Source: Macrocystis pyrifera
Lineage: Eukaryota; Sar; Phaeophyceae; Laminariales; Laminariaceae
Length of the DNA: 64,000 bases
NCBI GenBank assembly: GCA_031763025.1
Contig: JASSKH010000029.1
Span: forward strand, 7,033,263 to 7,097,262
Direction: 5' to 3'
A model generated the notes under the pieces. The model had not been told where the DNA came from. It did no database searches and saw nothing but the letters and a program-made list of their open reading frames with translations. This document shows positions 1 to 64,000 of the stretch, piece after piece. A program made the translations under genes and the position numbers. Within the stretch, counting starts at the first letter, position 1. Every line of letters begins with the position of its first letter.

Positions 1-2088
1 ACACCCCCCCCCCCCCCCCCCCCCCCCCCCCGCCCCCGCCGGGAAAAATCTCCGATTTTCAGAGCCGATATTATAACTCAAAAAACAAGGGAAGCATATA
101 AACACGCGGAGAAAAGCACTGCTTGCTGTGGCAAGGTGTCGTCAACATTTCTTTTTTTTTCCTCTGTCGAGGCATCGCTCGGCGTTGGTTTACACTCTCC
201 TCCTCGCTGCCGAGAGAAAAAATCAGGTTGTCGGAGAATTTTCCTCGGGGGCGCGTTGTCTCGCGGGGTATGGCATGGTATACCTGGGTGTGGAGGGGTT
301 GAAAAAAGCAGAGCAGAAAAACGGACTTAGGGTACGTACCATTGACATGGACTCAGGTCCCTGTTCATAATGTGGAACTCAGCTTCCTGGTAGTAAGGCG
401 AAGGCCTCTGCGATTATGCGGGTACCAACTCTCCTCGCCCAAAAACAGATTTTTGATCGAAACTCGTGAAATCGCAAGAAATCACGAAATCACGAAATAG
501 CTGGCCCGACGATCGGCCGCTGTCCAGCTGCAAGCAACAGGCATGTCTGTTCGCGTGTTGTACCAGCCTGCCGGCACCGTTCCGTGCGGTATCTACTTGG
601 TATTGCCACGGGCGCGATCAGCTAAACAATGTCAGTTGCTGCTGTCGAAGCGAGCTACGTCCTACGTGCTCAGCCAAAGAATCTGTCTGAACCATGGCGC
701 CTAACCTTCTCTACGACAACGAACCGCAGAGTATTCTCCCACGTATCGGTTCCCGATTCCTAACAATGCTTTTCCGTTTTTATTCAAACATAAAACTGTA
801 TGAAAAGCTGGATGACAGGTCGGCATTGGCCAGGCGTGTATGTAACCGTAAAAGCACGTGTCAGGTATGATACCAGACATTATAATACCGTGTACCAAAT
901 TGACTTTTTTCCGGTATACAGTCACTTTTCTTCCACCTTTCTCCTTCGGCCGAGGGTCTTTTCTCACGCTCTCCCCTGCGGGGCACGCAGGGGGCTCGCG
1001 TGTACACCACGCCCCACGTGTGGGTCTCGGCCGGGCCCCGTGGCGTGTGCTCTGGGCCCTCAGAGTCGCAACTTCTGGCAAATAACCCAGGGGAACCATT
1101 CCGACCAGCTATTATAGAGCCAGGCGGGTCCATGGAAACCCCTAGATTTTTTTTACCAACCCCCCGAGTTTTGCTGTACACCTCGCACCAGGCACGTGGC
1201 ACAGCTGACACCGGGGACGTAGACTAGCCATGGCCATATCGCGCTGGGCACGTGCGTAGCCTGTTCGAGCTCACAGTGCCTGCCTTCGTTCGTGTCACTG
1301 CGCTTCCAGCTCTGCCCGTGGAGCATGCTCTGGACGCTCGAAGCCGCGAAACCTGGCACGTATTTTCCGGGAGGCGTTCCGCCTACCCACACTCAAGCAG
1401 GATAGTGGAAACTTCACAATTTATTTGTTTTTGCTCTGCTGCTGCTGCCGCTGCTGCTGCTGCCGCCGCCGCCCGCTGTATCATGTCTAGCAGCACTGTA
1501 CCTGAAGCTCTCTACCAGTCTGGTACCGACGGAACAACAGCAGTCGTACATCAAGCTCTTCCCTTTTGTGACGGCCGCGGACGGCGTGTGCGTGTGTGTA
1601 CCGTGTCAACCACTACGTATTCTCGGGAGCAATCAGTCGCATGCTGCTGCGAGGGGGCTGGACGACGATACGAATGCACCCTTCCTCGGGAGTTCTACGT
1701 AAAGTAACCCCGCAGCCACGGTACTCGCAACGCTAGCGGCGGCGGTACGGCAGTAGTACGGCAGCACACCAGCGCTTCACAACGTTGGCCCTTTTGTGAC
1801 GGCCGCGGTGCCTTGTGCTGTGTTCCGTGCGTGTGTGCAGCGGGCAGTGTTCACCGGGAGATACCTTATGTACGCGTCTCCACCTGCAATTTTAAAATCA
1901 AGCACACGCCCTCTGTCCTCGTCCTGTCACAGCAGCACCGACCGCAAGGTACGCTGTGCTAAAGCAATGCTCGGAGGGACTAGGGACGCCTCAGATTGTG
2001 ATGATACACCCCCTTTTCGGCTCGTGACACTCTCGGGATTTCAAGTCGACTACGTCAGAGGGGGAACCTTGTAATAAATACTGGTACC
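1..2088. other. intergenic stretch, no gene recognised
   Basis: I see no convincing exon here. The stretch opens with a C tract at about 5-31. It has a GCT/GCC triplet run near 1437-1475 and a 20-nt direct repeat beginning at 1561 and 1789 (cccttttgtgacggccgcgg). Open frames through this part are compositionally biased and lack recognisable domains. Confidence 0.5.
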
Positions 2089-2212
2089 TATTTACGGGGG
2101 ACCATACAGTAGTAAATAGGACCAGGTATTGTCGGTAAAAATTGGGTAAATATATAGTTTTTTTTTCTGTGTACCATAGGTCCTATTTACTACGGTCCCC
2201 CGTAATATTTAT
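2089..2212 (-). mobile_element. MITE-A copy
   Basis: Short palindromic element whose ends read TTACGGGGGACCATAG and its complement, with inner motifs TAGGACC...GGTCCTA. It is about 120 bp and has no coding capacity. It belongs to the most abundant repeat family in the window. TIRs of this kind with TA flanks suggest a Tc1/mariner-like (IS630-type) transposase supplied in trans. Confidence 0.8.
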
Positions 2213-2311
2213 TTTTGTAATATATGCAATTGCGAAGAGATTGGGTATCAATAGTTTCATATTCGAGGAACGCCTTAAGCCCAAAACATGATGTGTTCAA
2301 TAGCCCCCCCC

Positions 2312-2710
2312 CTCGGGGAGTGGCCACACCAAAAAAAACAAACTATTACGGGGGACCATAGTAAATAAGACCAAAAATTGTTAGAAAAATAGGTAAATGT
2401 ATAGGTTTTTGTGGTACCGTAGGTCCTATTTACTATGGACCCCCGTAATAGTGGATTCGACGGTGTCATCTATCCAACACGCGAAAAAAAGTCCGCATCA
2501 CAAGGCGGAACTTAGTGGGATGCGGCTCACTTTTCATGCCACTCACCGAACACGTCACGTTTCGCGTCGCGCTTTGTGCAAGCAATGCCTGGCCTGGTGG
2601 TGAAAACCCGACGTGTTCCGTCCCGGTATTGTTGGGGATGCGAGGGTCTGTCTCCATACGACTACGGCCATGCACAACATGGGGACACCCCCCCCCCCCC
2701 CCCCCCCCCC
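2312..2710 (+). mobile_element. poly(C)-tailed SINE-like element, interrupted by MITE-A
   Basis: The 3' half matches the family found at 10.1, 28.5, 34.4 and 35.7 kb: 'tggccacacc', 'ggatgc.gctcac', 'gtgcaagcaatg', 'gaaaacccgacgtg', 'gatgcgagggtct'. It ends in a C tract at 2688-2710. A MITE-A copy at 2344-2450 splits it, so the SINE is the older insertion. Confidence 0.75.
2344..2450 (-). mobile_element. MITE-A copy nested in a SINE
   Basis: Full-length 107-bp copy with both terminal inverted repeats. It is flanked on each side by the dinucleotide TA, inside the SINE at 2312-2710. The intact SINE copies show the uninterrupted target, which supports TA target duplication. Confidence 0.88.
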
Positions 2711-2739
2711 TCGCTGCCCCTCCGGGGCATGACTCAATA

Positions 2740-2930
2740 CGCGTGAAAATAAAATTCGACGCAGATCGACGAGCAGTGGGAATGCTGAATGAACCCTTTA
2801 CGCGATAAAAATGAAGGCATGTACCGGGGACGGGGAGGAGGGAAGATTGACCCCGGGTTGTCAAGAATGACGCTGAGGCTATAACACCTTCCACACGAGT
2901 TGAGCTGAAAGGTAAATGCAGTGCGGTAGT
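2740..2930 (+). mobile_element. tRNA-headed SINE, body fragment
   Basis: Shares the body of the element at 55077-55400 ('atcgacgagcagtgggaat', 'ctgaatgaaccc', 'cgataaaaatgaaggca'). The tRNA-like head is missing here, so the copy is 5' truncated. Confidence 0.65.
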
Positions 2931-3266
2931 GATCTCTCTATAGTGCCGGTTGAGTGGTTGATAGTGCCGGCTGGCTGCGCACTATGAATAGTGCCGGTGA
3001 GATCGCTTGGCTCAGATGGGATTAACCACTAACCAGTGCGCTATTACGGGGGGGGGCATAGTAAATAGGACCTATGGTATACATAAAAACCTATATATTT
3101 CCCTCTTTTTACTAACAATATTTGGTCCTATTAACTATGGCCCCCCGTAATAGTGTGCGGAGTAATTAGTGCCGGTTGACGCTATATATACTGCCGGTAT
3201 TGTTGCCTGGCGCATGCATACCTGCACTAAAGAGGGACCGGCACTATAGAGGGACCGGCACTACTG
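2925..3266. mobile_element. MITE-B copy carrying a MITE-A insertion
   Basis: Inverted-repeat element whose ends contain TATAGTGCCGG and CCGGCACTATAGAGGGACC. Its partner copy is at 6690-7001. MITE-A (3042-3152) sits inside, so MITE-B inserted first. No coding capacity. Confidence 0.7.
3042..3152 (+). mobile_element. MITE-A copy nested in MITE-B
   Basis: Complete copy with both inverted ends and a TA at each flank, inside the MITE-B element. Confidence 0.85.
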
Positions 3267-3373
3267 CTGCGGGTTGGAGAAAGGAAGGCGTAGAAGAAAG
3301 GCACGCTGAGTCGGCCTCCCTCTCTATGCTGTGTTCGAAGCAGAATAGAAATCGTCTTATCCACTCCCGCCGG

Positions 3374-3404
<31 letters not shown>

Positions 3405-3677
3405 TTGGGCGCCCGCCACGTGCTCCAGAGTGCACGGGTCGCACCGAGACCTCTACCAATGTGTCCGGCCGGGCTTCCTGTGTCCGAGCATTTGGTGTTA
3501 TGCCGAAAAGTGCTTTGTACGAAGAGAAAAGTTGGCTAAATAAAGTACGAAAATTTGACAAATACCAGGTATACGTATACATATATACAGACAAGTTTTT
3601 TGTTCTTTCTGTGTATCACGCACACGCAGCTTTCCAAGATAAGTTTCGAGCAGTAAAACATGTTCGATCTCACAGCT

Positions 3678-3712
<35 letters not shown>

Positions 3713-3769
3713 TCATTTCTACCTCTCTGACCGGCAATATAATCCTCGTTTAGACTCTAATATGAACAC
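3267..3769. other. no gene recognised; A and T homopolymers
   Basis: Contains a poly(A) run at about 3374-3402 and a poly(T) run at about 3681-3711. Frames running through them are homopolymer artefacts. I see no exon. Confidence 0.5.
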
Positions 3770-3880
3770 TATTACGGGGGGGTCCATAGTTAACAGGACC
3801 TATGGTGTACATAAAAACCTACATATATGCCTATTTTTACTAACAAATTTTGGTCCCGTTAACTATGGACCCCCGTAGTA
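3770..3880 (+). mobile_element. MITE-A copy
   Basis: TATTACGGGGG left end and CCCCCGTAGTA right end, about 110 bp, internal 'ggtgtacataaaaacct'. Confidence 0.85.
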
Positions 3881-4044
3881 AACGGGGCTTCCACTGCCGG
3901 CCAGCGTGGGATATGTATGTCCAATACCGCATGGCCTTGGTCTTCATATAAATGTGAAGACCACTTGGTCTTCATAATCATGTATGATCGGTCCTTACGT
4001 TAGACGTTTCCGCCCGAGAGCGGCCGTACGTTTTAATAGTTAGC

Positions 4045-4176
4045 ATTACGGGGGGCCATATTAACGGGGGTACATAGTTAATAGGACCTATGGTATACTC
4101 AAAAACCTATATATTTACCTATTTTTACTAACAAAATTTGGTCCCGTTAACTATGGACCCCCGTAATAGTAAAAAT
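4045..4176 (+). mobile_element. MITE-A copy, left end rearranged
   Basis: The left terminus is duplicated or rearranged: two copies of the GGGG..CATA motif lie about 20 bp apart. The rest is a normal family member ending CCCCCGTAATA. Confidence 0.7.
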
Positions 4177-4263
4177 AGGACCGAATATAGTCAATAGAAA
4201 TAGGGGAAATATGTTGGTTTTTATGTTTATCGTAGGTTGTCTTTACTATGGTCCCTCGTAACG
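4177..4263 (-). mobile_element. MITE-A fragment
   Basis: Opposite-orientation copy lacking its left terminus, abutting the preceding copy. It ends ggtccctcgtaac. Confidence 0.65.
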
Positions 4264-4508
4264 GTGCTCGTGCCTAGAGTAGTGTTTCATTTGCTGATAT
4301 CATACTATCCCTGTTGCTTTTGCTCTGCGCTTTGTGAAAATCTGACAGACCGAAATATATCGGTTGGGCGGAAAACCTTACGCGCGAGCTCTTTGGTTTA
4401 AAAGTTACATTGAAGATGCGAGCTTGTATTAATGCTCCGTATAGCATGCATACCTGCTATATATTTTATGTAAAAATCCGTCTCACGTACACGCAAGTTG
4501 AAGCACTC

Positions 4509-4618
4509 ATCACGGGGGAACAATCGCAATCAGGACCAAATATTTGCGGTAAAAATACCGGAATATATAGCTTTTTTGTGATACGATGAGTCCTTGTCAC
4601 TATGGCCCCCCGCAACGG
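4509..4618 (-). mobile_element. MITE-A, subfamily B
   Basis: Diverged ends (CACGGGGGAACAATCGCAAT). They resemble the copy at 59791-59900 more than the main family. Same length and same palindromic plan. Confidence 0.7.
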
Positions 4619-5267
4619 TTACCGGTGTACGATATGTGCCACGGTTCCACAGTTTCTGCGCTGAACTTTAACGTCCCCACGGCAAGTATTTTTGCAGAGC
4701 CGCGCACGATGATGCGATGTGGTAGCGGATGTTGCAGGGCTAACATATATATGAAAACTTTGCGCGATTCGTTGGCTCTTGACCTCTCCCGCGCCCGTGC
4801 ATGAGATATGCATGTGAGTTAAGCCCCTCCCCCCAGCCACTGCACGCAAGACAAAAACACGTCAATCTCTAATCGTGGGCAATTTATTCGTGACGGCTTA
4901 GAGATGCATGCCGGTAAAAAGACTATTAATATAGCTGATAAGTGTTGTGACATTTCAAAACTTGCAGCATGGTAAAAATTCTGATTACACGCCGCAGTTT
5001 CTTGAATTGGGCCGAACATGCCATGTTTGTCTTAACCCTTACCTACAATATAGTACAGGCCCGCTATTAATAGTAAGAAAGTGATACTGGCTACCAGGCA
5101 CCTGGTAGCCAGTCTGGACGGAAACATTAGAACCCTTTTATACATTATAATGAAGACCAAACGGTCCCTTTATCGACAAACACCCAGAGTGATTTTTTTT
5201 TGCCTCGCTCTAGACGTTCAGTTTCTAAACATGGCACTATCCTTGCCTGCTTTGTTTGTGTATAGTC
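4619..5267. other. no gene recognised
   Basis: Nothing supported as coding. A perfect hairpin centred near 5101 reads TACCAGGCACCTGGTA within longer arms (about 5090-5110). Confidence 0.45.
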
Positions 5268-5535
5268 CCCGACTAACTTCGTGCCAGCAGTCGCGGTAAT
5301 ACGGAGGAGTCATAGCTGGGCGTGAAGTTGCCGTAGGTGGTTTTCTGATATGTTATTTGTCAAAAACTATAGCTTAACCCCTTCAGAACTGCAGTCCCGG
5401 TTTGGCGACAAACTACTTGGAATTTGACTACTTGTCCCCAAATCGGGACTGCAGTCCTAAAAGGGTAAACTATAGGTAGGCATTTAATTAAAACAGGAAA
5501 ACTTGAGTCTGACAGAGGAAAATGGAATTTTTCAA
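5268..5535 (+). pseudogene. mitochondrial small-subunit rRNA fragment (numt)
   Basis: Positions 5269-5376 read like the conserved 16S-type core around E. coli position 515: 'gactaacttcgtgccagcag', then 'tcgcggtaatacggagga' and 'gggcgtgaagttgccgtagg'. After an inserted palindromic element (5376-5468), rRNA-like sequence resumes with 'aacttgagtctgacagagg' and 'aaaatggaat'. A piece of about 20 nt between 'ggagga' and 'ctgggcgt' appears to be missing relative to intact rRNA. The 'GCAGTCGCGG' variant and the AT-rich stem suggest a mitochondrial rather than plastid source. The piece is about 180 nt of a roughly 1.5-kb gene, so it is a non-functional nuclear copy. The match to the conserved core is seen directly; the mitochondrial origin is inference. 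Confidence 0.82.
5376..5468. mobile_element. MITE-C copy inside the numt
   Basis: Palindromic element of about 90 bp. The left end is aaccccttcagaactgcag and the right end is ctgcagtcctaaaagggt, with inner GTCCCG/CGGGAC and 'gacaaac'. It splits the rRNA fossil, so it post-dates the mitochondrial transfer. Confidence 0.8.
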
Positions 5536-5579
5536 TTCTTCGAATTGTCATACGATATTATTATTCTCTGCGACGTCAG

Positions 5580-5612
5580 CGGGGGGGCGGGGGGGGGGGG
5601 GGGGGGGGGGGG
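5580..5612 (+). repeat. poly(G) tract
   Basis: Nearly pure G run of about 33 nt with one C interruption. Confidence 0.9.
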
Positions 5613-5838
5613 TCCACTGGCGTAGTACGAGAGCCGCGTCACCGGCCGCTGACTCTCGTTGCCTATCGTACTGCCAGCACACGGGAGTTTCCCCCCCCCC
5701 TCCAGTCGACTGGCCTGGGCTCTGACAAACGCAGTCTCGGACGACCTAGACCCCCAATGGTAGAAAACCATTGACGTACCCCATTCTCCTATTAATAGTG
5801 AGAGCCCCGAATCGCAACCCGTTAATCACAAACAACAC

Positions 5839-5950
5839 TATTACGGGGGACCATAGTTAGTAGGACCTACGGTGCGCTCGAACACCCATATATTTCTATA
5901 TTTTTGCTCACAATATTTGTTGCTGTTCACTATTATGGCCCCCCGTAATA
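5839..5950 (+). mobile_element. MITE-A copy
   Basis: Both inverted ends are complete (TATTACGGGGGACCATAG / TATGGCCCCCCGTAATA). The interior is diverged. Confidence 0.85.
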
Positions 5951-6577
5951 AAAGAATGATACGGCCTGGCCAGCACCATGTGGCCGCTCCTTTTTTCCCA
6001 CCTCTGAAGGAAGAAAGGGGCGGGTGGGCGGGAGAAACCACAACAGTAGGCCTAGCCTCTAGGCCTATCACAATCGGCAGCGAGCAGTGCCGTGAACTGC
6101 TAATCGTTCGTGCACCTATCACGAGAAGCTACGAGGCGGGGGCTCGGGACGAGTATGGTCGTTCTTCTCTTCTCTCTGTCTCTGGACAAATTTAGCCATT
6201 TAGTTTCCGTCGGTAGAGCTCAAGACTATAAATAATGAATTCCGTCGGTTGTGAGCAAAACGGGCATCTGATGTGAACTCAAGAGATACTACGCTTTATA
6301 TTTTCTTCTAGTTAGGCATTTTTGCACAAAGTACCCTACTTTTATGCCTGGTACGTACTGCGCTATTAAAATATACGCTCGCTACTTCGTTTCGTACTGA
6401 TATGCTCGTGTATATATATATATATGTATATCGCAACAAAAGAGAGAAAAAAAGTGCGTGCCGACGATTTTGTGTTAGTAAGGAGCCCCCCATCATCCCG
6501 AAAATTTTTCGGCCTAAAAAAAGTGCCAATATCGTATGCAGCACGCGTCGCTTGTCATGCGGACGTTTCCGAGATAG
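5951..6577. other. no gene recognised
   Basis: Unique-looking sequence with a short TATATA run near 6410-6428. No exon can be supported. Confidence 0.4.
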
Positions 6578-6686
6578 TACTACGGGGGTCCATAGTTAAC
6601 GGGACCAAATTTTGTTAGTAAAAATAGGTAAATATGTAGGTTTTTATGTATACCATAGGTCCTGTTAACTATGGACCCCCGTACTA
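6578..6686 (-). mobile_element. MITE-A copy
   Basis: TACTACGGGGGTCCATAG left end and CTATGGACCCCCGTACTA right end, internal 'gttagtaaaaatagg'. Confidence 0.85.
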
Positions 6687-6763
6687 CTGCAGTAGTGGTC
6701 CCTTTATACTGCCGGTTGAATAGTGCCGGTGAAGTCGCTTGGCACAGACGGGACTAACTATCG

Positions 6764-6973
6764 GTACGGGGGTCCGTAGTTAATAGGACCTATGGTATAC
6801 ATAAAAACCCATATATTTACCTGTTTTTACTATCACGGGGAGCCATAGTTAACAGGACCTACGGTACACACCAAAACCTATATATTTGCCAATTCTTACT
6901 AATAATATTTGGTCCTATTTACTATGGTCCTCAGTAATAACAATATTTGGTCCTGTTTACTATGGTCAGCGTA
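6764..6973 (+). mobile_element. MITE-A copy (outer), split by another MITE-A
   Basis: The outer copy is interrupted after its 'tgtttttac' motif by the element at 6831-6939. It resumes with 'acaatatttggtcctg'. Confidence 0.8.
6831..6939 (+). mobile_element. MITE-A copy (inner)
   Basis: Complete copy (TATCACGGGGAGCCATAG to GTCCTCAGTAATA) with TA on both flanks, inserted at the TTTTTAC-TA site of another MITE-A. Confidence 0.85.
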
Positions 6974-7292
6974 CCGGCACTATAGAGGGACCGGCACTAC
7001 CGTACACACGCATAAGAAATAGCGCTCTTCGGCCGAAATATTTCCGACTGACGGGGGAGCTAGCTCATTAGCCTAGGGAAGCACTGCTGCTTACCAGTAT
7101 ACAATAGTGTAGAGGTCAACACCTCTTTGGTCAAAATATTTCTGACTAACCGGACTCCCTGACTCACACTTGTTGGCATAGTGTTTTACGCTATTCGGCT
7201 TCGGGATTCGTTTTTTTTTTTCCGTCGGGCTCTCCCGCTCCCGCCTTCAGCGTTTTCTCATAACCAGTTTTTGGGTCGAGGTCGTGGAGCTA

Positions 7293-7407
7293 GCTCCCTT
7301 GACCCCTTTTTAGTATTTTGCAGTCCCGTTTTGGGGGACAAAACTGCTTGGAATGTGAGTGGTTTGTTCCCCAAAATGGGACCGCTGTTTGCCTTGGAAG
7401 GGTTAAG
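7293..7407. mobile_element. MITE-C copy
   Basis: Inverted ends 'gacccctttttag..ttgcagtcccg' and 'gggaccgct...ggaagggttaag', with the internal family motifs 'gacaaaactgcttggaat' and 'ccccaaaat'. Confidence 0.75.
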
Positions 7408-7500
7408 GCCAAGTGAGGAATCTCAGATAGTTGAGGTGCTGCCTCTGCTGCTGTGGCATGACTCGGTTTATACGATTCGTTTTTGTGTTGGTGTCACCTC

Positions 7501-7524
7501 CCCCCCCCCCCCCCCCCCCCCCCC
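7501..7524 (+). repeat. poly(C) tract
   Basis: 24-nt C run immediately before the 51-54 bp tandem array. Confidence 0.9.
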
Positions 7525-7528
7525 GTTG

Positions 7529-8003
7529 TCTTTTTTGTTTCCGCACAATATTTTTTTGGTCAGGTGTATACGAGAGCACCTTGTGTTTTTTGTTTCGCAC
7601 AATATTTTTTCGTTAGGTGTATACGAACACCTTGTCTTTTTTGTCTCGCACAATATTTTTTCGTTTGGTGTATACGAACACCTTGTGTGTTTTTTGTTTC
7701 CGCACAATATTTTTTCGATAGGTGTGTACGAACACCTTGTCTTTTTTGTTTCGCACAGTATTTTTTGGTCAGGTGTGTACGAGCACCTTGTGTTTTTTGT
7801 TTCCGCACAATATTTTTTCGATAAGTGTGTACGAACACCTTGTGTTTTTTGTTTCGCACAATATTTTTTCGTTAGGTGTGTACGAACACCTTGTGTTTTT
7901 TTGTTTCCGCACAATATTTTTTTGGTTTGGTGTATACGAGAGCACCTTGTGTTTTTTGTTTCCACACTATATTTTTTCGATAGGTGTATACGAGCACCTG
8001 TTA
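7529..8003. repeat. tandem array, about nine 51-54 bp units
   Basis: The landmark 'cgcacaatat' recurs at about 7542, 7596, 7647, 7701, 7752, 7804, 7855, 7908 and 7962, giving periods of 51-54 bp. Each unit also contains 'ggtgt(a/g)tacga' and 'caccttgtgttttttgttt'. Most frames through it are open because of unit composition. The protein-like reading (Phe/Val-rich repeats) is an artefact of the array rather than a gene. Confidence 0.9.
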
Positions 8004-8017
8004 ACGTGAGCCGTTTT

Positions 8018-8114
8018 CGTACTGCAGTGCCGTTTTTGAGGACAAGGTACTCATAAATTGACTCGTTTTGCCCCCCTAAACGAGACTGCGGTAGGTAGTG
8101 CTAGGAGGGTTGAT
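8018..8114. mobile_element. MITE-C copy, diverged
   Basis: 'cgtactgcagtgccgttttt' at the left, 'gagactgcggtag...aggagggtt' at the right, with the inner motif 'gaggacaaggta'. Confidence 0.6.
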
Positions 8115-8352
8115 GGTAGGCCCCGTAAGATCAGTTCGTCGGGTTATCTTGAAGCCCCGCGTATTTTTCCTTCAGAAAAAATAAATAAATAAAAAATGTC
8201 AGTGTCTTTTGGGGACTTGCTAATATATGTATGAAGCTCCCTCTACAGATGAGGAAAAAAGGCCCGGCAAATATCGGGTGCTATTATACGCGCGATCCCC
8301 TGTCGCTGCGCGCGTAGTTGTGTTGGGCCCCGGGCGCGTTTTACGATAGAGG

Positions 8353-8460
8353 TGTTGCGGAGGGCCATAGTTAACAGGACCTCTGGTGTACATAAAAGCC
8401 TATATATTTTCGTATTTTTACCAACAATATTTGGTCCTATTAACTATGGTCCCCCGTAAT
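8353..8460 (+). mobile_element. MITE-A copy
   Basis: GTTGCGGAGGGCCATAG left end (mutated) and GGTCCCCCGTAAT right end. Confidence 0.8.
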
Positions 8461-8467
8461 GACGGGG

Positions 8468-8665
8468 CTCCTTAGCAGAAGCCCAAAATCGTCGGAATGC
8501 CATTCTTGTTTCGAAAAATGACGTTTTTTAGTGTGTACTGGGGCCATGGGAATATTCATCCAAAAGCAATATTTCAGTTTTGCTGAAGTCGGTTTTCGGG
8601 TGAAGTATGGAGCTCCTTGAGGTCAAAGTGAGGAGCCTCAAGAATCTCTATCGTAGAACACTTCG
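8468..8665 (+). repeat. dispersed repeat R, 5' of a LINE fragment
   Basis: About 200 bp matching 17266-17463 ('cccaaaatcgtcggaatgc', 'cttgtttcgaaaaatgacg', 'gtatggagctcctt', 'ctatcgtag'). Both copies lie directly upstream of a LINE 3' fragment, so R may be more 5' sequence of the same element. Confidence 0.65.
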
Positions 8666-8738
8666 GCGCGACATGTTGTATGTATGTGTACCCGGTACCA
8701 GGTGTGTATCTCTGAAAGCCCGGAATGGAGATCCTGTC

Positions 8739-8774
<36 letters not shown>

Positions 8775-8867
8775 ATTCTGAAGAAATCGAGCAGGACAAA
8801 TCGACGATTTGCTGAGGAGCGAGAACGATCGTAGTAGCACATGTGGCGGCAGCAAGAAAAATACTAA

Positions 8868-10112
8868 GATGCTCAAGCACGGGTGGCATTACAGCAGTAT
8901 CAAGAGCAGAACTGGGAATGTGCCCACTCGAGACAAAATAGAGACATGAGATCGTTGAAATGGCAATACTAATAGGTATAAAGTAAGGAACGTGCCAAAG
9001 AAGAGATTGCCAGTCATGGTTGATAGAGCTCGTATGTTGGGAGAAAGTACCAAGAGGGCGAGCTGGAAGAAGAAAGTGAGATAGCGTAGTCGAGAAAGTA
9101 TGGAAGGGTATAGGAGGAAACCAAGAAGAGATGATGTCCGCAGAGAAGTGTGGGGGGTACAAGACAGAAGTAGAAGAAGACATTAAAATAAGGGAAAGGC
9201 TAGCGCTAAGAAACAATACAGTATCAAGAGCAGAACCGGGAATATAGTCACTCAAGACAAATAGAGACACGAGAAAGTTGAAATGTCATCAATATAAAGC
9301 AAGGAACATGCCAAATAATAGGTTGTCAGCGATAGTTGATAAAGCTATATGGGAGAAAGTAACAAAAGGGCGAGAGCTGGAATGAGGTGAGATAGCGTGG
9401 TTGAGAAAAATTATGGAAGGATATAGGAGGAAACCAAGAAGAGATTATATCCGCAGAGAAGTTCGAGAGGCACAAGACAGAAGTACGTAGAATAAAGGAC
9501 AGAAAGAAGGGAAAAGCTAGCGCTAAGATTCAAGGTGAAATCGAAAAAAAAAAAAAAAAAACACCACTTGAGAGATGTACGAGGATTGAGCGAAGGAATG
9601 GGAATGAAAAGGTATTTGCACACGGCCCAAAGGACTTCGCGAAATCTCTTAAAACTGCGATTTCGTGTAGGTGACCTGGACCTGCAAGAAAGAAGAAAGA
9701 GGTATACCAGTAGCCGGGAGAAGGAGGAAGTAGACGCACAGATGTGCCCGTGTGGCAAAGCAATAGGGAGTAGAACTCACATAGTAGGAGAGTGTGAAAT
9801 GTACAAGGAGGAACGGGATGTGTTAAAAGAGGAGATGGGGGAAATAGACGAATGTGACATGGAGAAGTTTGATACACTAGATAGCAGTGAGAAAACGATC
9901 GCTATCCTAGGAGATTAGATGGTGGCCACAGGCGGCGAAACAGGAAGGGGATCAGATCACTGTAGGAAGAAGATTTTGTGTAATATATGGAAATATCGTA
10001 GTGAGCGCCCAAATGTTGGAGGTGTCTCTGCTGGGAGTAGGACCGGTGCTCCGTCTCGAAAGGGATGCGTGGTCAATGGCCAAATGTCTAAGTCAAGCAA
10101 CAAATGAGTACG

Positions 10113-10143
<31 letters not shown>
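8868..10143 (+). mobile_element. non-LTR retrotransposon (LINE) 3' fragment with poly(C) tail
   Basis: Encodes the C-terminal part of a LINE polyprotein. The clearest piece is at about 9670-9918: 'DLDLQERRKRYTSSREKEE', then a Cys-Cys-His-Cys cluster 'CPCGKAIGSRTHIVGECE', the type of zinc motif that follows reverse transcriptase in many LINEs. Upstream, a segment of about 330 bp is present twice in tandem (8868-9222 and 9223-9535); the copy at 23393 has it once. A run of 17 A follows at 9544-9560. The copy is 5' truncated and not intact. Its 3' end reads 'gcaacaaatgagtacg' followed by 31 C. The RT domain itself is absent. Confidence 0.85.
10112..10143 (+). repeat. poly(C) tail of the LINE
   Basis: C run directly after GAGTACG at the LINE 3' end. 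The next SINE begins immediately after it. Confidence 0.85.
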
Positions 10144-10620
10144 ATGAGCTAGACAACCAGGGTGCCGTTTTTTTTTTTTTTTTTTATAGTCGGTCACAGC
10201 TAGCGATCGAGTTATAGATCATTCGTGCGGGGTGGAAAACGTTTGCTCCTCACAAGGGGAAGGATGGTATCACATACCAGGCAGTGTCTACGGTAAGGAA
10301 CCCACGGGACAGTTACATAGTACACCCGTTGCTGTCTCGGGAAGTGCTCACGCTGGAAAATACATAAACTCACTGACGCTGTCATCTGTACGCAAGTCCG
10401 CCTCACAAGTGGTTCTTATTTTAATAGCAGGATGCAGCTCACTCCTTACGCGACTTGCCCAACACCTCACGATTCGCTCCGCGCTTGGTGCAAGCAATGC
10501 CTGGCCTGGTCGGTGGAAACCCGACGTGCCCCGTCGCGGCATTGTAGGGATGCGAGGGTCTATGGTCATACGACTTCGGCCATGCGTGATATCGAATACA
10601 GCCCCCACCCCCCCCCCCCC
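10144..10620 (+). mobile_element. poly(C)-tailed SINE-like element
   Basis: Nearly full-length copy lacking the first 55 or so bp. It has 'gagctagacaaccagggt', an internal T run at 10168-10186, 'atcattcgtgcgggg', and the conserved 3' half ending 'gatatcgaatacagccccc'. It starts exactly at the poly(C) tail of the preceding LINE. The internal T run would be a poor Pol III feature, so the transcription mode is unknown. Confidence 0.82.
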
Positions 10621-11215
10621 CACCCACCCCCGCCTCTTCCTCCCATGCGCCAGGAACTCTAGGCTGCCCTACTGGAGAGAGATATATCGTGGACGGAGGG
10701 TTTCCTGCTAGTACGGGGTGGGAGCGGAAGTGGGAGTGGGGAGAGGGGGGCAGTTGGTATTGTCGGCCCGTTTGCTGCAGCGGTGGCGTTGATAAAGGGA
10801 GGCACTGTAGGAGGTTAACAGAGAGAGGGAGGGAGGGAGGGTGGGAGTGGGATTGGTTTCTACCGCACAGCGACAAGCGGTGTAAAATCCGCACAGCAGC
10901 CCCGCAGATATCTGTCTATAGCTATATAGCAGTTAAGTTTTTTTTTTTTTTTTTTTTTTCTAGTCTACTGCTCGTGCTGATTTTTACCTTCTATTGCTGC
11001 GGCATCGGTTGCCGTTTGCTGTTTTGCTGTTTGCTGTTTGCGCTGATTCGGGTCGAAGGAGCGAGCTGTGTTTCTTGACCTTTTTTTTTGTGTGTGTGTG
11101 TGTGTGTTTTTTTTTTGTTTGTTCTGGTGTTTAGTCTCGGGGGGAGGCGCACCGCTGTTGCTGCTGTTGTTGACCCGGTCGAGGAGAAAAAAAAAGCCAG
11201 AGTCAAGGCCAACGA
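10621..11215. other. region upstream of DGAT2, no exon
   Basis: Contains a GGGA/GGGT-rich stretch at 10815-10850, a T run at 10939-10960 and a TG microsatellite near 11090-11106. It may include the DGAT2 promoter, but I see no specific element. Confidence 0.4.
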
Positions 11216-11451
11216 TAGAGCACCCACAACCACCACCAACAACACCACCCCAGCCACCACCACCAACACCAACACCAAAACCGCCACCACCCGCCACCGC
11301 CATCACGGGAAGCAGCACACAACGTTGCGGTTGACCGTCGAGCAGAAAGCCGAAGCCGAAACCAACTGCAACAACGACGACAGCAAACACCACTCCTCCC
11401 ACCACTACCACCCCCAATACCACCACCACCACCACCACCACCACCACCACC
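11216..11451 (+). repeat. CAC/CAA-rich tract immediately upstream of the DGAT2 start
   Basis: Imperfect (CCACCAACA)n passing into pure (CCA)n that runs up to the ATG at 11452. It is probably 5' leader. Read in the DGAT2 frame it would give poly-Thr, but no in-frame upstream start is evident. Confidence 0.7.
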
Positions 11452-11724
11452 ATGGGCAAAAACGCCTACACCGCGACAACCACGGGGACCCCCCTCGAGC
11501 GCCTGGCGGGGACCATCGCGGCCACCCTCTTCAGCGCCTGCTACTTCTACGCGCTGCTGTGGCTGCCCGCCGTCGCCGGGCTCTTCTTCCTCGTGTCCAA
11601 GACGGCCGCGTGTATACTCTTGGTCCCCTACGTGGTGTCGGTGCTGCTTCCCGTGAAAGCCATCCCGAAGCTGCTCACCACGTGGTTCTTCAAGTGCGTG
11701 CTCAAGGTCCACGATTTTGAGCAG
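11452..11724 (+). CDS. DGAT2: DGAT2 exon 1
   Basis: 91 codons, phase 0 at the donor (GAGCAG|GTAAGG). It encodes the N-terminus with two membrane segments and ends FFKCVLKVHDFEQ. The 3' edge is repeated five more times in the following intron. Confidence 0.92.
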
Positions 11725-11779
11725 GTAAGGATGCGGTGGGGTTTGCACTATCTGGGCGCGTGTGTTTGGGAGGGGGGGG

Positions 11780-11810
<31 letters not shown>

Positions 11811-12526
11811 CGGAGAGATGGTTTTTTTTCAAGTGCGTGCTCATGCTCCATGATTTTGAGCTGGTGAGGAGAGCGGAAATGGTGGGTTTGGAGGATTTTG
11901 AAGCGTTTTTTTTTTTTTTTGGGGGGGGGAGGGGGATGTACTCATGTCTGTCATGCATGGCCGTAATCGTATGGCCGTAGACCATTGGGGGGGGAGGGGG
12001 TTGTTCGGGCGCATGCTCAAGCTCCACGAATTCGAGCAGGTGAGGAGGCATGAAAGGGTTTGTAAGACCTGGGTGCGTGTGGTGGGGATAGGGGGGGGAC
12101 TTCTTCAAGAGCGTGCTCAATCTCCACGATTTTCAGCAAGTGAAGAGGCAGGGATATGAGGAGTTTGTAAACATTGGAAGCTCCCGAGGGCATGGGAGGG
12201 GCGTGCTCACGCACCACTATTTTTGACCTGGTGAAGAGGCGGGAATATGATGGGCTTGTACTATTTTGAAGCACGTTTGGGGGGGGGGGGGGGGGGGCAG
12301 GGGACAAGTCCTGTAAGCGCGTTCTTAAGCTCCACGATTTTGAGCAGTGAGGAGGCGGGAATGGTGAGTTTTGTAGTATTGGAGGCGTTGAGGGGGGCTT
12401 GAGGGGGGGGGAGGGGAGGGAGGGAGGTTGTCGGCCAACATTTGTGGAAGAGTGGTGGGGAGGAAGGGGGAAGGGGGAAGAAGCCGGCACGATCAACCGA
12501 TATTCATGCGGATACACGGGGTTGGA

Positions 12527-12582
<56 letters not shown>

Positions 12583-15309
12583 AGGATGCGATCGCGCTTT
12601 TTGTTTTTTTGAATATTGTGTGGTAGTTTGGCGGGGTAAAATGGATAGGCGTCCCTACCTCTATGTCTAAAGTATGTCTATCTCTATCCCTCTCTTGATA
12701 TACTGTATATCTATATCTATTTAGATCCCTATGCCTGGCTTGTACGAAGTACACCGTCATGTCTTTCTCCGTATCTATTCGTGTCTCTGTCTCTACCTCT
12801 GTCTCTCTATCTGTGTCCGGCTCTATCTGCATCTCTCGCCGTCTCCCTCTCTATCCCAGTACCGCATTTCCGCCTTCAAGAGGACGATTGTTTCCCCTCG
12901 ATTCTGCCGTTACAGCGAAGTTACACCGCAACCCAGGTGGTGGAATCCCTTTTATTGTCTACTTGTACCAATACCAACCAGGTGGATATTAAGTAGTGTG
13001 TAAACCTCCCCTTCTCGTGTCTATACAGTACGTCAATCTACGTAGATATTTCTCTGTATATCTCAGCGTGCCGATATCCCGCTTCTCTGAGGGGTTGTTT
13101 TCCCTCGATTATACCGTTGCAACGCCCGTTTCAACGCCACGCAGGTGGCGTCGGATATCGTATCGAAAGTTTCGATAATGTATCGAAGTATCGAACTTCC
13201 GACATATCGAAGTATCGAAACTTTGGATCACACATCGAAGCATCGAACTTTCGTTATGTCGTATCGAAAAATTCTATAATGTATCGAAGTATCGAAGTTC
13301 CGATATATTGTATCGTATCGAAAGTTCCGATATATCGAAATATCGAATTTTCGATATATTGTATCGGACGTGCTTTGCCCCCATGTCCCCCGGCTTCCCC
13401 CCCCGTGTGTGTTATGCAAACATTTGAACGAAAGCTTCAAATCTACTGGTATCAAATATCGAGATGGTGTACTTGTATATCGTTTTTTTTGTTGTTTTTT
13501 ATGCAGATATTGAACGAAAGCCTCGAATATATCCAATATCGAGATCGTACATATCGGTTCGTTTTTTGGTTGTATCGGCATCGCGTCGAAGTCGACTCTC
13601 GTTCGATGCCGAACACGCCATGCAGGTAATGGAAACCTCTGAGGCAGAGCTGCTAGAGATCGAGAAGGGAATGAACTGATATTGAACCAAAGCTTCAAAA
13701 CTATGAGGCATCGAGATCGTACATATCGATTCGCTTTTTTTGTTATATCGGTATCATATCCAAGTCGACTCTCGTTCGATGCCGAACACGCCATGCAGGT
13801 AATGGAAACCTCGGAGGCAGAGGTGCTAGAGATCGAGAAGGATCGGAAGATAATCTACGCCGTACAGCCACACGGGGTAATGTCCATCGCCGGCATCTGC
13901 GCGGCCATCGATCTGGTGAGTTTTCATCGTCGTCAATGCTTTCACGCCTCGACCAGATCATCGATATCCACGCCATGATTTTTAGATATTTCAAGGCAGA
14001 TAGATTTTGCTCCATCTTTTTGTATGATCTACAGCAGTAGCATACGTTGTCGGGCGGGACCCGAAATATTCCGCGTGACCTAGCGCATATGCTTGCGGGG
14101 TTGGATATGTACTATGCAGATCCTGCGCAGCTCCTCACATCACAACGGCAGGTAAAGAACTAGATGATCTGTCTGTAGATAGATAGATCATTATCTGTCT
14201 GAGGGTAAGTTGGCGTGATTCGTGGTGTTGGGTGAAGTTCTTGTTGGTGTTGGTGTCGATGGTATTTTTTTTGTGGTAGTGGTGGTGGTGTTCGTCCTCG
14301 TGTTGCTGTCTGTGCTGGTGTTGTTGGTGCTGCTGGAGTTTGGTGGTGTTGGTGTTTCTGTAAGGTTGGTGTTGGCGGTGGTGGCGGCGGTTAGGGGCGG
14401 GGGGCGGGGGGGGGGTGGCGGGGAGGGGGTGGTGGTGGTCGTCGTGGTGTTGACGTCAGTGTTGGTGTTGTGTCGCTCTTGTGATTACTGGTGGATGTAC
14501 TGCTGTAGGTTGGTATTGGTGTTCGTTGTTGTCGTTGTGGCTGTCATGGTTGGTGACGATGGTTGATGGTGGTGGTGGTGGTTACAATGGTTGATGGAGG
14601 TGGTGGTGGTTACAATGGTTTATGGAGGTGGTGGTGGTGGTGGTGGTGGTTGCGACGGTGCTATAACCTATAGCACGTCGTTGTGGTCACCATCACCATC
14701 GGGGTTGGTACGGTCATAATGCGCCAACCCAACCATTTCGGGGGACCATAATAAATAGAACCTACGGTACACACAAGAACCTTCATCTTTCGCTATTTTT
14801 ATAACAATATTTTGGCCCCATTTGCTATGGCCTCCCCGTAACAGCAGCAGTAATTCGGACGGTAATCGCGCGACTCCGTTGCCGGGGTCGTTCCTTACGT
14901 TCTGACATGCCTTTTGGCAACCACTGCACCCCTTTTTTCGAGATGAAGCACTTGGGAATACGAGTTGGGATCGTTTCTGCGGGGCTAATGTTTACAGCGG
15001 GAGAGGGTGCAGGCAGAAGTAGTACTGTAGTATTACGGGGGTCCATAGTTAGTAGGACCTATGGTACACATAAAAACCTATATATTTACCTATTTTTACT
15101 AAAAAAAAAATGGTCCTATTTACTATCGTCCCCCTTACTGGTTCACACCTACGACGAAAAACGAAAACGAAGTTGAAAACGAGCACGAGATCGAAAGATT
15201 GGGAGAGTGAGCAACTGAAAACGAAATAGGAAAGGAGCGAGAAGGAGGAAAAGGAGAAAAGGAACAAGAAGAAGAGGTGACAAAGAGCAACAAAACGTAG
15301 CAAAACAAA

Positions 15310-15340
<31 letters not shown>

Positions 15341-17084
15341 CATAACTAAGCTACACTAAAACTGAACATCACAAAACGAAACAGGAACAAAAACAGGAAG
15401 CATGACTGAGAAAAAGAAAGAAAAGCCCCAACACCAGAACCAAAACCGAAACGATTTTTGATGACGAAAAACAAACAAGACACCGGTGAGCCTCCCGGCT
15501 ATAAACGTCTCAGTCCTCCTTTTTTCCGTTCCGACGAGATACACACATATATATTTATATATACATGTATATTCAGTATATATATTATAAATACTATGGC
15601 CAGTCTATTAACGACATGAAAAAAAACTTGCGGAAACACAAATTCGCAAAGAAAAAAAAAAAACTAAAAAAAGCGGCGCAGCAAAGCAACGAGAAGATCA
15701 AACCGAACGTTTTCAGTGTCTTAACCCCTTTCGAACACTCTACTCCCGTTTTGGTGAAAAAAAAAAAAAAAAAACTTGAAAATACACATGAGAGATTGGT
15801 TTGTTCGCAGTGCGGTTCCGAAAGGATCAAGCGTTGTTTTTTCAACATCTCTTGTTTTTTGTTTTTTGTTTTTGCTTTTTTGTTTTTTTATGCACTGCCT
15901 CGGGAGTCTTTTTTGAGTTTTTTTCCGTCTGGTCGTGAAACTCGAAAATCCGACGGAGCCGTTTTTCTTGTTCTATTCTCAACACTGGCAGCAGCCATTC
16001 CCAGGATTTTTTTGGGGGGGGAGGTTGGTTTAATACTTACCGCTCTGGCCGGAGAAATATGCAGCGTTCATACATTAATATGAATACCAATCGGTTCTTA
16101 TGTTTACGTCCAGAGATATATTTTTTCAGTGCACTCCTAGTGGAGGTGGGGGGGTTGTACTCATTATCATGCATGGCTGTAGTCGTCTGACCATAGACCC
16201 TCGCATCCCTACAATGCCGGGACGGAGCATGTCGGGTTTTCATCGATCAGGCAGACATTGCTTGCACCAAGCGCGAAGCGCCGTGAGGTGTCCGGCGAGT
16301 GGCATGAAGGGCGAGCTGCATCCTACTAAGAGCCGCTTGTGAGGCGTATTTTCTTGCGTATGGAGGACACCGTCAATGAATTGATTTAATTTCTGGTCTG
16401 GCCACTTGCAGAGACAGCAATGGGTTTACTATGTAACTGCCTCGTGGGTGCCTCACCATATACACACTACGTGATACGATCATCCCCCTTGTGCGGAGGG
16501 AAGGTTCTCCCGGCAAAAAAAAATGATCTAACTTGACCGCTAGCCATGGTGACCTCCAAAAAAAAAAAAAAAAAAAAAACGATACCCTGGCTGCCTCGCT
16601 CACCTAGTGAGAGGCGTGTTTTACAGCGTCGCCAGTCGACGCCAACCCAACCTATATATACCAGGTATATAATATAGGGGGGGGGGGGGTGCTTTTTTTT
16701 CGCAAAGAGAGAGACGCCATGTACTGTAGTTTTGTTTCAGACTTTCGACGACATATGCCTCTGTCTGTTTCACGATTTCCCGAATCGGCGCAAGTGTTTT
16801 TCGTTTTTTCACCGAAAAGTCGGGGCCGGTTTCGGTCATTCTTTTTTTTTGCAAAATAAACCGAAAAAAAAAAAAAAGAGGTCGTTTTTCGGTTTTCGGT
16901 CGGGGAAAACCCCCGAAGTAAACCGACCAAAAAAAAGGATGTTTTCGGTTTTCGGTTCACAACGCTGACATCGGCACTTTATTCACGATACAGACTACGA
17001 GTATTAATACAGCAAAAAAAAAAACAGATTACACACGAAAACGGGGTGGACCACAACGAAAACAAAGTCAAGAAAAAAAAAAAA

Positions 17085-17117
<33 letters not shown>

Positions 17118-20100
17118 GCAGCACGGCTCACGAATTTCCGAAACTGGGTGTTTTCTTCAGGATCAGAGAGGCGTCCTGCGATAGACGTTTCACCCTAGAC
17201 GCGTTCTACGTACGATAGACGTGGCGCATTTCCGCTAGAATGGTTTCTGGATGACGGGCTTCCTTAACCCAAAATCGTCGGAATGCAAGATCTTGTTTCG
17301 AAAAATGACGAAATTGGATGCTTGGGCCACGGGTTTAATTCATCGAGTTGCGAATTAGATTTTCGCTGATGAAGTCAGTTTTTCGGGCGAGGTATGGAGC
17401 TCCTTAAGGTCAGGCGAGGAGCCTCAGAAAAATTAGGGTGAACCTCCTCTATCGTAGGACGCTTCTGCTATGCCCCAAGGTGGAATCGGAAAAAAACACT
17501 TAGAGATGTGCGGGGGATTGAGGGAAGGAATAGGAATGAAAACGTATTTGCATGGCCCAATGGACTTCGCGAAAACGCTGAAACTGCGCTTTCGTGTAGG
17601 GGACCTGGACCTGCCAGAAAGAAGAAAAGAGGTACACCAGTAGCCGGGAAGAGGAGGGAGTAGACGCACAGATGTGCCCGTGTGGCAAAGCAATAGAGAG
17701 TAGAACTCACATAGTAGGAGAATGTGGAATATACAAGGAGGAACGGGATGTGTTAAAGGAGGAGATGAGGAAAATAGACGAATGTGACATGGGGGAGTTT
17801 GATACAATGAACAGCAGCGAGGAAAAAACGATCGCTACCCTAGGAGATAGATGGTGGCCACAGGAGGCCAAACAGGAAGGGGATAAGATTAGCAAAAAGT
17901 TTCTATGTAATTTATGGAAACAACGTAATGAGCGCCCAATTGTTGGAGGTGTCTCTATTAGGAGTAGGAACGGTGCTCCGTCTCGAAAGGGATGCGCGGT
18001 CGATGGTCAAATGACTAAGGCGAGCAACAACAAATGAGTACGCCCCCCCCCCCCCTCTACACCCTGCTAATAATGCGAAGTTCAACGGGGGGCAAACATG
18101 CCAGGTATGAATTACCACAGATGCAACTCGCAACTCGACGTCTACGTACGCGTTGTGCCCAACAAGGAAGAGCACAGGTTTCATGCTCATCCTTACTTCC
18201 TTCAACTGCCGCCCGACTAGGACACCGTCGTGGTTCAGATTGTTCTTTACCCCAGATGTGATACCTCTACTATCGTAGAACGCCTCCAAACAATAACAAA
18301 CAGGTGTGGTGGGGGGGGGGGGGGGGGGGGGTGTACTCGATAGGAGAGATGTACTCGATCTCATGCATGGCCGTAGTCGTATGACCATAGACCCTCGCAT
18401 CCCTACAATGCCGGGACGGAGCACGTCGGGTTTTCACCGACCAGGCAGACATTGCTTGCACCAAGCTTAGCGAAGCGAAACGTGAGGTGTCCGACCGGTC
18501 GCATGAAGGGTGAGTGAGCTGCATCCTACTAAGAACCGCTTGTGAGGCGGACTTGCATATGGATGACAGCCTCAATGAGTTAGTTTAATTTCCGGTGTAG
18601 CCACTTCCAGAGACAGCAATGGGAGTACTATGTAACTGCCTCTAGGGTGTGCCTTGCCTTGAACACTACGTGATACGATCAATGCCCTTGTGCAGAGTAA
18701 AGGTTCTTTACTTCGCACAAATGATCTAACTCGGCAACCAGTTGTGGGCGACCGCCAAAAAAAAATCAAAAAAAAAACAGTACCCTGGATGTCTAGCTCA
18801 CGTAGTGAGCGGCATGTTTTACAGTGTCGTTGCCAACCGGCGCCAACCCAACCGGGGGATGTAAGGTCCTTTTCTACAGGGGGAGGGGATGTAAGGTCCG
18901 TTTATACACTGATCTAAAGACCAAGCGGTGCTTCTATGTTTACGGCCTGAGTGTTTTTGAGTTCTGAACAAAGCGACAAGATGAATACCCGGTTGTGTCT
19001 TTTACATCGTAAATCTGTCCGTTCGTTCGTTCGGTGGAACTTGTTTTGTTTGCTCTCTCTTTTTGGTTGAAACGTTTTTCGATCGGTCATATATGACAGC
19101 GTTTGATCGAGTCCCTCGGCCGAACTATTACGCTTTCACCGCAAATATGCAGAATCGAATGCGGTGAATAGAAACTGTTACGAGCTTACGATATATTGTA
19201 GCAGATTAATACCAGGCAAGTGTAATACTGCAACAGCAGTAGTACCATTGATTCATACCACATGTTATTACGGGGGGCCATAGTTAACAGGACCTACGGT
19301 ACACATAAAAACCTATATATTTACCTATTTTTACCGACATTATTTGGTCCCATTAACTATGATCCCCCGTAATAGTGATGGACGCGAAACGTTCGATACG
19401 AGGTACCAAAGCGTGCCGGTAAACGAAATGGCGAGGCGATTGTTCAAATAGTCCACGCGTCGAAGACTCTTCATTCAAAGTCCGCGTGAACTACCGGGTA
19501 GGCTCGGATTGAGGGGCAGCGCCTAATTTTTTTTTTTTTTTTTTTGTATGTAACCCCGCAGCTGAAAGAGCCGAATAGGCACTTCCCGACCCTATACCCT
19601 GACCCCGACCCTATTCCGGGGGACCGTAGTAAATAGGACCAATATTGTTCGTAAAAATAGGGAAATGTATAGGATTTTGTATGTACCGTAGGTCCTATTT
19701 ACTATGGTCCCCCGTATTTGGAACCCTTTTAGAGCTGCAGTCCCGTTTAGGGGGAAAAAAAAAAACTTGGAATTAGTGTGGTTCGTCCCCAAAACAGGAC
19801 TGCAGTACTAAAAAGGTTAATATGGAAGAGTGGTGGACCGTCCCGGGATGGATTCACGGGTGGGCGCTTGCCGTGCCGAGACAGGAGGGGTACGTGTAGA
19901 CAAGGAGTATACAACATAAGAGTGTATGCTGGAGCACCTCACGGGAACGTCTCATATGCCCCCCGAAGAAACATGCCTGCCGTCTCTATATATCCCAGAC
20001 TCTTGTTACATTTTATGTATATATCTATTTTTCCATCCATTTTATTATGCCTGCCCCTTCTTTTCTATCTCCTTCCTATTTTCGGGGGGCCATAGTAAAT

Positions 20101-23100
20101 GGGACCAAATATTGTCTGTAAAAGTGGGAAAATTTATAGGTTTTTGTGTGTGCCATAGGCCCTATTTACTATGGTCCCCCGCAATAGTCGTGACTCAGAT
20201 CAGGGGGTCACAAAGCAGGCTAAACTTCCTCCTCGCCCTCGACGGTTCCTTGGCTTGCGTTTCTGTCGCGAAAATATTTCAGCCCCTTTCTTCTCTCGTC
20301 GACTCAGACAACCATCTCAGACAACCGTCTCTTAACAGTCAACAACATTACACTACCCGTGTCCCTGCATCGCTACTCCTGACCGTTCTATTACGGAGGT
20401 CCGTAGTAAACAGGACCAAATATTGTTGGTAAAAATAGGTAAATATATAGTTTTTTGTCTGTACCGTAGGTCCTGTTAACTATGGTCCCCCGTAATAGTA
20501 CCGCAGTCCGGTTTCGGGGACAAACCAGTCAAATTCTGAGTCAGTGTGTCGCCCAAACGGGACCGCGGCACGAAAAGGGGTAGGTGACCCACAACGAGTT
20601 GGACGCAGCTCGCCCTTCACGCGACTCGCCGAACACCTCACGTTCCGCCCCGCGCTTGGTGCGAGCAATGTCGGTCTGGGCGGTGAAAACCCGACGCGTT
20701 CCGTCGGGGCGTTGTCGTGGGGCATGCGAACGGTTCTCATGGTCGTACTGTTTACGGGGGGCCGCAGTAAATAGGACCGAATATTGGCGGTAAAAAATGG
20801 GGAAATATGTAGGTTTTTGTGTGTACCGTAGGTCCTGTTTTCTGTGGTCCCCCCGGTAAATACTACTACGGACCAGCATAAGAATGAGTACAACGCCCCC
20901 CGTAACCCAAAGCCCCCAATCACGCTTGTAGCACAACGCCTGTAGATAGCTGCAGCGGGCATCTCTCTTCAGCTTGGTCTCGCAAGAGCTCGAGGTCATC
21001 ACAGCGTAGACAGGACCGTGAGCGTGACTATGAGTATGACACAGAAGCAAGTACCCTTGGCGGGTGTCCGGGGGCGGGGGGTGGGGGGTCAGGGTTGTAG
21101 AGGTGCAGTAGTGTGTCTGAGCGTTCCGCGTGTAACATACGCTGAATCTTCATCTCTTTTCGGCTGTAACGCGTTACTACAGTAATGGATTTGTGCGACC
21201 GACCGGCCGACCGACCGACCGACCTGCGCGTGGCGAGTGTAGGCGCGCGCTCCCCCCCGGGATGCTGTACAGGAGATGAAAGAGCTAAACGCGTTCGAGA
21301 CGATGTGTACTATATTTTGCGACGTACCGGTATATTGTTCTCCCCATTTTTTTTTTCTTCTAGTGTACATACAATACCATGGTTACATGCTCTCCTTGTA
21401 TTGTTGTTTCTGCGGAGCGAGTTCGTAGGTTCGAGTCTCATTCGAGCGCGTGTTCGTGGAGGGGCTTTTCCTTGCATAAAAATCGATGAGCAGAAAGAGC
21501 GAAAGCGTGAGTCAGCAACATTCGATGAAAATCGACGAGCGGTGGGAGTGCTGAACCCTGCGCGCGAATTAAAAAGGAAGGCACGTGCCGGGGGGGGGGG
21601 GCGGAGAAACGTACCACTTTTTTTTAGTCAGAAACGCTGCTACTGCGTGTAGAAACCTAAAAATCTTACTATAGTTCCAAGTGAAGTGCCCCTGCAACGG
21701 AAGTGCAGTCCAACAAGGGTTAACTTTGGGGGCCTTTCTCGTCGGAGAGCTTTTTTCCCCCAGAATTTCCAAATTTTGGAAAATGTTTGGATATTTGTAT
21801 CTAGGTACGGAGGCGTTCTGTCACAATAAGTGAAATTCTTCAGAATGCAAAAGTATCAGGGAAGTTAAGCTTCGCCTGGAAAAAAAAAAAGGAAAATCTG
21901 GAAGATTGAAAAATTGCGCGAAAAAAAACGAAGTTATGGGAAAAAAAAGCTCTCCGAAAACCCAAAGGCTTTTTTAGTGCTGCACGTATACGTGTACCTA
22001 CATGTGACCCTAGATCGAAGTGATTTGTTCCCGCAAGGGAGGGGACAGTCCTCAAATGGACCTTTCGCACGAAAATCTTAAGAAGCCAGTGTATTCTGAA
22101 GATATTTATGTTGGACGTGCGCTGCCCCCCGTGATATTTTTTTTTCAATCCTGGCTCGACCTGACCGGTTCTTAAGTGGTGCCGTTACTGGTTTGGCCAA
22201 CCGGTTGAAAAAACCCACAACGAAACTCAGGATTTCACATGTCACATGAAAGCCGGGGCATCCAAGGTACAACACCCCCTACTCAGCAGATTGTGATTGG
22301 TTGAGCGTCGAAGCAAACCCTCTACTAACGCTAACTGCGGGCGGGGACTGCCGTGGGTAAGGTAGTCTCACGGCGGTTCCCAAACTGACTCCTAGTAATC
22401 GCAGAGACAACGACAACGTGCAGAGACATTGACACGGCCACATTTCCGTTTTGATAATGGTGACTCTCATGAAGTATCTACTTGAGCTAATGATGGTGTT
22501 AACTTGTTGTTTTGTTGATATTTTCGGAGACGGTAGTGTTATATACCCCCCTTGTCCCTTCGCCTACTATTCCGGGGGGGCCATAGTAAATATAGGACCA
22601 AGTATTGTTGGTAAAAATAGGGAATATATATAGGGTTTTGTGTGTACCATAGGTCCTGTTTACCATGGTCCCCCGTGATGGTAAGTAGTACCAACAACAG
22701 CACCCAAAAAAAGTCACATCGTGTCCACCTCCAACATCAACAGCAACATCGTCACCGACAAGAACGCCATCAACAAAAGCAACAACACCAACACCACCAA
22801 CACCACCGTCACCACCAGCACCGCCTCCAACGACATCACCAACACCAACGTCCACTACACCAACACGGCGGAGGCAGACGGTGGCCACATTCCGCCAAAC
22901 AAGAAGGGGGTTAAGACAAGCGAAAACGTTCTGTGTACGGTACACATATGGAAACAACGCAATCGGCGCCCAAGTGGTGGAGGCGTCTCTATCAGGGATG
23001 TAGGAACGTTGCTCCGTCTCGAAAGGGATGCGTGGTCAATGGCCAAATGAATGACTCAAGGCAAGCAAGAAATAAAAACGCCTCCCCTCCTATGGCCATA

Positions 23101-25062
23101 CGGCTACGGCCATGCATGATGATGAGTACGCCGCGCGCCTCCCCCCTCCCCCGCCCTCCCGAACCCCAAACTATCGCGGCCTATCACAGGCCCCGCGACC
23201 AATCCCTCCGACTTGCGCGGCAAGCGTGATCCAGCGGATTCCTATTTTGAAGCACGTGTTCGGCATCTTCGGCCTGGTGGGCGCTTCGAGCTACAGTATA
23301 ACCAAGGCCCTCAAGAAGTCGAGCATCGTGCTGTACGTGGGTGGGATAGCGGTGAGAGGCCCCAACCCTTTGTCTGTTTGTCAGACATCGAATTAAGATG
23401 CTCAAGTACGATCAGCATTACAGTACTAAGAGCAGAACTGGGAATGTACCCTCTGGAGACAAATAGAGACGTGAGAGAGTTGAAATGGAAATATATAGTA
23501 GGCAACATGCCAAAAAAAGAAGTTGCCAGTCGTAGCTGACAGAGCTGTACGGGAGAAAGTGACAAAAGGGCGAGCTGGAATAAGGTGGGATAACGTAGTT
23601 GAGAAAAGTATGGAAGGATATAGGAGGAAACCAAGAAGAGATTATGTTCGCAGAGAAGTTCGGGGATACAAGGCACAAGTAGAAGAAAGGATAGAAAGAA
23701 GGGAGAGGCTAGCGCTAAGAAACAAGGTGGAAACGGAAAAACACTTGAGAGATATACGGGGGATTGAGCGAAGGAATAGGAATGAAAACGTATTTGCACG
23801 GCCCAATGGACTTCGCGAAAACGCTGAAAACTGCGATTTCGTAGGGGACCTGGACCTGCCAGAAAGAAGAAAAGAGGTACCTGGTATACCAGTAGCCGGG
23901 AAGAGGAGGAAGTAGATGCGCAGATGTGCCCGTGTGGCGAAGCAATAGAGAGTAGAACTTACACAGTAGGAGAATGTGAAATATGCAAGGAGGAACGGGA
24001 TGTGTTAAAAGAGGAAATGAGGGAAGTAGACGAATGTGACATGGAGGAGTTTGATGCGCTAGAAAGCGACGAGAAAGCGATCGCTATCCTAGGAGATAGA
24101 TGTTGGCCACAGGCGGTGAAACAGGAAGGGGATAATGTTAGCGAAAATCTGTGTAGTATATGGAAACAACGCCCAAATAAGGTGTCTATATTTGGAGTAG
24201 GAACGGTGCTCCGTCTCGGAAGGGATGAGTGGCCAATGGTTGGTCAAATGACTAAGTAAGGCAAGCAACAAACGAGTACGCCCTCCCCCCCCACTGGAAG
24301 CGGCCACACCAGAAAATAATTCATTTCATTGATGGTGTCATCCAGATGCAAGGAAGTCCGCCTCTCAAGCGGTTCTTAGTAGGATGCGGCTCACCCTTCA
24401 TGCGGCTCGCCCCAACACCTCACGGCGCTTCGCGCTTTGGTGCAAGCAATGTCTGCCTGGTCGGTGAAAACCGGACATGCTCCGTCCCGGCATTGTAGGG
24501 ATGCGAGGGCCTATGGCCATACGACTACGGCCTTGCATGAGATCGAGTACATCTCTCCTATCGAGTACACTACACTCCCCCCCCCCCCCCCCCCCCTCAT
24601 GTCCAGGCTGGTGAGCCGAAAAAAAAACGCCTGACAACACCAATTATCGTCGTATTAATACAAATACCTGGTTTACGGTGGTAGGAGCTGTTTCTATCTA
24701 CGCCTGCCGAGGAGAGACTGTTCGTGGGGAAGAGGAAGGGCTTCATCAAGCTGGCCATGCGCACGGGGAGCGAGGTGATCCCCTGCTACTACTTCGGCAA
24801 CACCACGGTTTTGGAGGTGAGATAGGTGGCGTGCTGGGACAGAAGGGGGGAGGGGGGGGGGGAGCTCTTCTGCTATTTCGGCAATGCCACCCTTTTAGAG
24901 GCGAGATAGGTGGCGTGCGGCGGCAGAAGGGGGGGAGGGGGGGGGGGAGCTCTTCTGCTATTTCAGCAATGCCACGGCTTTAAGGGCGGAAGAGATGGCG
25001 TGTGATATTCGAGAAGAAGGGAAAGGGTGCTACTACTGCGGTGATACCTCGGATTTGGAGGG

Positions 25063-25108
<46 letters not shown>

Positions 25109-25933
25109 CTCTGCTACTCTATTTTTTGCGCTTTGACAACAAACACAACGGTTTTTGTTTTGTAGGTGAAATGGATGAAGAGTGATATTTGAGGAGGGGA
25201 GGTGGGGGGAGGGTCTGCTACTACTCCGAGCACACCACGGTTTTGAATACGAGATGGGTGGCGTGCATGATTTGGCGGGATTCGTGGAGCCGGGACGGGA
25301 GAATTTTCCTGAGAGGAGCATGCAGGTTTCCTAAGAATGATGCCCTATGGTCTCTACTGCTGTAGGTATCTTCTTTCGGCGACAGGCCGGGGAGGGGAGG
25401 GGGGTGGGGGTTGTACTTGATATCATGCATGGCCGTAGTCCGGGAGGGGGGGGGAGGGGGTATAGTATGGATGTGGAACTGTCTACCTGTGGGGGTAGGG
25501 GGGAAGGGGTCGTGCTCCGCTATTTCGCTGGTGTGTGCTTTTGCCTGCTGCAGTGGGTGCCACATAACTGTGCGCGGTTCTTTCTTGTATAAAGACACGT
25601 TACTTGTTCATTTTGTATTTTTCCGTTCTTGTTTTCGGGCTGAAGTGCGCTCCAAAACCGAACCTGCTTGCTGAAGGTCACTCTAAAAACCCGAACCTGC
25701 TTGGTGGAAGTTCGTACCGTAAACCGAACCAACCTCCTTTGGTACGGTACAGCACAAATCGCTGTATAGGGTTCTAGCAAGAACGGCTTGGGGGTTGATT
25801 TTTTTTTTTGTCGGAGCCATGAAACGTGCCGATTATTCACGCGGCTGTATGCGCCACTCCAATGTGTAGATTCCCGACGTCGCGACCCCCCCCCCCCCCC
25901 CCCCCACCCCTCCCCATTCTACTCCCCCCTACT

Positions 25934-25965
<32 letters not shown>

Positions 25966-27197
25966 CTCCACAACCCACCTCCTCCTTCACTCCTCCCACG
26001 CCCCCCTCCCCCCCTCTACCCCTTCGACGCCCTCTTTTTTGTTGTTTGTTTGATTTCGATTTTTTTCGTCTGGCGCCCACAGATCATCCGGCACCCGATG
26101 CTGACGAACATCAGCCGCAAGCTCGGCGTCAGCATTACTATCCTTTGGGGGCGATGGGGTTTGCCGGTCCCCATGCCCTGCAAGGTGAATCATTATTCGG
26201 CTCGCCTCCCCCCCCCCCCCCCCAATTCATTGAGTTGGATCGTTTTTGTGCGGGGAGAGCCTTCACTCCGCACGAGGGGGATGATCGTATCAAGTTTTGT
26301 GTTCATGGTAAGGCACCCACGAGGCAGTTACATGGTGTAGACCCGTTGCTGTTTCTGGGAGTGGCCACGTCAGAAATTAAAATCAATTCATTGACGCCGT
26401 CATCCACATGCAAGAAAATCTGCCTCACAAGCAGCTCTTGGTAGGACGCAGCTCACTCCTCGTGCGACTCGCCCAACACCTCACGGCGCTTCGCAAAGAT
26501 TGGTGCAAGCAATGCCTGCCTCATCGGTGGAAACCCGGCGTGCTCCGTCGCGACATTGTAGGGGTGCGAGGGTCTATGGTCATACGACTACGTCCATGCA
26601 TGATATCGAGTACACCCCCCCCCCCCTCCCCCGCGCTTGGTGCAAGCAATGTCTGCCTGCTCGGTGAAAAGCCGACGTGCTCCGCCCCGGCAGTGTCGGG
26701 ATGCGAGGGTCTACGGTCATACGACTACGGCCATGCATGATATCGCGTACAGCCTCCCCCCCTTCGACTTTGGCCATGCATAACATGAGAACCCCCCCCT
26801 TCATTGATGCTGTCATATATATGCAAGAAAATCTGCCTCACAAGCGGTTCTTAGTACGATGCAGCTCACCCTTCGTGCGACTCGCCGGACACCTCACGGC
26901 GCTCCGCGCTTGGTGCAAGCAAAGTCTGCGTGGTCGGTGAATGCCCGACGTGCTCCGTCCCGGCATTGTAGGGATGCGCGGGTCTACGGTCATACGACTA
27001 CGTCCATGCATGATATCGAGTACACCCCGCCCCTCCCCCGCAGTTGGTGCAAGCAAAGTCTGCCTGGTCGGTGAAAAGCCGACGTGCTCCGTCCCGGCAG
27101 TGTAGGGATGCAAGGGTCTACGGTCATACGACTACGGCCATGCATGATATCGAGTACACCCTCCCCCCCCTTCGACTACGGCCATGCATGACATGAG

Positions 27198-27266
<69 letters not shown>

Positions 27267-29223
27267 TTTCCCTCCTCTGTGCGTAAAGGTGGTGTGCGTT
27301 ACGGGCAAGCCGCTGGGCATGCCGAAGAAAGAGTTTCCCTCCGATGAGGATGTGGACAAGTGGGTTTCATGGCTTGGCTTGTTGATGTGTCTGTTTCTTG
27401 TCTGGTACCGGTATCTCGTTTCTAAATTTTACCAAATCATGTACCGTACTTCGTGCGTCCGTACGAATCGGGTACATTGTCATGTGTGTACTGCACCAGA
27501 GACGTTGTGGTGGTCGGTCTATTCGCTATTGATGGGTATATGTTCATGTGGTGGTCGGTCTATTCGCCAGGTATTTTTTCATGTATATCAGCACGAGTTA
27601 CCGGGCTTGTTATGACGGGGGTCCATAATAAATAGGACCAAATATTGTCAATAAAAATAGGTAAACATATAGTTTTTTTATCTATACCATAGGTCCTGTT
27701 AACTATGGACCCCCCGTAATAGTTCTCTCACTTCGTTATTTTCGTTTTTCTTCTGTTGTCTTTCGTATCTCGTTCTGTTTTCCTTCTTTCGTTTTTTTTT
27801 TTAAAATGTTTGTCGTAAATGTCTTGTGGCTGTCTTCCTGTTCTCGCGCGTACTCGTACCTGTTTCTTCGTCGCTTTCTTTATCCCGTGGCTGTTACGAC
27901 TCACACGTCTTACCTCCCCCCCAAAACGTGAACAAACATTTTGTTGTTCGTTTTTGTTTTTTATTCGTTTTTTTCTCGGCATCTCATTTTTTTTATTTTT
28001 TTTTGCTCTTCTTTTCTCTTTTCATCCTAGTAGTAGCTCAGATCCGGGGTGCCATTGCAGGTTCTTTCCCCCCTTCCCCACATGCGCATGAGGCAAGTTT
28101 CTAACGTATGCTTGACACTCCCTGAGTTCCACAGCAATTCAGGTTTTGTTCCAGTCAATGCGGGATACCTGTACTGCATGAGCCCATATAGAAACCGTAG
28201 TGATATTAATAGTATGCGCGATCGAAGTATGACACACAGCTTACAAACGTGGGTCTCGACGAAAGCCTCGACCTCACAGCCATTGATTTAAAATATATAC
28301 GCGAAGCATGTACCTGGTATGTTTATTCGTGTTGTCATTTTCATGCTGTTTTTTTTCTCCTATTATTTTCCAAGTTTTTTTTTTTTTTCTTCTTTTAGTG
28401 TTATTTGCTCGGCGTATTTCCATGTTTCCTTGTTTCTTCTATCCTGTCTCAAGCTCGCCCCCCCCCCCCCCCCCCCCCCCCCCCCCCTATATTATATACC
28501 TGGAATAAAAAATATAGGTTGGGTTGGCGTCGGTTGGCGACGACGCTGTAACACACGCCTCTCACTGCGTGAGCTAGACAGCCAGGGTACCGGTTTTTTT
28601 TTTTTTTTTTGGCGGTTACCACGGCTGGCGGTCAAGTTAGATCGTTTTTGTGCGGGGAGAACCTTTTCTCTGCACAAGGGGGATGATCGTATCACGTAGT
28701 GTGTATATGGTGTGGCACCCACGAGGAAGTTACTTAGTAAACCCATTGCTGTCTCTGGAAAATGGCCACACCAGAAATTAAACCGATTCATTGATGCTGT
28801 CATCCATATGCAAGAAAATCCGCCTCTAAAGCGATTCTTAGTAGGATGCAGCTCACCCTTCATGCGACTCGCCCAACACCTCACGGCGCTTCTCGCTTGG
28901 TGCAAGCAATGTTTGTCTGGTCGGTGAAAACCCGACGTGCTCCGTCCCGGCATTGTAAGGATGCGAGGGTCTATGGTCATACGACTTCGGCCCTGCATGA
29001 TCATGAGTACCCCCCCCGTCCCCCGTCCCCCTCCCCCCCACGACCATGCATGATATCGAGTACATCCCCCCCCACCCCCCCCCTCCCCCCCACCGCTCCC
29101 TCCTGGTGCTTGTTGCGGTTCAGGTACCACACGTTGTACGTGAAGGAAGTGAAACGGCTGTTTGACACGCACAAGGGACGTGTCCCGGATTACAAGGACA
29201 AGGAGCTCTTCATCGAGACTTGA
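11452..29223 (+). CDS. DGAT2: diacylglycerol O-acyltransferase type 2 (seven exons)
   Basis: Exons 11452-11724, 13799-13915, 23190-23351, 24685-24816, 26083-26184, 27289-27359 and 29124-29223 total 957 nt, giving 318 aa. Introns 1-5 are phase 0 and intron 6 is phase 2; all use GT-AG. DGAT2 transfers a fatty acyl group from acyl-CoA to diacylglycerol, the last step of triacylglycerol synthesis, at the ER membrane. Visible family hallmarks: two hydrophobic segments at about residues 15-62; the catalytic-site motif QPHGV (PHG at 115-117); 'LKHVFGIFGLV' at about 150-160; 'YVGGIAELF' at 179-187; 'RKGFIKLA' at 201-208 leading to 'PCYYFGN'; 'SRKLGVS' followed by WGRWGLP; and 'GKPLGMP'. The length is typical of algal DGAT2. 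Introns run from about 1.1 to 9.3 kb and are packed with mobile elements. The start is the first ATG in frame (catgggc). A monoacylglycerol or wax-ester acyltransferase of the same superfamily is possible but less likely. Confidence 0.94.
11768..12360 (+). repeat. splice-edge echo array of DGAT2 exon 1
   Basis: Diverged copies of the last 40 or so nt of exon 1 plus its donor lie at about 11826-11869, 12001-12046, 12099-12146, 12199-12236 and 12316-12356; the exon itself is unit 1. Read in the exon frame, units give FKCVLMLHDFEL, FGRMLKLHEFEQ, FFKSVLNLHDFQQ and RVLKLHDFEQ; unit 5 is disrupted. Units 2 and 3 keep GTGAGG at the junction, unit 4 has GTGAAG, and unit 6 has lost the G of its GT. 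G-rich runs lie between most units (the longest within 11768-11811). Confidence 0.85.
11934..11985 (-). mobile_element. poly(C)-tailed SINE, 3'-end fragment
   Basis: Reverse-orientation 'gtactcatg..catgcatggccgta' motif, the extreme 3' end of the family. Confidence 0.55.
12530..12581 (+). repeat. poly(G) tract
   Basis: About 52 consecutive G in DGAT2 intron 1. Confidence 0.9.
12645..12860 (+). repeat. TCTATC/CTCTGTC-type microsatellite
   Basis: Imperfect pyrimidine-rich hexamer repeats in DGAT2 intron 1. Confidence 0.7.
13145..13372. repeat. TATCGAAGTATCGAA satellite
   Basis: Dense array of TATCGAA and TTCGATA words in both orientations, able to fold on itself. Lies in DGAT2 intron 1. Confidence 0.8.
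13402..13678 (+). repeat. upstream echo of DGAT2 exon 2 acceptor edge
   Basis: 13506-13678 duplicates 13679-13841: about 120 nt of intron end, the acceptor 'cacgccatgcag' and the first 14 codons (VMETSEAELLEIEK against VMETSEAEVLEIEK in the real exon). The copy then reads into a stop (GGA ATG AAC TGA) and lacks the PHG motif. A third, more decayed unit without the exon part is at 13402-13505. Confidence 0.9.
13799..13915 (+). CDS. DGAT2: DGAT2 exon 2 (PHG motif)
   Basis: 39 codons, phase 0 at both ends (GCAG|GTAATG...ATCTG|GTGAGT). Contains IIYAVQPHGVMSIAGICAAI, with the catalytic His-Pro-type PHG. Confidence 0.94.
14090..14206. repeat. GATCT-rich inverted repeat (family G)
   Basis: 'tactatgcagatcctgc.cag...tcacaacggcag' followed by 'gatgatctgtctgtagatag'. 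Related copies are at 54100-54190, 60838-60915 and 63600-63720. Confidence 0.6.
14216..14662 (+). repeat. GTTGGTG/GGTGGT-rich tract near the 5' end of DGAT2 intron 2
   Basis: Imperfect (GTTGGTGTT)n and (GGT)n. It is the complement of the CACCAAC tract at 22722-22875 near the other end of the same intron. Confidence 0.75.
14735..14842 (+). mobile_element. MITE-A copy
   Basis: Ends TTTCGGGGGACCATAA and ATGGCCTCCCCGTAAC, in DGAT2 intron 2. Confidence 0.78.
15031..15139 (+). mobile_element. MITE-A copy
   Basis: TATTACGGGGGTCCATAG left end. The right end is mutated (CGTCCCCCTTAC). Lies in DGAT2 intron 2. Confidence 0.82.
15145..15345 (+). repeat. GAAAAC / purine-rich repeat
   Basis: Imperfect (CGAAAA)n and GA-rich sequence, ending in a clean (GAAAAC)n block near 15318-15342. 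Confidence 0.65.
15720..15764. mobile_element. MITE-C end fragment
   Basis: 'ttaacccctttcgaacactc' plus 'cccgttttggtg' matches one arm of MITE-C. An A run follows at 15758-15774. Confidence 0.45.
16144..16681 (-). mobile_element. poly(C)-tailed SINE-like element, near full length
   Basis: On the minus strand it runs from 'ctatattatatacctggtat' and 'ggttgggttggcgtc' through an internal T run to the 3' end 'catgataatgagtac' and a C tract. Both ends are flanked by C runs (G on this strand). Confidence 0.85.
17091..17115 (+). repeat. poly(G) tract
   Basis: About 30 G preceded by an A run. Confidence 0.85.
17266..17463 (+). repeat. dispersed repeat R, second copy
   Basis: Matches 8468-8665 and again directly precedes a LINE 3' fragment. 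Confidence 0.65.
17464..18053 (+). mobile_element. LINE 3' fragment with poly(C) tail
   Basis: Same family as 8868-10143. The zinc-type cluster reads 'CPCGKAIESRTHIVGECGIY', followed by 'KEERDVLKEEM' and 'ILGDRWWPQEAKQEGD'-like coding sequence in the main frame at 17672-18037. The copy is 5' truncated and broken. It ends 'caacaaatgagtacg' + C13. Confidence 0.83.
18310..18853 (-). mobile_element. poly(C)-tailed SINE-like element, near full length
   Basis: C tract (G on this strand) at 18310-18331, then the complementary 3' end with an extra 'tcgataggagagatgtactc' duplication. Ends at the 'ggttgggttggcgcc' head. Lies in DGAT2 intron 2. Confidence 0.85.
18860..19265. other. DGAT2 intron 2, no recognised element
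   Basis: I see no repeat or exon signature. Confidence 0.35.
19266..19374 (+). mobile_element. MITE-A copy
   Basis: Both ends complete (TATTACGGGGGGCCATAG / GATCCCCCGTAATA). Confidence 0.86.
19612..19718 (-). mobile_element. MITE-A copy
   Basis: TATTCCGGGGGACCGTAG left end, CTATGGTCCCCCGTA right end. Confidence 0.84.
19722..19822. mobile_element. MITE-C copy
   Basis: 'ggaacccttttagagctgca' at the left and 'ggactgcagtactaaaaagg' at the right, with an internal A run. It directly abuts the preceding MITE-A. Confidence 0.78.
20077..20186 (-). mobile_element. MITE-A copy
   Basis: TATTTTCGGGGGGCCATAG left end and GGTCCCCCGCAATA right end. Confidence 0.82.
20389..20497 (-). mobile_element. MITE-A copy
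   Basis: TATTACGGAGGTCCGTAG left end and GGTCCCCCGTAATA right end. Confidence 0.85.
20498..20583. mobile_element. MITE-C copy
   Basis: 'taccgcagtccggtttcggg' and 'gggaccgcggcacgaaaagg' arms around 'gacaaaccagtcaaattc'. It abuts a MITE-A, as at 19722. Confidence 0.7.
20592..20748 (+). mobile_element. poly(C)-tailed SINE, 3' fragment without its tail
   Basis: 'ggacgcagctcgcccttcac' to 'gtcgtggggcatgcgaac'. The 3' terminus is replaced by a MITE-A copy. Confidence 0.65.
20750..20861 (-). mobile_element. MITE-A copy
   Basis: GTTTACGGGGGGCCGCAG left end and TGGTCCCCCCGGTAAATA right end. Confidence 0.8.
21420..21660 (+). mobile_element. tRNA-headed SINE
   Basis: B-box-like 'ggttcgagtctcatt' at about 21430, then the shared body 'aaaatcgacgagcggtggga' and 'aaggcacgtgccgggg'. 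The G run at this position is expanded (21589-21601). Related to 55077-55400. Confidence 0.7.
21680..21724. mobile_element. MITE-C end fragment
   Basis: 'gaagtgcagtccaacaaggg' + 'ttaac' resembles one MITE-C arm. Confidence 0.35.
21735..21960. mobile_element. inverted-repeat element E
   Basis: Ends 'tcggagagcttttttccccc' and 'gggaaaaaaaagctctccga' are inverted repeats. The interior 'ggcgttctgtcac', 'gtgaaattctt' and 'aaaatctggaaga' is shared with 46434-46676. MITE-like, non-coding. Confidence 0.7.
21961..22567. other. DGAT2 intron 2, no recognised element
   Basis: No repeat family or exon seen. Confidence 0.35.
22568..22680 (-). mobile_element. MITE-A copy
   Basis: TATTCCGGGGGGGCCATAG left end and GGTCCCCCGTGATG right end. 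Confidence 0.82.
22722..22875 (+). repeat. CAACACCACC-type tract near the 3' end of DGAT2 intron 2
   Basis: Imperfect (CACCAAC)n, complementary in type to the GTTGGTG tract at 14216-14662. Confidence 0.75.
22876..23085 (+). mobile_element. LINE extreme 3' fragment
   Basis: 'ggtggccaca', 'atatggaaacaacgcaatcg', 'gtctcgaaagggatgcgtgg' and 'tcaatggccaaatgaatgac' match the last 200 or so bp of the LINE family. Confidence 0.75.
23086..23140 (+). mobile_element. poly(C)-tailed SINE, 3'-end fragment
   Basis: 'tatggccatacggctacggc' then 'catgatgatgagtacgcc'. It follows the LINE fragment end-to-end. Confidence 0.55.
23190..23351 (+). CDS. DGAT2: DGAT2 exon 3
   Basis: 54 codons, acceptor ATCACAG|GCC, donor ATAGCG|GTGAGA, phase 0. 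Contains 'RIPILKHVFGIFGLVGASSY' and 'SSIVLYVGGIA'. Another AG lies at 23222-23224, but only the acceptor at 23189 keeps phase 0. Confidence 0.9.
23393..24292 (+). mobile_element. LINE 3' fragment, best copy
   Basis: The longest copy without internal duplication. The first part encodes 'RRERLALRNKVETEKHLRDI' and 'DLDLPERRK'; after a frame change, 23924-24259 gives 'CPCGEAIESRTYTVGECE' and downstream acidic sequence. It is 5' truncated (no endonuclease or RT core) and ends 'gcaacaaacgagtacg' with a C-rich tail. Confidence 0.85.
24293..24596 (+). mobile_element. poly(C)-tailed SINE, 3' half
   Basis: Begins at 'ctggaagcggccacacc', directly in the C tail of the LINE. It ends 'gatcgagtac', a duplicated 'tatcgagtac' and an 18-C tract. 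Confidence 0.8.
24685..24816 (+). CDS. DGAT2: DGAT2 exon 4
   Basis: 44 codons, acceptor GGTAG|GAG, donor TTGGAG|GTGAGA. Encodes ELFLSTPAEERLFVGKRKGF and then IKLAMRTGSEVIPCYYFGN, the most diagnostic DGAT2 block. Confidence 0.94.
24817..25280 (+). repeat. splice-edge echo array of DGAT2 exon 4
   Basis: Five further diverged copies of the last 35 or so nt of exon 4 plus donor region, at about 24862-24948, 24949-25026, 25027-25108, 25109-25212 and 25213-25280. In the exon frame they read CYFGNATLLE, CYFSNATALR, CYYCGDTSDLE, a decayed unit, and CYYSEHTTVLNTRW (exon: CYYFGNTTVLE). Long G runs separate units; the one at 25061-25108 is about 48 G with few interruptions. Confidence 0.85.
25405..25441 (-). 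mobile_element. poly(C)-tailed SINE, 3'-end fragment
   Basis: Reverse-orientation 'gtacttgatatcatgcatgg' + 'ccgtagtc' preceded by a G-rich run. Confidence 0.5.
25888..25964 (+). repeat. paired poly(C) tracts
   Basis: C runs of about 18 and 27 nt separated by 'acccctccccattctactcc', in DGAT2 intron 4. Confidence 0.8.
26083..26184 (+). CDS. DGAT2: DGAT2 exon 5
   Basis: 34 codons, acceptor CCCACAG|ATC, donor TGCAAG|GTGAAT, phase 0. Encodes 'LTNISRKLGVSITILWGRWG' and LPVPMPCK. Confidence 0.94.
26207..26629 (+). mobile_element. poly(C)-tailed SINE copy (array member 1)
   Basis: Starts in a C tract. Contains 'gttggatcgtttttgtgcgg' through 'gatatcgagtacacccc'. First of a head-to-tail cluster of truncated copies. 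Confidence 0.8.
26630..26798 (+). mobile_element. poly(C)-tailed SINE fragments (array member 2)
   Basis: Begins at 'cgcgcttggtgcaagcaatg', reaches 'gatatcgcgtacagcctccc', followed by a second tiny 3'-end piece 'tttggccatgcataacatga'. Confidence 0.75.
26799..27039 (+). mobile_element. poly(C)-tailed SINE fragment (array member 3)
   Basis: 'ttcattgatgctgtcatata' through 'gatatcgagtacaccccgcc'. Confidence 0.8.
27040..27266 (+). mobile_element. poly(C)-tailed SINE fragments (array member 4) with 67-nt C tail
   Basis: 'cagttggtgcaagcaaagtc' through 'gatatcgagtacaccctccc', then a short 3'-end piece running into an uninterrupted C run at 27200-27266. The run ends 22 nt before DGAT2 exon 6 and probably forms part of its pyrimidine tract. 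Confidence 0.82.
27289..27359 (+). CDS. DGAT2: DGAT2 exon 6
   Basis: 71 nt, acceptor TAAAG|GTG, donor GACAA|GTGGGT, phase 2. Encodes VVCVTGKPLGMPKKEFPSDE and DVD, plus two bases of the next Lys codon. Confidence 0.92.
27611..27721 (-). mobile_element. MITE-A copy
   Basis: TATGACGGGGGTCCATAA left end and GGACCCCCCGTAATA right end, in DGAT2 intron 6. Confidence 0.84.
27722..28457. other. DGAT2 intron 6, no recognised element
   Basis: T-rich sequence without exon or repeat signatures. Confidence 0.35.
28458..29080 (+). mobile_element. poly(C)-tailed SINE, full-length reference copy
   Basis: Preceded by a 30-nt C tract, then 'tatattatatacctggaata', 'ggttgggttggcgtcggttg', 'gagctagacagccagggtac', a T run, 'gtgcggggagaacctt', 'tatcacgtagtgtgtat', 'tggccacaccagaaatt', and the 3' part to 'gatcatgagtac' + C. 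About 530 bp. A second 3'-end piece follows at 29037-29080. I find no ORF and no clear tRNA- or 5S-like head. Confidence 0.85.
29124..29223 (+). CDS. DGAT2: DGAT2 exon 7 and stop
   Basis: Acceptor GGTTCAG|G. The first base completes the Lys codon of exon 6. Encodes YHTLYVKEVKRLFDTHKGRV and PDYKDKELFIET, then TGA at 29221-29223. Confidence 0.93.
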
Positions 29224-29685
29224 TTTCATTTTTGGTTCTTTTTTTTGTCGAGGACAACAGATAGGTAGGAGTTTGCAGCGGCATTTGATTGGGCTCTCTT
29301 GGTAGAGACCTGGATCCGCTGTCAAAAATGATGTCGTACGAGGCTTGGATTGAAGTTTGTCGAACGAATTTGATCGGGCTCTCTCTTTTGTCGAGACTCC
29401 ATTTCAATCATTAAAAACGAAATCGTCCACGTTTGATTCGAGTGTTCACCGAACATTGATTGGGGCGCCTTTGAGACCTGAGTCAAATTTTCGATTTGCT
29501 GGATAAGGCACAGTAGAAGTTTAACTTGTTTGAAGTTGGATGAGGTTCGATGGTTGCGGCTTCAACCTTGAACTTACACTTTTGGGTTTTCTTGATGCTC
29601 TTCCTTTTTTTATGCTTTCTGTATCTGTCTATGTTTCTGGCTCTGTTTCTTGTTCTTGTATGATGCGGGGGAGAGAGCGGAGGGG
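29224..29685 (+). other. DGAT2 3' flank
   Basis: Presumed 3' UTR and downstream DNA. A weak internal repeat ('tgattgggct', 'ctctcttttgtcgagac') recurs two or three times. No exon. Confidence 0.4.
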
Positions 29686-29972
29686 AGGGGGGGGGGGTGT
29701 ACTCGATAGGAGAGATGTACTCGATCTCATGCATAGCCGTAGTCGGGGGGGGTATACTCGATAGGAGAGATGTACTCGATCTCATGCATGGCCGTAGTCG
29801 TATGACCATAGACCCTCGCATCCCTACAATGCCGGGACGGAGCATGTCGGGTTTTCACCGACCAGGCAGACATTGCTTGCACCAAGCGCGAAGCGCCGTG
29901 AGGTGTCCGGCGAGTCGCATGAAGGGTGAGCTGCATCCTACTAAGAACCGCTTGTGAGGCCGTAGTCGGGGG
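29686..29972 (-). mobile_element. poly(C)-tailed SINE, 3' fragment with repeated end
   Basis: The 3'-terminal 50 or so bp (two GTACTCGAT words) occurs twice (29697-29745 and 29753 onward), followed by sequence up to 'agaaccgcttgtgaggc'. Confidence 0.75.
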
Positions 29973-31843
29973 GGGGGGGGTATAGCGCACGCACGCTCTG
30001 CGTTATGTCATGGTGAGCAGAATGAAAGGGGCCGCAGCGGTGACATAAACAACCGTGCCATTTGGAGCTTGGAAACCCACGGCGTGTTTCAGTAGTTCAG
30101 CCGAGGAAAGTTTTGAGCTCCCATTTTTGGCGCTGGAATGATCGCGATAGGGATATGCTGCTGGCAAGGGGAGCACGTCCATACATTCATGTGAATTGTG
30201 AACCTATTAATAGTGAATGTCTTGACAGTATCAAGTATGCTGCCGGTACACCCAGAAACCCGGCAGTATACACCAGTATACCTCAGAGTGCACCGCACTA
30301 CATACCTATGAAGGAGTAAGCTACTGCTGTAAACGCCTCTCAAAGTCTGGGAACGCCGTAATGCCCAAAGCAGCTGTGTACTGCTTATGGAATTTGGCTT
30401 GTTTTCGAATCTAGTAGTAATGCACACGGGAATAAACTCAAGCCAACTCAACATATATACGAGTATACCCAAGGTACTGCGCAGCACTGCTGTGTGCTGC
30501 TGTGGCTGCTTTTGGAACCTACAGCAGTACCAAACTCAACCCAATTTAACCCAAATCCGAGTTGAACCCACGACCCGAATCCGGGTTGGACAGCGCGCCC
30601 GTACGTACACCTAACGAACACTTATTACGTAAGCGCATTATACACTACCTGGTGAGGATCATAAGTGTGCGTGCTTCTGGTGGCGGGCCCATACTACTGC
30701 TGTGTCTTGCTCCGTCACTATCTTGCTAATGTAACCCGCCCGCCCCCCGCACAAGGCGGCAAATCTGCGCAACTGCGCCGGCTAGGTTGGAGCCTGTAGA
30801 TACACTCACTCGAAGAAGAGCAGACATACATGCGTAATCTCGACGCTTGCATCATGCAGCCACAGGGGCCGTGTTAGATTGGGGCATTCGCATTTTTGCC
30901 ACTCACTATTCTCTACCAGGCATATATGGCGTCTCTGGTGTCGTTGACTTCCACGACCACATATATCAACGATAGAGGAACGCTTACGATTCGCCCAGCT
31001 CAGGAGATGACACATGCCCCAATGTAAGGGCTGCACACACCAGCAGTAGGAGGAGGAACAGCAGAAGGGCACACGAGATACAGAAACGAAAAAGGTTGAC
31101 TCCTGTGATGATAAAGCCACTTACCAACTTGTACTCGTACTTGTACTGTGGAGAGAGAGCAAAGCATTTGACCTTGAAGAGCATAATCCAACCGATCGCT
31201 CATGTGGCCTACAGTAGTAGTAGCGTTTCGTATCGCTACGCTGTCTTCACCACTGGGCCTTTATAACGTTGATCGTTTCACGTCACGTCGCCGAAGTACT
31301 CGTAGCGCTGTGCTCTTGAGCTCTTCTCACCCGAACCTTGTCGATGAACGAAAGAGGAGCAAATCGAATCCTTTCGAGGCCTAGACACCTGCCAGCTGAT
31401 ACCTGGTAATAGTGATTTTTTCCGGAGATTTTTTGCTTGGCGCCTAAAGCCGACCCTCCGACCCGAACCCGAACCCGAACCCGAACCCGAAGTGATCAGT
31501 GCTGGGATGCTGTGCTTAGTAAAACTCTACTATCGGCCGGCTCGCATGCTGGGTTGGAAAGATTCTACTGCCGTAGGTTATACCAGGTACTACTGTATGA
31601 TATGGTATCCTTTTCCCACGGTTGAAATTTGAAATTTGAAATTCAAAATATCACTCGTATATTTTGTGTAGGCGTTTGTGTATCGGGGAAATTTTCCAAC
31701 GAAACGTTACTTGAGAGCAAATTAGACCGCCCGGTTTACCGCTCTTGTCGTGCTTATCACATAGCAGACCTCGCATCTCGCACACTGCTGTTGCTGCTGT
31801 GCAGGGCGTGCTGCTGGCTCACCTGTGCGCCTCTGGCAATAGG
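29973..31843. other. intergenic between DGAT2 and the SET gene
   Basis: No exon I can support. Words such as CAGCAGTA and TACTGCTG are frequent at 30200-31600. A short (CCGAAC)n block lies at 31455-31490. The SET gene promoter should lie at the right end, but no motif is recognisable. Confidence 0.45.
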
Positions 31844-32056
31844 ATGGCCGATGCGAAGGACCATAGCGACACGGGAGAAGCCGCTGAGCTCGACCGGCTC
31901 TTGGCGTGGTTCGAATCGCACGGAGGCCGCATCTCAAAGCTATGCCTCGAAGACCTTGGAGGCGACATGAGTCTGAGCGTGGTGACACAAGAGGCAGTGC
32001 TCAAGGGAGACGTGGTCATGTCCATCCCTACCTCCTTGTGCATGACGGTCGAGTCT
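31844..32056 (+). CDS. SET gene exon 1
   Basis: 71 codons, donor GAGTCT|GTGAGT. Starts MADAKDHSDTGEAAELDRLL and ends with GDVVMSIPTSLCMTVES, the usual beginning of the SET fold. Confidence 0.85.
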
Positions 32057-35000
32057 GTGAGTGGGAGTGCTGGTGCTGTAGCAGCAATGTGAATCGGTTG
32101 TTCACTGCAACGCATGGTTCCGTGCAACCGTAATGCTCAGGCACTACTGGTATTACTGCTGTGCGTTGGTGCTGTTTTGTGGGGGGGTGGCGAGTGCCAG
32201 GTACCTACCTGCAGCCTGTACCAGATACCAGGTAGATTCAAGTTCGGCTGTCATGCTGTCATCAGCACAGTCAGTCGTGTATATCCCCTCTGCAGGATGC
32301 AGATCACAATGCTCTCTTACCGCATCGTACGTAGGACTCAGCAGTACGAGTACCGGTATAGTAGTGCACAGGGGAGCAGGGCAGCTGCTGCAGTGCAGCA
32401 GAAGGGTATGAGTAGGAGGAGAGGACAGGCATGGTTCAGGTATTTGGTCGAACAAAGCAATGCATCTGCAGCGGTACCTACTGTAGGTGACCCCTTCTTG
32501 CAGGAGATGACAACAAAACGCTGCCGGTCCCCATGCCATCACACTTTGTCGCCCGTCTCACGCCCCGGGATGTCTGCCAGCTCGCTGCACCTCGTCACAC
32601 ATACCAACCAGTCATAAGATTAATCCCGCTCCCCATCTTGTCTGGCCTCCTCGTCCCGTCCCATCCGGTCCTGCCCCGTTTCGTCCTGTCGCGCCGCGTC
32701 CCGCCCCGTCCCATATTATTTGGTCCCGTCCCGTCGCATTCATCCCATCTCGTCCCCCCCGGTCCCGCCCCTCTTTTGTCCTGTCCCGTCGTGCGCCGTC
32801 TCTTCCCATGTCGTCGCGGCCCGTCCCACCCAATCCTGTCCCGCGGTTCCGCCCCGTCCCATCCCATCCCATCCCATCCCGTCCCATCGTGCCCCGCTTC
32901 GTCCTGCACGCTCCGTCCCGCACCCCCCCCATCCCGTTCCATCCCGTTCCACCCCGCTTGACACATGGACTGAGTGCAGGCGGTAAGGTCAGAGCTAGGG
33001 ACGGTACTAGAGACCAATCCGGAGCTAATGGGCACTCCCGATGAGGTACGAGTACGAACGTCTGCGACGATGTTTTCGTGTTTTCGTGCGTGTTTGCTGC
33101 TTCTGCTTTTGCTGCTGCGGTTTTTGCTGCTTGACATGGTTTCCTGCTGATTTTATTGCTGCTGCTGCTGCTGCTTTGCTGCCGATGCCGTTCAACTATT
33201 TTGCTGATTTCTTGCTCTTACATATTTTTTTTTCGCACGTAGTGCTGTTTCTATCGCTGATGTTTTGCTGCGTCATTTTTGCTGCATTTACGCTGCCTTG
33301 TGTTGCTCTTTGCAACGCGGAACGCTCGGAGCTGAATCCAAAGTGTGTTCACGCGACGCTCACGTTTACGCCCGGCTGTAACGCTGACGTTCGGCTTGGG
33401 GGCGAAATACGGCCGTTTCCCGAGCGTGCGTCCATTCCGCGAGTTTATCGCATTAGGTTCTTCGTTTTGTTTTTTTTTTTTTCCCCCATTTTTGTCCTAC
33501 CTCGCTCATTCCGCGAGAATGTGTAACCACCACAGTTACCACACCGGTGAGTGTCTCGCTTGCTTCGGGGCACCTCACGATGAAGTCCTACCGATTGACC
33601 GCGCCGCCACAACCACAACCAACACCAACACCAACGCCAACCCCACCAACACCACCAACACCAACACCACCAACACCAACACCACCAACACCAACACCAA
33701 CACTAACACCATCAGAACCACCAACACCAACACCACTTGTGAAACCTCCATCTACGCCCGACAGGTGTTAGCGTTGCACCTGATGAGCGAGAGGCGGAAA
33801 GGGGGAGAATCGTTCTGGAAGGAGTACCTCAGGTAATAGCTCGCTTGCCCTGCGAATTACGGCACGCCACTTTTCCCTCGGTCTCGGAGCCCCCGCCTCC
33901 TTTCTCATCAAAAACCGCTGCAGCTGTACTGTACCCCGCGTTTCCTACCTTGATGGACATTTCGGTACTGAACCTCCAACGCCTTCTTCTCGCATCGAAA
34001 ACCGTGCGTAGTTTTTTTCAAAATATGTGGAATGTAGTTTTACCACCAACGCCCTATTTTCGCATCGAAAACCACGCTTTTTTTCCTCAAGTATCGAGGA
34101 CGCTCAGAACCGTAGCGAGCCTCGCGTTGGGGCCAAAATAAATATATATATATCAGGTATTTAGTGTGAAACGGAAAACAAGCCACAAAAAGAACAAAAA
34201 ACTATGGTCTTTGCAGGCGTTTTGTTCCAGGGGATAGAATAAGTAGGATGCAGGTCACCCTCCTTGCGACTCGCCGGACACCTCACGGAGCTTCCCGCTG
34301 GTTGGTGCAAGCAATGTCTGCCTGGTCGGTGAAAACCCGACGTGCCCCGTCCCGGCATTGTAGGGATGCGAGGGTCTATGGTCATACGACCTCGACCATG
34401 CATGATGATGAGTACACCGCCCCCCCTATATTATATACCAGGTATATATAAAGGTTGGGCTAGCGTCGGTTGGCGACGACGCTGTAAAACACGCCTCTTA
34501 CTGCGTGGGCTAGACAGCCAGGGTACCTTTTTTTTTTCTTTTTGTTTTGCGGTTACCACGGTTGGCGGTCAAGCTAGATCATTTTTGTGCGGGGAGAACC
34601 TTCACTCCGCACAAGGGGGATGATCGTATCACGTAGTGTGTATATGCTGAGGCACCCACGAGGCTGTTACGTAGTAACCCCATAGCTGTCTCTGGAAGTG
34701 GCCAGACCAGAAACTAAATCAATCCATTGATGCTGTCATCCATATGCAAGAAGATCCGCCTCACAAGCGGTTCTTAGTAGGATGCAGCTCACCCTTCATC
34801 CGACTCGCCCAACACCTCACGGCGCTTCGCGCTTGGTGCAAGCAATGTCTGCCTGGTTGGTGAAAACCCGACGTGCTCCGTCCCGGCATTGTAGGGATGC
34901 GAGGGTCTATGGTCATATGACTGCGGCCATGCACGATAATGAGTACACCCCCCCCCGACTACCGTCATGCATGACGTCAGCACACCCCCCACCTCCCTAA

Positions 35001-38000
35001 CGATATATCTCCTTGGGCAATCTTGGGGAGGGTATCAGTGAGAGATCTTGTCGGATTCTGCAGGCGCGGACGTTCGACGATTGGTTAGCCTGTGGGCCCA
35101 TTTTGTTTTTTGTTTTTGGAGGTAGAAAGGCGGAGCGAAGCATCGAGCAATGGCCCAACGTGAGCATCTTTCGGCTGGTAGAAATCACCCGCTGTCACGT
35201 AGGCGCGGATGTAGGGTCGCAGCAGCAATAACAAGTACTACAACACACTCCCTCTCTCCCCTCCCCCCCCCCCCCCCCCCCCACCCTCCCTCCCTCCCTC
35301 CCTCCCTCCGCTGCCAACCGACCACAACTATAATCTTGCAGAACTCTACCCGACGATGTGGACACTCCTCTCAGATGGATCGTCGAGGTTGACCCCGAGG
35401 AAGAATCATCTCACCTGCTGGACGGCACCATGGTCGGCATCCTCACGCGAATGATGCATGCCCAGGTGTGGAAACCTTTAGCCTCTAGATGTGGAAAATA
35501 ATGGCCGGGCGACATTGCTCTTCCCCGGGGACGACGCCTCACCCCCCTCCCCCCGCTTGGTGCAAGCAATGTCTGCCTGGTCGGTGAAAACCCGACGTGC
35601 CCCTTCCCGGCATTGTAGGGATGCGAGTGTCTATGGTCATACAACTACGGCCATGCATGAGATCGAGTACATCTCTCCTATCCAGTACACCCCCCCGTCC
35701 CCCCATATATATATATGGGTTGGGTTGGCGTCGGTTGGCAACGACACTGTAAAACATGCCGCTCACTACGTGAGCTAGACATCCAGGGTACCGTTTTTTT
35801 TTTTTTTTTTTTTTTTGGCGGTCGCCCACAGCTGGTCGTCTAGTTAGATCATTTGTGCGAAGTAAAGAACCTTTACTCTGCACAAGGGAATTGATCGTAT
35901 CACGTAGTGTTCAAGGTACGGCACCCAAGAGGCAGTTACATAGTACTCCCATTGCTGTCTCTGGACGTGGCCACACCGGAAATTAAACTAACTCATTGAA
36001 GCTGTCATCCATATGCAAGAAAATCCGCCTCACAAGCGGTTCTTAGTGGGATGCTGCTCGCCCTTCATACGACTCGCCCAACACCTCACGGCGCTTCGCG
36101 TTTGGTGCAAGCAATGTCTGCCTGGTCGGTGAAAATCCGACGTGCTCCGTCCCGGCATTGTAGGGATGCGAGGGTCTATGGTCATACGACTATGGCCATG
36201 CATGATAATGAGTACACCACCCCCCCTCCCCCCGCGCTCTGTCGCGAAGCGTCACACGTGCTCGACGGACTATGGTCGACCTCCTGGCCCGTATGCACGC
36301 CCAGGTGTGGAAACCCATACACCCCGGATGTTGAAAATTATCGCGAGGCGGCGTTTCTCTACCCCGGGGACGACGCCCCCCCCCCCCCCCTGCCATCTGC
36401 CTCGAAGCATCGCATGTGCTAGACGGCCCCATTGTCGGTGTACTCAAAAGAATGATGCTCGCACAGGTGTGGAAACCCCAATCTATCCCGCCTAGATGTA
36501 GAAACTTATAATGGTATCGAGGTATAAAATGTATCCACCCCGGGGACGCTCGCCCCCCCCCCCCCCTCCCCCCCGCCGCCGCCGCCCTTGTCGTCCGCGT
36601 GCTTCGTCACGCTCGGCCCGTCCGCATCGTTGAGCACTAGCTATTAATAGGTGTTTGTTGTTTCACATACCCTGATTATTTACAATAGTTAAGATTTTTT
36701 AAGCTACAGTACAAGAGTAGCTGAAACACGAATACTCCTGGACTTAGTAGTAGGGCACGCCCTGTTTCACATAGTAGCAATTCGGCCCTCGGGCCCAAAA
36801 AAAAAACGTGTAGTGTGGTGTCGTCGCTACGCATTTACCCATTATGCGGGCGTAATATCCAACTTAATCGGCTTTTTTTTTTTGAAGAGCATAAAATTTG
36901 CATACGTGTACTCATTTGGCATTATTAAAGTAGCAAAAATGGACATTCTTAGGACACCGACAGGCATACAACTGGGCGACAAAAGAAGAAAAAAAAAAAC
37001 ATCGAAAGCATAGTAGAAAGAAAAAAAAAAAAATCGGAAACGGGTGGGACGCGTGTTTATGCCTTCCAGGGGGAACTCCTAATTTTTTTGTGAGGCCCTT
37101 TTTTCCTTGAAAAACTATCTGTCTCTCTCTACCAAAAACCGGCAACAAAAAAAAACACAAGATTAATAATTTCATGTCCTTTACATGTTGGTGTGCAACG
37201 AGGTGACATGGCATTACTCCAACGATTTTGGGTGTAGGTCCTCGGTCAGCCCTTCTTAAGACAGCAGTCCCGTTTTGGCGGACAAATTGGTCAAATTCTA
37301 CAGTAAGTACTTGTGGTTTGTCCCACAACACGGGACTGCAGTCCTAAAAGAGTCAAAGAAGCCCTCCGTCAAGTGAGAAATGTTTTTTCGGGCCCCAAAG
37401 CGTAGCATCCTTCGTAGCAAGGGTCATCGGCGGAATGGACAGGGAGCCTAGTCGTCGTCGCGCGCGCACTGTTACCGGGGTCGGTGTTGGTGACGGGGTC
37501 CCTGCCGGTAGTACCGGAGGCTTCATCGACTCGGGGGTGTGGTGGAAGGGGGGTGTGTGAGGGGGGGTCCCGGGTGTGTTACGTTAATCCTGCTGTTCTA
37601 TTAGGCGCGCGCGCGGGGGGGGGGGGGGGGGGGGAGGGTCATTGGGTTCCCCCCTTTGTCGTCTTGACCACTCTTCCACCCTATAAAGCGTGGGTTAGGT
37701 GTTACTCCATCTGTGCGCAAGGAGATAAGGTAACTGGATTGCTCGGTTAAGGGCTGTGGGATGCGCGGTTGGGGGGGGGGGTGATGCTCACGACTACATA
37801 GGTAGGCGACATTTAAATCACGACTGCAGGGACATCCAGGAGCCATCCACCGGGGGGGGGGGGGGGGGGGGGGGAGGCGAGGGCAAGGACAAGAGGGTGA
37901 TATTAGGCGCGTCAGTTGCTTTCAATTTGGAGCGGGGGGTTGACGGTGCGGTGTTGACGTTAGTGCTATCGACGGTGGTGGTGGTGGGAGCGGTGGGGGC

Positions 38001-41000
38001 GGGGGAGGGGTAGTGGTGATGAGGGTGCTGGTGGATGTGGGGGATGTGGTGGAGGTGTTGGTGGTGATGGCGGTAGTTGTTGCTGCTGATGCTGTTGGCG
38101 GGGGTGCTTGTTGTTGTGGTGGTGGTCTTGTTGGTGGTGTTTAGAGCTGGTCTTGGTGGTGGGGGGTGTCGTTGTTGTTGTTGTATATGATAAGTATGGT
38201 TGTGTAGGTTGTGGGTCGTGGTTCGTGGCTATAGCTGCTGCTGCTGTGTTGGTGGTGTTTTACGTTGATTTGTCTTTGTAGTTTTTTCTGCGCTTGCTGA
38301 TGTTGTTGGTGTTGGTGTTGCTGGTGTTGCCCGCTGGCTGGCCTCGCTTCGTCTACTTCTACCGACAACTGATAATCCTCCCCCCCCCCGCACCCACCCC
38401 CCTCCCTCTGCCGCTGGCAGTCAGCCGTCCACACCCACCTTCCCCTGTCACGCTCCCCCCCACCCCCACCACCCCCCCCCCCCTCCCTCTTCCCCTGGCC
38501 GTCAACAAAACACGCTTTATTCGGTACAACTCCCCCCACTCCTCGGCAGGTAGTGAAGGACTGGGAGGAAGTGCATCTCCCGCTGATAGATGCCCACCCG
38601 GAAGTGCTCGGGGGCATTCGTTTTCAGGTGCCAGTATGCTCGTACGTATGAGCTTCGTCGGTACCCATTGTGTTTTGTGTTTTGCCGAGGTGTACGAGGT
38701 ATACGCAGCGCGTCACCGGCTGTGTGTGCTTGTGTGTTCGTTGTGCGTGCATGCGTGTTTCGCGTGTATTTGTGTGCGTGCGTGCGTGTTTTGTTTGTAT
38801 TCTTCGTGTGCGTGCTTTGTGTGTTTGCGTGCAGTCGTGTTTCTTCATTCACGTGTGTGTTCGTGTGTGTATGTGTGCTTGTGTGTATTTTCATGTGTGT
38901 GTAAGTGTGCTCGTGATACGTTCGGTAGCGCGCTCAAAGGTAGGCCAACACACCCAAGGTGCAAAGCCTGGAGGGACTGTCTCTTTTGTGTTGCGTTTTT
39001 GTCATGTCCGTTCTTTTTTTTGGTACTGCTTGACACATGATTTGTTTGTAGTCTTGCGTTGTTTTTTCGCTTTCCCCCCCCCCCCCCCCCAGGAAGCCCG
39101 TCGTGCTGTGTTGTTAGCATTACTCTGACGTTGTTCTAGTTTTCTTGGAAAAACTTCTCTAGTGTTTTCTTCTGTGTTGGCGTCGATTTTTTCATTTCCC
39201 CCCCGTATCTATACACAAGCTCCCGTTCTTCCTTCCCCTTCCTTCCTCCTTACTCTCCTCCCATTGTACGGATGCGAGGGTCTACGTTCATACGACATGA
39301 GTACACCCCTCCCTCCCCTCCCTCCCCATCCCCCCGTGCCTCGCACAGGACTACCTCTGGGCTATGTCTTCCATTTGGAGTCGCGCCTTTGACTACCTCG
39401 AGCAGGCTCCGGACGGGTCATCGCTGAGCCGCAGAGCGATGGTGCCGGTCGTAAACGCGGCAAATCACGACCCCTCGGTGCGGTGCGCCTTACTTGAGTC
39501 CCTTCAAAACTTACACCGACGTTGTTGTTTTAGGACGATCTACTTGGAATTGGTTTCGAAATTGGTTTCGAACAGTTTTTTTTTTTTTTTGCTGTTTTGA
39601 AAAGGGTTAAGGTTGGAGACTTACCTTTTACCCAGCAATAGGTCCGATGACAATGGGAAGGAGATCTCAAAAACATTTGGGCGGCCGCCCCATCGCGATG
39701 TACTTGAGAAAATTAGAGCTTCTGTTACTATTACGGGGGTCCATAGTTAATAGGACCTATGGTGTACATAAAAACCTATATATTTACCTGTTTTTACTAT
39801 TACGGAGGTCCATAGTTAACGGGACCAAATTTTGTTAGTAAAAATAGGTAAATATATAAGTTTTTGTGTGTACCATAGGTCCTGTTAACTATGGACCCCC
39901 GTAATACCAATATTTGATCCTGTTGACTATGGCCCCCCGTAATAGGACTATTTTGTTTTTTTTTTCTGCGAGAACGTTCCAATGCAGTTCTGGGAAGTCC
40001 ATATAGGATCTGGCTTCGAAGGTTTCCCGAGAGGGCAAGATTTCGCAATTTTTCGAAAGCTTGGCCTTTTTTTTTCTCATGAGATTGGAATGTCTGTCGG
40101 TTTTTGGGCCAATCTTCAGTTTTTTTTTGCGCGAGATCCGGACCCCGTATGACCTACCAGCTGCATTGGGAAGCTTTCGCCAAGATATTGAAATAGCCCT
40201 GATAGCAGAATGTCTCAGTTTAAGTTCCCCCCGCGAGATGCACCCGCTGAAATTGTGTAAAAACAAAATTTTCAAATCATGCAAGATCTCATTCCCATTT
40301 CCATCAGCCTAAGGCCCCTTCTTACGCCGTTGGATTTGCAGCAGTTGAAAAAGTCCCTTTCTTCACGTTCGCGTGAGCTTTTTTCCCGGAAATGTTGGAA
40401 ATTGGTCTTTCTCGCCTCAGAATGTGTCGGATCTCTCTCCAAGATCTATCTGGGGGTGTTTTGCCGCTTCTCCAGGCACTCAGATGCAGGAAATTGCCGC
40501 CCGCACTTTTTCGATCCAAGATGCAGAAAATTGCCGTCCGCACGTTTTCGATCCAACTGGATCAAACACGATCCAAACGCCCGATCTGATCGAAACAAAC
40601 GTACTTTCCGATCCGATCCCCGATCGCAATAAGATCCGCCTCATTTGAATAAAAAAAAGTTGCCGAACGGTGATTTCTTGCAACCGGACCCCCTCGAGAA
40701 AGCGTGACATACCCCAAGATAGACCTTGGAGAGGGATCCGACACATCGAGGCGAGAAAGACCAATTTTCAGCATTTCCGGGACAAAAACTCACACAAACG
40801 TGCTGGTAGGGACTCTTTCAACTGACTGCGAACCCGACGGCATAAGAATCGGCCTAAGGGAGCACAATTTTTTAACGTTGAGCGGTGGGGTGGGGTGGGG
40901 GTGGGAGGGGGGGGATGGGGATGGGCCGTGGGGATCTCTTATTTTTTTTTTTTTTTTTCGCATCTTGCTGGGTGTCTCGGTTTGGTGCTTGCTGGGCGTT

Positions 41001-43990
41001 GTGTTTACCCCTCCGTCCCCAATTATGAGACGCGAGTGTACTCAATAATAGCCTACGGGCGGTCCTTTTTATCTAGGGGGAAAGTGGGCATAGTAGCGCC
41101 GTTCGTCACTTTGAGCGATGTGTGCGTTTTTTGTGCACGTCTTGTACTCGCGTGTCTTGATGGCCACAACGGCGTCGACATCGACAGCAACACGCGCGCT
41201 CACGACAGCAACCATCACTCCATCACTCCATCACCCATCACCAACACCAACACCAACATCGAAACGACAACCACAACCAACCACCATCAACACCACAACC
41301 ACAAACAACGCCACGCACCACCAACACCACCACCACCACCACCACCACACCCCATAGAACGCTTGCTTGCTTTTCTTGCTTGCTTATGGCTGCGCGACAC
41401 CAGGCGGCAGGCTCCCTCTCCGAGATGATACAGTTCCACGCCGAAGGTGGCATTACCAGCAGCGGGAACAGGGACGGGGGCGGGGGTGGGGGCGGCGGAG
41501 GCATTCTTCGTGTTGTAGCTGGGCGAGACTACAAGGCCCGGGAACAGTTTTATCTCCTCTACGGCCGCTACTCCAACGCCAAGCTGCTTTACAGGCAAGG
41601 GGGCGGATGAGGGGTGTACTCGATATCATCCATGGCCGCAGTCGTATGACCATGGGAGGGGGGGGGGGGGGGTTGAGGGGATGTACTCGATGTCATGCAT
41701 CGCCGTAGTCGTATGACTATAGACCCCCTCGCATCCCTACAATGCCGGGACGGAGCACGTCGGGTTTTCACCGACCAGGAAGGCATTGCTTGCACCAAGA
41801 GGGGGGGTGGGAGGTTAGTATATGGCAAGGGAGAGGGGGGGGGGAGGGGGGGGGCTGAAACAAGCGATGCATGCCGCGAACGGTGGCCCGCCAGAGCGGA
41901 ATGACCCACACGCCGCGTTTCTTAGGGTTCCATTTTCTACGATGTTGCGGTACACCAGATATAGTCAGTAGTTTTTTTTTTTTATGCTTCGAGATGAAAC
42001 ACTCGATTTCACCCCCCTCGTCTCGAAAGGGATGCGTAGTCAACGGTCAAACGACGAGGCGAGTAACGAACGAGCACTCCCCCCCCCCCCCCCCCCCCCG
42101 CCCCGCCTCCCCCAATTCTCCCCTCCCCCCTTCTAGCATGTTGAGGAACTCCCTTCGAGACCACGGTAGGCAGTCCTGCTCTGTGTTTCGGGGACGGATC
42201 GCTCCCGCCCCCGCCCCCGCATCGACCACGCTCTTCAAACTTAACAAGTATTAAGTTGCGATGACCGCTGGCCCAGAAGCAGTGAACAATTCCTTTTTTT
42301 TTTCGGTCCATACGAGCCATGTAAGAGTTTCGCGTTAATCTATGTTTCGGCTAGGAGCCCGGCACCGCCCCCGCTCCCTCTGCAACCGCCCCCGGCCACC
42401 CACCCTCGCTGCCGGTGCCCCCGTTTTCTCTGACCTCCACGCCCCCCCGACCACCCCTCCCCTCTCCTTCCCTCCCCTCCCCCCTCCCCCTTCCCCCCTC
42501 TACTCCCCTCCCCTCCCCTCCCCTCCCCCCTCCCTGTTGCCCCCACTCTTCCCCTCCCCTCCCCTCCTCACTCCCCCTTCTTCTCCTCCACCGTCTTTTT
42601 TTTGCGCAACCTACCTTCCCCGAGCAGCTACGGCTTCGTGCTTCCCGGAAACCCGTATGGGTGTCTTGACTACTGGATCAGGGTGCCTCCTACAGACCAG
42701 GGTTTCGGTTGGAAACAGGCGTTGTTAGATGATCACGAACTCACGGCTACGCAGGCTTACGATTTTTCGGGAACTTTGCGCGCCGGAGGTTGGTAAAGCG
42801 CTGTATTTTGTTCGCGTTTTTTCTGTTTTTGTGCGTGTGGTTCGTTGTGATACGAACCGGGTTTGATTTGGCTTTGGTTTGGTTTGGTTTGGTTGGATTT
42901 GGTTTGGTTCGATTTGAGTTGGTTTGGTTTGGTTCGGATCGATTTGGTTTGGTCTGGTTCGGTTTGATTTGTTTTGTTTTGTTCTGCTTTGGTTTGGTTT
43001 GGTTTGGTTGGATTTTGTTAGTTTGGTTTGGTTCGGTTTGGATTCGGTTTGATTTGGTTCGGTTTGGTTTGATTTGGCTTTGGTTTTGGTTTTGGTTGAT
43101 TTGGTTCGGTTTGATTTGCTTCGTTTTGGTTGGGTTTGGTTCGGTGTGGTTTGGACTGCTCTGGTTTGGTTGGGTTTCGTTCGGTTCGGTCCGGTTCGGT
43201 TCGGTTCGGTCTGGTCCGGTTTGGTTTGGTTTGATTTGGTCTGGTTCGGTTTGATTTGATCTGGTTTTGGTCGTTTCGGTTTGATTTAGCTTTGGTTTGG
43301 TTTGGTTGGTGAGCATGCTTGCTTCGGTAAGGTGGTTGGTTGGTTGTATAGTTGAATGCTTTTGTTGATGTTTGCTCTTGCTCCCGTTGCTTCCCTCCTT
43401 CCTTCCTTCCTTCCTTCCTTCCTTCCTTCGCTTCTCCCTCTCTCCCTCCCCTCTAATCTCCAATCCTTCCCCATGGTTACCTCATTGTTACCGTATAGTT
43501 ACCGCATTGTTTCTGCATTGTTACCTTGTTACTACCGCAGGTTGGGTGTCGCCAGCGCTGCTGGCCACGGCGCGAGTGGCGCAGCTCAACGCCAGCGAGA
43601 GGCCGGCGGCGGAGAACGTGAGTAATCCCCCCCACTCCCTCTCCCCTCCCTCCCCCACCTTCCGAGCGCCACCTCCTCAACGTTCGACGCCCTAGCTGGC
43701 GCCGCCATCGCTGGCGACGGGTGTATGCACCGCTAGCTGCATCACCAGTACGTACGTGAGCCACAATCTGAAGTACTAGCCTTGCATCGCGACCCTGACC
43801 CCCCCCCCCAACACCAACACCAACACCACCACCTTCGAACCGCCTTTGCAGGCGTTTCAGGGCGAGATGGTGAGCCCCCGTAACGAAGCGGCTGCATTGG
43901 GTGCCCTGCTTGCTGGCCTCCGGCGCAAGCTTGCCGGTCAGACCTCGCTCGACCCCGACGATATCGCCGCGCTCGAAGAGCAGCTAAGGC

Positions 43991-44050
<60 letters not shown>

Positions 44051-44424
44051 AGGAGCAGGAGCAGGAGCAGGGTCGGGGATGCGCCAACACCAGCGGCGAA
44101 GGAGGCGCTTTATCCGGTGTTGTCGAGGGGAAGGGGGGAGCTATCGACAGCGATGGCGATGTCGGTGATAGTGGTGGTGGTGATATCGATGGTGGCAGCG
44201 ATATTGGTGATGGCGGGATTTCGACGAGGACACTAGAGAGGAGGGTGGCCGCGGCGAGGGTGCGACTCGAGGAGAAGGCGATGGTCGCGGAAGCCGTCGA
44301 GGCCCTCGAAGCGTCGCTGAAGGAGTTGCAGCTGGCGGTGTCTGCGGGGGGGGTGCGGTTGGGTTCGTTCCGACCCCTGGACAGCAGCAGCAGCAGCAGC
44401 AGCAGTAGTAGCACTGCCCGGTGA
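31844..44424 (+). CDS. SET-domain protein lysine/histidine methyltransferase, SETD3 / Rubisco-LSMT class (ten exons)
   Basis: Exons 31844-32056, 32980-33045, 33765-33832, 35342-35465, 38550-38627, 39349-39477, 41404-41594, 42628-42788, 43541-43617 and 43852-44424 total 1680 nt, giving 559 aa with consistent phases. The family transfers methyl from S-adenosylmethionine to Lys (Rubisco LSMT) or to actin His (SETD3); the substrate here cannot be told from sequence. Landmarks: GDVVMSIPTSL near residue 60; 'GGESFWKEYLR' then LPDDVDTPLRW; 'DYLWAMSSIWSRAF' at 184; the AdoMet-site NH in 'NAANHDP' (222-223); 'QFYLLYGRYSNAKLLYSYGF' near 274-293; the substrate-binding C-terminal domain from about 300, including 'SPRNEAAALGALLAGL'. 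A 16-Gln run (about 419-434) and an acidic Gly/Asp-rich stretch interrupt that domain. The start ATG (AGGATGG) is preceded by an in-frame open stretch, so an upstream start is possible. No transit peptide is obvious. Confidence 0.9.
32630..32962 (-). repeat. GGGACGGGATGGGAC-type satellite
   Basis: Imperfect (CCCGTCCCATC)n filling most of SET intron 1. Open frames across it are Arg/Gly/Asp-rich artefacts. Confidence 0.85.
32980..33045 (+). CDS. SET gene exon 2
   Basis: 22 codons, acceptor GTGCAG|GCG, donor GATGAG|GTACGA. Encodes AVRSELGTVLETNPELMGTP and DE. Confidence 0.78.
33608..33745 (+). repeat. (ACCAACACC)n tract before SET exon 3
   Basis: C/A-rich repeat ending 20 nt before the exon 3 acceptor. 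Confidence 0.8.
33765..33832 (+). CDS. SET gene exon 3
   Basis: 68 nt, acceptor GACAG|GTG, donor CTCAG|GTAATA, phase 2. Encodes VLALHLMSERRKGGESFWKE and YL. Confidence 0.9.
34239..34427 (+). mobile_element. poly(C)-tailed SINE, 3' fragment
   Basis: 'aggatgcaggtcaccctcct' through 'catgatgatgagtacaccgc' and a C run, in SET intron 3. Confidence 0.8.
34428..34992 (+). mobile_element. poly(C)-tailed SINE, full length
   Basis: Begins 'tatattataccagg'-type head (34428-34445) in the C tail of the previous copy. It has the complete interior and ends 'gataatgagtacacccc' at about 34956, plus a small repeated 3'-end piece. Confidence 0.85.
35342..35465 (+). CDS. SET gene exon 4
   Basis: 124 nt, acceptor TTGCAG|A, donor GCCCAG|GTGTGG. 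Encodes TLPDDVDTPLRWIVEVDPEE and ESSHLLDGTMVGILTRMMHA plus Q. Confidence 0.9.
35552..35702 (+). mobile_element. poly(C)-tailed SINE, 3' fragment
   Basis: 'gcttggtgcaagcaatgtct' through 'gagatcgagtac' and 'tatccagtacaccccccc'. Confidence 0.75.
35703..36230 (+). mobile_element. poly(C)-tailed SINE, full length
   Basis: Begins 'catatatatatatgggttgg' in the C tail of the previous fragment, includes a 22-T run, and ends 'gataatgagtacaccacccc'. It separates SET exon 4 from its first echo unit. Confidence 0.85.
36237..36560 (+). repeat. splice-edge echo array of SET exon 4
   Basis: Two diverged copies of the exon 4 end plus donor and about 80 nt of intron. Unit 2 is 36237-36378 (junction GCCCAG|GTGTGG at 36304/36305). 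Unit 3 is 36391-36560 (junction GCACAG|GTGTGG at 36466/36467). Unit 3 reads LEASHVLDGPIVGVLKRMML + AQ against the exon ESSHLLDGTMVGILTRMMHA + Q. Unit 2 has one indel. All three units continue with a related 'ccccggggacg' intron stretch into a C run. Confidence 0.88.
36561..37247. other. SET intron 4, no recognised element
   Basis: Short A runs near 36990-37035; nothing else supported. The start (36580-36640) may be a decayed fourth echo unit. Confidence 0.35.
37248..37356. mobile_element. MITE-C copy
   Basis: 'cccttcttaagacagcagtc' left arm and 'gggactgcagtcctaaaaga' right arm. Confidence 0.75.
37617..37635 (+). repeat. poly(G) tract
   Basis: About 18 G after a GCGC run. A second G tract (about 26 nt) lies at 37850-37875. 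Confidence 0.8.
37950..38345 (+). repeat. GGTGGT/GTTGTT-rich tract in SET intron 4
   Basis: Imperfect (GGTGGTGTT)n, similar in type to 14216-14662. Confidence 0.7.
38550..38627 (+). CDS. SET gene exon 5
   Basis: 26 codons, acceptor GGCAG|GTA, donor TTTCAG|GTGCCA. Encodes VVKDWEEVHLPLIDAHPEVL and GGIRFQ. Confidence 0.9.
38690..38905 (+). repeat. GTGTGTGCGT-type microsatellite
   Basis: Imperfect TG/CG repeat in SET intron 5. Confidence 0.65.
39262..39325 (+). mobile_element. poly(C)-tailed SINE, 3'-end fragment
   Basis: 'cattgtacggatgcgagggt' and 'catacgacatgagtacaccc'. Confidence 0.6.
39349..39477 (+). CDS. SET gene exon 6 (NHxP region)
   Basis: 43 codons, acceptor GCACAG|GAC, donor CCCTCG|GTGCGG. 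Contains DYLWAMSSIWSRAF and MVPVVNAANHDPS, the AdoMet-binding core. The donor is chosen because it keeps phase 0 into exon 7; it is weak and could lie slightly elsewhere. Confidence 0.85.
39498..39610. mobile_element. probable decayed MITE-C
   Basis: 'gagtcccttcaaaactta' at one side and 'ttttgaaaagggttaagg' at the other, with 'tacttggaattgg' inside and a T run. Confidence 0.35.
39729..39944 (+). mobile_element. MITE-A copy (outer), split by another MITE-A
   Basis: The left part ends 'cctgtttttac' at 39797 and the right part resumes 'ccaatatttgatcctg' after the inner copy. Confidence 0.88.
39798..39906 (-). mobile_element. MITE-A copy (inner)
   Basis: Complete copy with TA on both sides, inserted into the TTTTTAC-TA site of the outer copy. 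Orientation is opposite to the outer copy. Confidence 0.9.
40308..40862. mobile_element. foldback element with TIRs of about 150 bp
   Basis: The left arm (about 40308-40470) and right arm (about 40700-40862) are inverted repeats of each other, e.g. 'gttggaaattggtctttctc' against 'gagaaagaccaattttcagc'. The interior is rich in GATCC/GATCG words. No transposase is visible; the long arms suggest a Mutator-like or foldback non-autonomous element. Confidence 0.75.
41180..41353 (+). repeat. (ACCAACACC)n / (CACCAC)n tract before SET exon 7
   Basis: C/A-rich repeat ending about 50 nt upstream of the acceptor. Confidence 0.8.
41404..41594 (+). CDS. SET gene exon 7
   Basis: 191 nt, acceptor ACACCAG|GCG, phase 2 at the end. 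The 3' junction TTTACAG|GCAAGG has no usable GT; a GC donor restores the motif SNAKLLY + S + YGF across the junction. Encodes AAGSLSEMIQFHAEGG, a Gly run, and 'AREQFYLLYGRYSNAKLLY'. Confidence 0.82.
41610..41800 (-). mobile_element. poly(C)-tailed SINE, 3' fragments
   Basis: Two reverse-oriented 3' ends, 41612-41656 and 41657-41800, each beginning with a 'gtactcgat' word after a G run. Confidence 0.7.
42018..42103 (+). mobile_element. LINE extreme 3' fragment
   Basis: 'gtctcgaaagggatgcgtag' and 'gcgagtaacgaacgagcact' followed by an 18-C tract. Confidence 0.7.
42440..42595 (+). repeat. CCCCT-rich pyrimidine tract
   Basis: Imperfect (CCCCTCCCCT)n directly upstream of SET exon 8; likely part of its pyrimidine tract. 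Confidence 0.7.
42628..42788 (+). CDS. SET gene exon 8
   Basis: 161 nt, acceptor GAGCAG|C, donor GCCGGAG|GTTGGT, phase 1. Encodes YGFVLPGNPYGCLDYWIRVP, closing the SET domain, and the start of the C-terminal domain (QALLDDHELTATQAYDFSGT). Confidence 0.88.
42855..43312 (+). repeat. (GGTTT)n-type satellite
   Basis: About 450 bp of imperfect GGTTTGGTTCGGT in SET intron 8. The opposite strand reads as Asn/Gln/Pro/Thr repeats, which is an artefact. Confidence 0.88.
43388..43430 (+). repeat. (CCTT)n microsatellite
   Basis: About ten CCTT units in SET intron 8. Confidence 0.85.
43541..43617 (+). CDS. SET gene exon 9
   Basis: 77 nt, acceptor CCGCAG|GT, donor GAGAAC|GTGAGT. Encodes WVSPALLATARVAQLNASER and PAAEN. 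Confidence 0.85.
43852..44424 (+). CDS. SET gene exon 10 and stop
   Basis: 190 codons + TGA, acceptor TTTGCAG|GCG after a CCAACA repeat. Encodes AFQGEMVSPRNEAAALGALL, a poly-Gln run (CAG repeat, 43997-44045), an Asp/Gly-rich linker, a coiled-coil-like 'RVAAARVRLEEKAMVAEAVE' helix and a poly-Ser tail. Confidence 0.9.
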
Positions 44425-44454
44425 TGGGCTCTATCGTGTTTTTCTGTGGGTCGG

Positions 44455-44595
44455 TAGGTTGGTCGGTCTGTCTGTGGGTCTGTTGGTTCGGTCGGTATGA
44501 CTGTTGGTTTGGTCGGTCTGTCTGTGGGTCTGTTGGTTCGGTCGGTATGTCTGTTGGTTTAGTCGGTATGTTTGTGGGTCTGTTGGTTTTGGTGA
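44455..44595 (+). repeat. minisatellite, GGTCGGTCTGTCTGTGGGTC-type
   Basis: Units of about 56 bp, two and a half copies, just downstream of the SET stop codon (probable 3' UTR). Confidence 0.7.
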
Positions 44596-44599
44596 GCCG

Positions 44600-45546
44600 A
44601 GGCTCACGCCACGTCTTGTTCAGTAAGTACACGTATATGTTTGACTCGGTGTTCTAAGTAAGCGTTGGTTCTAAAACGAACGCATAGAAGAAGAAATCAA
44701 AAACGATTCGTAAGCGAAAATCACGATTGGTTGGCTTAATTTTCGAAATACAGGGCGGTTGGTTTGTCGGTCTCCCTCTCGGTGGGCCTGTTACCCGGCA
44801 GGTGCTCAGTGTCCACACCGTGTCTTGTTCTTCGTATTATATAAGCGTCATTTCTTCTAGCGAACGCAAAAGAAAAAATCACGATTCGCGACAAAAAAAA
44901 AACAAGCGATTCTTGAGATTTTCGAATTGCGTCACGTTTGAAAAAAACAAAATTGGTCAACTTTTTTTTTTGTGACGACAAATCTTGAAAATCAGTATTT
45001 TTTTTTTTTAATTCATATTCTTCTTGTTGTGCCTGGTATGGAACAATGAAATATTTATGGTAGCATTATCTTCGTTTCCAGATTTTCAAGTTTCCGAAGT
45101 CGTGGAACGGGGGGGCGAAATAATCGGACACCTTTGACGCAGAATGAATGTCAGGGGGTCAGGGGCCATCGGCTCCGGTGACGGTCAAAACAGAGCAGAC
45201 GCCGGGGACAGCTCGACCGGAGTGCCGGTTGCTCCTTCCTTACCTCGCCCCCTTTTCCCCTTCCCTGCCCCCCCCCTCCAACCCCCCCCCCCCCCCCCCC
45301 CCCGTCCAAAACGGAAAAACAGTGAAAATTATGGGGGAAAGACGTTGGAAAACAAAAGACTAAAATTGAAGATAGACGCCGACATAAAAAGAAGGCAAAA
45401 TATGACAAAAAAAGAAAACGAAAAACCGCAGCGGTAGAACGATAGCGGAGACGAAAGCATGTACCACGTATCAAGAAGGGGAACAAATAAGGAGAAGCAA
45501 AGATGGTCCTGCGAGACGTGAAAAAAAAAGCGACCGTACATTTTGC
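44600..45546. other. region between the SET gene and MITE-A, no gene recognised
   Basis: Two blocks look related ('tggttggctt..gggcctgtt' and 'gaacgca.agaag'), near 44655-44735 and 44840-44900. A C tract is at 45280-45303. I see no exon. Confidence 0.4.
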
Positions 45547-45655
45547 TATTACGGGGGACCATAGTTGATAGGACCTACGGTACACACAAACACCCATATA
45601 TTTCCATATTTTTACTAACAAAATTTGGTCCTATTTACTATGGCCCCCCGTAACA
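45547..45655 (+). mobile_element. MITE-A copy
   Basis: TATTACGGGGGACCATAG left end and GGCCCCCCGTAAC right end. Confidence 0.85.
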
Positions 45656-46232
45656 GTGGTGCTAACAGCAGGACTCGAAGCATGACTTTATAAAAGTAGA
45701 ATACAGTACCTCCGCCTGCGCTATTATTATCTGTGCCGCCATTACTACTAACAATGCCTCTTTCTGTGCAAACACCTCCCACAAACGACACATACTAACC
45801 AATGGTAGAGAGGTGCACCCTTTTTTTTTTCTGAGGTTCCTTTTTTTAGGAGCTCTAAACCTCACCCGGGAAAAAAAAACAAAACGAAACAAACTCGAAA
45901 AAATAAAAGTGCAATGAATGGTTGATGAAGAATCCCTTGCTGGCCTATTATTGCAGGTGTGCAACTACCAATATCGCCAGATCACCACCAACAACAACAA
46001 CAACAACAAAAGGAAAGAGCGCTCCGACGATTTTGGGTTGAGGAGCCCCCGGCCCGTCAAGTCAGAAAATGTTATATAGCCAAAAAAAACTGCTATCCCT
46101 ACTTTCTATCGTCTCACGCGTCATACAAAAGAAACGCCAATTATTCAAGCAAGAGTGTTTTGGTTTTTAAAAAAATGTGCAGGGGGTGAGACGACGGGGG
46201 CATGGGGGACCCCAGACCCCAGACAAGCAGGT
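45656..46232. other. no gene recognised
   Basis: A short (CAACAA)n block lies at 45982-46008. 'gacgattttgggttgaggag' (46027) matches a piece of repeat R. Confidence 0.35.
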
Positions 46233-46236
46233 ATTA

Positions 46237-46323
46237 TCAACCATTCGGGACCTCAGTCCCGTTTTCGGGGACAGACAAGCAGGTATTATCCCCAAACGGC
46301 GGGGACTGCGGTCCTAAAAAAAA
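46237..46323. mobile_element. MITE-C copy
   Basis: 'gggacctcagtcccgttttc' and 'cggggactgcggtcctaaaa' arms. A 16-nt word (acaagcaggtattatc) is present both just outside and inside the element. Confidence 0.7.
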
Positions 46324-46433
46324 ATAACAGAGACTTATCTATAATAAACCCGTACAGGCAGTCGTGCGTACGCGCTATCCAAGTATTACACGCAGCTTTA
46401 CAAAGGCGAGCTTCAACGAACTCCTCGATCTCA

Positions 46434-46676
46434 GGCTCGTTCTCATCGGGGAGCTTCTTTTTTTTTTCCATAATTTTTGGAAAAAAATAGTTGGAGATAT
46501 GTATCAAGATACAGAGGCGTTCCGTCACTATTCGTGAAATTCTCCACAAGCAAAAAAATCAGGAAAGTTAAAAGTTCACATATTCGGGAAAAAAAAAACC
46601 CAGGAAAATCTGGAAGACTGAAAAATTGCGCAAAAAAAATTGGAAATTATGGGAAAAAAAAGTTCTCCGATAAGAA
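46434..46676. mobile_element. inverted-repeat element E, second copy
   Basis: Ends 'ctcatcggggagcttctttt' and 'gggaaaaaaaagttctccga'. The interior is shared with 21735-21960. Confidence 0.7.
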
Positions 46677-47569
46677 TGACCCTCACTCACTGCTGCTTGT
46701 TTTTTTTTCAATTTTATAAAAATAAAATGTACCAGGTAGGTCCTGACCCGCCGTTCCGAGGTATTAATAGTACAGACCCAATCCAGGAAAACTGCCCTAC
46801 CCTGGCACCGCTGTACGAGATCATGCACATGAATACGGGTCCCACCCAGGAGCACGAGCTACAGATAGATCAGGGATCTATCTGCCCCTGGAAGATCTAG
46901 ATCATCCATTGATCTGTACATGACCTGTACATGATCTGTTGATATGTCCGAGCTGTGAATCCCTTGCACTACATACTTTGAAAAAAAAAAAAAAAAATAC
47001 ATCCGATACTATTTCCCAAGAGTTTTTTCCCCTCAAAAAAAAAAAGTGGGAGCGGTTTTCAAGAGGGTCATCGACACATACGTGTAGGGTATAAAAACGC
47101 GTAGTAAAATATTAATATAGCGCCGCCCACCCTCGTTTTTTTCTTCTTCTCTAAACGAAAACAGAGACCACGCCCCGCAGAGAGAGAGCAAGCGAGCGAG
47201 CGAGCGAATCATGCGCGCCACATCACAAAAAAAAAAAACAGGAAGCACCAAAGCACCAAACATACACGAACAAACAAAACACCAGGCGAAACAAAGCGGA
47301 AAAAAAAAAAAAAAAAAAAGCGACTCTAAAATACCAGGCCTTCCTGTTGGATGGGGAAGGTCCTCACGCGGGAGCAAGCGATCTCGCCCAGTTCCGCAGG
47401 CAAGTTCGAGATGGGATGGAAAGGAACCGAACGGGGTGGGATGGGACGGGACGGGACTGGATGAACGAAGCGGACCGTTCCGCTTCTGCTCCGCACCACG
47501 GGGGCTCCGTCTCACGCTCAACCTCATGCTCAGCCCCACTCCCCCCCCCCCCCCCCTATAGCATGTCTA
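46677..47569. other. no gene confidently recognised
   Basis: A possible plus-strand exon-like stretch at 47339-47396 (FLLDGEGPHAGASDLAQFR, then CGCAG|GCAAGT) is too short to assign. A GGGATGGGAC word cluster is near 47430-47460. Confidence 0.35.
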
Positions 47570-47572
47570 GCT

Positions 47573-47648
47573 AGCGCTTCTAGCTCGCTGTCTAGCACAT
47601 CGTCCAAAGCGCTCCAGATCGAAGCCTACGGCCATAGCCTTTTCTGCA
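47573..47648 (-). CDS. possible terminal exon, minus strand
   Basis: After an acceptor-like TTTTTGCAG the minus strand reads KAMAVGFDLERFGRCARQRA and RSAS, then TAG. It would suit a last exon of the minus-strand gene. The acceptor motif TTTTTTGCAGAAAAGGC is repeated three times in a row upstream (47640-47705). No family match is recognised; it could be chance. Confidence 0.25.
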
Positions 47649-47705
47649 AAAAGAGGCTTTTTTCTGCAAAAAAAAAAATGCCTTTTCTGCAAAAAAGAAA
47701 TAGGA

Positions 47706-48660
47706 GCTGTTCCCCCCGCCCACCCACCCACCCAACCACGCACCCAGCAAGGAGTCGAACCAATAAAATATTGACGTGGTACGACTCCACGCGGTCATGT
47801 CACCCCACCCCTACCCTACCTTGCCTCACTTCACCCGCCCCTCTCAGCTCAACAGCGGCTCTCACTCCAACACGCAGAAAAAAACGCACCTCAGTCCAAA
47901 CTTGAGTATCACCACGCCCGCCACGGACAGTGTATTGCCCCCCCCCCCCCCCGAAAAATAACGCCTTCCCCTCAAAACGCCCTCGCCAATGCCCTCACTT
48001 TAGACCCTCCCCCCTCCCCTTGTCTCACCGGCCCAACACCCCTCCCCAAAATATATACGCACGACACGAACAATCGGACGAAACACCTAATCTTACGTAT
48101 AACAGGTACGGTTACGTCAGACCTGGAAGACTAACGGAACGCGGTTACATATTTCACACGAAGAAACGGCCTTAATTCTGATATAAAAGGAGGCGTTTTC
48201 TTCTCCCCTTCCACCCCCCTCATGGCGGGCTTCACCGGGCAGGGCCATAGTCCGGGCTCGGCCGGGGGGGGGGGGGGGGGGAAAGAGAGAGAAGAGAGAG
48301 AAACGCCACCTCTGGTATGCGTGCGGCCGGCCTGTTCTGTGGAACGTTCTCCGATATTCTTGGGGTTCGGGTCAGGGAGAGCAAAAAAAATACAACTCTT
48401 GTCGCTGAACATGAGGATCGTTTGGCCTGATTTTCACACAAACAATCGCTCATAGCCAGGGACAGAGTCGGAAAAAAGCACAGCACCGTTGGTTGGGGCA
48501 TATATAACAAAACCAAAAAAAGGTTCCTCTTAGCACATTTACCGTCCGTCCTGCCCAGAGGATTAAAAAAAGTGGGACAATAATATCGGCACGAGATCAA
48601 GTGCCAATTGACTGACTCACTTGGCTTCTTGGACGCAGCCGAAGAATGTGATTTTTAACT
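47706..48660. other. no gene recognised
   Basis: C- and G-tracts at 47938-47952 and 48264-48281. No exon supported. Confidence 0.35.
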
Positions 48661-48661
48661 C

Positions 48662-48722
48662 CCTTTAACCTCTTCAGCACCGCCTGTACCCACCTTTTTT
48701 AGGGATGAACTACTTGGGAGTA
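48662..48722. mobile_element. MITE-C fragment
   Basis: 'taacctcttcagcaccgcct' and 'gggatgaactacttgggagt' resemble the left arm and centre of MITE-C. Confidence 0.4.
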
Positions 48723-49290
48723 GTGTAGGATGGTATTCTCGGCGAGTGCAATGGTTCAAGCACCTCAGAGCTCGATCTCGACCCCCCCCCCCCTCCCCTC
48801 CATGCTACCCCCCCCAACCCCCCCCCCCCCCTCTCTTTCTCCCGGCTGCACTCCCCCTCCCGCTGGGAGGAACGAGCGGGGCAAGAACGACGCACGACAA
48901 TCTCACGAAGTTGTCCCTCCCCCCCCCCCCCCCCCGAAGCCAACAGTAAAAGCATTGCATAGCCAGCAATAACCACCGCGGAGATTGCACCTTCAACCAA
49001 TTGCACAAGAGCCCTACCCCCCGCCCGACTTCCCACCGCCCCGCTTCTCTCAACCGTCGCCCTTCGCCTCCAAAACAACAAAACACAAACCACACAGTCC
49101 CGCCGTCTCGCGTTCTCCAAGCTGTACGTAGCTAGCTAGCTCGCTCAAAATTTAGCCCGCTTGACGGCCCCCTCGACAAATGCTTCACCCGAAGATTCGC
49201 TCGGCTATGGCCTGCTTCGCTGGGCGGTCACGCTAGCGGCAAGGTTTCCAGGGCCGCTTGCTTGCGCGTTAGTCTGGTGGGTATGAGGTG
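48723..49290. other. no gene recognised; poly(C) clusters
   Basis: C tracts near 48781-48793, 48818-48831 and 48918-48935. A minus-strand hydrophobic stretch (EGAISAVVIAGYAMLLLLAS) at about 48945-49005 is isolated and unsupported. Confidence 0.35.
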
Positions 49291-49390
49291 ACAGGCCCGG
49301 GGGGGGGGGGGGGGGGGGGGGGGGGTTTAATGAGGGCGTGCCGTGGGGGGGGGGGGGTTAATGAGGGCGTGCGTGAGGGGGGGGGGGGTA
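49291..49390 (+). repeat. repeated unit with poly(G)
   Basis: A G tract of about 36 nt, then 'ttaatgagggcgtgc' + G tract, repeated. Units are G-tract plus a 15-20 bp spacer. Confidence 0.8.
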
Positions 49391-49554
49391 ACGGATAAAA
49401 CGGGAAAAGGGGTGGGGAGAGGGTCTAGAGACGAAGACAGGCCCTAAACCCATTGTATATACTGCATAAAATAGTCCCATACCAGGTACGTAAGTACTGA
49501 CTCGAGTTGAACGGCCACAAGAAAGGAAGGTGCACTCACATACGGTCCATGGTC

Positions 49555-49925
49555 GACAATTTAACTCCAGGTTAACAAGCTAACCCCAGACTCACAAGGT
49601 AAACCCACGTTCACAAGTTAACCACCGGTTTATCAAGTCAACCCCACGTTCACAAGATAACCACTGGTTTATCAAGTCAACCCCACGTCCACAAGTTTAA
49701 CCACTGGTTATCAGGTCAGGTTAACAAGTCAACTCCATTTCAACAAGTCAACCTCCGCTTAACTAGTCAATCCCAGGTTTCAACACATTCAACCCCCCCC
49801 CAGAAAAAAAATAACCCCCGGTAATAAGTTAACTCCAGATGAACAACTCAACCCCAGTCTAGCAAGTCAGTCCCAGGTTTCACCGACTTATCACCCCAGC
49901 TCAACAAGTTTTTACCCCAGCCCCG
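49555..49925 (+). repeat. minisatellite, ACAAGTCAACCCCAGGTT-type
   Basis: About 18-22 bp imperfect units, roughly 17 copies. Confidence 0.85.
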
Positions 49926-50029
49926 AAAAAATGTTGGGAGTCAGTGTGGGATAAATTATTGTCACGATTCGCACAATATCGGTTCCAATTTTGCCTTTTT
50001 TCTTCACGAAAGGAGCCTGTTTGGGAGAG

Positions 50030-50200
50030 CTCTTCCCGGGTCGGGTTGAACCTCGCGGGTCAGGTCGGACCGGGTCCGGAAAGGGTGACCCGACCCAACC
50101 CGTGAGAGTTTAGTTGAAAATCTCCTGACCCGAACCGAACCGACCCGTGAAATCTCAAAAACTTCCTGACCCGACCAGCGGGTTTGGTCGTGAACCGCGC
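50030..50200. repeat. inverted GGGTC/GACCC repeat element
   Basis: 'gggtcgggttgaacctcgcg' on the left and 'ctgacccgaccag' on the right make inverted arms. Closely related to 58675-58930. Confidence 0.65.
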
Positions 50201-50244
50201 AACAAGTGGACAGGAACACAGGCCAGACACTACTATTCCGGTTT

Positions 50245-50353
50245 TATTACGGAGGGCCATAGTTAAAAGGACCTGCGGTACACAAAAAAATCTTCATATT
50301 TACCTATTTTTACTAACAATATTTGGTCCTATTTACTATGGTCCTCCGTAATA
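50245..50353 (+). mobile_element. MITE-A copy
   Basis: TATTACGGAGGGCCATAG left end and GGTCCTCCGTAATA right end. Confidence 0.85.
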
Positions 50354-50423
50354 GAACGATTAGGGGTTCAGGTTTATAGCGTAGGGGGTTTAGACAACCC
50401 CGCCCCCCTCCCCCTGCCATCGA

Positions 50424-50664
50424 TTGCAACTCCGCCTCGCAGGCGGTTCTTCTTAGTAGTAGGATGCAGCTCACCCTTCCTTCTCTCGCCCAAAACACCT
50501 CTCACGGCGTCTCATGCTACAGTAGGTTCGAGCAACGCCTGCCTGGTCGGTGAAAACCCGCCGTGCTCCGTCCCGGCATGGTAGGGATGCGAGGGTCTAT
50601 GGTCGTACGACTACATATGGCCATGCATAACATGGCATGAGTATACCCCCTCTCTCCCCCCCGA
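50424..50664 (+). mobile_element. poly(C)-tailed SINE, 3' half
   Basis: 'ctccgcctcgcaggcggttc' through 'catgagtataccccctctct'. Confidence 0.75.
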
Positions 50665-51179
50665 ATCCATGGCCAGACAAGCGGCAAATATCCTCGGATA
50701 TATTGGCCAGGTAGAAAACGGCCTTGTCTTCGCAATTGACTCACAAGCAAATTATCCAGATAAAAAAAGTAAAAAAAAAAACCCTTCATGAACGCTGATC
50801 CCTAAATACCTGCTGGTACCTTCCAAAAAAAAACAATGGGGACCCTAAAAACAGCACTGAACGCCCGACCTGTGGTTTTCTTCCGCAGGCTCGTGCTTAA
50901 AACTAGACGCTCTCCAGCGACTACGTGCATATACGTACGTGCATGAACAAAAAAACGGCCGAGAACAAAGGGGAATACCTGTACTACTTAACAAAGAAAA
51001 ACAATACAACGCACCTGGACCGTTCCCGAAGAAATGCCTTCCATATCCCGTGCGAACCCCGAGCAGTTCCAACCTCCCCCCCCTCCCTCTCCCCCCCCCC
51101 CCTCCCAACACCCACCCCGACCCCCACCCCCACCGTCGGGGGGGGGGAGGAGAATTAGTTGTCCCCGCCCTGACGGTGC

Positions 51180-51293
51180 GATCTGTTAACGCCCTCTTCG
51201 TGCCCGCCTCTGCCATCGCAGTCATCGCTGGCTTCGTCGCCCGTACGGTGGCTTCCTTCTGCTGAGAGGCAGTCATAGCCCCTCCTTGGGAGA

Positions 51294-51358
<65 letters not shown>

Positions 51359-51383
51359 AGCACGGGCTGAACTGCAGAGGGCG

Positions 51384-51444
<61 letters not shown>

Positions 51445-51504
51445 TGATCCGAAGCCGGGGAGAGAGTATTGCGCCGCGCGGGTTCGAGGGCTTCCAGGAG
51501 CGCT
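51180..51504 (-). CDS. minus-strand gene, exon G (poly-Gln)
   Basis: Acceptor CTCCCAG|AGC, phase 0 from exon F. Reads SAPGSPRTRAAQYSLPGFGS, a first poly-Gln run (CAG repeat 51381-51441), TPSAVQPVL, a second poly-Gln run, then VSQGGAMTASQQKEATVRAT. The frame stays open far beyond, but past about 51180 it becomes Gly/Arg/Trp-rich, so the real donor is probably near there. Confidence 0.6.
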
Positions 51505-53401
51505 CTGGGAGGAGGTGGCGGGATTCTTACAGATTCGAAATCACGAGTGGGGGTGGGCGTTGGGGGTAGGAGTTAGGGGTAGGGCAGGGGTTAGGAGTTA
51601 GGGGATAGGGGTAGGGTAGGGGTTAGCGGTAGAGTAGGGTAAGGCGTTAGGGGTGTATGGCTGAGGCGCAGGCTAGGGGTTAGGGGTAGGCTAGGGGTTA
51701 CCCCTCGGACGATTTTCGAAGCTTGGTTTCTCGAGAACGGGGAGGGCGTACCAAGTACGACGAGCGACCAAATATTTCCAAAAAAGCCACCCACCATTTT
51801 CGTCGTGTGTGCCCCCCCCATCTTCTGGAGGAAACCGGGTGTCTGAAAAATAGTCCCCGGGGGTGTGCTATTTTATCACCCTAGGGTGATAGTGTTATAC
51901 GGGAGTAGGCTAAGGGTTAGGGGTGGGGTAGGGGCTCGAGGTAAGGGTAGGGGTAAGGATTAGGGGTAGGGTAGGGATTAGGGGTAGGGTAGGGATTGGG
52001 GGGAGGCTAGGTGTTAAGGGTAGGCTAGGGGATAAGGGTAGACTAGGGGCTAGGGGTAGACTAGGGATCGGGGGTAGGGATTAGGGAGGGGGTTAGGGGT
52101 AGGGCATGGATTAGGGGTAGGGCATGGATTAGGGGTAGGGGTAGCGGTTAGGAATAGGGTTAGGGTCAGGAGTGGCGTTTAGGGGTATGGGTGGATGGGG
52201 GCGGGGGTGGGGAGGGTACTCATTATTTGCTTGCCCTATGTCATTTGACCAACCATTGACAACGCGTTCCTCTCGAGACGGAGCACCCGTTCCTAACTCC
52301 TTCTCACCGAAAGATTTATGCCAGCTTCCGAATCGAAGTTGAGGAAACCTTCCCCGGTGACCATGTTGATCACCGGTTGCGGCCCAGACCCCCCTGCCCC
52401 TCCTGCCGAAAAGCGGTCCTGCTGGAAAACCCGGTTTTGAAAAAAAAAAAAAAGCGGCAACGGTTGCGGTTAGTTGTCGAATTTTCGTAATGGTCGTACT
52501 TCGTTCTTGCCAGTGGCGTTAAGACAACCCTTTGGGTACCGCAGTTTACAGAAACCCATCTATAACTCTAATTCCACGTAATTTCTCACAGAAAAGGGAG
52601 TGCAGGGGGGTTAAAACAACCATTTTGGGAGCGGGTTTTGTTTACACCAAAAAACTTATACCAGGTACCAGGCACCAGACATAAGCTTTTGACTTAGGTG
52701 GTCGCTATATATACGACTAAATAGCTCAAGCAGGCTGTGGCTTTCAGCGCCACCATCAGCTGACCGCGAGCGACGACGACGCAGCACGACTGGCCCGCAG
52801 CAGGCGGGCTTTTCAGCGTCAGCATCTTTCAGGTGACGCACGCACGGCACCACGAAGCTGCGGTACCGCACACTGAATATATACTCGCACGGTACTTATG
52901 TTTGCGGCACCATCGTCGTCTTTTTCCAAGGGAAACGATCAAAGGAAGATACACCCCCCTGGGTTTTCGACTTTTTGGGTGTACCACTCTGACCCGAAAT
53001 ATAGGGACCGTTATCATACAAGTATTCATCACAAAACGATCCTTATATTTTGGGTCAGAGTGGTATAAGCTAAACACGCCAGCGGCGGCCGAAAAAAACC
53101 CCCCCAGCAAAGCAAAAGGGCGCGCGTGCTCGGCATGGGCTGCGGGCGTCCTGCCAGCGCGTCGGAGTTGCATCTGAGGCAGGTTGGGGCACGTGGGAGC
53201 GGGCGTGTTTTTCCTATATCCCCCAAAAAGGGCCGAAAAAAACAGGGAGTCATACCCCCCTTTGGCCATTTCCCTTTTTTTTTCCCAACGAATCTCTTCG
53301 TACGCGCACTTTTTAGCAAAAGCGCCGAGGGGGTTGACATGGGGAAGGCCATCCGGGACACGGTTGTCGACGTTTGGGGGCGATCAGAAACATGAGTGCC
53401 A

Positions 53402-53434
<33 letters not shown>

Positions 53435-56400
53435 CCGATCCCCCCGGTACTTGCAAGTCTCTGGAAGAGATTACACCAGAAATTAAATCAATTCATTGAC
53501 GCTGTCATCCACACGCAAGAAAATCCGCCTCTAAAGCGGTTCTTAGTAAGATGCAGCTTACCCTCTTACGCGATTCGCTCAACACTTCACGGCGCTTTGC
53601 GCTTGGTGCAAGCAATGTCTGCCTGGCCGGTGAAAACTCGACGTGCTCCGTCCCGGCATTGTAGGGATGCGAGGGTCTATGGTCACACAACTACGGCCAT
53701 GCATGATAATGAGTACACCCCCCCCTCCCAACATCCCCCCTGTACTTGCAAGTCTAGATCGGCGGTCGTAGAATCGAATCGGTTTCCGCCTCTGCTCGAA
53801 GGGGGTACATCAGTACCTTTTTCACTATAGGTGTAAATCAGAAACTCCCAAAAGTAACAATCTGAGCCGGCTTCACTCAAGCTCGAAAGGGGTACACAGC
53901 AGTACCTGTAGTTTAAAATGCCTCCTTCTGCACGGAAATGATAGGAACCGTTTCACACCTCTGCTGAATCATCTACAGATAGATCATGATCTAGATCTAC
54001 CAGGACAGAAAGATGCTTTCCTGATCTGTACGATCTAGCTCATGATTGCCCCGTGGGAGCCGTAAAATCTACATGATCTAGGTCATTCGTATTTACCGGG
54101 TTGGATCTGTACAGTATAGACCCTGCACAACCACATAGCAGCAGCTTAGGATCTATAGATGAACTATCTGTAGATAGATAGATCGCGACTTGTCCGACGT
54201 GCGGACCGTTCGGGCTTCATAACCATACCCCAACGAAAAGGGTTTATACAGAGAGCAGGCGTGGGCGGCGTATTCTGTCATACCTGCTGCGCCACCGCAC
54301 TGGCGTCCACCCCCTCGCTCAAGTCTCTGTTGATCGCCTTACAGATGGGGTTGGAGCACAAGAAGGAATTGCCGTGGGAGTGGAGGCGGTCTACTGGGGG
54401 AAACGGTGTCGCATCCTGTCCAAGCGGGAAAAGGGGGCAACGAGAATGAGGGTCGGTTGCCGTGTTTAGCCTAGGAGCGCGTCAAAAAGCACACACGCAC
54501 GACTAACACAAAAACGCAGCAAAAACAGAAAAACAAAACAGCACAAAAAACATTTAAAAAAAAAACACTACACGACTAACAAAAAAACGCAGCAAAAACC
54601 CAAAAACATAAAAGCACATTTTTTTTTTTTGCAAAAACCCTGAACACAAAAAAAAAAAAAACTAAAAAAACACCAAACAAAAAACACACACACAAAACCC
54701 GATAAAAATAAAACAAAAATCATGACACGCGTTTTGCGCAAGAAGCGGGAACTGAAGCCAGGCCCACCGAACGGGAGCTGGAGCCAATCTGAACCCGACA
54801 ACGAAAACGTACAGCTTGTTCTTAACGACACAAAAAAACACCGTGTAGGCAGCAGCAGTATCGATGCCTATACCATAACCAGTATCAGCAACGATACCAC
54901 AACCTAAACACCACCACGAGCGCGAAACGAAAAAGAAATACCTGGCACGCGTTTTCGGCAAAAAGACAGCCACGCAGACGTACAACAACGTTTTCGGCGC
55001 ACCATACACGCACAGTTCTATTTTTTGGTGTTTGATTTGTTTTTGAACATCACATTTACGGTTAAATACATACAAGCGTCCCCGGTGGCTTGGTAGGTGG
55101 TCCGCGTGCCTATCAAGATCAATTTCGTGGGTTCGAGTCTCACCGAGTGCATACGTACTCATCAGGACTTTTTCTTGCTATTAAAAAATATATTAGCGGA
55201 AACCGCGAGAGAGCGTGCGTAAAAAAGCAACGTTCGATTAAAATCGACGAGCGGTGGGAATGATGCTGAATGAACCCGATCATATGCGCGATAAGAATGA
55301 AGGCACGTACGTAGCGGGGGGAGAAGGAAGAGACTACACCTGTGCCATGACCACGGATTGTCCAGAAGAAGACCGCTGAGGGGAAAACCTCCTACCTGGT
55401 ACGAGTTAAGCTGGAAAGTGAACGTGACTATTGAAAAAACAAGAAAAAAAAAAAAAACGGTACCTATTACAAGGGACCAAATATTGTCATTTCGGGGGTC
55501 CATAGTTAACAGGACCTATGGTGTACATAAAAACCTATATATTTCCCTATTTTTACTAACAAAATTTGGTCCCGTTAACTATGGACCCCCGTAATAGTAA
55601 AAATAGATAAATATATACCTGGTAGGTTTTTGTGTTTTACCGCAGGTCCTATTTACTACGGTCCCCCGTATCAGTACTCGTACACACTTAAAGTGCACCT
55701 CAGCCCGCCTCAGCTATGAATGGTATCGATAACATATTCGAGCCTCTTTTGAGCAAGTTGCGTACGAATGACACTTTCCATCGCGCGTGCTCTACGTAAA
55801 CCGTGTGAAAGGATTTTACCGTGTACCCGGTAGGCGTTTATGGGAAAATTCCCATTCGTTGGTACCTGGAAGTGTCCCCTGCCCCACACGGCGAAGTGCT
55901 GTCCCCCCTTTTCCGGCTCGAGGAGGCGGTTATAAATGCCTCGCATGGTTTCGTACTCCTTGAAACAGCCGTGCTCCAGGAAAATCACCTTGCACGAAAA
56001 TAAATAAAAAAATATAGTCGGTTAAAATTCATTGGAGATTGTATGTGGACAATATCTAATGTGGTATTGTTTTTGGTAGAGAAAAGATGGCCTTTGTAAA
56101 ATGAATCAGCATCGTGGTCTAGCTCCCTGTAGAAAGCGCCTATAGGAGAGAGAACCGTTGTGCTGTGCAGCGAGACGACCGCACGTGGGAGCGGAGCAGC
56201 AGACTGCATGAGCACAAGGCACTCCCGCGACTGTCAGGCTATTACGGGGGGCCATAGTAAATAGGACCAAATAATGCTAGTAAAAATATGAAAACATATG
56301 GGCGTTTGTGTGCACCGTAGGTCCTATTAACTATGGTCCCCCGCAATTTTAGAGCTAGCCCCCGTTGTCGATGATGTTTTCATGCCTTCTGGGCCGGCGG

Positions 56401-59400
56401 CTTGCGCGAGGAACGTGGATGCGGTTGTCTCACGACGAAAAAATATGTACGTACCTGGTATGCGGTTAAAATGCGTACCTTGTACCAGACAGCAGAAAAA
56501 AAAAAAAAAAAATCGAGAAACACAAAAAAATTACAAAAAACCCCCTACTAAATAAGGAAAAAAAAAGCGCCTTGAAAAAAAAGACAAGGACAAAACAAAT
56601 GCTAGAGGAGGCGGTTTCAATTGCCTCGCACGGTTTCGTACTCCTTGCACTACCGGTGCGAAAGGAAATTCACCCTCGAAAAAAACCAAAAAAAAAAACG
56701 AAAACGAAAACGAAAACGAAAATATTCCTGCATGGTCTCGTACTCCCTTGAACCAACCACCCGTGCTCGGTGCTCGAGAACCAAACCGAAAATGTTTCGG
56801 AGAACACGGAAAAAAATAAAACAATAAATCGGAAGTACCTGGGTACAAAAACAGGCCAAACACGCGTCTCACTGAAGTAGGAGAAATCAATAACCACTAC
56901 GAGTAAACAGGCGCATATATACCAAGCATACGAGTAGTATTACGGGGGTCCATAGTTAATAGGACCTTTGGTGTACATAAAAACCTATATATTTACCTAT
57001 TTTTACTAACAACGTTTGGTCCTATTTACTATGGACCCCCGTAATGATAATTTGGTTCAACACACAGCCCACGTGCTCGATACATCTACTATATACAGCA
57101 GTAGTGCACTTGCATACTGGTAATGTATTATAATACCAGTTTGCGGAAAAACAGCAACAACAACAACAACAAACAAAAATGTCGCTTTTCAGCTTTTTCG
57201 CCAAGACAAGAAACGCTGAAACAGCGTCTGGGTGAAAACAATACCCGGCAGAGGCTTGGGACGGGCGTGGCCGGGCTGGCAAAACACAAACAATAGGGAT
57301 ATCATATATTGGTGCAGTGCGGCACTATCTCTACCAGAGGCATTTTATACCTGGCACCTGGTATACGTTCTAAACCACTGCCTAGCCGTGTGCTACGGTG
57401 TGGGTTGCAAACAAGGGTTGCAAGTAGGGGCTGCAATTAGGGGATACAACTATTAAGGGCCGTAGTAAATAGGACCAAATATTGTTAGTAAAACTACCGA
57501 AATATGTAGTTTTTTGTGTGTACCTTAGGTCCTATTTAATATGGTCCCCCGTAATAGGGGTTGCAACTAGGGGCTGCAATTAGTAGTTGCAACTAGGGAT
57601 TGCAACTAGGGGATACAACTACTGCGGATCATAGTAAATAGGACCAAATATTGTTAGTAAAAATAGCGAAATATATAGGTTTTTGTGCGTACCGTAGGTC
57701 CTATTTACTATGGTCCCCCGTAATAAGGGTTGCAACTAGGGGTTTCAATTGGGGGTTGCAACTAGGGGCTGCAATTAGAGGTTCCAATTAGTGGTTGCTA
57801 TTAGGGGTTGCATTTACTGTAGGGGCTGCACTTTAGAGTCCAAACACTTCTTACCGGCGGAACTCCTCCACTGACGAGCTCCACTCGTTTCGACTAGTTT
57901 TCCTGTTGTTTCTTCCGATTTTTCTCTCTTTTCAACGCATGCTATTACGGGGGACCATATTAAATAGGACCTACGGTACACACAAAAACCTAAATATTCC
58001 CCTATTTATACCAACAACATTCGGTCCTATTTACTATGGCCCCCCGTAACAGAACGCGTGCTGTAACTCGTCTTTGCAATCTGCGTGCGGCATACATGTC
58101 GTGCCCATCATATTCACTACCGTGGCATGGCATTGCACTGTCTACTCTGCTTGCTGCATAACAAACGTACGGCAACTAGTATTGTATCTCCGTATCCTAG
58201 TTTGGTGACCACACAGCCCGTGTCTCTCGCCAGGGTTAAGCATCAGCACCGACACTGGGTGCGCCGGATGCGCGAGGGGCACATAGAACAAAACGGTTAC
58301 ACGTGAAGAACACACACGCACCCCAAAGTCTCGTTGGACCCGATAACTACACACGTTTCGACAAATACCTCGCGCCCACTTACCCTGGGCACTAGGGAAG
58401 CGATACCGGAGAGGGCACCATTCCAGGCGTGTGCCGGACCATAGCGGGGCACACCCCTCTCTCGTTACGGACCTCGGTTGCTTCCAAGGTCCGTCCGTCT
58501 TCCGTCTCGAAGGTCTTGACGTTCACCGTCTTAACGTAGTACTCTACAACGTAGATAGCCCATGGGATGTTGTGCGTATCAAGCCTCAAAGCATATCATA
58601 CATCGTTTTATCTCAAAAGTACATTGTTGGCAGACATGCAAGAGCATAACAATAACGCACGGCTGTTCATGGGTCGGGTCAAACCTCGCGGGTCAGGTCA
58701 GTTCAGGTCGGGTCGGGTCGGGTAAAAACGGTGACCTGACCCGATCCGTCAGAACTTGAAAATCGCCTCACCCGACTCGACTCGACCCGACCCACGACCC
58801 GACCCCCGAACCGACACGGCCCGTGAGTGTTCCTGACCCGACCCGATCCGGCCCGACCCGACCCGACCCGACCCGACCCGACACGTGGGATTCCGAAACG
58901 TTCCTGACCCGACCCATGAAGAGACTTGAATAAGAACTAGGTGCGACGAACCCACACGGTAGTACCGGGTAGGTGTTTGCCGTACAACACACCAACACAG
59001 GACTCACCAGCACGCAGTGGGACAAATGCCAGCACATGACCTGCCTCAAGAGCCCCGGGTTGTCGGTCAGCAGGCCCACCACCGGCTCCAACACCTGGAA
59101 CCACATCGCGACAGCAGCTCCGACGGTCAAACGACTACTAGGTAACTATTACGGGGGACCATGGTAAATAGGACCTGCGGTACACACGAAAACCTATATA
59201 TTTACCTCTTCTTACTGACAATATTTGGTCCTATTAACTATGGCCCCCCGTAATATTAACGGATAAACGTCTCATAAAGGATCTGCGTATAGATCGGACA
59301 GATCGCATAGGTCGCAAATCCCCACTTCATGATGACTCAATGATCTACACATCGCATAGATCATCGATTCCCATTTCATGACGACCCTATGACCTGCACG

Positions 59401-62400
59401 ACGCACAGATCAGATCACCGATCCCCACTTCACGATGACCCAATGATCAACACAGCGGAAAGCGCGCGCGAGCAGAGCGTGAGCCAGCAACAAGCATTCG
59501 ATGAAAATATTGACGAGCAGTGGAAACGCCGAATGAACCCCTTGTGCCATAGGAACGAAGGCGCTAACCGGGGGGGGCGGGGGGGGGGGGGGGGGGGGGG
59601 GAGGGAGGACACCTGTGACCACGGCTTGTCCAGAAGCTGGAAAGTAAAATTGATGGACAAAAAAAACAAAACAAAACAAAAACACACACACACACTACGG
59701 TCGTAGGCTTCACCAATTTTTTCTGATGGTCCTCACTTGATTGTAGTATAGAACAAAACCCCACCCAAGACGACCGACTTTGTCAAAAATTATCACGGGG
59801 GAGCATAGCAATCAGGAGCAAATATGTTTAGTAAAAATACTGTAATACATAGGTTTTTGTGTAGACCATGGGTCCTGATTACTACAGTGCTCCCCGTAAC
59901 CGCGTGTTTTGAATAATTTGTTGGCACTATTAATACAGCAATTTGGTTGGGTTTTCTCGTGATCTGTTTCCTATACGAAAACGAACCCAACTCACGGAAC
60001 CTTCCTCAAGAATTAACCCAACCAAAAAACAATTATGTTAATAGAAGAGGGGCATTTTGATCACTTTTTTTTTTCCATTTTTTTGTTGGGTTGGGTTAAA
60101 ACCATTGGGAAGGCGGAATTCCATGGTTTGGGTTCTTTTTTACATAGGAAACAGACCCCAAGAAACCCAACCAAATTGATCTCAACAAAATTACTTTGCA
60201 AGCACCCTCCATAGCAAGCTAAGTCCGATGCACAATAAAATCGGCTTGCAAATTACAACATGCAATACACATCGGATACAAACATAAAACAAGGCCGATT
60301 TTTTTTTTTGGTTCTACACTGGTATGATCCAGATTATATTCCAGGGCATTCCTCGGGACGCCCATTTCGACTCCGGGACGATATCCCGCGGGACTCAAGT
60401 CACCTCGGGACTAAACGGTACCACTTGTATGGGATGTGGCCACCGCGGGACGTGCTTGTGCGGGAACGGGATTTACACTTTTCCGTGGCGCGGGAGCGGG
60501 ATATTAGAATTTGTGCGGGACGCGTTTGGGATTTCACATTTTTTCACGGGGACCGCGGGATTTCCGTCCATCCCGCGCCGCGGGACAAAAATCCCGAGGA
60601 ACCGTACCCTGAAATATTTTTTTGGGCAGAGATCATCCTTGATCTGCACCAGTATATGGCCTACGGCAGGCCATGGTGTGCTGGGAGCGGTATGATCTGC
60701 GTGACCTATTACGGGGGACCGTAGTAAATAGGACCTACGGTACACACCAAAACCTACACGTTCACCTATTTTTACTACCAATATTTGGTCCTATTTACTA
60801 CGGTCCCCCGTAAATAGCACAGCACGTGTTTCCTGCGGGTTAGGATCTGTGCTATATGCAGATCGTGCACAGCGCATCATAACGGAAGGCTACGATCTGT
60901 AGATGATCTACAACAGATTCATCTGCGCGAAGTACGAAACGTTCTCAAGCCTGGCTACAACCTTCGAATCAGCACATGAGAACCACCCTCGAACATTCAC
61001 ATACATACATGCACACATACGTACATACATGCATGCATACATACATACATACATACATACATACATACATGAGGCATGGGCATTCAGCGGTGCACAGATA
61101 ACTTCTTAAGCCCTCCCCCGTCACAATATACGTAGTTTGTCCCCCAAGGCGTGACTGCAGCCAGCACTACCATCATTCACCAGCAAGCGGACCCAACAAT
61201 TCCCACGTTTTACACGCATGGGACCAGTTCTTTTTCCACCACATGGGGTCAATCCGTGGCAAAAAACATGCGGAACCAGGAACAGTTCATGGCAGCGTCA
61301 TAGAAACGCGCCTCAATTCCATTCGTCACACTCCATTGTAAGGCATGCGTGCTCGGCATACGGTACAAATCAGTGTATATTACCGGGATATTTTTGGTGA
61401 GCACACCGAACTCAATGGGGTACCGGTATCAAGTTCTTAGCGTCCGATGCAGGAGTGTTCCGGAGAGGGTGCGGGAAGTCGCGCCGAATCTTCCCGAAGA
61501 CTACGGTCGGGAATTTACCGAGAACATTCCTCCGGTATACGTTGGGGTGCGTAGCTTACCGAACATACTTTCAGAAATTTCCAGTGGAGTGTTTGCGGGA
61601 AGAATTTTGGGGTGAACCGATTAGGTTGGGTTTCTCCTGGTCTGTTTCCTACCTGGTATATACTAATCACTCAAACCTATCGAACCTTCTCAGAAGGGAT
61701 ATAACTAACCCCATAATAATTGGCAAAAAAATGGCTGAAATACCACTTCTAACCAAATAATTATTGGGTTGGGTTCAACTCTTAGGACGCTTCCATGGGT
61801 TAGATTGATCTCAACAAAAGAAACAGACCACAAGAAACGCAACCAGAATTGGCTCCAACCAAGTCCTGCGCAAACACTCAACTATCGATCGAATTTCGAT
61901 TCTCAACAGTGGCATCCCATTTATTTTCAACAGTAACCTCCACTGTCAAAGGCGACTCCCAACTTCAAAAGCAACTCTTTTCCAAGCGGTGACTTCCATT
62001 ATCAACGGTGACTTCCATTATCAACGGTAACTTCCGTTTTCAACGGTAACTTCCATTCTCAACGGCAACTTCCGTTTTCAACGGTAACTTCCATTCTCAA
62101 CCATAACTTCCGTTTTCAACGGTAGCTTCCATTCTCAACCGTAACTTCCGTTTTCAACGGTAACTTCCATTCTCAACGGTAACTTCTGTTTTCAACGGTA
62201 ACTTCCATTCTCAACGGTCTCCGCGGTGACTTCCAACATACAAGGGTAAATTCCGACGGATCCGCCAATCCAAACCCACCTCAAGCCCTTCCTGGCTCCT
62301 GCCCAAGCGAACCAGGATGTAGGCAAGAACCCCTTTAACCAGCACCATACCCAGGGCGCCGAAAGACGAGGCATTATCGCGGCTCATGCCGTCAGCCCTC

Positions 62401-62590
62401 ACAAGGATAGGCAATAGGGAGTTCAGTTCCGCCATCACCTAACGAGGAGGCGGCAATGGAGGCGGGTTGGGGGGGGGTACTCGATATCATGCATGGCCGG
62501 CTGAGGTCGTATGACCATGGACCTTCGCATCCCTACAATGCCGGGACGGAGCACTTAGGGTGTACTCCTAACCATGCATGGCCGTAGTCG

Positions 62591-62635
<45 letters not shown>

Positions 62636-63427
62636 GGTGTGGTGGGGTGGGGGGTGGGGGGGGGGGGGGGGGGGGGTACTAATTTGTTGCTTGCCTGGAA
62701 CGTTTGACCATTGACCACGCTTGTCTTTCGAGACGGAGCACCGTCCCTACTCCTGACAAGAGATACCCCCAACAGTTGGGCACTGATTACCTTGTTTCCA
62801 TATATACTACATTTTAAATGTTTGCTAAGCCTATCCCCCTCCTGCTTCGCCACCTGTCGCCACCATCTATCTCCTAGGATAGGGATCGTTTTCTCGCTGC
62901 TATATAGTGTACTAAAACTCCTCCCATGTCTCATTCGACTATTTTCCTCATCTCTTCCAAAACACATATCGTTCCTCCCCCTGTACATTTCACAGTCCCC
63001 CACTACGTGAGCTTTTTCTTCATCGCTTCAGCAGGAGGGGAGGGGGGGGACCTACAGTCAGCTATTACGGAGGACCATAGTAAATAGGACCAAATATTGT
63101 AAGTAAAATTACGTGAATATATAGGTTTTTGTATGTACCGTTGGTCCTATTTACTATGGACCTCCGTAATAGTGGCTTCCAGAGGTTGGTGGGCTTCAAT
63201 TTTGGTACTACTGCATAAAGAATTAAACAACAAAAAATACGCGCGAGACAGCAGTGCCGGGAGATGTTCGGATTCCCACTAACACTTCGTCACGGCTAGA
63301 TTGGGTGACGTTTTTTTTATTGTGCAGCATCATCTCCTTTCACCTGAGCCTTCGAAATCGTGCGCGTCAATTCCTCCGCCGCCAGATGAGCCAAATCGTA
63401 CAGGGCGTACGTCAACACGTTCAGCAC
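51180..63427 (-). CDS. unrecognised protein-coding gene (partial; 5' end beyond the window)
   Basis: Minus-strand exons, in transcript order: A 63427-63344, B 62438-62280, C about 59130-59008, D about 58586-58395, E 55988-55820, F 54393-54284, G 51504 to about 51180. A-B are phase-compatible, and so are E-F-G: E ends with one base of a Val codon that F completes, and F-G is phase 0. C and D have open, protein-like frames, but their boundaries are uncertain and an exon may be missing. B has a hydrophobic helix (GALGMVLVKGVLAYILVRLG). C is helical. D reads like beta structure (VEYYVKTVNVKTFETEDG). E-F give 'GQHFAVWGRGHF', 'VPTNGNFPINAYRVHVDRLH' and 'LCSNPICKAINRDLSEGVDA'. G is poly-Gln. I do not recognise the family and assign no function. 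It is convergent with the SET gene. Its 3' end is unresolved; a possible last exon is at 47573-47648. Confidence 0.6.
51548..52190 (+). repeat. degenerate telomere-like array (TTAGGGG/GTAGGG)
   Basis: About 640 bp of imperfect GGGGTTAGGGGTAGGGTA words, interrupted by unique sequence at 51705-51905. It resembles decayed (TTAGGG)n of the vertebrate/algal type but is too irregular to be a live telomere. Confidence 0.75.
52215..52302 (-). mobile_element. LINE extreme 3' fragment
   Basis: Reverse orientation: 'gtactcattatttgcttgcc', 'accattgacaacgcgttcct' and 'gagacggagcacc'. Confidence 0.65.
52303..52977. other. no gene recognised
   Basis: A possible weak MITE-C relic lies at 52505-52615 ('acaaccctttgggtaccgca' and 'agggagtgcaggggggttaa'). 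No exon supported. Confidence 0.35.
52978..53072. repeat. single palindromic element
   Basis: 'gtaccactctgacccgaaat' and 'attttgggtcagagtggtat' form arms of about 32 bp around a loop of about 25 nt. MITE-like, no second copy seen in the window. Confidence 0.7.
53404..53433 (+). repeat. poly(C) tract
   Basis: 30 C. Confidence 0.9.
53459..53727 (+). mobile_element. poly(C)-tailed SINE, 3' half
   Basis: 'ctctggaagagattacacca' through 'gataatgagtacacccc'. Confidence 0.8.
54100..54192. repeat. GATCT-rich inverted repeat (family G)
   Basis: 'ttggatctgtacagtataga' and 'ctgtagatagatagatcgcg'. Further isolated AGATC words extend left to 53970. Confidence 0.6.
54284..54393 (-). CDS. minus-strand gene, exon F
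   Basis: 110 nt. Acceptor CCCCCAG|TA, donor CAGCAG|GTATGA. The only open frame needs one base from the previous exon, exactly what exon E supplies. Reads DRLHSHGNSFLCSNPICKAI and NRDLSEGVDASAVAQQ. The two Cys could be structural. Confidence 0.68.
54394..55076. other. intron of the minus-strand gene, A/C-rich
   Basis: (AAAACAC)-type low complexity, including two near-identical stretches at about 54505-54540 and 54566-54605. No exon. Confidence 0.45.
55077..55420 (+). mobile_element. tRNA-headed SINE, most complete copy
   Basis: The head contains an A-box-like 'tggcttggtaggtgg' and a B-box-like 'gggttcgagtctcacc' spaced as in a tRNA (55087-55145). The 3' flank of the B box does not pair with the 5' end, so it is not a functional tRNA. 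The body ('aaaatcgacgagcggtggga', 'ctgaatgaaccc', 'gaatgaaggcacgta') is shared with 2740, 21420 and 59455. Confidence 0.82.
55464..55673 (-). mobile_element. MITE-A copy (outer), split by another MITE-A
   Basis: Starts 'tattacaagggaccaaatat', resumes 'gtaaaaatagataaatatat' after the inner copy, and ends 'ggtcccccgtatca'. Confidence 0.8.
55488..55596 (+). mobile_element. MITE-A copy (inner)
   Basis: Complete copy inserted at the complementary TTGT-TA-GTAAAAA position of the outer element. Confidence 0.85.
55820..55988 (-). CDS. minus-strand gene, exon E
   Basis: 169 nt. Acceptor TGCAAG|GTG, donor CACG|GTAAAA, phase 1. Reads VIFLEHGCFKEYETMRGIYN, RLLEPEKGGQHFAVWGRGHF and QVPTNGNFPINAYRVH. An alternative donor at CAG|GTACCA (55866) would break the phase with exon F. 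Decayed copies of its first half lie upstream at 56600-56678 and 56720-56793. Confidence 0.68.
56240..56348 (-). mobile_element. MITE-A copy
   Basis: TATTACGGGGGGCCATAG left end and GGTCCCCCGCAAT right end. Confidence 0.85.
56600..56793 (-). repeat. splice-edge echoes of minus-strand exon E
   Basis: Two copies of the exon start. 56678-56600 reads 'caaggagtacgaaaccgtgc' and 'cgcctcctctag'; 56793-56720 reads 'ctcgagcaccgagcacgggt' and 'agtacgagaccatgcaggaa'. Both carry disruptions. (CGAAAA)n separates them. Confidence 0.75.
56938..57046 (+). mobile_element. MITE-A copy
   Basis: TATTACGGGGGTCCATAG left end and GGACCCCCGTAATG right end. Confidence 0.85.
57451..57556 (-). mobile_element. MITE-A copy in a minisatellite
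   Basis: TATTAAGGGCCGTAG left end and GGTCCCCCGTAATA right end. Confidence 0.84.
57620..57724 (-). mobile_element. MITE-A copy in a minisatellite
   Basis: TACTGCGGATCATAG left end (diverged) and GGTCCCCCGTAATA right end. Confidence 0.82.
57943..58051 (+). mobile_element. MITE-A copy
   Basis: TATTACGGGGGACCATAT left end and GGCCCCCCGTAACA right end. Confidence 0.85.
58395..58586 (-). CDS. minus-strand gene, exon D (boundaries approximate)
   Basis: Open frame LDTHNIPWAIYVVEYYVKTV followed by NVKTFETEDGRTLEATEVRN. A TAG closes the frame at 58394, so a donor must lie before it: GAG|GTCCGT, ATG|GTGCCC and CCG|GTATCG are all phase 0. The strong-looking CAGG|GTAAGT at 58384 lies after the stop and does not fit this frame. 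Confidence 0.5.
58675..58930. repeat. inverted GGGTC/GACCC repeat element, second copy
   Basis: 'gggtcgggtcaaacctcgcg' at the left, then (GACCC)n on the right. The left arm starts almost as at 50030. Confidence 0.7.
59008..59130 (-). CDS. minus-strand gene, exon C (start approximate)
   Basis: Donor GTGCTG|GTGAGT. Reads VGAAVAMWFQVLEPVVGLLT and DNPGLLRQVMCWHLSHCVL. Acceptor candidates CCTAG and CGGAG do not match the phase of exon B's best donor, so either an exon is missing or B uses another donor. Confidence 0.55.
59147..59255 (+). mobile_element. MITE-A copy
   Basis: TATTACGGGGGACCATGG left end and GGCCCCCCGTAATA right end. Confidence 0.86.
59270..59450 (+). repeat. tandem repeat of about 70 bp, three units
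   Basis: Units share 'gcatagatc', 'cccacttcatgatgac' and 'caatgatc'. GATC-rich. Confidence 0.7.
59455..59660 (+). mobile_element. tRNA-headed SINE, body
   Basis: 'gagccagcaacaagcattcg', 'gacgagcagtggaaa' and 'gaatgaaccccttg'. The internal G run is expanded to about 30 nt (59572-59601). Confidence 0.7.
59791..59900 (-). mobile_element. MITE-A, subfamily B
   Basis: TATCACGGGGGAGCATAGCA left end and GTGCTCCCCGTAAC right end. Pairs with 4509-4618. Confidence 0.78.
59941..60178. mobile_element. inverted-repeat element F
   Basis: 'atttggttgggttttctcgt' and 'ccaagaaacccaaccaaatt' are terminal inverted repeats. The arms also share 'ctgtttccta'. Non-coding, about 238 bp. Confidence 0.82.
60345..60605 (+). 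repeat. GCGGGA/TCCCGC-rich tract
   Basis: Many CGGGA and TCCCG words, imperfect and partly inverted. No defined unit. Confidence 0.5.
60707..60814 (+). mobile_element. MITE-A copy
   Basis: TATTACGGGGGACCGTAG left end and GGTCCCCCGTAAATA right end. Confidence 0.85.
60838..60915. repeat. GATCT-rich inverted repeat (family G)
   Basis: 'taggatctgtgctatatgca', 'gcgcatcataacggaaggct' and 'gatctgtagatgatct'. Confidence 0.6.
61004..61070 (+). repeat. (ACAT)n microsatellite
   Basis: Imperfect then pure CATA units. Confidence 0.85.
61071..61619. other. intron of the minus-strand gene, no recognised exon
   Basis: A MITE-C arm fragment is at about 61130-61160. The open plus-strand frame at 61349-61615 has no domain and runs into element F. 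Confidence 0.4.
61620..61852. mobile_element. inverted-repeat element F, second copy
   Basis: 'ggttgggtttctcctggtct' and 'gaccacaagaaacgcaacca' arms. Confidence 0.78.
61930..62222 (+). repeat. minisatellite, CAACGGTAACTTCCATTCT-type
   Basis: 19-bp units alternating CCATTCT and CCGTTTT versions, giving a 38-bp higher-order period in the cleanest part (62030-62215). Confidence 0.88.
62280..62438 (-). CDS. minus-strand gene, exon B
   Basis: 159 nt, 53 codons, acceptor GTTAG|GTG, donor CTTGAG|GTGGGT, phase 0. Reads VMAELNSLLPILVRADGMSR, DNASSFGALGMVLVKGVLAY and ILVRLGRSQEGLE, with a membrane-like or buried helix. Confidence 0.68.
62470..62600 (-). mobile_element. poly(C)-tailed SINE, 3'-end fragments
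   Basis: 'gtactcgatatcatgcatgg' then 'tatgaccatggaccttcgca', and a second short end at 62555-62592. Confidence 0.7.
62594..62676 (+). repeat. poly(G) tract
   Basis: About 40 G, then GGTGTGGTGGGG and a further G run of about 20. Confidence 0.9.
62677..63008 (-). mobile_element. LINE 3' fragment with poly(C) tail
   Basis: Minus strand encodes 'GDCEMYRGRNDMCFGRDEEN' and 'ILGDRWWRQVAKQEGDRLSK', matching the family downstream of its zinc motif. It ends at the G (C on its own strand) tract. Confidence 0.8.
63063..63172 (-). mobile_element. MITE-A copy
   Basis: TATTACGGAGGACCATAG left end and GGACCTCCGTAATA right end. Confidence 0.87.
63344..63427 (-). CDS. minus-strand gene, exon A (most upstream in window)
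   Basis: 84 nt, 28 codons, acceptor TAATAG|GTG, donor GCTCAG|GTGAAA, phase 0. Reads VLNVLTYALYDLAHLAAEEL and TRTISKAQ, an amphipathic helix. Confidence 0.65.
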
Positions 63428-63440
63428 CTATTACACGAGC

Positions 63441-63508
63441 ATGGGGGGGGGGGGGGGGGGGTACTCATTATCATGCATGGCCGTAGTCGTATGACCATAG
63501 AGCACGGG
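63441..63508 (-). mobile_element. poly(C)-tailed SINE, 3'-end fragment
   Basis: G tract then 'gtactcattatcatgcatgg' and 'ccgtagtcgtatgaccatag', 14 nt upstream of exon A on its strand. Confidence 0.65.
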
Positions 63509-63599
63509 GGGGGGGGGGGGGACCGGGAGGGGGTGGAGTTTGGTTCTTTCTTTTGGGGAGGGTGAGCGGTTAGGACTAGGGTGGATGGACGAGCGAAAG

Positions 63600-63850
63600 G
63601 ATACATACCTCGAACACATCATCTACAGATAGATCACCTACAGATAGATCATCTAGATCCTAACTTACCGTTATGATATGGTGGGCAGGATCTGTCTGCA
63701 GTACAGATCCAACCTAAGAGACACGAGCTGGATCATACAGATCAGGAATCTATCTTCTGTGAATGATGTACTGTAGATCGTCGCCTATCTGCAGATGATC
63801 TGTTCCGATGCATGTCTGTAGTGGGTGATCTGCTGCGATGTGTGAAACGA
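63600..63850. repeat. GATCT-rich repeats (family G)
   Basis: 'catctacagatagatcacct', 'taccgttatgatatggtggg', 'ctgcagtacagatccaac' and further AGATC words to 63850. Confidence 0.6.
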
Positions 63851-64000
63851 TGGGTAGAATGATTCTAAAACTGAGTGTAAACAAAAATATCAAGTGGGCG
63901 AATGGACAAACGGACAAAGGAACACTACTAGAGGACTAGAGAAACGAATTGATGGATGAATGAACGAATGAATGGCTTAGTCAAGTGATGAACGAATGAT

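What the first reader, a model, noticed from the sequence alone, without database searches (positions are those of the whole stretch)
11452..56793. General pattern: 'splice-edge echo arrays' in all three genes
Five of about 24 exons carry tandem copies of one splice edge (three donor-side, two acceptor-side), in three unrelated genes. Units include exon sequence plus splice site plus some intron, and many are bounded by poly(G)/poly(C). Whole-exon tandem duplication is well known; serial duplication restricted to an exon edge, repeated gene after gene, is not something I know as a described system. Possible mechanism (inference): strand slippage or break repair at G-quadruplex-prone runs beside exons, with selection or gene conversion keeping some units protein-like.
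Basis: inference. Interest (0 to 1): 0.9.

Follow-up and report, generated by a model that had tools for sequence, protein, structure and literature searches.

The report
Decaying copies of splice-site edges
In three neighbouring genes of a brown alga, five exon edges have been copied into the adjacent intron, most likely by ordinary tandem duplication that splicing hides from the protein; single cases are known elsewhere, but finding several in one place is unusual.

Summary
The pattern is real. With 21 exons and 18 introns modelled in three genes (a DGAT2-like acyltransferase, a Rubisco-LSMT-domain protein, a conserved unknown), exactly 5 of 36 exon edges have copies in their own intron: three donor, two acceptor. 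Scores are 46-84 against at most 31 for the other 31 edges. The DNA is brown algal. The 14 echoes are 64-84% identical to the live edge and look mostly like decaying non-coding copies: in two arrays changes fall evenly over codon positions, one echo has three stops in 24 codons, and 7 of 11 echo donors keep GT. One array (gene 2) has a weak synonymous excess that I cannot explain away. Best explanation: tandem duplications spanning a splice edge, for donors mostly bordered by G/C runs, partly amplified like a minisatellite and tolerated because the splice site next to the exon body still gives the right mRNA. Precedents exist (human IFI6, potato RdRp, fission yeast), so this is a variant of a known kind. 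Edge arrays are over-represented here (5 of 7-11 intronic arrays, 0.8-1.4 expected; P 0.006-0.06 after allowing for slow exon decay), but the sample is tiny and chosen after the fact; the genome-wide test could not be run.

The parts
11452..29223 (+). Gene 1, DGAT2-like diacylglycerol acyltransferase, 7 exons (11452-11724, 13799-13915, 23190-23351, 24685-24816, 26083-26184, 27289-27359, 29124-29223)
   Evidence: 80% identity to P0001, labelled Undpi1; P0001 has Pfam DAGAT; exon joins, stop codon end checked
11686..11724 (+). Live donor edge of gene 1 exon 1 (exonic part that is echoed); intron starts GTAAGG at 11725
11825..12388 (+). Donor array, gene 1 intron 1: 5 echoes at 11825-11912, 11999-12088, 12101-12149, 12201-12279, 12308-12388; GT kept in 5 of 5
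13518..13668 (+). Acceptor array, gene 1 intron 1: one full echo of the exon 2 acceptor edge (live copy 13690-13841); a further partial copy of the intronic part at 13432-13485
24867..25266 (+). Donor array, gene 1 intron 4: 4 echoes at 24867-24934, 24937-25022, 25028-25093, 25196-25266 (live edge from 24783, donor at 24817); GT lost in 4 of 4
31844..44424 (+). Gene 2, Rubisco-LSMT-domain protein, 10 exons (31844-32056, 32980-33045, 33765-33832, 35342-35465, 38550-38627, 39349-39477, 41404-41594, 42628-42788, 43541-43617, 43852-44424)
   Evidence: 80% identity to P0121, labelled Undpi1; PF09273 on P0121
36246..36566 (+). Donor array, gene 2 intron 4: 2 echoes at 36246-36389 and 36404-36566 (live edge from 35403, donor at 35466); GT kept in 2 of 2; C runs at unit borders; B-type dispersed repeats lie between live edge and echoes
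52308..59094 (-). Gene 3, conserved protein of unknown function, 4 exons found (59094-59008, 55988-55866, 54415-54284, 52421-52308), incomplete
   Evidence: partial homologues P0139-P0143; no Pfam hit for the joined exons
56601..56768 (-). Acceptor array, gene 3: 2 echoes of the exon b acceptor edge at 56685-56601 and 56768-56724 (live copy 56003-55916)

Best explanation
These are old tandem duplications whose duplicated segment spanned a splice edge. One breakpoint lay 34-73 nt inside the exon (as aligned) and the other inside the intron, for donor edges usually at a G/C run. In at least two arrays the founder copy was then amplified like a minisatellite; all copies decayed. Such duplications are tolerated because the splice site next to the exon body still gives the correct mRNA; the other copies become intron. 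Shown: the units, their similar exonic border, the border runs at donors, changes shared by the echoes of an array but absent from the live edge, and near-neutral decay in most arrays. Inferred: slippage or microhomology-driven repair at the runs, use of the splice site next to the exon body in vivo, and no current function.
For: Echoes of an array start at similar exonic positions: 4 of 5 within 3 nt in gene 1 intron 1, both at the same base in gene 2; in gene 1 intron 4 two at 24783-24784 and two reaching 24765 through a G run. In gene 1 intron 1 all five echoes have C where the live exon has G (valine codon; leucine in four of the echoes) and GTG where the live donor has GTA; both gene 2 echoes share a leucine-to-valine change. 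Echoes carry residues of Undaria that the live exon lacks: L in the gene 1 exon 2 echo, A in both gene 2 echoes (parallel change not excluded). Changes by codon position 9/10/12 and 11/11/10; 3 stops in 24 codons in a gene 3 echo. GT kept in 7 of 11 echo donors; AG at the aligned place in 1 of 3 echo acceptors, one base off in another. G/C run within 20 nt at 9 of 11 donor junctions, background 15%. Tandem copies abut a G/C-run cluster in 6 of 86 cases, 1 of 111 A/T-run clusters, 16 of 1793 random points, P 0.0003. Sequence outside genes has a similar amount of local tandem repetition: 42 of 589 usable tiles against 45 of 701 in introns.
Against: Edge arrays exceed expectation: 5 of 7-9 intronic arrays against 0.8-1.2 expected (P 0.0003-0.0026), or 1.5-2.1 if edge arrays stay detectable twice as long (P 0.006-0.03). 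Gene 2 echoes have a synonymous excess (11 of 19 changes, 5.8 expected, P 0.009). All arrays pooled: 33 synonymous of 103 changes, 20.2 expected, no simulation of 5000 as high; without gene 2 it is 19 of 80 against 14.3 (my subtraction). Live-to-echo pS 0.31, pN 0.17, though live-exon changes also raise pS. In gene 1 intron 1 exonic parts of echoes are a little more alike than intronic parts (mean 0.70 against 0.63). Without the three donor arrays G/C runs are only weakly enriched at unit borders (3 of 75 against 16 of 1732, P 0.04 at 20 nt; P 0.12 at 50 nt), and a looser test found nothing (7 of 75 against 66 of 548). Acceptor arrays lack G/C runs. No transcript data.
Confidence: 0.77

Rival explanations
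1. A process aimed at splice edges (for example repair at stalled, transcribed exon-intron borders beside G/C runs) makes edge duplications far more often than other intronic duplications, and is a main route of intron growth in this alga.
For: 5 of 7-11 intronic arrays sit on edges where 0.8-1.4 are expected; donor arrays are tied to G/C runs.
Against: One window, three genes, tested after the pattern had been seen; P is 0.006-0.06 when the live exon's slower decay is allowed for; acceptor arrays have no G/C runs.
Confidence: 0.15
2. Some echoes are or were used: alternative donors, acceptors or small exons giving protein variants, as with the human IFI6 minisatellite.
For: Gene 2 echo 2 is open over 21 codons and the two gene 2 echoes differ mainly at third codon positions (4/3/12); GT is kept in 7 of 7 echo donors of two arrays.
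Against: Gene 2 exonic parts are no better conserved than intronic parts (0.67 against 0.69 between echoes); gene 2 echo 1 has a 1-nt deletion; GT is lost in 4 of 4 in gene 1 intron 4; relatives' proteins show no matching insertion at the gene 1 and 2 joins concerned, beyond one extra residue in P0004 at the exon 4/5 join. Gene 3 relatives were too partial to tell.
Confidence: 0.1
3. The echoes mark introns that were themselves created by tandem duplication of an AGGT-bearing exon segment.
For: A relative of unnamed source (P0141) reads gene 3 exons a and b without a break, so that intron may be absent there. The start of that intron matches the next exon's start at 7 of 12 positions, 95% of unrelated pairs having 6 or fewer; gene 2 intron 4 start beats 17 of 17 other introns; gene 1 intron 4 end is beaten by 1 of 17.
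Against: No echoed intron shows the signature at both ends. Units contain intron sequence, so the intron came before the echoes. P0141 may come from a partly spliced transcript.
Confidence: 0.05
4. Assembly or chance artefact.
For: Homopolymer-rich sequence is hard to assemble.
Against: Copies are 64-84% identical to the live edge with different indels and far above shuffled and cross-intron controls.
Confidence: 0.01

Closest known systems
[quoted passage not shown] 1995, NAR 23:1854; title in the reference list and one citing passage of PMC4526556 seen; the paper itself is not held)
   Same: Repeat units downstream of an exon carry splice donors.
   Different: By the passage, two downstream IFI6 units are used as donors. 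Here units are long and diverged, and no use is shown. That IFI6 units are short is recalled.
Potato RdRp gene: tandem duplication across an intron-exon boundary, with a new intron (PMC4974935; passages seen)
   Same: The duplicated segment holds the 3' part of an intron plus the 5' part of the next exon, as in the two acceptor arrays here.
   Different: One duplication in one gene, and it gave a new intron; here there are up to two full acceptor copies, apparently silent.
Fission yeast SPOG_01682 and SOCG_00815: multiple tandem duplication of a 24-bp AGGT-bearing exonic segment, introns across four and two duplicates (Zhu & Niu 2013, as described in PMC4974935; passage seen)
   Same: Serial tandem copies of exon sequence that end up inside an intron.
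   Different: The unit is wholly exonic and made the intron; here units contain pre-existing intron and a splice site.
[quoted passage not shown] cited in PMC3443670 and PMC4974935, passages seen; paper not held); tandem-duplication introns in Drosophila (PMC2891723; passages seen)
   Same: Same mutational class: tandem duplication inside genes.
   Different: The passages seen discuss intron birth, not serial arrays at existing edges.
LRR exon shuffling in brown algal ROCO genes (PMC11378527; passages seen)
   Same: Brown algae, repeated exon structures inside genes.
   Different: Whole 72-bp coding exons, with alternative splicing reported.

Membership tests
Intronic tandem repeat array (minisatellite-like) | Repeated copies of one unit in a common register | tested here: met
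   Three donor arrays with 2-5 echoes and one acceptor array with 2; the other acceptor array has one full echo plus a partial one. Local-only tile scan also lists all five
Minisatellite providing multiple splice donors (IFI6 type) | Repeat units keep donor sites | tested here: inconclusive
   GT in 7 of 11 echo donors: 5/5, 0/4, 2/2
Minisatellite providing multiple splice donors (IFI6 type) | Downstream donors used in mRNA | not testable with these tools
   No transcript data available
Intron gain by tandem duplication (AGGT model) | Intron start copies the next exon's start and intron end copies the previous exon's end | tested here: not met
   none of the four echoed introns stands out at both ends. 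Single-end signals: gene 2 intron 4 start rank 0 of 17, gene 1 intron 4 end rank 1 of 17, gene 3 intron 1 start 7 of 12 anchored matches
Whole-exon tandem duplication / mutually exclusive exons | Copies span the whole exon with both splice sites | tested here: not met
   Echoes hold 34-73 nt, as aligned, of exons 117-273 nt long, with one splice site

The most novel reading that the evidence does not exclude
Splice edges are true hotspots: in this brown algal lineage a recurrent process, anchored for donors at G/C runs beside exons, keeps duplicating exon edges into introns, so that a sizeable share of introns grow from their edges and carry datable fossils of past exon sequence; some gene 2 copies may have coded for a time.
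Probability: 0.15. Interest if true: 0.65.

Novelty: new variant of a known kind. Interest (0 to 1): 0.42.

Why it matters
If the rate seen here (5 of 36 edges) holds genome-wide, edge-spanning duplication would be a sizeable route of intron growth that I found no measurement of in my ten literature searches. The echoes would also be useful fossils: because each is a silent snapshot of an exon, they can root changes in the live exon (two cases here agree with Undaria) and measure decay against the coding copy. If it does not hold, the case still illustrates that splicing can shield edge duplications from selection.

Tried and rejected
Genome-wide test: the own-genome search did not complete at every try (calls listed below), so the frequency outside this window is unknown. 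A scan of viral contigs for gene 2 relatives and one of bacterial/archaeal genomes for gene 1 relatives gave no algal DNA. Rfam at gathering threshold and ARAGORN found nothing in the window.

Rejected: chance; whole-exon duplication; AGGT-type intron gain as the general cause; protein-level maintenance in two arrays. A candidate gene 3 exon near 55397-55340 was dropped because similar sequence recurs near 59640 (read by eye). A Q-rich last exon near 51512-51163 was not counted for lack of homology. A 36-nt match at 25142-25177, at the reporting threshold, was not counted as an echo. One search was discarded (masked letters matched each other). One search ended with a script error after saving results; 7 of 1598 tiles had no value and were dropped. 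One search lists 23 clusters, 8 of which make up the five edge arrays; one other (44401-44600) crosses the end of the last gene 2 exon, which is not a splice edge. A tandem pair at 12844-12911 / 13051-13124 fell into the same cluster as the gene 1 acceptor array and was first not counted apart; one search repeats the array test with it, and with the simple GGTTT array, counted. Unit lengths and junction positions used were read by eye from alignments. Rows left out: one search omitted gene 1 intron 1 echo 4, gene 2 echo 1 and gene 3 echo 2; one search omitted gene 3 echo 2; one search covers three donor arrays only.

Literature: ten searches (listings only, plus passages of five papers) showed no description of serial splice-edge arrays at existing introns; the library is open-licence papers only.

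Full report
Organism and genes. The window is brown algal nuclear DNA. Gene 1 encodes a DGAT2-like acyltransferase; its best match is P0001, labelled Undpi1, which I take to be Undaria pinnatifida (80% identity; DAGAT domain in P0001). Gene 2's best match is P0121, also Undpi1 (80%), with a Rubisco-LSMT substrate-binding domain. Their labels carry consecutive numbers on one scaffold (4334 and 4333). Undaria is in Laminariales; the species of the window is not identified. Gene 3, on the minus strand, matches only partial sequences from an unnamed source and no Pfam family. Exon borders come from these alignments and from reading splice sites: 21 exons and 18 introns totalling 34,047 nt. Gene 3 is incomplete.

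Anatomy. Gene 1 exon 1 donor: five echoes between 11825 and 12388, each with up to the last 39-41 nt of the exon, a donor and some intron. Gene 1 exon 2 acceptor: one echo of about 150 nt (126/152 identical) plus a partial one. Gene 1 exon 4 donor: four echoes. Gene 2 exon 4 donor: two echoes of about 150 nt, separated from the live edge by dispersed repeats. Gene 3 exon b acceptor: two echoes. That is 11 donor and 3 acceptor echoes, 64-84% identical to the live edge as aligned. Exonic borders within donor arrays are similar: 4 of 5 within 3 nt in gene 1 intron 1, both the same in gene 2, two plus two in gene 1 intron 4. In gene 1 intron 1 all five echoes share changes absent from the live edge, and so do the two gene 2 echoes, pointing to one founder each.

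Are the echoes coding or functional? Mostly not, as far as sequence tells. In two arrays echo changes fall 9/10/12 and 11/11/10 over codon positions. A gene 3 echo has three stops in 24 codons. GT is kept in 5/5, 0/4 and 2/2 echo donors; AG is at the aligned place in 1 of 3 echo acceptors and one base upstream in another. The exception is gene 2 intron 4: 11 of 19 changes on the two echo branches are synonymous where 5.8 are expected with base composition held fixed (P 0.009; third-position test P 0.03). A less careful count gave 14 of 23 against 5.9, and 33 of 103 against 20.2 over all arrays with none of 5000 simulations as high; by array the others give 7 of 32 against 5.1, 9 of 32 against 7.2, 2 of 14 against 1.7 and 1 of 2 against 0.25. 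Live-to-echo divergence is pS 0.31 and pN 0.17, which neutral echoes beside a constrained exon would also tend to give. Against a coding reading, the exonic parts of the gene 2 echoes are no more alike than their intronic parts (0.67 against 0.69) and one has a 1-nt deletion; in gene 1 intron 1 the exonic parts are slightly more alike (mean 0.70 against 0.63). I leave gene 2 as an open, weak signal.

Fossils. In two arrays echoes carry the residue that Undaria has while the live exon differs: leucine in the gene 1 exon 2 echo, alanine in both gene 2 echoes. The simplest reading is that these echoes predate changes in the live exon and have not been overwritten by it at those sites; parallel change is possible.

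Border runs. Nine of 11 donor echo junctions lie within 20 nt of a G or C run of six or more, against 15.3% of intronic positions (units in one array are not independent). None of 3 acceptor junctions does. Over the window, local tandem copies abut G/C-run clusters within 20 nt in 6 of 86 cases, A/T-run clusters in 1 of 111 and random points in 16 of 1793 (P 0.0003, G/C against random). Without the donor arrays it is 3 of 75 against 16 of 1732 (P 0.04), and with a 50-nt limit P 0.12. A looser test found no difference (7 of 75 against 66 of 548). A dispersed repeat (26 matches) often ends in a C run, and some of its 3' parts are themselves tandemly copied with a G/C run at the border (26614, 29744, 41657), which suggests the same process away from exons.

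Are edges special? Local tandem repetition covers 45 of 701 usable intronic tiles and 42 of 589 usable tiles outside genes, so introns are not richer overall. But 5 of 7-9 intronic arrays sit on edges where simulation expects 0.8-1.2 (P 0.0003-0.0026). The live exon decays slowly, so an edge array should stay recognisable about twice as long (inference); allowing for that, 1.5-2.1 are expected (P 0.006-0.03). The test followed the sighting, rests on three genes, and used unit lengths read by eye. It is a hint, not a result.

Mechanism. A tandem duplication inside an exon changes the protein; one that spans a splice edge need not, because the splice site next to the exon body survives and everything beyond it is intron. 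This would explain why both donor and acceptor edges are seen and why the copies decay. Slippage or repair between a homopolymer run in the intron and a short match in the exon is the likely trigger for donor arrays; this step is inferred.

Compared with what is known. A minisatellite supplying multiple splice donors is on record for human IFI6 (citation and passage), a boundary-crossing tandem duplication for potato RdRp and serial 24-bp exonic duplications within fission yeast introns (passages), and intron gain from tandem duplication generally (passages). What is new here is five long-unit edge arrays, some serial, in three neighbouring genes, three of them in gene 1. Frequency elsewhere in the genome, use in RNA and conservation in relatives remain untested, because the genome search did not complete and no transcript or relative's DNA was within reach.

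Noticed in passing
whole window, e.g. 57612-57725, 45547-45653: A dispersed element of about 110 bp with inverted-repeat ends (TTACGGGGG.CCATAGT...), 41 BLAST matches in 64 kb including partial and palindromic ones: a MITE-like family at high density.
   Followed up: partly
e.g. 34755-34956, 36024-36225, 26419-27167: A second dispersed repeat (26 matches) whose 3' end often runs into a poly(C) tract, with some 3' parts tandemly copied; may be the source of some of the G/C runs in the window.
   Followed up: partly
59008 to 55988 (minus strand): Homologue P0141 from an unnamed source reads gene 3 exons a and b without a break, so the 3-kb intron carrying the acceptor echoes may be absent there (or the contig may be a partly spliced transcript).
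   Followed up: no
12844-12911 and 13051-13124: A further tandem pair inside gene 1 intron 1, upstream of the acceptor array; by eye both copies hold CAG|GTGG-like sites, but kinship with the exon 2 edge was not tested.
   Followed up: partly
44401-44600: A tandem repeat crosses the end of the last gene 2 exon just after the stop codon.
   Followed up: no
51564-51700 and 51905-52165: Two blocks of degenerate TAGGG-type, telomere-like repeats near the 3' part of gene 3.
   Followed up: no
42860-43307: About 89 copies of a GGTTT pentamer inside gene 2 intron 8.
   Followed up: no
43999-44070 and 51295-51441: Long CAG/CTG trinucleotide tracts, the first coding for glutamine in the last gene 2 exon.
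   Followed up: no
41594-41600 and 42788-42798: Gene 2 exon 7 appears to end with a GC donor (CAG|GCAAGG) and exon 8 with an unusual GTTGGT donor.
   Followed up: no
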